From NCBI GenBank assembly GCA_001443495.1, contig LDXR01000020.1:15738-43710 (forward strand): 27,973 bases of DNA, in the 5' to 3' direction. The translations under genes and the position numbers were made by a program. Below, piece after piece: positions 1-27,973 of the stretch. This DNA is from a candidate division NC10 bacterium CSP1-5 (lineage in GTDB: Bacteria; Methylomirabilota; Methylomirabilia; Methylomirabilales; CSP1-5). Position 1 is the stretch's first letter. Each line of letters starts with the position of its first letter. The notes under the pieces are model-generated. The model did no database searches. It was not told where the DNA came from and was given only the letters and a program-made list of their open reading frames with translations.

Positions 1-49
1 TCTGTCTGAAAACAGGCAGTCGAGACGGTTCAGGAGGGTGGCCGGCGAC
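1..49. other. window edge downstream of the NtrC-type regulator
   Basis: This is the short non-coding stretch after the stop codon of the minus-strand regulator. Positions 2-19 form a small imperfect hairpin (CTGTCTG, loop AAAA, CAGGCAG, with one mismatched pair). It has no clear T-run inside the window, so a terminator cannot be claimed from what is visible. Confidence 0.3.
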
Positions 50-1459
50 CTATCGCTCCAGGCGGTACCGCTTGATCTTGTCGAGAAGGGTTGATCGGGA
101 GATCCCCAAGAGCTTTGCCGTCTGGGTGCGGTTTCCCCCCGTAGCCTCCAGCGCCTCGCGGATGTGGGTCTTCTCGAGTTCAGCCAGGGAGGAGAACCGA
201 TCCGGGTCTCTGCGGCGCGGGGGTTGGTCCACCGTCACTTCGGTGCTGGCGCGGACGGCCTTGCCGGCGAGTCCCTGAAGATCCGCCGGCAGATGCTCAG
301 GCAGGATCACGTCCCCGGGGCAGAGGATCATCGCGCGCTCGGTCACGTTCTTGAGTTCGCGGACGTTGCCTGGCCACGGATAGGCCAGGAGGATCTCCTG
401 GGCCTGCTGGGAGAATCCCCGAATGCGCTTCTTGAGCAGGGCGTTGAACTCCTGGACAAACAGTTGGCTGAGGAAATGCACATCCCGGCCCCGCTCGCGC
501 AAGGGGGGGATCTCCACCGGCATCACCTTCAATCGGTAGTAGAGGTCCTCTCGAAAGGTGCCGGCCTCCACCAGTTTCTTCAGTTGCTTATTGGTCGCGG
601 TGATGATGCGCACATCGACCGAAATATCCGTGAGACCCCCGACCCGCCGGAAGGTCCGAGCCTCCAGAACCCGCAGGAGCTTGGGCTGGACTGCCGGGGG
701 CATGTCGCCGATTTCGTCCAGGAGGACTGTGCCGCCGTCAGCCACTTCCAGGAGGCCCCGTTTCATCGATTTGGCATCGGTGAATGCCCCCCGTTCGTGG
801 CCGAAGAGCTCCGAGTCCAGAAGATTCTCCGAAAGGCCCGCGCAATTGATCTCTATAAAGGACTTGTCTCGTCGGCCCGATTTCTGGTGGATCGCCTTGG
901 CCATCAGCTCCTTGCCCGTCCCGCTCTCTCCCATGATGAGCACCGTCGTGGAGGGGTTCTGGGCCACGAGATCCACGAGCTTGTTGAGCTCGACGATGGA
1001 GGGATGCTCGCCGGGAATGGCTGCGTCGCGGTCCGTCGCCCGTCGCCGGAAATGCTGTCGGTAGTAGGAACGGATCCGGTTTTTCCGGAGCCCCTCCACC
1101 GCCTGCGACACCCGGAGCTCCATGGCTGCCAGGTTTCCCTCCGCGGGCTCCTTGATCAGGAAATCTTCGGCGCCACGCTTCACAGCCTCCACGGCCTTTT
1201 CGTAGGTCCCGTGGGCGGTGAGCACAATGACGGCGCTATCGGGCTGGTTTTCCTTGATCCGGTCCAGGGCGGTCAGGCCATCCATGTCCGGCAGCTTGAG
1301 GTCCAAGAGGATTACATGGGGGGCCTCCTCTCGGACCAGATGAATCCCCTCTGAGGCGGTAGAGGCCTCGAGGACCCGATACCCCTTACGCTCAAAATGG
1401 TGCCGGAGGACCTTTCGGATCAGGGACTCGTCATCGATGATGACCAGTGTCGGCTGCAT
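50..1459 (-). CDS. NtrC-family sigma-54-dependent response regulator
   Basis: This 469-residue protein is a phosphorylation-controlled activator of RNA polymerase carrying sigma-54. It has an N-terminal receiver (about 4-118; acidic pair D9/D10, phospho-acceptor D53, K103). A central AAA+ domain follows (about 150-390; Walker A GESGTGKE at 177-184, Walker B LLDEIGD around 246-252). The C-terminus is a Fis-type helix-turn-helix (about 440-466, GNRTQTAKLLGISRSTLLDK). The sigma-54 contact loop reads GAFTDA (224-229) instead of the usual GAFTGA. The start has a strong GGAGGAG just upstream on the minus strand. It lies 60 bases after the histidine kinase gene and is probably co-transcribed and its cognate partner. 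The targets are not visible; a candidate sigma-54 promoter lies at 21265-21281 in this window. The family is certain, the specific role is not. Confidence 0.95.
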   Translation of the reverse strand: MQPTLVIIDDESLIRKVLRHHFERKGYRVLEASTASEGIHLVREEAPHVILLDLKLPDMDGLTALDRIKENQPDSAVIVLTAHGTYEKAVEAVKRGAEDFLIKEPAEGNLAAMELRVSQAVEGLRKNRIRSYYRQHFRRRATDRDAAIPGEHPSIVELNKLVDLVAQNPSTTVLIMGESGTGKELMAKAIHQKSGRRDKSFIEINCAGLSENLLDSELFGHERGAFTDAKSMKRGLLEVADGGTVLLDEIGDMPPAVQPKLLRVLEARTFRRVGGLTDISVDVRIITATNKQLKKLVEAGTFREDLYYRLKVMPVEIPPLRERGRDVHFLSQLFVQEFNALLKKRIRGFSQQAQEILLAYPWPGNVRELKNVTERAMILCPGDVILPEHLPADLQGLAGKAVRASTEVTVDQPPRRRDPDRFSSLAELEKTHIREALEATGGNRTQTAKLLGISRSTLLDKIKRYRLER

Positions 1460-1472
1460 CTTGCTCCTCCGA

Positions 1473-1515
1473 TGACCATTGACCGTTGACCGACGACGTG
1501 GGGGGCCATGACCCG
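1473..1515. repeat. period-7 imperfect tandem repeat between kinase and regulator
   Basis: Three heptamers TGACCAT, TGACCGT and TGACCGA run in register from 1473 to 1493. A related copy TGACCCG sits at 1509-1515. On the minus (coding) strand this reads GGTCAAC, GGTCAAT, GGTCATC, and the next heptamer in register is the regulator's own Shine-Dalgarno, GGAGGAG. It lies inside the kinase-regulator operon and would be part of its mRNA. Confidence 0.6.
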
Positions 1516-1519
1516 GTGA

Positions 1520-3118
1520 CTATGAAGTCCTTTCGGTTATCGGTGAGCGGTCGCCGGGATGGAGGGGGAGTTCGACGGTGAAGGCCGTTCCCTCTCCCGG
1601 GCGACTTTCGACGGAAATCCTCCCTCCGTGGTCTTCGACGATGCGTCGGCAGATCGGGAGCCCCAGTCCTGTTCCCCGGGGTTTCGTCGTAAAAAAGAGG
1701 TCGAAGATCCGGTCTTGATGCCCAGGGGGGATCCCGCACCCGGTGTCGCTGATAGTCAGCTTTACCTGGTCGGCCTCGCCCTGTCTCTCCGCTAGATGGC
1801 CCTCGGTGCGCATGGTCACGGTCCCCTCGGGGGGAGTCGCTTCCAGAGCGTTCTTCAAGAGATTCAAGACGACCTGCTTGAGCTTGTCCGGATCCGCGAG
1901 GAGCCACGGCAGGTGGGGATCATAGGCCCTGTGCAGAAGGATGGAGCGCTCGCGGATTTCTCCGGCGTACAGGTGGCAACACGCGTCCAGGAGCTGGTGG
2001 AGATCGGTCGGTCTCAGCTCGAGACGCGACTCCCGCCCGAAGAGGAGAAGGTCGCTCACCAGGACATTCAGGCGCTGAGTCTCAAAGAGCATCGCGTCCA
2101 CCAGCTCTTGATGGGCTGAAGGAAGAGCCACCTCTCGTTTCAGGATCTGGGCCACGGACGTGATCCCAAAGAGGGGGTTCCGGATCTCATGGGCGACGCC
2201 CGCCACCACCTGACCGATGGCGGCGAGACGGTCTTTGCGGCGAAGCTCGGCCTGGAGCTGTTTGATCTCACTCAGATCCCGGAAGATGACGATGACCCCC
2301 TCTCGGTTTCCCCGGACATCCGTGAGGTACGAGTTGGTGAAGCCGAGGGGAATGGTGGTGCCGTCTCGGAGGGCCAGCTCGAGCTCCCGGTGACTGGACT
2401 CGCCGCGGACTTCCAGCAACTCGCCCCCGTTGGGGAAGAGGTCGGTCAGTTTACGATCGATGAGATCGGCGGCGTCGCAGCGCAGGGCGAGGGCTCCCTG
2501 GGGGTTGATCAGGGTCATGACTCCGCCCGAATCGGTCACCATCAGTCCGCTGGCCAGGTGACTGATGATGCTCTCGGTGAGGTGCTCGCTCCGGTGGAGT
2601 TCGGCGGTGCGCGCCTCGATCCGCTCTCGTAGGTCCGCCGCCAATTCGTGCGTGAGCTGGTGGAGACGGCTCAGCTCCGCCACCTTTTCGTGCAGGGCAT
2701 GGACGAGCCGGTCATTCTGTACCAGGACACGGTGGTGCGCCTCGGCCCGCCTGACCGCGGCGGCGAGCGCCTCCGGTTCGAGCGGTTTTGGCATATAATC
2801 GTACGCGCCGTGCTTCACGGACCCGATGGCGCTCTGGAGTGACGCATAGGCGGTGATCATGATCACCGGAGTCAAGGGGGCAACCCGGGCGAAGTGGGTC
2901 AAAGCCTCGACCCCGCCCATCCCGGGCAGCATCACATCCAGGAGGATCACGGCGGGGGGATCGGCCTGGGCTGCCCCGAGGGCCTCGTGAGCGTCGGTCG
3001 CCGTTCGGACCTGGAAGCCTGCCTGGCCAAGGATATCGGCGCAGAATTCCCGTATGACGCGCTCGTCGTCCACGACGAGGACGGTCGGTTTAGCTATTTC
3101 CAGAGAGGCGGGTCCCAT
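1520..3118 (-). CDS. receiver-PAS-histidine kinase (hybrid sensor)
   Basis: This 532-residue sensor kinase is cytoplasmic by sequence, with no membrane segment seen. An N-terminal receiver (about 11-125; DD17-18, phospho-acceptor D61, K111) leads into a coiled-coil-like linker (about 130-180) and a PAS domain (about 180-285). Then come the HisKA H-box AGVAHEIRNP with phospho-acceptor H310, and an HATPase (N-box around N423, G1 DTGCGI 458-463, G2 GTGLGL 482-487). The frame is open up to a TTG at 3205. I chose the ATG at 3118 because GGGGAAG lies just before it, the receiver starts shortly after it, and a promoter-like sequence at 3147-3175 would place transcription start near 3140. It likely phosphorylates the downstream NtrC-type regulator. 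A receiver N-terminal to a kinase suggests input from another kinase. The signal is unknown. Confidence 0.92.
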   Translation of the reverse strand: MGPASLEIAKPTVLVVDDERVIREFCADILGQAGFQVRTATDAHEALGAAQADPPAVILLDVMLPGMGGVEALTHFARVAPLTPVIMITAYASLQSAIGSVKHGAYDYMPKPLEPEALAAAVRRAEAHHRVLVQNDRLVHALHEKVAELSRLHQLTHELAADLRERIEARTAELHRSEHLTESIISHLASGLMVTDSGGVMTLINPQGALALRCDAADLIDRKLTDLFPNGGELLEVRGESSHRELELALRDGTTIPLGFTNSYLTDVRGNREGVIVIFRDLSEIKQLQAELRRKDRLAAIGQVVAGVAHEIRNPLFGITSVAQILKREVALPSAHQELVDAMLFETQRLNVLVSDLLLFGRESRLELRPTDLHQLLDACCHLYAGEIRERSILLHRAYDPHLPWLLADPDKLKQVVLNLLKNALEATPPEGTVTMRTEGHLAERQGEADQVKLTISDTGCGIPPGHQDRIFDLFFTTKPRGTGLGLPICRRIVEDHGGRISVESRPGEGTAFTVELPLHPGDRSPITERTS

Positions 3119-3146
3119 CGTCTTCCCCACTCGATCCTGCGCCCGT

Positions 3147-3175
3147 AAGGTATCAAGGAGGTCGCAAGTTTTCAA
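3147..3175 (-). promoter_or_regulatory. candidate sigma-70 promoter of the kinase-regulator pair
   Basis: On the minus strand TTGAAA (3170-3175) is followed after 17 bases by TACCTT (3147-3152). The -35 matches consensus at 5 of 6 positions, the -10 only at 3 of 6. The predicted start near 3140 fits translation from the ATG at 3118. Confidence 0.35.
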
Positions 3176-3207
3176 CAGGAATGTCCTGCCGCCCACGGGG
3201 ATCAACG

Positions 3208-3237
3208 TTGACAGTGATCCGGCGAGCCCCGTATGAT
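3208..3237 (+). promoter_or_regulatory. strong sigma-70 promoter for tilS
   Basis: TTGACA (3208-3213) is a perfect -35, and TATGAT (3232-3237) is a 5-of-6 -10 with an 18-base spacer. Transcription would begin near 3244, almost on the tilS Shine-Dalgarno, giving a very short leader. It is placed back to back with the kinase promoter. Confidence 0.7.
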
Positions 3238-3258
3238 CAGCCGTAAGGAGGGAAGCCT

Positions 3259-4692
3259 GTGCGAGAGGAGGTTTTCTCCGCGGTTCAACGAGCGATCACG
3301 ACGCACCGGCTTCTGCAGCCGGGAGAAGGGGTGGTGGTGGCGGTCTCGGGCGGCGCCGACTCCATCGTCTTGCTTCACTGCCTGCTCCGACTTCGCGGGC
3401 CATGGTCCCTCGAGCTTTCCGTGGCACATTTCGATCATCGCCTTCGGGAGACCTCCCGACAGGATGCCCTCTTTGTCGAGGGGGTTGCCGCCTCGTGGGG
3501 CCTGCCGGTGACGACGGGGACCTGGGCGCGAGAGGGGCGTCGCGACCGGTCGCTTCAGGCAGAGGCCCGGCAGGCACGCTACCGCTTTCTTGAGGAGGTG
3601 GCATCCCGGGTGGGGGCGACCAAGATTGCCTTGGGGCACCACCGGGACGACCAGGCAGAGACGGTTCTCCTTCACCTCCTCAGGGGCTCGGGCCTTCGAG
3701 GACTGAGAGGGATGCTGCCGCTCAGCGATGAGCGCCTGATTCGGCCGCTGCTCGACGTGGGGCGAGAGGAGATCGAGGCCTATGTCAAGGCGCATCAGCT
3801 CTCCTTCATGGAGGATCCCTCAAATCGAGACCTCCGCTACCGCCGAAATCGGGTCCGGTGGCGACTCGTCCCGTTGCTTGAGCGGGAGTATAATCCCTCG
3901 GTGGCGAGAGGTCTCGCGCGCATGGCGGCCCTGATCGCCCAAGACGAAGCCTATCTTGACGAGATTGCCCGGGAATCCTCGAAGGGCCTCGTGAGTATCG
4001 AGGGGGAAACGATCTACCTGAGGCTGAGCTCTCTGCAGGCCTTGGCGCCCGCGATTCGACGCCGCATTCTTGAGCGGGCGATTCGGAGTGTGACCCCGGG
4101 CGCATATCTCACCGCCTCCCATCTCGAGGCGGTCGACAGACTGACGGCGCCCGGCGGTCCTGGAGCGGCATCGCTTCCCCAGAATATGAGGGCATGGAGG
4201 TCTCAAGGGTTCCTGTATGTGGGGAGGCGCCGCCCGGAGTCGCGCTCTTCCGTGGTCCGTGAAGAGTTGCCGGTGCCCGGCGAGGTGCTCATCCCCGCAT
4301 GGGGGGTCAGGGTGGAGGCCGCGATCCAGACCGTGCCGATGACCGATCTCCGGGGTGCCGGCCCAGAGCGGGCATATGTGGATTGGAAGCAGGTCGTTCC
4401 TCCGCTCGAGGTGCGCAGTTGGAGGTCGGGCGATCGCTTTCGCCCCCTGGGGCTCAAGGGGAGCAAGAAGCTTCAAGATCTCTTCGTCGATGCCAAGGTC
4501 CCTCGGGAGAGTCGGGAACAGGTCCCCGTGGTCACGGATCAGCAGGGGATTCTGTGGGTGTCCGGGTTGCGGATCGATGAACGGGGACGAGTGGGGGGAG
4601 CGACCGAGCAGGTGTTGGTCCTGACATTGCATCGCGAGGGAGGCTCCGGGGAGGCTTCGCCTCGCCCATGGGACTTGGCATCTCGTGAGTGA
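3259..4692 (+). CDS. tilS: tRNA(Ile)-lysidine synthase
   Basis: TilS attaches lysine to C34 of the minor isoleucine tRNA with anticodon CAU, using ATP, so that it reads AUA and is charged with isoleucine. This is essential for decoding fidelity in the cytoplasm. The 477-residue product begins with an N-type PP-loop ATPase domain (SGGADS at 30-35). Next come the HFDHRLR and LGHHRDDQAET motifs, a middle substrate-binding region, and a TilS C-terminal domain (WRSGDRFRPLG, then KKLQDLFVDAKVPR), so it is the long form of the family. The start is GTG at 3259, preceded by TAAGGAGGG. It heads a plus-strand housekeeping run with ftsH next, an arrangement seen in many bacteria. Confidence 0.97.
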   Translation: MREEVFSAVQRAITTHRLLQPGEGVVVAVSGGADSIVLLHCLLRLRGPWSLELSVAHFDHRLRETSRQDALFVEGVAASWGLPVTTGTWAREGRRDRSLQAEARQARYRFLEEVASRVGATKIALGHHRDDQAETVLLHLLRGSGLRGLRGMLPLSDERLIRPLLDVGREEIEAYVKAHQLSFMEDPSNRDLRYRRNRVRWRLVPLLEREYNPSVARGLARMAALIAQDEAYLDEIARESSKGLVSIEGETIYLRLSSLQALAPAIRRRILERAIRSVTPGAYLTASHLEAVDRLTAPGGPGAASLPQNMRAWRSQGFLYVGRRRPESRSSVVREELPVPGEVLIPAWGVRVEAAIQTVPMTDLRGAGPERAYVDWKQVVPPLEVRSWRSGDRFRPLGLKGSKKLQDLFVDAKVPRESREQVPVVTDQQGILWVSGLRIDERGRVGGATEQVLVLTLHREGGSGEASPRPWDLASRE

Positions 4693-4703
4693 TATGCTAT
4701 TTT
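4675..4703 (+). promoter_or_regulatory. candidate promoter for ftsH inside the 3' end of tilS
   Basis: TTGGCA (4675-4680) and TATTTT (4698-4703) are separated by 17 bases. The -10 is preceded by TGC, making an extended -10. Matches are 5 of 6 and 4 of 6. The region is locally AT-rich compared with its surroundings. It would let ftsH be transcribed independently of tilS. Confidence 0.45.
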
Positions 4704-4752
4704 CTATACTCCCAGGTGACAGGTGCCCTGGTGGCGTCCAGTCCCGGATCCG

Positions 4753-4760
4753 AAGGAGGG
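4753..4760 (+). promoter_or_regulatory. ribosome binding site that fixes the ftsH start
   Basis: AAGGAGGG lies 7 bases before a TTG at 4768. This favours that TTG over the in-frame ATG at 4723, which has no such site and would add 15 residues in front of the membrane anchor. Confidence 0.7.
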
Positions 4761-4767
4761 TTGGCAG

Positions 4768-6558
4768 TTGAGTCCGTTGATGAAAAATATGGCCCTCTGG
4801 CTGGTGATCATCCTGAGCATGATTCTCCTCTTCGGTATCTTCAGCCAGAGTCAGACGGGAAGGAAGGAGCTCAATTTCAGCGAGTTTCTGGCGCGAGTTG
4901 AGCAGGGGGAGGTCGCGGAAGTAGAGCTCAAGGGGGCGGCCATCACCGGAAAGCTCAAGGATGGCACCCCCTTCCAGACCTACGCCGCCGAGGACCCCGA
5001 GCTGATCCCGAGCCTCCGGAAACAGGGGGTGGTCATCTCTGCTAAGCCCGTGGAACAGACCCCCTGGTGGAGCTTGGTCCTCAACTGGCTGCCGATGCTC
5101 CTCTTCATCGGCGTCTGGGTCTTCTTCATGCGCCAGATGCAGGGCGGAGGCGCCAAGGCCCTCTCCTTTGGAAAGGCGAGGGCCCGGCTCCTCACGGAGA
5201 AACAGAACCGGGTGACCTTTGCGGATGTGGCGGGCGTGGACGAGGCCAAGGAGGAGCTGGAAGAGATCATCGAGTTTCTCAAGGACCCCCAGAAGTTCCA
5301 GAAGCTCGGTGGTCGGATCCCCAAGGGGGTTCTGCTGATGGGGCCGCCGGGGACGGGGAAGACCTTGCTGGCCCGCGCCATTGCGGGTGAGGCCAATGTC
5401 CCGTTCTTTTCGATCTCTGGTTCTGACTTCGTGGAGATGTTTGTGGGCGTCGGGGCCTCTCGGGTCCGCGACCTGTTTGAGCAGGGGAAGAAGCATGCCC
5501 CCTGCATCATCTTCATGGATGAGATTGACGCGGTCGGTCGGCATCGGGGGGCGGGGCTTGGGGGCGGCCATGACGAACGGGAGCAGACGCTGAACCAGCT
5601 CCTGGTCGAGATGGATGGCTTCGAGTCGAACGAAGGCGTGATTCTCATCGCCGCGACCAATCGGCCCGATGTGTTGGACCCGGCGCTGCTTCGGCCGGGG
5701 CGGTTCGATCGACAGGTGATAGTGGCGCGGCCCGATATTCGCGGCCGGGAGGAGATCCTGAAGGTCCACGTCAAGAAGATCCCCCTCGCACCCGATGTAG
5801 ACCTGGCGATCCTGGCCCGAGGGACGCCGGGGTTCTCCGGGGCGGATCTGGCGAATCTCGTGAACGAGGCGGCCCTCCTGGCCGCGCGGGAGGACAAGAA
5901 ATTTGTCGAGAGGAAGGACTTTGAGAGCGCCAAGGACAAGGTCCTCATGGGGGTGGAGCGCAAGAGCCTGATCTTGAGTGAGGAAGAGCGGCGGGCCACG
6001 GCCTATCATGAGGCGGGGCATGCTCTGGTGGCCAAGCTCATCCCAGGGGCCGATCCGATCCACAAGGTGACGATCATCCCGCGAGGCCGGGCCCTCGGCA
6101 TTACCCAACAGCTCCCGATGGACGAGAAGCACAACTACCATCGGGAGTATCTGTTGGACAATATCACCATCCTTATGGGGGGCCGGGTGGCGGAGGAGCT
6201 GGTGCTGGGGCACATGAGCACCGGGGCGGGGAACGACCTGGAGCGCGCCACGGATCTCGCCCGCAAGATGGTATGTGAGTGGGGGATGAGCGAGAAGCTG
6301 GGTCCCCTGACCTTTGGGAAACGAGAGGAGATGATCTTCCTGGGGAAGGAGATCGCCCAGCATCAGGACTATAGCGAACAGACGGCCCAGGAGATCGATC
6401 AGGAAGTCCGCCGCTTTGTCATCGAGGCCTATGAGCGGGCCAAGGAGCTGGGCAAATCCCGGATCGGAGCACTCCACGCCCTGGCTGCTGCCCTGTTAGA
6501 GCGGGAGGTGTTGGAGGGACCGGAGATTGATGTCATCATCACAGGGGCACCCGCCTGA
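4768..6558 (+). CDS. ftsH: ATP-dependent zinc metalloprotease FtsH
   Basis: FtsH is a hexameric membrane-anchored AAA+ protease that degrades misassembled membrane proteins and short-lived regulators. From the TTG start the protein has 596 residues. It has two membrane segments (about 8-26 and 101-121) flanking a small periplasmic domain. The AAA+ module carries Walker A GPPGTGKT (192-199), Walker B IIFMDEID and the second region of homology [18 protein letters not shown]. The M41 peptidase has the zinc site HEAGH (414-418) and a downstream third ligand D490 in [10 protein letters not shown]. The C-terminal tail after the protease domain is short and lacks the long polar extension seen in some homologues. 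folP starts inside its last codons, so the two are translationally linked. All catalytic residues are present. Confidence 0.97.
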
Positions 6559-7429
6559 GACCTGGGCGCCTCCCGGCGATCGGCTGCCCCCACTCCGGTG
6601 CCGGCGCTTCTCCCTCGACGTGGCGGCCCGCACGCGGATCATGGGGGTCCTTAATGTGACCCCCGATTCTTTTTCCGATGGGGGGCGGTATCTCGATCCG
6701 GGCCGGGCGGCCGAGCACGCCCATCAGATGGTCGAGGAGGGGGCCGATCTGATCGATGTGGGCGGAGAGTCGACTCGACCGGGATCCCTACCGGTCTCGA
6801 CCGAAGAAGAGCTTCGCCGGATCCTTCCAACCCTCAGGCACCTGGTCGATAAGCTTCCCGTGCCCATCTCCGTGGACACCACCAAGGCCGACGTGGCGGC
6901 CGCGGTGTTGGCGGAGGGGGTAGATGTGATCAATGACATCAGCGGCCTCGGCTTCGATCCTCGCGTGGCGTCGGTGGTAGCAGAAGCGGGGGCCGGTCTC
7001 ATCCTGGGACACATGCGAGGGACGCCCCGGACGATGCAGCAGGATCCCCGGTACGCTGACCTGCTGGTGGACGTTCGGGAGCATCTCAGGGAGCGGATCC
7101 TCTTGGCCGAGGCGGCCGGCGTGCATCCTGAGGCCATCGTGGTGGATCCCGGGATAGGGTTTGGGAAGAGCGTCGACCACAATCTACTTCTGCTGAAATG
7201 CCTACCGGAGCTTCACGGGCTGAAAAAGCCCATCCTGGTCGGGCCGTCCCGGAAGTCCTTCATCGGGAGGATCCTGGATCTGCCGATCGAGGAGCGGACG
7301 GAGGGAACGGCGGCCGCAGTCGCCGTGGCCATCTGGCAGGGTGCCCATATCGTCCGGGTGCACGATGTCCGGGCCACGGTCCGGGTCGCCCGAATGACCC
7401 AGGCCATTCGGGGGGCATCTGGGCCCTGA
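6530..7429 (+). CDS. folP: dihydropteroate synthase
   Basis: FolP condenses p-aminobenzoate with 6-hydroxymethyl-dihydropterin diphosphate to make dihydropteroate in folate synthesis; sulfonamides target it. Family signatures are in order: [32 protein letters not shown] with [26 protein letters not shown], and the C-terminal GPSRKSF loop that binds diphosphate. The 299-residue version starts at ATG 6530, 29 bases inside ftsH. This leaves about 37 residues before the GVLN core, longer than the roughly 18 in the E. coli enzyme. Start choice is therefore less certain than the function. The stop codon is embedded in the GTCGAAGGG-type repeat region that follows. Confidence 0.95.
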
Positions 7430-7555
7430 GCGGCTCGACTGAGGCCTCCACGGTGAGCTCGGCCGAACCGCTCACCGCCCTGAGCACGTCGAAGGGTTCG
7501 CCGCAGTCTTGTCGAGGGGTCTTGGTCTGAGCTTGTCGAAGGGTGGTTCGATCGA
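7424..7555. repeat. intergenic repeat region with CTGAGC...GTCGAAGGG motifs
   Basis: The folP-glmM spacer is built of related segments: CTGAGCACGTCGAAGGG, then a degenerate CTTGTCGAGGGGTC, then CTGAGCTTGTCGAAGGGTGG. Before these comes an inverted repeat GGTGAGCTCGG / CCGCTCACC. A CTGAGC-TTGTCGAAGG motif resembles a dispersed intergenic repeat I recall from many unrelated bacterial genomes; that link is from memory. The first copy overlaps the folP stop codon. No open frame or recombinase is associated. Confidence 0.6.
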
Positions 7556-7575
7556 CATCGCAGGGCGGTAGATAC

Positions 7576-7582
7576 AAAGGAG
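7576..7582 (+). promoter_or_regulatory. ribosome binding site that fixes the glmM start
   Basis: AAAGGAG is 8 bases upstream of GTG 7591. The longer in-frame start at 7543 lies in repeat-derived sequence with no such site. Confidence 0.65.
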
Positions 7583-7590
7583 CGCGGTTC

Positions 7591-8940
7591 GTGGGGAAGT
7601 TCTTTGGGACCGACGGGGTGCGCGGCGTCGCTAACGAAGAGCCGATGACGCCGGAGACAGTGGTGAAGCTCGGTCGGGCGGCCGCCTATCTGTTCAAGAC
7701 GCGGGCGGGCAGGCACAAGATCGTCATCGGGAAGGATACGCGGCTCCACGGCTATATGCTGGAGTGCGCCCTGACGTCCGGGATCTGTTCGATGGGGGTG
7801 GATGTCCTGCTGGTCGGTCCCCTCCCGACTCCCGGAATCGCTTTTATCACGCGGACGCTGCGGGCCGATGCAGGCATTGTCATCTCCGCGTCCCACAATC
7901 CCTTTGAGGACAACGGGATCAAGTTCTTCTCCGGGGAAGGGCTCAAGCTGCCAGATGAGATGGAGGCGCGCATCGAGGAGCTCATTGAGAGCCGGGAGAT
8001 CGAGCGACTTCGCCCGCTTGCCGCCGAGATCGGCAAGGCCTATCGAGTCAATGATGCGGCCGGCCGATACATCGAGTTTGCCAAGGGGACCGTCCCCAAG
8101 GGGCTTGCCTTTCAAGGGCTCAAGGTCGTGGTGGATTGCGCCCACGGAGCCACGTACAAGGTGGCCCCCACGATCCTCAGGGAACTCGGGGCCATGGTCA
8201 TCCCTTTGAACATCCAGCCGAACGGGGTCAATATTAACGACGGCTGCGGCTCCCTCTATCCAGGGGTGGTGAGAGAGGCGGTCCTGAAGCACAAGGCCGA
8301 CGTGGGCATCTCACACGACGGGGACGGAGATCGGGTGATCCTGGTGGACGAGACCGGGTCGGTGCTTGACGGGGATCATATCCTGGCCATCTGCGCCCTT
8401 GATCTGAAGAGGCAGGGCCTCCTCCGGTCGGATACCCTCGTAGCGACGGTGATGAGCAATGTCGGACTCGAAGTCTGTTTGAAGGAGGCAGGCATCGCCG
8501 TCGTGCGGGCCCCGGTGGGAGATCGCTACGTCTTGGAAGAGATGCTCCGGCACGGGTACAGTTTGGGCGGAGAGCAGTCCGGACACATCGTCTTCCTCGA
8601 TCACAATACGACCGGAGACGGAGTGGTGACGGCGCTGCAGGTCCTCTCTCGAATGGTGACGGCGCAGGAGCCTCTCTCGAAGCTTCGGCGGTATATGACC
8701 GTGTATCCCCAGGTCTTGATCAACGTTCGGGTGACCGAGAGGCAGGACCTGGGATCGGTCCCTGCCGTGCAGGGGGCGATCGCGAAGGCCGAGGCGCAGC
8801 TTGACGGAGGCGGGCGGGTCTTGGTGCGCTATTCGGGGACCGAGCCAGTCGCCAGGGTGATGGTGGAGGGACGGGACGCCGAGCAGGTGGGACTTCTGGC
8901 GAGATCGATCGCGCAGGTCATCGAGAAAGAATTGGGATAG
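7591..8940 (+). CDS. glmM: phosphoglucosamine mutase
   Basis: GlmM converts glucosamine-6-phosphate to glucosamine-1-phosphate on the way to UDP-GlcNAc, feeding peptidoglycan and lipopolysaccharide. From GTG 7591 the product has 449 residues, the usual family length. It opens with [13 protein letters not shown], carries the catalytic phosphoserine loop SASHNP (active serine about 101), the metal loop DGDGDR, the sugar-specificity motif GGEQSGH, and the C-terminal phosphate site RYSGTEP. All four domains of the alpha-phosphohexomutase fold are represented. The folP-glmM order is common and couples folate and cell-wall genes in many bacteria. Confidence 0.97.
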
Positions 8941-8960
8941 GACTCGGCATCGGTGATCGG

Positions 8961-9698
8961 ATGGCGAAGGTGATGCGACCTCGCTTATCGGTCAATGTGG
9001 ATCACATCGCGACGCTCCGGCAGGCGCGGAGGGGGTCAGAGCCTGACCCGGTGGCCGCGGCCATCCTCGCCGAAGTGGCGGGGGCTTCGGGTATCATCGT
9101 CCACCTTCGGGAGGACCGGCGCCACATCCAGGATCGGGACCTGCGGCTGCTGAAAGAGGTGGTGAAGACCCAGTTGAATCTGGAAATGGCCGCAACGGAC
9201 GAGATGGTCAAGATCGCCCTCGAGGTCCTCCCTGATGTGGCTACCCTCGTGCCCGAGCGACGGCAGGAGCTGACGACCGAGGGGGGCCTGGATGTTGCCG
9301 GGCAGGAAGAGCGGCTGGCTCGGGTGGTCCGCGTGCTGATCGAAGGGGGGATCAGGGTCAGCCTTTTCATCGATCCTTCGCCTGAGCAGGTGAAGACCTC
9401 GAAGCGTACCGGGGCCCCGTTCGTGGAGATTCACACGGGGCGATATGCGGAGGCGCAGACAGAGGCTGAGCGTCAGAAGGCGCTCCTCAAGATCATGGAA
9501 GCTGCCCGGCTCGCGCGAGACCTGGGCCTGCGAGTGGGCGCCGGACACGGTTTGACCTATCAAAATGTGATACCCGTCGCGGCGATTCCGGAAGTGGAAG
9601 AGCTGAACATCGGACACAGCATCGTCGGGCGGGCATCCCTGGTGGGTATGGATCGAGCCGTCCGTGAGATGCGGGATCTCATTCGTGGAGCTCGCTAG
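8961..9698 (+). CDS. pdxJ: pyridoxine 5'-phosphate synthase
   Basis: PdxJ joins deoxyxylulose-5-phosphate and 3-amino-2-oxopropyl phosphate to make pyridoxine phosphate, the last ring-forming step of the DXP-dependent vitamin B6 route. The 245-residue protein shows the family N-terminus [16 protein letters not shown], the [13 protein letters not shown] segment, NLEMAAT, and the C-terminal phosphate-binding stretch [13 protein letters not shown] with [12 protein letters not shown]. The ATG at 8961 has only a weak ribosome site. An in-frame ATG at 8973 ([10 protein letters not shown]) would start closer to the conserved core and has AAGG just before it, so either is possible. It lies 20 bases after glmM. 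A heptamer repeat begins immediately after its stop codon. Confidence 0.96.
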
Positions 9699-9746
9699 AC
9701 TCAGTCCTCAGTCCTGAGTGCGAGGACTCAGTGACGAAAACTGAGC
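9699..9746. repeat. period-7 dyad repeat between pdxJ and acpS
   Basis: Heptamers ACTCAGT, CCTCAGT and CCTGAGT run in register from 9699, then GCGAGGA and CTCAGTG, and CTGAG returns around 9741. The left part and the GAGGACTCAG that follows are near reverse complements, so the transcript could fold into a hairpin. It directly abuts the pdxJ stop codon and lies within the operon. Confidence 0.6.
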
Positions 9747-9778
9747 CAACTGTGATAGGGGAGGGTGTTCGCCGGACG

Positions 9779-10156
9779 ATGATCGTGGGAGTGGGTACTG
9801 ACCTCGTGTCGATTCCGCGAATGCGGGCGGTGCTGGCACGGTACCGGGATCGGCTCTGTCGGCGCCTCTACACGGCCGAGGAGAGGGCTGAGGGGGACGA
9901 GCGTCCTCTCCCGGAGCTCCACTTTGCCTCTCGGTTCGCCGCCAAGGAGGCGGTCCTGAAGGCGCTGGGGACCGGGTGGGGGGCGGGCGTCGCCTGGCGA
10001 GAGGTTGAGATCGTTGGACCTCGAGGGAGGCCGCCGGAGGTGAAATTATCGGGCCGGGCGCGTCTCGTGGCGGAAGAGAGGGGAATCCGTTACCTGCACC
10101 TGAGCCTGAGCCACGATGGGGACTACGCGGTCGCCTTTGTTGTCGCCACCGACTGA
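9779..10156 (+). CDS. acpS: holo-[acyl-carrier-protein] synthase
   Basis: AcpS transfers 4'-phosphopantetheine from CoA to a serine of acyl carrier protein, activating it for fatty acid synthesis. The 125-residue product begins IVGVGTDLVSI, where the aspartate is the magnesium ligand. It contains FASRFAAKEAVLKALGTG, the conserved second metal-binding helix, and the C-terminal LHLSLSHDGDYAVAFV. I chose ATG 9779 because the conserved core begins immediately after it. A GGGGAGGG sits 14 bases upstream, slightly far, so in-frame GTG 9752 cannot be excluded. It sits between two heptamer repeats and upstream of nnr; acpS-nnr is a widespread gene pair. Confidence 0.95.
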   Translation: MIVGVGTDLVSIPRMRAVLARYRDRLCRRLYTAEERAEGDERPLPELHFASRFAAKEAVLKALGTGWGAGVAWREVEIVGPRGRPPEVKLSGRARLVAEERGIRYLHLSLSHDGDYAVAFVVATD

Positions 10157-10162
10157 TGGGGA

Positions 10163-10236
10163 GCAGTCCGCAGTCCGCTATCAGCATCAAAGGCTCTTAG
10201 CTGAGGGCTGGCTGCTGACAGCTGACGGCTATACAG
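10163..10236. repeat. period-7 dyad repeat directly before nnr
   Basis: GCAGTCC occurs twice in tandem (10163-10176), followed in register by GCTATCA and GCATCAA. The second half reads GCTGAGG, GCTGGCT, GCTGACA, GCTGACG, GCTATAC with a strict period of 7. TCAGC-type and GCTGA-type units face each other, giving dyad symmetry around 10185-10200. The repeat runs to within four bases of the nnr start codon. Confidence 0.65.
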
Positions 10237-11832
10237 ATGAAGGTCGTTACCGCCAAAGAGATACAGGAACTGGATCGCCGGGCTGAGGCGGAGTACGGCA
10301 TCTCCTCCCTCATCCTGATGGAGAATGCCGGGGCCGGAGCCGTCCGCGCGATGGAGCAGCACTTCCCACGACTGTACCGGTCCCGGGTAGTGGTGGTGTG
10401 CGGGAAGGGGAATAACGGGGGCGATGGGTTGGTGGTGGCCCGGCACCTGGTGAACGGCGGGGCCAGCGTCCAGGTCCTCCTGCTGGCGAAGAAGGAGGAG
10501 GTCAAGGGGGATGCGGCGGTCAATCTGGGGATCGCCCAGCGGTCGGGGATTCCGCTCGCCGAGGTGACCAGTGGCCGGGACCTCCACAAGCATCGAGAGT
10601 CCCTTGTCGCTGCCGATCTGATTGTCGATGCGATCCTCGGGACTGGCCTCACCGGGCCGGCCCAGGGGATCGCCGCCGAGGCGATCCAGCTCCTCAATGG
10701 CCTCGGGCGACCCCTCGTGGCTTTAGATCTCCCCTCCGGCCTCGGCTCGGACGATGGTCTCATCCAGGAGCCATGCATTCGAGCGCAGCTTACCCTGACC
10801 CTTGCCCTTCCGAAGCGGAGTTTGCTCCTCTTTCCGGCGGCTCGATGCGCGGGGGAGGTCCGGGTGGTGGATATTGGCATCCCTCGGGTGCTCCTCACGG
10901 ACTCCAAGCTGACGGTGGAACTCACCGAGCCGGAAGAGATAAAAACAGCACTCCCACCGCGGGACCCGGATGCTCACAAGGGGACCTACGGTCATGTCCT
11001 GGTCCTCGCCGGATCGCCCGGCAAGACCGGTGCGGCAGCGCTGTGCAGCCTTGCCGCCTTACGGGCGGGTGCGGGGCTGGTCACGTTGGCTGTCCCGGAA
11101 GGGCTCAACGACCTCATGGAGGTCAAGCTGACCGAAGTGATGACCGTTGGGCTTCCCGAAACCGAGGAGCGGACCGTCGCCTTCCAGGCCAGGGACGCGC
11201 TGCTCGGTCTCATGGAGGGGAAGCGGGTCCTCGCGCTGGGGCCAGGTCTCTCCACGCATCCCGAGACCGTCCGTCTCGTGGCTGCCCTGATCCAGGCTGC
11301 GAAGATCCCGCTGGTCATCGATGCGGATGGCATCACCGCCCTGGCCCGTCAGCCGGAGGTGCTCTCGAAGGCCTCGGTCCCCGTGATCCTGACACCCCAC
11401 CCCGGTGAATTGGGCCGCCTGCTCTCGGTTCCCAAGGAGGAGGTCATAGAGAAACAGATCCCGATCGCTCAGAAGGTCACCTCGACCTACAATGTGACCC
11501 TCGTCTTGAAGGGGGCCCGGACCCTGATCGCTGAGCCTGGGGGCGCGGTCCACATCAATCCGAGCGGCAACCCCGGGATGGCGACGGCGGGGGTCGGCGA
11601 TGTGCTAACCGGCGTGATCGCCGGCCTGATCAGCCAGGGGTTGGCGCCGGCCATAGGCGCCGTGGTGGGGGTCTACCTTCACGGGCTGGCCGGGGACCTT
11701 GCCTGCCGTGAGCTCGGTCCCGAGGCCATGATCGCCAGCGATCTGCTGGAAAAGCTTCCCGAGGCGATCCGCGCCTTCAAGGACGGGACTGTGCCTCGTC
11801 ACGCATGCTGGGAAGCCGGCGCGTCGACGTAG
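10237..11832 (+). CDS. nnr: bifunctional NAD(P)HX epimerase/dehydratase
   Basis: Nnr repairs hydrated NADH and NADPH. The N-terminal YjeF_N domain (about 1-215; GKGNNGGDG at 56-64) interconverts the R and S hydrates. The C-terminal ribokinase-like domain (about 240-520) dehydrates the S form using ADP, with motifs HKGTYGHVLVLAGS, TPHPGELGRLL and GNPGMATAGVGDVLTG. At 531 residues it is the full fused bacterial form. The start ATG 10237 gives the canonical N-terminus (VTAKEIQELDRRA), yet no Shine-Dalgarno is visible: the 70 bases before it are heptamer repeat. Translation may depend on ribosomes arriving from acpS or on an unstructured start. It ends the tilS-to-nnr run and converges on dacA. 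Confidence 0.96.
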   Translation: MKVVTAKEIQELDRRAEAEYGISSLILMENAGAGAVRAMEQHFPRLYRSRVVVVCGKGNNGGDGLVVARHLVNGGASVQVLLLAKKEEVKGDAAVNLGIAQRSGIPLAEVTSGRDLHKHRESLVAADLIVDAILGTGLTGPAQGIAAEAIQLLNGLGRPLVALDLPSGLGSDDGLIQEPCIRAQLTLTLALPKRSLLLFPAARCAGEVRVVDIGIPRVLLTDSKLTVELTEPEEIKTALPPRDPDAHKGTYGHVLVLAGSPGKTGAAALCSLAALRAGAGLVTLAVPEGLNDLMEVKLTEVMTVGLPETEERTVAFQARDALLGLMEGKRVLALGPGLSTHPETVRLVAALIQAAKIPLVIDADGITALARQPEVLSKASVPVILTPHPGELGRLLSVPKEEVIEKQIPIAQKVTSTYNVTLVLKGARTLIAEPGGAVHINPSGNPGMATAGVGDVLTGVIAGLISQGLAPAIGAVVGVYLHGLAGDLACRELGPEAMIASDLLEKLPEAIRAFKDGTVPRHACWEAGAST

Positions 11833-11985
11833 TGTGAACCCGCCTCGAGCGCAACGGTCTTGGCCCTGCATCAGGTCTGCTTCCCAATAGTTCATTCCTC
11901 TCAAGGTCTCCTCAACGTCTTTCGATCCCTCGCAAAAGGACGAGAGTTCAGACCGAACCTTCTTGATGAGGGACAAGACTGTCAT
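11833..11985 (-). other. possible gene remnant or small ORF downstream of dacA
   Basis: The 165-base nnr-dacA spacer holds no terminator I can see. On the minus strand a frame opens with ATG at 11985, twelve bases after the dacA stop. It begins MTVLSLIKKVRSELSSF and continues with DVEETLRGMNYWEADLM, which looks amphipathic and protein-like for about 45 residues. It then runs on antisense into nnr, where the translation looks random, to a stop at 11605. There is no ribosome site and third-position GC is lower than in neighbours. I do not recognise the sequence. It could be a degraded gene end or chance. Confidence 0.2.
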
Positions 11986-11997
11986 GCCAGGGGGCGA

Positions 11998-13134
11998 TCA
12001 GTTGAAGGGGAGGCGGAGGGTGTGGAGGATCCACTTCATCCACCCCCCTCGGGGGACGGCGTTCATGGCGACCAGGTCGGCGCGCGCAATCTCCTGGCCT
12101 TCGGCGGTGATCACGGCTTCTCCAACCTTCTGCCCCTCGGAGATAGGCGCGATGAGCTTCTCGGGAAGCTGGTAGGTAAGGGTTGGCTCGGGGGCCCCGT
12201 TCCTGACGGTGACGGTGCCGGGCCGCTTCACCGAGATGGCGAGGAGATCTTCCGCCCCCTTCCAGACGGGAAGATTCTTCACCCGGTCCCCTGGACGGAA
12301 GAAGTACACATTGTGAAAGTTCTTGAACCCGTAGTTGAGGAGGCGGAGCGCGATCTCGTGCCGGCTCCGTTCATTGCGCGCCCCGAGGACGACAGCGATC
12401 AGTCGCCGTTCCCCCTCCTTTCCGGTCAGCACGATGTGATAGCCGGCCCCCTCCAACCAGCCGGTCTTGAGGCCGTCCACGCGGGGATCCTTCCCAAGGA
12501 GGTGGTTCCGGTTCTGTTGTCTGATCCCGTTGTATTCGAAGTTCTTCATGGAGTGAAGCTGCAGCGCGGCCGGATGATCCTGGATGAGGTGAAGCGCCAG
12601 GCGCGCCATGTCGCGGGCCGTGCTATACTGGTTCTCGGCCGGAAGGCCGTGGGGATTCTGGAATTGGGTATCGCTGAGCCCCAGTTCTGACGCCTTGGCG
12701 TTCATCCGAGCCACAAAGGCGGCCGGAAACCCTGCGATGTGTTCTGCAAGGGCAATCGTGGCGTCATTTCCGGAGACGATGGCTACCCCCTGCAAGAGCT
12801 TTTCAAAGCTGACCCGGTCTCCCGTCTGCAAGAAGACCTGGGACCCGCCCATCTTTGAAGCCTGCTGACTGGCGGAGACCTGCTCGTCCAGGCGAACGGT
12901 TCCCCCCCGGAGGGCGTCGAAGGCGAGATAGACGGTCATGAGCTTGGTGAGGCTGGCAGGCGCAATGCGCCCGGTCCCGTTTTGGTCGTAGAGGACCTGT
13001 CCGGAGTCGGCATCGAGGAGCAGTGCTGCCTTCGCGTCGACCTGAAGGGCGGGCGCGTGCGTCCCTGCGTGAGTCGAGCGGACAAAAAGGACCATCAGGA
13101 ATACCGCAATGGGGCAGCCTGTCCGGCGCTGCAT
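11998..13134 (-). CDS. dacA: D-alanyl-D-alanine carboxypeptidase (PBP5/6 family)
   Basis: This is a low-molecular-weight penicillin-binding protein that trims the terminal D-alanine from peptidoglycan pentapeptides in the periplasm. The 378-residue precursor has a signal peptide (about 1-24, ending THAG). The three serine-acylase motifs are intact: SLTK (61-64, active Ser61), SGN (121-123) and KTG (223-225). After the S11 peptidase domain comes the PBP5-type C-terminal beta domain (about 275-360). The C-terminus (GGWMKWILHTLRLPFN) is amphipathic like the membrane anchor of PBP5. The start ATG 13134 has GGAGG five bases upstream; the frame is open further upstream but there it lies in tsaE antisense. 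It is transcribed away from tsaE. Confidence 0.96.
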   Translation of the reverse strand: MQRRTGCPIAVFLMVLFVRSTHAGTHAPALQVDAKAALLLDADSGQVLYDQNGTGRIAPASLTKLMTVYLAFDALRGGTVRLDEQVSASQQASKMGGSQVFLQTGDRVSFEKLLQGVAIVSGNDATIALAEHIAGFPAAFVARMNAKASELGLSDTQFQNPHGLPAENQYSTARDMARLALHLIQDHPAALQLHSMKNFEYNGIRQQNRNHLLGKDPRVDGLKTGWLEGAGYHIVLTGKEGERRLIAVVLGARNERSRHEIALRLLNYGFKNFHNVYFFRPGDRVKNLPVWKGAEDLLAISVKRPGTVTVRNGAPEPTLTYQLPEKLIAPISEGQKVGEAVITAEGQEIARADLVAMNAVPRGGWMKWILHTLRLPFN

Positions 13135-13179
13135 CGGCACCTCCGTCAGGGTTCGCCTTCGGCCCCCAGGTCGGGAGAG

Positions 13180-13188
13180 AGTATAGCA
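13180..13188 (-). promoter_or_regulatory. extended -10 promoter for dacA
   Basis: On the minus strand TGCTATACT is a good extended -10 element (TATACT matches 5 of 6). The position 17 bases upstream (GGCATC) is a poor -35, as is common with extended -10 promoters. Transcription would start near 13173 and leave a leader of about 40 bases. Confidence 0.5.
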
Positions 13189-13258
13189 CACTTCCCGATG
13201 GCGATGCCTCTTCGTCCGTGAGGCCTTCGCCCGTGATGTCCGACGAGGGGAGGAGAGC

Positions 13259-13765
13259 ATGGAGCGTGTTGCGGCGGCCAAGCGGCATGGGAAGAAGGTT
13301 ACCGTGATCTCCACCTCTCCGGCCGAGACGCAGCGACTGGGGATCTGGGTAGGACGGCGCCTGAACGCGGGGGACGTGATAAGCCTCACGGGAGACATGG
13401 GAACAGGGAAGACTCTCTTCACGCGGGGGATCGCAGAGGGGTTGGGAGTTCCTCGGGGACAAGGGGTCCGGAGCCCAACGTTCACCCTGGTCCATGAATA
13501 TACAGGAAGGCACCCGATCTATCATATCGATCTCTACCGCCTTCGGGGGAAGGAGTTGGAAGAGATCGGATGGGAAGAGTATCTTTGGGGGGAGGGAGTG
13601 ACGGTGATCGAGGCGGCCGAGAAGATTGAGCAGCGTCTTCCGGAGGAACGGCTCGACGTCGTTTTGGTGAGGGAGGGGGTACGGCAGCGGCGTCTTGTCC
13701 TGGTCGGATACGGCCGTCGGTTTCACCTGCTGGTCAAGGCCCTGGCGATGCGGGGAGGCCGCTGA
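13259..13765 (+). CDS. tsaE: tRNA threonylcarbamoyladenosine biosynthesis ATPase TsaE
   Basis: TsaE is the ATPase that works with TsaB and TsaD to place threonylcarbamoyl on A37 of tRNAs reading ANN codons. The 168-residue protein has a Walker A GDMGTGKT (45-52), followed by SPTFTLVHEY and YHIDLYRL, and the C-terminal VTVIEAAEKI segment where the family usually has EW. ATG 13259 is preceded by GGGGAGGAG. tsaB lies about 4 kb downstream in this window (17536-18249) but not in the same operon. No tsaD is seen here. The C-terminal tail after about 150 is basic and not conserved. Confidence 0.94.
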   Translation: MERVAAAKRHGKKVTVISTSPAETQRLGIWVGRRLNAGDVISLTGDMGTGKTLFTRGIAEGLGVPRGQGVRSPTFTLVHEYTGRHPIYHIDLYRLRGKELEEIGWEEYLWGEGVTVIEAAEKIEQRLPEERLDVVLVREGVRQRRLVLVGYGRRFHLLVKALAMRGGR

Positions 13766-13874
13766 GCCTTTTTCCGTTGCATGAGTCGAGATTCCATGTT
13801 AGGTAATTGAGCGCTTTATTATGCCGCATGCCCTGTGGCCGGGCACATGTGAGTATGGGTTTGGGGGGAAGGAG

Positions 13875-15296
13875 ATGAGGCGCAGAAGAAGGTACCGTCT
13901 CTGGGTGGCCGCATCGGCCGCGATGCTCGCCTGCCTTGCCGTGGGTCCCCATCTGGCTCATGGCCAGAAACCGTTCTGGCGTGAGGGGGGCCTGGTCGAT
14001 GAACCGAGCTCGGATCTTGCGCGGCTCAATCGTTCCCTGACCCAGTTGGCGGCCTTGATCCAGCCCGCGGTGGTACAGATCGGGATCGAGCGGGGAGCAG
14101 AGGATCAGGTTCCGCAGGACCATCCTCCCCTTCCCGAGGAACAACCAGAACGTCCTCGGGTGGGTTCGGGATTCATCATCAGCGCGGACGGCTACATCTT
14201 GACCAACCACCATGTCGTCGGTGAGGACCGAGAGGTGGAGGTGGAACTGTACGACGGCCGGACCCTCCCCGCCAAGGTGGTCGGCAAGGATCGCCGGACC
14301 GATCTCGCCCTCCTGAAGGTGGATGGCGGGGGCTCCCTGCCGGTCCTCCCGCTGGGGAACTCGGACCACGTGCAGATCGGCGAGCTGGTCATTGCGGCCG
14401 GCAATCCCTTCGGACTGGAGCACACCGTGACCGTCGGGGTCGTGAGCCGGAAGGGACATGGGTTCGGACGACTCGGCTTTTTCGATGACTATATCCAGAC
14501 CGACGCCTCCATCAGCCCGGGGAACAGTGGAGGCCCCCTGGTGAATATGCGGGGGGAGGTCATCGGGATCAACACCGCTGTGATCCCCCGGCAGCGGATC
14601 GGCTTTGCCGTCCCGATCAACCTCGCCAAGTCGGTCCTGCCCCAGCTCCAGGCGCGGGGCCAGGTCTCGTGGGGCTTTCTGGGGATCGGAATCCAGGAGC
14701 TCAGCGCACCGTTGACCCAGGCCCTGGGGATGTCCAAGAAGCAGGGAGCCTTGGTGACCAACCTTCTCTCGGGACTGGCGGCCGAGAGGGCGGGACTTCA
14801 GCGGGGGGATGTGATCCTGGAGTTTGACGGCACCGACATTACGGATGTGCGGACCCTGCAGCAACGCGTGGCTCGCACTCCGGTGGGGACCAAGGCGAAG
14901 ATCAGGATCCTCCGTCAGGGTGAGGTCCAGAGCGTGACCGTTGTGATAGGGGAGTTCAACCCAGAAGTAGAGGCGCTGGCGCGTCCCGAGCGGTCTCCGG
15001 AGCCGGCGCCTAAGGAGGTCATGGGTCTCACGCTCGAGGAGCTGACGCCCGAGACCGCCAAGAAGTTCCGGTTGAGCGTGGAGAAGGGGCTGGTTGTGAC
15101 CGAGGTGACCAAGGGAAGCTCCGCGGCGCGGGCCGGCGTCCGCCCGGGCGATCTTTTGACGGAGGTGGATCAGAAAACGGTCAAGACCATCCAGGAGGTG
15201 CACCAGGCGCTGAAAGGGTGGAAGCGACAGATCCACCTCTTTCTGATGCAGCGCGGTACGAGCTTCTTTTACGTGGGGGTCCGGAAACAGGGATAG
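13875..15296 (+). CDS. degP: Do/DegP-like periplasmic serine protease with two PDZ domains
   Basis: This is an HtrA-family envelope quality-control protease and chaperone. From ATG 13875 it has 473 residues: a basic N-region (MRRRRRYR), hydrophobic core and AHG-Q cleavage-like site for export, then a trypsin-like domain. The triad is His113 (TNHHVV), Asp143 (RRTDLALLKV) and Ser218 (GNSGGPLVN). PDZ1 (about 266-357) and PDZ2 (about 382-470) follow. The GGGGGGAAGGAG just before the ATG is very close, so initiation may use its upstream half. The alternative ATG at 13821 would put 18 unsuitable residues before the signal peptide. A hairpin terminator follows the stop codon. It is 109 bases after tsaE and may have its own promoter (TATTAT at 13817-13822, weak -35). 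Confidence 0.95.
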   Translation: MRRRRRYRLWVAASAAMLACLAVGPHLAHGQKPFWREGGLVDEPSSDLARLNRSLTQLAALIQPAVVQIGIERGAEDQVPQDHPPLPEEQPERPRVGSGFIISADGYILTNHHVVGEDREVEVELYDGRTLPAKVVGKDRRTDLALLKVDGGGSLPVLPLGNSDHVQIGELVIAAGNPFGLEHTVTVGVVSRKGHGFGRLGFFDDYIQTDASISPGNSGGPLVNMRGEVIGINTAVIPRQRIGFAVPINLAKSVLPQLQARGQVSWGFLGIGIQELSAPLTQALGMSKKQGALVTNLLSGLAAERAGLQRGDVILEFDGTDITDVRTLQQRVARTPVGTKAKIRILRQGEVQSVTVVIGEFNPEVEALARPERSPEPAPKEVMGLTLEELTPETAKKFRLSVEKGLVVTEVTKGSSAARAGVRPGDLLTEVDQKTVKTIQEVHQALKGWKRQIHLFLMQRGTSFFYVGVRKQG

Positions 15297-15327
15297 AACT
15301 GCAGGTGGTGGCGATACGGACAAACGG

Positions 15328-15365
15328 CAGGCCCCTGCGCGGATGCGCAGGGGCCTGGTTTTTCT
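15328..15365 (+). terminator. Rho-independent terminator of the DegP-like gene
   Basis: A 13-base-pair perfect stem (CAGGCCCCTGCGC, 15328-15340; GCGCAGGGGCCTG, 15345-15357) with loop GGAT is followed by GTTTTTCT. It stands between the convergent protease and sod genes. The minus strand has no good T-run after the stem, so it mainly serves the plus strand. Confidence 0.9.
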
Positions 15366-15373
15366 CGATCCGT

Positions 15374-16000
15374 TTAGCGGACAAATTTCTTGAAGCGGTC
15401 GTTGATGCGGCCCCAGTGCAGGTTGCCGAGGAAGTTATCGATGTATTTTGCCCGTCCGGGGCCATCCTTGTGGTAGTAGGCGTGCTCAAAGACGTCGCAC
15501 GCGATCAGCGGGACGCCACCCCAGATGGCTCCGTACTGGTGCTCGTCTACCTCGACGTTCAAGAGGCGCCGAGACCAGAGGGCATCGTACACCAGAAGGG
15601 CCCAGCCGCTCAACTTGGCCGAAATACCGGTCGCCTTGAAGTCAGCCTTCCACGCGTCGAGAGAGCCGAAGTCCCGTTCGATGGCCTTCAGGACGTCGGC
15701 GCCTTTCTTGGGGTCGCCGTCTCCCCCTATCACTTCCCAGTAGACATCGTGGAGGAGGGCCCCGGCATGATTCCAGGTGAAGCGGCGCTTGAGCTCTCCG
15801 ACGATGCTGTAGTTGCCATTGGCGGCGGCCCGATCCGCCGACTCGAGGCCTTTCTCGATATTATTCAGCGCCGTTACATAGCCCTTGTGGTGCGTGTTGT
15901 AATGCCAATCGGTGGTCTCAGGGCTGACGACGCTGGTGAGCAACGTCTTTGCTTCCTGATCCGTGTACGGGCGCGGGGTGAGCTTCCACTCGTAGGCCAT
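15374..16000 (-). CDS. sod: superoxide dismutase, Mn/Fe family (His-type)
   Basis: This enzyme dismutates superoxide to oxygen and hydrogen peroxide. At 208 residues without a signal peptide it is a cytoplasmic enzyme of usual length. Metal ligands by alignment to known motifs are His33 (TTDWHYNTHH), His84 (LLHDVYW), Asp169 and His173 (DVFEHAYY). The second-sphere position is Gly80, and a histidine (H154, in VDEHQYG) lies 15 residues before the Asp ligand. This resembles the mycobacterial and halophilic-archaeal subgroup, in which His replaces the usual Gln; metal choice cannot be read from this. The start has AGGGAGGA just upstream. The gene is monocistronic and convergent with the DegP-like protease. 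Confidence 0.95.
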   Translation of the reverse strand: MAYEWKLTPRPYTDQEAKTLLTSVVSPETTDWHYNTHHKGYVTALNNIEKGLESADRAAANGNYSIVGELKRRFTWNHAGALLHDVYWEVIGGDGDPKKGADVLKAIERDFGSLDAWKADFKATGISAKLSGWALLVYDALWSRRLLNVEVDEHQYGAIWGGVPLIACDVFEHAYYHKDGPGRAKYIDNFLGNLHWGRINDRFKKFVR

Positions 16001-16395
16001 CGCTGTCCTCCCTTTCCTTCAGGTTTTCGTTGGGCCCAGGCGACACCCCGTCCTCTGGAAGGGACAGGGGAACGTCTCCGATTGGCGGGCGAACGGAAAA
16101 ACCTTAACGCACGTGAACCTCGATGTTCCAGCGTAGTCTATTGCGACCCGCCGGGAAGGTCAAGGGGAAAGCGGCGAGGTCGTCCGTTCCCTCTAAATTC
16201 TCGACATTCCATCATAATTCTTATAAAATAGTTGAAGTGTATTCCCTCGCTCGCGACACTGATTCATGAGACGCGTGAAGAGCGTCCCGGTGCTAAACAC
16301 ATCCGTAACGGGCCGTCCATCGTGTAACGTCAACGCAGGCCCTGGAGAACCGGACCTGGCGGATCGTTCGGGATGCCTGAGGGACGGGAGGACCG
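16001..16395. other. 395-base non-coding region between sod and the ydjM-like gene
   Basis: This divergent spacer has no convincing gene. The half nearest sod contains the dyad TGAAC-CTCGAT-GTTCC around 16114-16129, which could be an operator. The middle (16190-16260) is notably AT-rich and carries the promoter-like sequence listed separately. The last 150 bases before ATG 16396 would be an untranslated leader. No clear sod promoter could be picked out. Confidence 0.5.
16201..16229 (+). promoter_or_regulatory. candidate promoter for the ydjM-like gene
   Basis: TCGACA (16201-16206) and TAAAAT (16224-16229) are 17 bases apart, each matching consensus at 5 of 6 positions, in the most AT-rich stretch of the window. 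The implied leader is about 160 bases. Confidence 0.45.
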
Positions 16396-17331
16396 ATGGA
16401 TACGGTGACGCATGCCCTGGCGGGGACCTTGATCGCCCAGGCTGGCTTTCGTCAGCGGATGGGGAGGGTCGCCACGGGTGCCCTCACCGTGAGTGCCGCT
16501 GCGCCGGACATTGATGGGTTCATGCGCTTTCAGGATACCGCCTTCTACCTCTCGGTCCATCGAGGCATCACCCACTCCTTCGTCGGCGGGGCAGTGTTGG
16601 CATTGCTCCTCGCTGCCCTCTTCTATCGATGCAGTGCGTATAAGCATTACTGGCGACTCGCCGGCCTTTGCTACCTCGGTATCCTGAGCCATATCGTCCT
16701 CGATCTCTTCACGAGCTATGGGACGATGATCTTCCTCCCATTCAACGGACAGAGAATCGCCTGGGACACCCTTTTTATCATCGATATCTTCGTCTCCGGT
16801 GTCATCGTCGTCGGCATTGTCCTGGCGTATCGTTGGCCATTCCACTCGATCCGCGTCGGGCGCACGGCCCTCGTTCTGTTGGGCGGCTATATGCTCGTGG
16901 CTGCGGCGGCGCATCAGTCGGCCCTGATTCGGCTTCGCGGCCGAGTAGAGCGGGAGAACCTCCCGGCCACGCGGCTGGCCGCCTTCCCCATGCCCTTTGG
17001 TCCTCTCCGCTGGTCTGGTGTGGTCGCCACGGATGAGGCTACGTATCATGTCATCTTTTCCCTCCTGGACCGAGGGGATCGGTCGTTTCGAGTCTACCCC
17101 TTGCCGCGGAATGGCCCCCTTTTCCGGCGAGCCGAAGAGGAAGACGTCGTGGCTGTCTTTCGCTGGTTCGCCCGCTTCCCGGTCGTCACCGTCAGGCAGG
17201 GCGCGGTCGGGCCGGTCGTTCAGTATTTCGATCTGCAGTTCAGCCAGATTGAGGGAAGACAGCCCTTCCTCGTCGAGGTGGACTTCGATAGGCACGGCGA
17301 GCCTCGATCGTCCGGATTCGCCCCCCGATGA
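16396..17331 (+). CDS. membrane-bound metal-dependent hydrolase, YdjM/DUF457 family
   Basis: The 311-residue protein belongs to the YdjM-like family of inner-membrane proteins with conserved His/Asp metal motifs. Physiological substrates are not established; the E. coli member is under LexA control. Visible motifs: MDTVTHALAG (His6), APDID (D38, D40), HRGITHS (H55, H60) and LSHIVLDLFTSYG (H99, D103). Hydrophobic segments lie around 62-77, 88-104, 125-145 and 158-173. After about residue 175 comes a soluble domain of about 135 residues that I do not recognise, containing several Arg/Phe/Pro-rich stretches. ATG 16396 has GGGAGG upstream. It is probably transcribed from the 16201-16229 promoter; tsaB begins about 200 bases later. 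Confidence 0.85.
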   Translation: MDTVTHALAGTLIAQAGFRQRMGRVATGALTVSAAAPDIDGFMRFQDTAFYLSVHRGITHSFVGGAVLALLLAALFYRCSAYKHYWRLAGLCYLGILSHIVLDLFTSYGTMIFLPFNGQRIAWDTLFIIDIFVSGVIVVGIVLAYRWPFHSIRVGRTALVLLGGYMLVAAAAHQSALIRLRGRVERENLPATRLAAFPMPFGPLRWSGVVATDEATYHVIFSLLDRGDRSFRVYPLPRNGPLFRRAEEEDVVAVFRWFARFPVVTVRQGAVGPVVQYFDLQFSQIEGRQPFLVEVDFDRHGEPRSSGFAPR

Positions 17332-17421
17332 GGTGGCCGACACACGAGCCCTGTCCCCCCGACATCTCGCTTGAAGCTCTTCCCGACCATGAGCCCCCGA
17401 GAGGCCAGCAAAGACGGTCGC

Positions 17422-17450
17422 TTGCGGCGTCTATCCATGGATGGTACAAT
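17422..17450 (+). promoter_or_regulatory. candidate promoter for tsaB-rimI
   Basis: TGG-TACAAT (-10 at 17445-17450) is an extended -10 with 5 of 6 matches. TTGCGG (17422-17427) is a weak -35 at 17 bases. A start near 17457 argues against upstream in-frame starts for tsaB at 17371, 17386 and 17437. Confidence 0.45.
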
Positions 17451-17535
17451 CCCGTCTCAGAGGAGATGGTGTGCAGGACACAGGCGACCGGGTGGATCGC
17501 GAGGCGCTGGCGCCCCTCTTCCTCCCGACCCTGAC

Positions 17536-18249
17536 ATGCCTCTCGAAACACGGGGGCGCGCGGTGATTGTCCTGGGGATCGAGAGCGCCAGCCCTCAAGG
17601 GGGGGTGGCCCTGGTGGGGGAAGAGGGGGTTATCGCCGAGTACGTCCTGAACGTGAAAGCAACCTACGCCGAGCGCCTCATGCCGGCCATTGACCGCGTC
17701 CTTCACGATGCCCGGATGAGTATCCCCGAGGTGGAGGGACTGGCGGTCTCCATCGGGCCGGGCTCGTTCACCGGGCTCAGGATCGGACTCAGCACGGTCA
17801 AGGGGTTGGCGCTGGCCACGGGAAAGCCGGTCGTGGGGGTCCCCACGCTTCAGGCCATGGCCTGGAGCCTGCCGTATTGCCGCTATCCCGTCTGCCCCAT
17901 TCTGGATGCCCGGAAGAAAGAGCTCTACAGCGCCCTCTTCGAGTATCGGGGGGTCGAGCTCGTCTGCCTGAGAGAAGAGAGGGCCCTCCTTCCCGAAGCA
18001 CTCGTGCAGTGGATCAGTCAGCCCACCCTCTTCCTCGGTGATGGGTGGCACGTCTATGGGGCCTTCTTGCGGGAGGCGCTCGGGGGGCTGGCGATCCCAC
18101 CCCCCGCCTTGCGAGGGGCGTCGCCGGCCGCCGTGGCGGATCTCGGGCGGCGGCGGCTGCTGCGAGGCGACAGGGACCAGGTCGAGGAGTTAGTCCCCCG
18201 GTACATTCGGCCCTCGGAGGCAGAGCTGAAGCGGCGGGAGAGAGAGTGA
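17536..18249 (+). CDS. tsaB: tRNA threonylcarbamoyladenosine biosynthesis protein TsaB
   Basis: TsaB is the non-catalytic ASKHA-fold partner of TsaD in making t6A37 of tRNA. The core starts VLGIESASPQGGVALV and contains AVSIGPGSFTGLRIGLSTVK, the TsaB signature, then PILDARKKELYSALFEY. From ATG 17536 the length is 237 residues, near the family norm. That start has no good ribosome site; GTG 17563, nine codons later and right at the core, is a real alternative, with GGGGGCG about 5 bases upstream. The gene overlaps rimI by the sequence GTGA. tsaE is at 13259 and no tsaD is present, so the pathway genes are scattered. Confidence 0.93.
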   Translation: MPLETRGRAVIVLGIESASPQGGVALVGEEGVIAEYVLNVKATYAERLMPAIDRVLHDARMSIPEVEGLAVSIGPGSFTGLRIGLSTVKGLALATGKPVVGVPTLQAMAWSLPYCRYPVCPILDARKKELYSALFEYRGVELVCLREERALLPEALVQWISQPTLFLGDGWHVYGAFLREALGGLAIPPPALRGASPAAVADLGRRRLLRGDRDQVEELVPRYIRPSEAELKRRERE

Positions 18250-18746
18250 GGGTGTCCAGGGGGGCGTTCAGGATCGAACAGATGCAGCCGGAGGATCTCG
18301 ACGAGGTTCTCCGCGTCGAGGCAGCCTCTTTTGCCGAACCGTGGACCCGGGAGATGTTCCAGCGGGAGATGACCCCCGGCGTTGCTGTGGCGCTGGTGGC
18401 GCGGTCCAGTGAGGATGAGCTGTGGGGCTACCTCTGCGGATCGGTCGTGGTGGGGGAATTTCACATCGACAATATCGCCGTTGAGCCCCGCGTGCGACGC
18501 CAGGGGGTGGGCAAGACGCTTCTCCTTGCGGCCTTACGTGAGGCCGCTCGCGTCGGGGCGAAGGTCGTCTTTCTTGAGGTTCGGGCGTCGAACCTGACGG
18601 CCCAGGCCCTGTACCGACGCTTCGGTTTCACCGTCGTGGGGCGGAGACGGCGATACTATACCGGGCCGGCGGAAGACGCGCTCATCATGTGCCTCGATCA
18701 CCTGGATGAAGCGGTGGCGGCTCGGTCGAGGGCCGAAAGGGCTTGA
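18246..18746 (+). CDS. rimI: ribosomal-protein-alanine N-acetyltransferase
   Basis: RimI is a GNAT-fold enzyme that acetylates protein N-termini, classically ribosomal protein S18, using acetyl-CoA. The 166-residue product has the acetyl-CoA pyrophosphate loop RRQGVGK (84-90) after HIDNIAVEP, the motif B stretch EVRASNLTAQALYRRFGF, and the C-terminal RRRRYYTGPAEDALIM typical of RimI. GTG 18246 overlaps the tsaB stop codon (GTGA) and follows GGGAG by five bases; GTG 18252 is a close alternative. The tsaB-rimI pair is common in bacteria and implies translational coupling. Confidence 0.93.
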   Translation: MRVSRGAFRIEQMQPEDLDEVLRVEAASFAEPWTREMFQREMTPGVAVALVARSSEDELWGYLCGSVVVGEFHIDNIAVEPRVRRQGVGKTLLLAALREAARVGAKVVFLEVRASNLTAQALYRRFGFTVVGRRRRYYTGPAEDALIMCLDHLDEAVAARSRAERA

Positions 18747-18772
18747 CAAGATCGCGGCTTTCGCCCTTTTAT
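18743..18772 (+). promoter_or_regulatory. candidate promoter for the substrate-binding protein gene
   Basis: A perfect TTGACA (18743-18748) overlapping the rimI stop codon is followed after 18 bases by TTTTAT (4 of 6). The predicted start is near 18779, leaving about 45 bases of leader before GTG 18823. Confidence 0.5.
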
Positions 18773-18822
18773 GGAGCGGTCTTCCGTGCGGTGCGTGCCA
18801 TTTGATTGATCAGGAGCTAGAC

Positions 18823-20040
18823 GTGAGGCGGTGCATCCTCCGGCTCTTCCCGTGGGCTCTTCTCTGCGCTGAGGTCTTCTTTCCCGGCTTCGGTTGGGCC
18901 CAGGAGAGTCCTTCCATCAAGATCGGGACCCTGTTCCAGATGGCCGGTTCAGGGGCGGAATACGGCAGACACGGATCCCAGGGGGCGATGATGGCCGAGA
19001 AGGAAATCAACGAGCGGGGGGGAATCCTGGGGCGGAGGCTGGAGGTGTTCGTGGCACACGAGGGCATCCCCACGGTTGCGGTGGACAAGGTCCTGAGGTA
19101 CATCCTCGAGGAGGGGGTGGACTTCCTCGTGGGAGTGGATTCGTCGAGCGTCGCCTCGGCGGTGAGCGCGGTGGCCAAGCAGCATCGGAAGATCATTCTC
19201 TTTACGCACGCCCGTGCCGATCAGCTGACCGGATGGGCGTGTCACCGCTACGCCTTTCGGATCGCGCCCAATGCTATCATGGACGCCCGCGCGGCGGCGC
19301 TGGTCATGAAGGACAGGCCGGCCAAGCGATGGTACGGTATCGTGGCCGGCTCCGAGTACGGCCGCGGTGCCTGGGAGAGCTTTCAGGCGACCCTGCGAAA
19401 GGTCAGGCCCGATGTCGAGTTTGTCGGGGAGTTGTGGCCCAGGCGCTTCACCGCCGATTACACGAGTATCATTCAGGCCGTGATGGAAGCCAAACCGGAT
19501 GGGGTCTTGTCTACCCTGTGGGGACAAGAGCTTGTTACCTTCGTCAGGCAGGCCCTGCCCCTGGGCTTTTTTGAGCGGGTGAAGTTCTTTGTCAATCCCG
19601 GAGGGGCGTCGTTAGGGGTCCTGGGCCCGCTGGGGGACGAGATGCCGGCGGGGCTTTGGGTCTCGGCCGGTTACTGGTTCGCCTATCCGGATTCCGTGGA
19701 GAACCGGGTCTTCGTGAAGGCCTATCGTGTGTTCTACGGCGAGTACCCCGCGGATGTGGCCCTGGCCAGCTATTCCGCCGTCCATCTGCTGAAGCGGGTC
19801 ATCGAAGAGGTGGGCTCTCTCGATACCGAGAGGATCGTCGAACGGTTGGAGGGCATCACCTACCGCGACCCGGAGGGCGTGAAAACGATCCGGAGGGAGG
19901 ACCACCAGGTCGTGAAGGATGTGGTCTGGGGGCGGACTACCCGATCGACCCGGCATCCCTTCCGGATCCTGGACGACCTCGTCGTCATTCCCGGGGACGA
20001 GCTGGTCAGGTCTGTGGAAGAGACCGGCTGCCGGACGTAG
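18823..20040 (+). CDS. ABC-type branched-chain amino acid substrate-binding protein (LivK-like), orphan
   Basis: This is an exported periplasmic ligand-binding protein of the type I fold (Peripla_BP_6). From GTG 18823 it has 405 residues: an N-terminal signal peptide (basic start, hydrophobic stretch, FGWA before Gln; about 27 residues), then IKIGTLFQMAGSGAEYGRHG, the typical opening of this family. Later come the NERGGILGRRLEV segment and the hinge-region VDFLVGVDSSSVASAV. CAGGAG lies six bases before the GTG. No permease or ATPase gene is nearby, so the transporter is elsewhere or the protein feeds a sensor. The ligand cannot be deduced; the family binds amino acids, amides, urea and aromatics. 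The next gene follows after 30 bases. Confidence 0.88.
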   Translation: MRRCILRLFPWALLCAEVFFPGFGWAQESPSIKIGTLFQMAGSGAEYGRHGSQGAMMAEKEINERGGILGRRLEVFVAHEGIPTVAVDKVLRYILEEGVDFLVGVDSSSVASAVSAVAKQHRKIILFTHARADQLTGWACHRYAFRIAPNAIMDARAAALVMKDRPAKRWYGIVAGSEYGRGAWESFQATLRKVRPDVEFVGELWPRRFTADYTSIIQAVMEAKPDGVLSTLWGQELVTFVRQALPLGFFERVKFFVNPGGASLGVLGPLGDEMPAGLWVSAGYWFAYPDSVENRVFVKAYRVFYGEYPADVALASYSAVHLLKRVIEEVGSLDTERIVERLEGITYRDPEGVKTIRREDHQVVKDVVWGRTTRSTRHPFRILDDLVVIPGDELVRSVEETGCRT

Positions 20041-20070
20041 AGAGCACGTGTGCGTAGCGCGGGAGGAGTG

Positions 20071-20250
20071 ATGATCGACAAGGAGTTCTTGGAGATTCTG
20101 GCCTGTCCTGCCTGCAGAGGTGAGGTCCGGCTCGATGAGGTGGGCCGGAGGATCATCTGCCAGGCGTGCGGTCGCCGGTATCCCATTCGGGATGGGATCC
20201 CCGTCATGCTCATCGACGAGGCAGAGATGCCCTCCCGGGAGGGAAAATGA
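20071..20250 (+). CDS. Trm112/YcaR-like small zinc-binding protein
   Basis: This 59-residue protein of the Trm112p-like (UPF0434) family has two CxxC pairs: LACPACRG near the start and ICQACGRRYPIRDGIPVML. This matches the family pattern of a zinc knuckle followed by YPIRDGIP. In eukaryotes and archaea Trm112 is an activating partner of methyltransferases; the bacterial role is mostly unknown. ATG 20071 follows GGGAGGAGTG, so the ribosome site is tight (four bases). It could be co-transcribed with the upstream substrate-binding protein gene. Confidence 0.85.
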   Translation: MIDKEFLEILACPACRGEVRLDEVGRRIICQACGRRYPIRDGIPVMLIDEAEMPSREGK

Positions 20251-20285
20251 GAGCGGCGGGATCACCTTCTCCGAGCGGGGTGTGA

Positions 20286-20301
20286 GGCCGATGGATCGGC
20301 C
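20286..20301. other. short perfect inverted repeat between convergent genes
   Basis: GGCCGAT-GG-ATCGGCC is a 7-base palindrome in the 58-base spacer between the Trm112-like and PHP genes. It has no T-run on either strand, so it is at best a weak or Rho-assisted stop for both. Confidence 0.35.
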
Positions 20302-20308
20302 GGGTGTG

Positions 20309-21157
20309 TTAGGCGTTGGGTGTCCGGTGGGAGCGGACCGCCTGCCGCAGGCACTCCACGTAGGCCAGGGGGAGCCGGATCGTGCCCAGGGAGATCCTCC
20401 CTTTGGCGAGCCCATGACAGTCAGAGCCGCCGGTGATGAGCAGACCGTGTTTCGTGGCCAGGCGGGTGAGGGTAACGACATCCGCGGTCGTGTGGGCAGG
20501 GTGAAAGACCTCGATCCCCTGGAGGCCTGCCTGGATGAGACTTCCGAGGTTGGCCAGTCTGCTGCTCCCCGGGTGGGCCAGGACCGGGATCCCATTCGCT
20601 TGCCGGATGGCGACGATGGCCTCAGAAGCGGTAAGTCCCGTGCGCTCCACATACGCGGGCCGACCCTGTGCAAGGAAACGATCGAAGGCGTCATCCAAAG
20701 TGCCCACTGCCCCTCGCAGGACGAGAGCACGGGCCACGTGGAGCCTGCCTACCGTTCCCTTCCCAGCGATCTGGAGGACCTCGTCTGCCGTCAGGGGAAT
20801 TCCCTTGCGATGCAGACGGCGGATGATCTCAGTGAGCCGGTCCCGTCGCCTTCTCCCAAGGACATTGAGCGTCCTCTGGAGGGCGGGGTCGTCCCAGCGG
20901 ATGAAATAGCCCAGGATGTGAATCTCCTGATCGATGTCCTGCGCCGACAGCTCAACGCCCGGGATCACCTCCACCTTCATCTCGGTGCCGGCCTGGAGTG
21001 CCTCAGGGATCCCCGCGACGGTGTCGTGGTCGGTCAAGGCGATCGGGCTCACAGAGCGGCTGGCCGCCTCGGCGACGACCCGTCGGGGTGGAAAGCTTCC
21101 ATCCGAGTAGGAGGAGTGGAGGTGCAGATCTGCCCCCGCGGGTGGGGGAGGGCTCAT
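20309..21157 (-). CDS. PHP-domain phosphoesterase (TrpH/YciV-like)
   Basis: This 282-residue member of the polymerase-and-histidinol-phosphatase superfamily is a metal-dependent phosphoesterase. Characterised relatives (E. coli YciV/RNase AM, Chromobacterium 3',5'-nucleotidase) act on 3',5'-bisphosphonucleotides or 5' ends of RNA. Metal-site motifs are in order: DLHLHSSYSDG (10-20), TDHD (42-45), GVEL (E69), EIHILGY (H80), LAHPG and GSDCHG near the C-terminus. An inserted helical region (about 90-165) is typical of this subgroup. I chose ATG 21157 because GGAGA lies eight bases upstream; ATG 21193 would add 12 residues without support. It is divergent from the sensor kinase at 21316. Confidence 0.9.
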   Translation of the reverse strand: MSPPPPAGADLHLHSSYSDGSFPPRRVVAEAASRSVSPIALTDHDTVAGIPEALQAGTEMKVEVIPGVELSAQDIDQEIHILGYFIRWDDPALQRTLNVLGRRRRDRLTEIIRRLHRKGIPLTADEVLQIAGKGTVGRLHVARALVLRGAVGTLDDAFDRFLAQGRPAYVERTGLTASEAIVAIRQANGIPVLAHPGSSRLANLGSLIQAGLQGIEVFHPAHTTADVVTLTRLATKHGLLITGGSDCHGLAKGRISLGTIRLPLAYVECLRQAVRSHRTPNA

Positions 21158-21264
21158 GGGACAGTCTCCGTAGCTCTTTCCCCACAGGACCATGATCAGG
21201 CGTGCTGCTCTCCTCGACTATACGCATGCAGGGCTGCCGCCGTCAACGGCACGGGTCGCCTTTT

Positions 21265-21281
21265 TTGGCATGCCGCATGCA
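21265..21281 (+). promoter_or_regulatory. candidate sigma-54 (-24/-12) promoter before the signalling cluster
   Basis: TTGGCATG-CCGC-ATGCA matches the sigma-54 consensus TTGGCACG-N4-TTGCA at all but two positions. The invariant GG (21267-21268) and GC (21279-21280) are exactly ten bases apart. Transcription would start near 21292, 24 bases before ATG 21316, with AGAGGG in between. I could not assign an enhancer-like site upstream. Confidence 0.5.
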
Positions 21282-21315
21282 CAAGCTGGCGTAGACATTC
21301 GCTGCAGAGGGTGTA

Positions 21316-23325
21316 ATGCCTTCTCACGTGACTCCCCGGGGGAATCCGGATTTCGAGCCCGTCTTCGGCCCCGTGCTCGAACAGATCGTGGGGCTCTTAG
21401 AAGCCGAGGCGGGAGTGCTCTGGGTCTGGGAGGAGACGGCCGCCGCCTACGTTCCTGCCCTCTGTCGCGGTCGAGGGAGTTGGGCGGCCCCCTGGAGCCC
21501 TTCTCATCCTGAGGGGATTGGCCGCGGAGATCTCGATCCGTCGCAGGAGACACTCCTCTTCGATGACCTCCCGCCCGACTCTCCTCTACCGGCTGGCGAG
21601 CAAAAGATTCGCTCCTTCGCGAGCGTGCCGATTGCGGTGAGGGCGAGCGGAGCCGGATTTTTGGCCCTGTACAGTCGGCGGCGAGGTCACTTTGCCTCTC
21701 GGGATCTTCGCTTTCTCCAGATGGTGGGGGAACTGATGGGTCGGACGATCGAACAGCTGGGCGCTGCAGGGGGCGCTCAGGCTGGCCCAACGGCGGGGTC
21801 CATCGCCGAGTTTCGGCAGGTCGGGGACGTCAGCAGCATGCTGATCGACGCCGTGGATGTGGGGGTCCTGGTGCTCGATACGGAAGGCCGGTGGTCGTTC
21901 GGAAACCGCCAGATCTACGAGATGCTCGGCTACGAGCCTGGGGAAGGCCCGGGCCGATCGGGAGGCCCGGACCCTGATGCTCCTCCGGGGTTCCGCGCCA
22001 GCGATCTTGCCAGGCTGAAGCGACGGGACCGGGCCTGCGTCTTTGAGACCAGGCTGTTCCGAAAGGATGGGAGCACCTTCACCGCCTTGGTGAGCAGCAC
22101 GCCGCGACGAGGGGCCAGCGAGGAATCGCTCGGGACCATCGTCTTGGTGACTGATATCACCGAACGCAAGCAGTGGGACCAGCAGGTGTTGCGCTCGGAG
22201 AAGCTGGCGGCCTTGGGGACCCTCGCAGCGGGAGTGGCCCACAACATCAACAACGTCCTTGCGGCCATCGTCGCCAGGACCGATTTGCTCCTGCGGCAGG
22301 TTCAGGACCGCGAGCTGAAGCGATGGCTGAACAGCATCCAGCAATCGGCCCTGGACGGGGCGAGCACCGTCCGCCGCCTTCAGGATTTTGCCCGGACCGG
22401 GGCACCCGAATCGATGGTCCCCGTGGACCTCAACGGAGTGATCACCGAGGTCCTGCAGTTTACGCAGGCCCGGTGGAAGGATGAGGCAGAGCTGAAGGGG
22501 ACCAGGATCGACGTCGTCACGGAGCTCGGCGACACCCCACTCATCACGGGAAACCCCCCGGAGCTTCGGGAGGTCTTTACCAACGTCATCCTCAATGCGC
22601 TGGACGCCATGCCGGATGGCGGATGCCTCATCGTGCGGACCTGTGTCGAGCCGGGCCGAGATGAGGGGCCATGGGTTGAGGCGGTCTTTGAGGACACCGG
22701 GGTGGGAATGACCGAGGAGGTGCGCCAGAAAATCTTCGATCCGTTCTTCACCACCAAGGGGGTGAAGGGGACCGGGCTGGGCCTCAGCACCTCGTATGGA
22801 ATCGTCGCCCGACACCGCGGCTCGATCTCGGTGGAGAGTGAGCTTGGACGGGGCAGTCGGTTTTGCGTCGCCTTTCCGGTTCCGGCAGAACTGCCGCGAA
22901 GCCCGGAAGACCACGCGCGCCCGGTTGGGCGTCGGACGGGGCGCATCCTGGTGATCGACGACGAACCGCATCTCAGAGATGTGATCACCAACCTCCTCAG
23001 GCTGGAGGGGCATATGGCCGTGGGGGTGGGGTCCGGAATCGAAGGGGTCGAGGCCTTCCGGGTAGAGCCCTTCCAGGTGGTGATCACGGATCTGGGGATG
23101 CCGGACCTCACCGGGCTGGAGGTGGCCCGAAAGGTTCGAGAGCTCAACCCGGAGGTCAAACTCATCCTCTGCACTGGGTGGAATGCGGCCGTGAGTCAAA
23201 CGGAGCAGGAGGCCGTGGGGATCGATCGGCTGCTCGAAAAGCCCTTTCGGCTGGACAAGCTCCTCCGCCTGGTCCACGAGCTCCTGCGGACCGGTGCTCA
23301 GGCGGAGCCGCGGCGGCAACGCTAA
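21316..23325 (+). CDS. GAF-PAS-histidine kinase with C-terminal receiver
   Basis: This 669-residue soluble hybrid kinase has a GAF-like domain (about 10-150; ends with SVPIAVRASGAGFLALYS and the helix around 130-150). A PAS domain follows (about 172-285, VLDTEGRWSFGNRQIYEMLG, ending in VTDITERKQ). The HisKA H-box AGVAHNINNVL has His309. The HATPase has an N-box around N427, DTGVGM at 460-465, FDPFFTTK and GTGLGLS at 485-491. A C-terminal receiver (about 543-660) has DD548-549, phospho-acceptor D592 and K642. The H-box has Asn after the histidine where Glu or Asp is usual. ATG 21316 has AGAGGG four bases upstream. The next kinase gene starts 10 bases after the stop codon. The signal is unknown; GAF plus PAS suggests a small-molecule, redox or light-type input. 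Confidence 0.93.
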   Translation: MPSHVTPRGNPDFEPVFGPVLEQIVGLLEAEAGVLWVWEETAAAYVPALCRGRGSWAAPWSPSHPEGIGRGDLDPSQETLLFDDLPPDSPLPAGEQKIRSFASVPIAVRASGAGFLALYSRRRGHFASRDLRFLQMVGELMGRTIEQLGAAGGAQAGPTAGSIAEFRQVGDVSSMLIDAVDVGVLVLDTEGRWSFGNRQIYEMLGYEPGEGPGRSGGPDPDAPPGFRASDLARLKRRDRACVFETRLFRKDGSTFTALVSSTPRRGASEESLGTIVLVTDITERKQWDQQVLRSEKLAALGTLAAGVAHNINNVLAAIVARTDLLLRQVQDRELKRWLNSIQQSALDGASTVRRLQDFARTGAPESMVPVDLNGVITEVLQFTQARWKDEAELKGTRIDVVTELGDTPLITGNPPELREVFTNVILNALDAMPDGGCLIVRTCVEPGRDEGPWVEAVFEDTGVGMTEEVRQKIFDPFFTTKGVKGTGLGLSTSYGIVARHRGSISVESELGRGSRFCVAFPVPAELPRSPEDHARPVGRRTGRILVIDDEPHLRDVITNLLRLEGHMAVGVGSGIEGVEAFRVEPFQVVITDLGMPDLTGLEVARKVRELNPEVKLILCTGWNAAVSQTEQEAVGIDRLLEKPFRLDKLLRLVHELLRTGAQAEPRRQR

Positions 23326-23335
23326 GGGGGCATGC

Positions 23336-24490
23336 GTGGGCGTCAACGAGCCGGCGATCCTGATCGTGGATGATGAGGAGGAGAACCGGATGCTCCTGGA
23401 GGCCCTCCTGGGCTCGCAAGGGTACCGGGTGGTGACTGCGGCCGATGGGGCGCAGGGCTTCGCGGCCGTCAAGACCGATCCTCCGGACCTGATCCTGCTT
23501 GACGTCATGATGCCCGGACAGGATGGATTCGAAGTATGCCGGCAGCTGAAGGCAGACCCGGCGACCTGGTTCATCCCGGTGGTATTGGTCACCGCCTTGA
23601 GCGAGCGGGAGGATCGGATCCGCGGGATCGAGGCGGGGGCGGACGACTTTCTGTCCAAGCCGATTCACCGGTGGGAGCTCCTGACGCGGACCAAATCGTT
23701 GTTGCGGATCAAGAGCCTGCGCGATGATTTGCAGAAGAGCTATGAGCAGCTCAAGAGGCTGGAAGAGCTCCGGGACCGACTCATTCATCTCCTGATTCAC
23801 GACCTCAAGGGGCCACTGACCTCCCTGCTCCTCGGGGCGGACCTGTTGATATCCCATGAGGGGGAGCCGGTGGTAGAGGAGAAACACTGGGAGCTTCTTC
23901 GCCGGATGCGGCAACAGGTGGAGTATCTGACCGATATGGTGCAGAGCCTCTTGGACATCGCCCGGATGGAGGAGGGAAAGCTCCCCCTCCGACCCGAGGC
24001 GCTTGCGGTGGGAGAACTCGTGGGAAATGCTGCAGCTGAGCTTGGGGTCCCGTATGCCAGCAAGGGCGTGTCGCTCCGAACTGAGGTCCCCTCCGGCCTC
24101 CCGCCGGTCCATGGTGATCGCGATCTCCTCAAGCGGGTCCTCCTGAATCTGCTCAAGAATGCTCTGGACCACACCCCTGTGGATGGCCAGGTGACGGTCG
24201 GGATCCAGCCGGAGAATGCGGAATCGCTGACGATATGGGTTCACGACACGGGGGTGGGAATCCCGCAGGCCTTCCACGAGAAGATCTTCGAGAAATTCGG
24301 CCAGGTCGAGCTTCGCGAGGCGCACGAGCGGCGGGGGACCGGTCTGGGTCTCACCTTCTGCAGGTTGGCGGTCGAGGCCCACGGAGGGCGCATCTGGGTA
24401 GAGAGTGCAGAAGGCAAGGGGAGTCGCTTCTCCTTCACGGTTCCTTCTGTGCGTGCCGAGATGCCTGACGCAGCGGGAGGCGGCCGATGA
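23336..24490 (+). CDS. receiver-histidine kinase
   Basis: This 384-residue soluble kinase has an N-terminal receiver (about 6-122; D12/D13, phospho-acceptor D56 in ILLDVMMPG, K108). A helical linker (about 125-148) follows, then HisKA with His155 in LIHDLKGPL and HATPase (N275 in LLKNALDHT, DTGVGIP, GTGLGLTFC). GTG 23336 follows AAGGGGG by five bases and comes 10 bases after the preceding kinase's stop codon. Its last codons overlap the next start (ATGA), so it is translationally coupled. The receiver-first layout suggests it is itself controlled by phosphotransfer, plausibly from the upstream kinase. No sensor domain of its own is visible. Confidence 0.92.
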   Translation: MGVNEPAILIVDDEEENRMLLEALLGSQGYRVVTAADGAQGFAAVKTDPPDLILLDVMMPGQDGFEVCRQLKADPATWFIPVVLVTALSEREDRIRGIEAGADDFLSKPIHRWELLTRTKSLLRIKSLRDDLQKSYEQLKRLEELRDRLIHLLIHDLKGPLTSLLLGADLLISHEGEPVVEEKHWELLRRMRQQVEYLTDMVQSLLDIARMEEGKLPLRPEALAVGELVGNAAAELGVPYASKGVSLRTEVPSGLPPVHGDRDLLKRVLLNLLKNALDHTPVDGQVTVGIQPENAESLTIWVHDTGVGIPQAFHEKIFEKFGQVELREAHERRGTGLGLTFCRLAVEAHGGRIWVESAEGKGSRFSFTVPSVRAEMPDAAGGGR

Positions 24491-25419
24491 CGCAGAAGGT
24501 GGCGCGGATCTTGATCGTGGATGATGATATGTCTGTCGCCCTGGTGATCCGCGAAGTTCTCGAGGGCGAAGGACACCACGTCACCACGTTCCATACGGGC
24601 CGGGATGGGGTTCGGGTCTTTAGCCGGGAGCGATTCGATCTGGTCATGCAGGATGTGAACCTTCCCGGGGGCGTCTCGGGGTACGGCGCCTGTCAGACCT
24701 ACAAGTCGATTCGGGATGCGACGGCGGTCATCATGATGACCGGGGAGTTCACGAGCGATCAGGATGAGGCCCTGGCCCGCCGGTTGGGGGCCGACGGTTT
24801 CCTGAGAAAACCCTTCACGCGAGAGCAGCTCCTCCGGGCGGTGGGCGAGGGGCTCAAGGGCCGGGCGGAGTGGCTCGGGGATCGGCCGGTCTTTGTTTGT
24901 CGGGCGTGCGGTGTTCGCTTTGCCGTCTGGGATGCGATTTCCCACGTGGAGACTTTCCCGGTCTACTGTCCCAATTGCGGCCAGGTGACCCAGGTGAAGC
25001 CAGAGGAACTCGCCTGGGAAACCGCCGACGAGCGCCGGGGCCCCCAGGGGCCCGAGGCACGGCGGATCCTGGTGGTGGAGGATGATGAGCTCTTTCGCCG
25101 GTTCCTCACGGATCTCTTGACGAGGGCCGGCCATGTGGTCCTCGCAGCGAAGAACGGCAAGGAAGGTCTCCAGTTCTGTCAGCAGTGGAAGCCAGAGCTG
25201 GTGGTTGCGGACCTGCTCCTCCCCGAGATGGACGGGATCACGATGTGCCGCCAGATCCGGGAAAGCCCTCGGACGGCGCAGATTCCTATTATGGTCCTCA
25301 CCGCCTTCCAAAGCGACGCCTCCAGGGAGGAGGCGCGGAAGATGGGAGCCACCTACCTCACGAAACCCATCGAGCCCGGGAATCTCCTGGACACCGTGGC
25401 CCGGATCGTCAGTCGCTAG
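24487..25419 (+). CDS. tandem receiver protein with internal zinc ribbon (REC-ZnR-REC)
   Basis: This 310-residue protein has two complete receivers. REC1 (about 6-124) has DDD 12-14, phospho-acceptor D56 in VMQDVNLPGG, T85 and K108. REC2 (about 192-308) has E198/D199/D200, phospho-acceptor D242 in VVADLLLPEMDG, T272 and K293. Between them lies a four-cysteine segment, CRACG (C138, C141) and CPNCG (C161, C164), separated by 19 residues, as expected for a rubredoxin-like zinc ribbon. No DNA-binding, cyclase or phosphodiesterase domain is present. Output may be phosphotransfer, protein contact or nucleic-acid contact by the ribbon. ATG 24487 overlaps the kinase stop codon. The order of domains is clear; the role is inference. 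Confidence 0.9.
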   Translation: MTQKVARILIVDDDMSVALVIREVLEGEGHHVTTFHTGRDGVRVFSRERFDLVMQDVNLPGGVSGYGACQTYKSIRDATAVIMMTGEFTSDQDEALARRLGADGFLRKPFTREQLLRAVGEGLKGRAEWLGDRPVFVCRACGVRFAVWDAISHVETFPVYCPNCGQVTQVKPEELAWETADERRGPQGPEARRILVVEDDELFRRFLTDLLTRAGHVVLAAKNGKEGLQFCQQWKPELVVADLLLPEMDGITMCRQIRESPRTAQIPIMVLTAFQSDASREEARKMGATYLTKPIEPGNLLDTVARIVSR

Positions 25420-25423
25420 CAGG

Positions 25424-25520
25424 TAGAATGCTAGAATGCGAGGAGGCGTTCCAGCGTTCTAGCATCCCAGCTTTCCAGCATTCCAGCATAGTAGCGTCCT
25501 GGCATCCCAGCATCCGAGCA
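25424..25520. repeat. period-8 dyad repeat upstream of gltX
   Basis: Eight and a half octamers of the type AGCATYCC run in strict register (AGC or GGC at 25453, 25461, 25469, 25477, 25485, 25493, 25501, 25509 and 25517). To their left, GAATGCTA and GAATGCGA (from 25426 and 25434) are the same unit in reverse complement. The whole could fold into a long imperfect hairpin. It begins right after the tandem-receiver gene's stop codon and ends 15 bases before the gltX promoter. Confidence 0.7.
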
Positions 25521-25535
25521 GGATTGTGAAAGGGG

Positions 25536-25565
25536 TTGACGGGCTCGTTTTCCCCTGGGGATAAT
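25536..25565 (+). promoter_or_regulatory. sigma-70 promoter for gltX-greA
   Basis: TTGACG (25536-25541) and GATAAT (25560-25565) each match consensus at 5 of 6 positions, with an 18-base spacer. Transcription would begin near 25572, about 30 bases before the gltX start codon. Confidence 0.65.
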
Positions 25566-25600
25566 AGGCGAGGTGTTGGAGGGAGGGAAGCATAGTCACA

Positions 25601-27043
25601 ATGAATGAGCGGATCCGCGTGCGGTTCGCCCCGTCGCCGACCGGCCATCTCCACGTGGGGGGGGCACGGACGGCCCTGTATAACTGGCTCTTCGCCCGGC
25701 ATCACGGCGGGGTTTTTCTCCTGCGGATCGAGGACACCGACGTCGACCGCTCGACGGAAGAGTCGGTTGAGGCGATCGTGGAGAGCCTGAAGTGGCTCGG
25801 GCTGGATTGGGACGAGGCGCCCTATCGCCAGGCGGAGCGGCTCTCGATCTATCGGGAGTATGCCGAGCGGCTCCTCAAGGCAGGCAGGGCCTATCGATGC
25901 GTCTGCACCCCCGAGGAGCTCGAGGAGCGCCGCAGAGCGGCCCTCGCGGCGGGGCGCTCCCCTCACTATGACGGCCGATGTCGGGATCGGCGGGTGGAGC
26001 CGGAAAGACCCTGGTCGCTTCGCCTCCGGGTGCGAGATTCCGGGGTGACCGTCGTTGACGACCTCATCCACGGAGAGGTCCGCTTTGACAATGCCGAACT
26101 GGATGATTTCATCCTGATGCGATCGGACGGAATGCCGACGTATAATTTTGCCGTCGTCGTCGATGACGGCTTGCTGCAGATCACGCACGTGATCCGGGGG
26201 GATGATCATCTATCCAACACCCCGAAACAGACCCAGGTCTACCACGCCCTGGAGCTTCCCGTGCCCCGATTTGCCCACGTCCCCATGATCCTCGGCCCAG
26301 ACCGGACGCGCCTGTCCAAACGCCACGGGGCGACCTCGGTGCTGGCGTATCGAGACCTGGGGTATCTCCCCCAGGCGATGGTGAATTATCTTGTCCGTCT
26401 GGGCTGGTCTCACGGAGATCAGGAGATCTTCAGTCGGGAGGAGCTCATTCGCTATTTCGATATCGGGCAGGTGGGCCATGCCCCGGCCATCTTCGATCAG
26501 GCCAAGCTCGACTGGCTGAACGCCCATTACCTCCGGGAAGCGGATCCGAAGTGGCTGGCGGACCTCCTCCTCCCATTCTATGAGCAGGCGGGGATCCCTC
26601 CGGGCGAGATCGAGGCCAAGGCGGGCGCGTGGTCGAGTTCGGGCAAGGGAGGGACCTTCGACGAGGCGGTCATCCGTACTTTTCGGGAGCGGGCCAAAAC
26701 GCTCAGGGAACTTGCCCAGAACTCCCGCTTTCTCTTCCGGGTCCGCATCGATTATGATCCCCAGGCTGTGGAAAAGCATCTTCGGCCTCAGGCCCTGACG
26801 CACCTCCGTGAGGTTCACGGCAGGCTCCAGGGGACGAGCCCCTTTGACGCCGCGACCCTCGAAAGACTCTACCGAGATTTCGCGGCCGAGCGCACACTCA
26901 AGCTGGGAGACGTGGCCCAGCCCACCCGCGTCGCCGTGACCGGTGGATCGGTGAGCCCCCCGCTGTTTCTCGTGATGGAGCTGGCGGGCCGCGAGATATG
27001 TGTGGAGCGGCTTGCGGCGGTTCTGGAGCGGGGTGCCGCGTAA
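25601..27043 (+). CDS. gltX: glutamyl-tRNA synthetase
   Basis: GltX attaches glutamate to tRNA-Glu; non-discriminating forms also charge tRNA-Gln for later amidation by GatCAB. The 480-residue class I enzyme has FAPSPTGHLHVGGART, where HLHV (16-19) is the HIGH motif, and RLSKRHG (KMSKS motif, 237-241). It also has a zinc site of the E. coli type: C100, C102, Y123 and C127. The C-terminal helical anticodon-binding domain follows from about 330. ATG 25601 has GGAGGGAGG about 14 bases upstream. greA follows after 30 bases. tRNA-Glu and tRNA-Gln genes lie downstream, which fits either charging mode. Confidence 0.97.
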   Translation: MNERIRVRFAPSPTGHLHVGGARTALYNWLFARHHGGVFLLRIEDTDVDRSTEESVEAIVESLKWLGLDWDEAPYRQAERLSIYREYAERLLKAGRAYRCVCTPEELEERRRAALAAGRSPHYDGRCRDRRVEPERPWSLRLRVRDSGVTVVDDLIHGEVRFDNAELDDFILMRSDGMPTYNFAVVVDDGLLQITHVIRGDDHLSNTPKQTQVYHALELPVPRFAHVPMILGPDRTRLSKRHGATSVLAYRDLGYLPQAMVNYLVRLGWSHGDQEIFSREELIRYFDIGQVGHAPAIFDQAKLDWLNAHYLREADPKWLADLLLPFYEQAGIPPGEIEAKAGAWSSSGKGGTFDEAVIRTFRERAKTLRELAQNSRFLFRVRIDYDPQAVEKHLRPQALTHLREVHGRLQGTSPFDAATLERLYRDFAAERTLKLGDVAQPTRVAVTGGSVSPPLFLVMELAGREICVERLAAVLERGAA

Positions 27044-27073
27044 GGCAGCTTTCCGGGAGTGAGGAGGATCGCC

Positions 27074-27562
27074 GTGGGTCTACAGGAGCTGCTCAACACG
27101 CTGCGGGGGGAGCTGAGCGCATTGAAAAAGGAGTTCCGGATCGATATCCCGCAGAAGATCGAGCAGGCACGCCTCCTCGGGGATCTCAGCGAGAATGCGG
27201 ATTACCACGCGATGAAAGAGCGACAGGGATTCGTCCGAGCACGGATCATCTTTGTGAAGCAGCGGATCGCCTCCCTCTCGGCGATCGATCCGCGGTCCGT
27301 CCCCCAGGATCGCGTGGGGTTCGGCTCGATTGTCCACCTCCGCGATACCGAGAACGGCGGGGAGCGGGTGGTCAAGCTCGTGGCGCCCGAGGAGAGTAAC
27401 GGGGAGAAGGGATGGGTCTCGATCGCCTCCCCGATCGGGCGGGGTCTGGTGGGACGGCGGGAGGGAGACGGGGTACGCATCCAAACTCCCGGGGGTGTGA
27501 AGACCTTCGAGGTGAAAAAATTCATCACGCTGCACGAGCAGAAAGAGCCATTTTCGGCTTGA
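27074..27562 (+). CDS. greA: transcription elongation factor GreA
   Basis: GreA enters the secondary channel of backtracked RNA polymerase and stimulates cleavage of the extruded RNA end. The 162-residue protein has the N-terminal coiled coil whose tip carries the acidic pair in GDLSENADYHAMKERQ. The C-terminal domain is FKBP-like (FGSIVHLRD, VSIASPIGRGLVGRREGD, then FEVKKF). I prefer GTG 27074 because GAGGAGG lies six bases before it; GTG 27059 would add five residues. It is in one transcript with gltX and is followed by a strong terminator. Confidence 0.95.
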   Translation: MGLQELLNTLRGELSALKKEFRIDIPQKIEQARLLGDLSENADYHAMKERQGFVRARIIFVKQRIASLSAIDPRSVPQDRVGFGSIVHLRDTENGGERVVKLVAPEESNGEKGWVSIASPIGRGLVGRREGDGVRIQTPGGVKTFEVKKFITLHEQKEPFSA

Positions 27563-27587
27563 CTTTCCGGCGCCCCTCAGCGATAGT
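27559..27587 (+). promoter_or_regulatory. promoter-like sequence at the greA stop codon
   Basis: TTGACT (27559-27564) and GATAGT (27582-27587) are 17 bases apart (5 of 6 and 4 of 6 matches). A transcript starting near 27594 would meet the terminator at 27601 almost at once, so it cannot simply drive the tRNA genes. It may be fortuitous. Confidence 0.25.
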
Positions 27588-27600
27588 GAGGCCACTCATC

Positions 27601-27631
27601 GCCCGGATTCGCTGAATCCGGGCTTCTTTTT
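27601..27631 (+). terminator. Rho-independent terminator after greA
   Basis: A perfect 10-base-pair stem GCCCGGATTC / GAATCCGGGC with a three-base loop (GCT) is followed by TTCTTTTT. Confidence 0.92.
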
Positions 27632-27656
27632 AGCATTTCCGAATCAGGGGAGTCAT

Positions 27657-27730
27657 TGCGGGGTCGGATAACGGTAGTCCACCTGACTCTGGATCAGGTT
27701 GTCGAGGTTCGAGTCCTCGCCCCGCAGCCA
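27657..27730 (+). tRNA. trnQ: tRNA-Gln (anticodon CUG)
   Basis: The acceptor stem is TGCGGGG / CCCCGCA with discriminator G and an encoded CCA end (27728-27730). The anticodon stem CCTGA / TCAGG encloses the loop CTCTGGA, giving anticodon CTG. The T-arm GTCGAGGTTCGAGTCCTCG is regular. The U1-A72 pair is typical of bacterial tRNA-Gln. It is 74 bases long including CCA. Confidence 0.95.
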
Positions 27731-27746
27731 CACCCCTTCCGTTGCC

Positions 27747-27824
27747 GGCCCCATCGTCTAGCCCGGCCTAGGACGCCGCCCTCTCAAGGCGGAAACGCGG
27801 GTTCGAATCCCGCTGGGGCCACCA
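27747..27824 (+). tRNA. trnE: tRNA-Glu (anticodon CUC)
   Basis: The acceptor stem is GGCCCCA / TGGGGCC with discriminator A and an encoded CCA (27822-27824). The anticodon stem CCGCC / GGCGG encloses CTCTCAA, giving anticodon CTC. The T-arm contains GCGGGTTCGAATCCCGC. It is 78 bases long including CCA. It lies 16 bases after tRNA-Gln, so the two are probably one transcript ending at the terminator that follows. Confidence 0.95.
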
Positions 27825-27825
27825 G

Positions 27826-27863
27826 GCAATAAAAAGCCCGGATTTTCCGGGCTTTTTTATTGC
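27826..27863 (+). terminator. Rho-independent (bidirectional) terminator after the tRNA genes
   Basis: The stem AGCCCGGA / TCCGGGCT with loop TTT is flanked by A-run and T-run. The pairing extends outward through GCAAT / ATTGC with one bulged T. The A5 and T6 tracts would allow termination from either direction. Confidence 0.92.
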
Positions 27864-27935
27864 CAGAGCATTGGACCAGTGGAGCAATGGATCAATGGGC
27901 CAATGCGGTCTATTGATCTACTGTTCCATTGCTCG
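27864..27935. repeat. period-8 dyad repeat after the tRNA terminator
   Basis: Octamers ATTGGACC, AGTGGAGC, AATGGATC, AATGGGCC and AATGCGGT run in register. They are followed by octamers of opposite orientation: CTATTGAT, CTACTGTT and CCATTGCT. The two halves are imperfect reverse complements. Confidence 0.65.
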
Positions 27936-27944
27936 CGTTCCCCG

Positions 27945-27973
27945 CCGGGCTTTTTACATTTTCAGAGCATTGG
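27945..27973. repeat. second copy of the terminator-tail and repeat start, cut by the window edge
   Basis: CCGGGCTTTTT and CAGAGCATTGG occur at 27847-27857 and 27864-27874, and again at 27945-27955 and 27963-27973, i.e. 98-99 bases later. The second copy lacks the left arm of the hairpin. This suggests a module that may continue beyond the window. Confidence 0.5.

Follow-up and report, generated by a model that had tools for sequence, protein, structure and literature searches.

Five intergenic sites in the genome of a candidate division NC10 bacterium carry imperfect tandem units of seven or eight bases that look unrelated from one site to the next. All five lie within a single stretch of 27,973 nucleotides (the window), bases 15738-43710 of contig C20. 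To place them, we took 1.24 Mb from the host genome (Methylomirabilota/NC10; 2.77 Mb, 99.7% complete), which is under half of it, and several hundred kilobases from six genomes of the same genus. All of these genomes are metagenome assemblies, in which genes were called with a simple, home-made codon-usage caller. The repeat families were defined by regular expressions set after inspection of the data; the lag statistics are independent of the families.

Inspection of the sequence confirmed the existence of all five sites. Pfam assigned ten window genes to ordinary functions, among them PdxJ, AcpS, NnrD/E, GreA and two-component genes, and GltX (25601-27043) was named from its translation and full-length relatives. 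A search of the window against Rfam matched two tRNAs only and placed the arrays in no RNA family. Within the 3,048 bp of intergenic DNA in the window, lag self-match scores were 37 for 25424-25520 and 18 for 27866-27905 (both lag 8), and at lag 7 they were 12 for both 10200-10230 and 1473-1497, 11 for 9700-9719 and 10 for 10163-10185. A second-order Markov null predicts about 0.01 segments of lag 7 or 8 with a score of at least 11 in the same length of spacer. Taken singly, the first three sites are weak, both by TRF and by lag scores; their strength lies solely in the set and in their membership of families found across the genome.

The first site (1473-1515, period 7) is assigned to family D, which recurs elsewhere in the genome. 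On the plus strand it reads TGACCAT, TGACCGT, TGACCGA and a stray TGACC, all in one orientation. On the minus strand, the direction of the flanking genes, the units CGGTCAA, CGGTCAA, TGGTCAT and CGG form an array of the 3'-arm type, and no convincing inverted partner was found for it. The second site (9699-9746, plus strand, period 7, family F) is a hairpin with two CTCAGTC units opposed by GACTCAG/ACTGAG. It begins with the base directly 3' of the pdxJ stop codon, and in the sister species G005 its loop contains another, palindromic sequence some 63 bases long. Between acpS and nnrD/E, the third site (10163-10236, plus strand, period 7, family B) has the 5' arm AGCAGTCCGCAGTCCGCTATCAGC and the 3' arm GCTGAGGGCTGGCTGCTGACAGCTGACGGCT. 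The spacer that holds it (10157-10236) contains family B in the window species, the period-8 family P in G002, and P beside a B 3' arm in G001.

The fourth site (25424-25520, plus strand) belongs to this family P, whose unit is GCTRGNAN, and lies between a response-regulator gene and gltX. Its short 5' arm consists of two copies of TAGAATGC and its long 3' arm of NTNCYAGC units; G005 has a P element with other arms at the same place in an otherwise nearly unchanged spacer. The fifth site (27864-27935, plus strand, period 8, family Q, units GGAGCAAT/ATTGCTCC) is a near-complete hairpin 3' of a tRNA-Glu terminator. The sequence-only reading had described opposite-orientation units at four of the five sites and a frequent start next to a stop codon, and both descriptions hold. 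Inverted units were seen at 9699, 10163, 25424 and 27864 and not at 1473, and four sites begin within about one to seven bases of a stop codon (PdxJ 9698, AcpS 10156, response regulator 25419 and, on the minus strand, sensor kinase 1520). The exception is the fifth site, which comes after the tRNA terminator.

The periodicity extends well beyond the window. The sampled spacers (143 kb) contained 47 segments of lag 7 and 26 of lag 8 with a score of at least 14, and each of the remaining lags yielded at most two, save for the multiples 14 and 16. Practically none of these arrays appeared in shuffled spacers, and coding DNA was 16-fold poorer in lag-7 and about 200-fold poorer in lag-8 segments. 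The coding-DNA matches listed were made of the same kinds of unit, and several lay at the ends of gene calls. Neither of the outcomes that the sequence-only reading had named as refuting its observation was therefore seen. By their enrichment over both shuffled and coding DNA, the arrays are intergenic heptamer and octamer repeats. The five-mers that recur most at lag 7 were GTTCA/TGAAC, GCTGA/TCAGC, CGGTC/GACCG, ATCGG/CCGAT, CGGAC/GTCCG and GGTGA/TCACC, and those leading at lag 8 were CTAGC/GCTAG, CCAGC/GCTGG and GAGCA/TGCTC. The period-7 units were grouped into families A (GTTCA-n-n), B (TCRGC-N-R), C (GTCCRA-N), D (GACCG-n-n), E (GGTGA-n-n) and F (CTCAGTC-like), the period-8 units into P (GCTRGNAN) and Q (GGAGCAAT-like). 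The unit sequence had first seemed different at each site; this impression does not survive, as the window units recur in other spacers as families D, F, B, P and Q. The accompanying argument that copying of one element cannot account for all five sites was borne out, as was the existence of a single class of dyad elements, one that uses many unit sequences.

A complete element consists of two convergent arrays, [unit]n-loop-[reverse complement]m, with a loop of variable length. The polarity of the arms is fixed (16:1 in family A, 12:1 in B, 17:4 in P, 4:0 in D and 4:0 in Q), and it does not depend on the strand that is read because the reverse complement of a hairpin is the same hairpin. Each unit combines near-invariant core positions with two or three saturated ones, a pattern shared by both arms and by every locus. 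In family A, for example, the two positions after GTTCA avoid A and T respectively, with one exception in 150. Mismatches are specific to the phase of the unit (variance 2.28, against a null mean of 1.40 and a null maximum of 1.65 of 300). Neighbouring units differ at the variable positions about as much as units taken from separate loci do, and the 5' and 3' arms agree there at roughly the rate seen between units of different loci, which is the level of chance. Judged from the sequences, this anatomy fits putative tandem recognition sites with saturated free positions. Another candidate, that every unit supplies a stop codon which a period not divisible by three then carries into all frames, was rejected, as family C contains none. 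A literature search for the unit strings returned a single, unrelated match.

Heptamer repeats of bacteria are usually put down to mutation. On that view, short tandem and inverted repeats would arise and expand where hairpin-prone spacers provoke replication slippage and template switching, with neither recognition nor function involved; slippage has been published as a hypothesis for such repeats (PMC4692102, PMC4679880). Some slippage is visible, and several observations speak for such an origin. The sequence GCTAGAAG is repeated six times in G005, G006 contains runs of GCTAGGAT, sister species differ by indels of one unit, and an arm-to-arm deletion remnant lies at C4:146830. The divergence of neighbouring units and of opposite arms at the variable positions nevertheless makes for a poor fit to fresh slippage or to arm-to-arm copying. 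Mismatches tied to unit phase, the fixed polarity of the arms and the presence of the same unit families at many loci also stand against it. Slippage across a hairpin, which the sequence-only reading had offered as a shared generator, is therefore retained for occasional events and not as the general source. As a full account of the arrays we regard it as unlikely.

The sharp core, the free positions and the fixed spacing of the units are also what binding sites of nucleoid or regulatory proteins might look like, in line with an IHF/HU idea proposed for similar arrays. Such sites would be kept for chromosome organisation or for the regulation of neighbouring genes, and any family might serve, hence the exchange of families described below. 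Arrays that converge over varying distances, like those of Geobacter, and spacers in which occupancy is conserved while the content is exchanged would agree with this possibility. However, some eight families would require eight binders, of which none is known, promoters are not preferred, and the Geobacter model is itself only a proposal. We therefore consider such a role quite unlikely.

The location of the elements bears on a possible role in RNA. Elements with a score of at least 12 were found in 73 of 587 co-directional and 7 of 62 convergent spacers, and in only one of 82 divergent spacers (length-matched p 1.7e-4). Many start a few bases past the upstream stop codon and many end near the next start codon. 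This placement, often directly past a stop codon and ahead of a ribosome-binding site, would suit hairpins in the 3'-UTR or between cistrons with a role in stabilising, processing or insulating the mRNAs of operons, as would the strong RNA fold of the fifth site (z -6.2) and the retention in a spacer of an element of some family. On the other hand, exclusion from promoter-bearing spacers could explain much of the location with no need for an RNA role or for any function. Folding of the first three sites was no better than that of shuffled sequences, and the sense-strand folding advantage is uninformative, as array-free spacers share it. In the array hairpins, G.U and A.C mismatches are equally frequent on the transcript strand (202:194), which implies that RNA pairing is not what is conserved; the arms also match at their variable positions no better than by chance. 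The shared RNA role suggested earlier thus found no backing in the mismatches, even though divergent spacers are avoided, and it is to be doubted about as much as the binding of nucleoid proteins.

How the arrays change was followed in orthologous spacers, which come mostly from one species pair, the window species and G005 (about 95% identity; G005 is 88% complete). Among 106 scorable spacers, 6 held the same family in both species, 8 held another family in G005, 2 had lost the element, 2 had an element in G005 only, and 88 were empty in both. Another family was thus present in 8 of the 10 spacers that did not keep theirs, compared with an element in 2 of the 90 spacers that are empty in the window species (p 1e-8). 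The exchanges, given as window species/G005, include B/P at C2:184890, P/B at C2:282060 and C12:48579, A/B at C6:22113 and C12:58424, D/B at C17:3873 and A/C at C2:220402. In these spacers similarity breaks off close to the stop and start codons, and the genes on either side are unchanged. A difference of the same kind, with nearly identical flanks, separates G003 from G006 at C2:189443. Comparison of sister spacers had been proposed as a way to detect insertion or expansion; it revealed presence/absence differences and indels of one unit, but most of the changed sites had exchanged the whole family. Import of a spacer along with its flanking genes was rejected, since flank identity was not lower at replaced spacers (95.3%, compared with 93.7% elsewhere), although a donor of similar identity may still have supplied the exchanged spacers.

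Several elements are nested. In G004, in G003 and in the genome of the window, P hairpins sit within B hairpins, and at C12:48579 of the window species P lies beside a remnant of B where G005 has B. Among the nested elements, neither A nor B was seen inside P. P arrays with four exact units occur in all seven genomes of the genus and in none of 88 other genomes of the phylum, and family A reaches further into the order. As P is restricted to the genus and A is wider, the inner family is also the younger one. The nesting of P in B suggests a route by which one family replaces another.

A more radical possibility is a process of spacer renewal that would write arrays in place without a template locus. 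It would lay down a fixed core and period with free positions in convergent pairs of fixed polarity, and would change the family in one step while the genes are kept. For 12 exchanged arrays, no near-identical full-length copy was found elsewhere in either genome (G005 being 88% complete), so that plain copy-and-paste is unsupported. If renewal without copying were true, the whole family of a spacer would be replaced at once. We hold this to be improbable, a shade more so than a role in RNA.

It is very unlikely that the arrays are classical miniature mobile elements (REP/BIME or MITE) that a transposase mobilises, for instance the one Y1 transposase of REP type that the genome encodes. The families are dispersed, their copy numbers are lineage-specific and Q units do sit in a longer dispersed element (about 100-130 bp, several copies, roughly 79-92% match between pairs), but near-identical copies of the A, B, D and P arrays were not found and conserved ends beyond the units were not seen. 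A link of the arrays to the REP-type transposase was in turn rejected, as the array-bearing genomes G001 (92% complete) and G004 gave no PF01797 match and the transposase gene is flanked by different palindromes of the AAAAAGGTGTCAGGAACCTTTTT type. Presence/absence and nesting were observed; the elements have their limits where coding sequences end, and target duplications were not recognised. No special link to viruses was apparent in IMG/VR either, where matching stretches (at least 120 for A, at least 120 for B and 19 for P) were accompanied by matches of the reversed-core controls (46 and 80) and of the A core at period 8 (52).

The explanation that we favour, tentatively and at somewhat less than an even chance, is that the repeat-armed hairpins are DNA-level modules of tandem, putative recognition sites that are renewed in place. 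The five sites would belong to several families of short non-coding modules that exist side by side and may act on DNA as tandem sequence-specific sites for a putative factor or process. They would persist in transcribed spacers within operons, often just past stop codons and away from promoters. A new hairpin would arise inside or beside an older one and the outer arms would then disappear, so that the spacer stays occupied while its family changes. Both the recognising factor and this route of insertion and loss are what we infer from the arrays. Against it count the absence of near-identical source copies for the 12 exchanged arrays, which leaves the origin of a new array without an account, and the traces of recent slippage. 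The saturated variable positions and the frequent turnover also sit uneasily together unless new arrays start out diverse. In any case, the pattern of replacement calls either for a local rewriting mechanism or for a function that any family can serve. The genomes yield parts of this picture that can be tested, namely families with fixed and free positions, polar convergent arms, RNA pairing that shows no sign of selection, residence in transcribed spacers and family replacement at about 95% identity.

Repeats of this general kind have been described before. Among the closest parallels is the genome account of Geobacter metallireducens (PMC2700814), which describes octamer and heptamer arrays, mostly paired on opposite strands, in classes 1-3 as 'predicted global regulator binding sites', with units GTTGCTYN, TCTCCGTS and MTYCTGA, dozens of copies and several classes in the one genome; the binding of IHF/HU is put forward there as a proposal only. 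Tandem 7/8-mers, convergent opposite-strand pairs and variable distances are common to that account and to our arrays. The units differ from the Geobacter classes, being GTTCA, TCRGC, GTCCRA, GACCG, GCTRGNAN and others, and class 1 of Geobacter is given as four units of which the outer two are poor. The text consulted reports no comparison of orthologous spacers, family replacement or nesting (PMC2700814).

Intergenic heptamer repeats are also known from the SPADE survey (PMC6344855) and as GGGAATC in Xanthomonas, with 70-75 convergent inverted pairs, and GGGGAYT in Nostoc (PMC4692102). They share with the present arrays the period of seven, the intergenic location, the wide distribution and the lack of an explanation. 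Xanthomonas and Nostoc, however, each have one G-rich unit of the G-quadruplex type in many perfect copies, whereas the NC10 arrays have many units, two periods, free positions within the unit and exchange of whole families. The TAACTGA direct repeats of Beggiatoaceae are spacer heptamers near start codons in two to six copies (PMC4679880). They consist of one exact unit that is hardly ever inverted, in contrast to the convergent pairs, degenerate positions and several families seen here. Period-7 arrays with various units also occurred in records of other phyla, named Nitrospirae, Nitrospinota, Deltaproteobacteria, Geomonas, Actinomycetota, Anaeromyxobacter and Atribacteria.

REPs are palindromes of 20-40 nt tagged with GTAG/CGTC. 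Like the REP/BIME/REPIN elements of RAYT transposases, the hairpins described here are short extragenic palindromic modules that occur in many copies on the transcribed 3' sides of genes; unlike them, they have arms built of tandem 7/8-mers and are not tied to a transposase gene. The arrays belong to a kind of bacterial repeat that has been described but not explained, and the present analysis adds comparative evidence on it.

Elsewhere in the genome of CSP1-5, the units of Q, one of the period-8 families, are part of a longer dispersed element, which consists of a AAACGCAC..GTGCGTTTACTTT palindrome followed by the Q hairpin and a TTGTCACAAGATGAAATGCG-like tail. This element was located at C5:10662-10792, C3:152610-152747, C4:16095-16220, C2:95880-96011, C5:8965-9092 and C16:3241-3338 as well as in the C1:41801 spacer, with roughly 79-92% pairwise matches between copies across about 100-140 bp. 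The Q-unit locus of the window (27825-27973) is situated at the end of both the window and contig C20. Its hairpin is preceded by the tRNA-Glu terminator in place of the palindrome of the other copies, and 27 bases past the hairpin the contig stops within the beginning of a second copy (CAGAGCATTGG).

A dispersed repeat of ~165 bp, separate from the Q-bearing element, was found at C2:51096-51330 and in at least ten further places in C2, C4, C5, C6, C7 and C17; BLAST with spacer C2:50973 as query revealed copies 87-91% alike. Short palindromic repeats of the GACTTCGGCGAGCTCAGTCGAGCCGTC or CCCTGAGCTTGTCGAAGGG type, sometimes within or adjoining heptamer arrays, are present at 7430-7590 of the window, at C5:64855, C2:51466, C2:286706, C3:146922 and C6:2638, and in the sister species G005 as an insert in the loop of the family F hairpin (window 9699-9746). 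Within the window gene 7591-8940, a 30-bp tandem repeat occurs in two copies (8624-8681). The single gene for a REP-type Y1 transposase (231 aa; G000:C17:18932-19279, L141:1471-2166) has its own AAAAGGTGTCAGGAACCTTTT palindromes on either side and an inner CTTTTCCGCC repeat downstream.

Near-perfect period-8 runs, (GCTAGAAG)x6 in G005 (C132:3151-3279, locus L156) and consecutive GCTAGGAT/GCTAGGAA units in the same-genus genome G006 (C147:4246-4298), point to recent slippage events in the arms of family P. The spacer C2:194480-194781 between two ribosomal-operon genes contains a short uncalled ORF, which looks like ribosomal protein L36, with one hairpin on each side; at both hairpins the family switches among the seven species.

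Paired heptamer arrays of A-type (GTTCAAN) or B-type (GCTGANN) occupy many consecutive spacers in five IMG/VR contigs from other organisms (L301, L318, L485, L486 and L493), at a far higher density than in the genome of CSP1-5.
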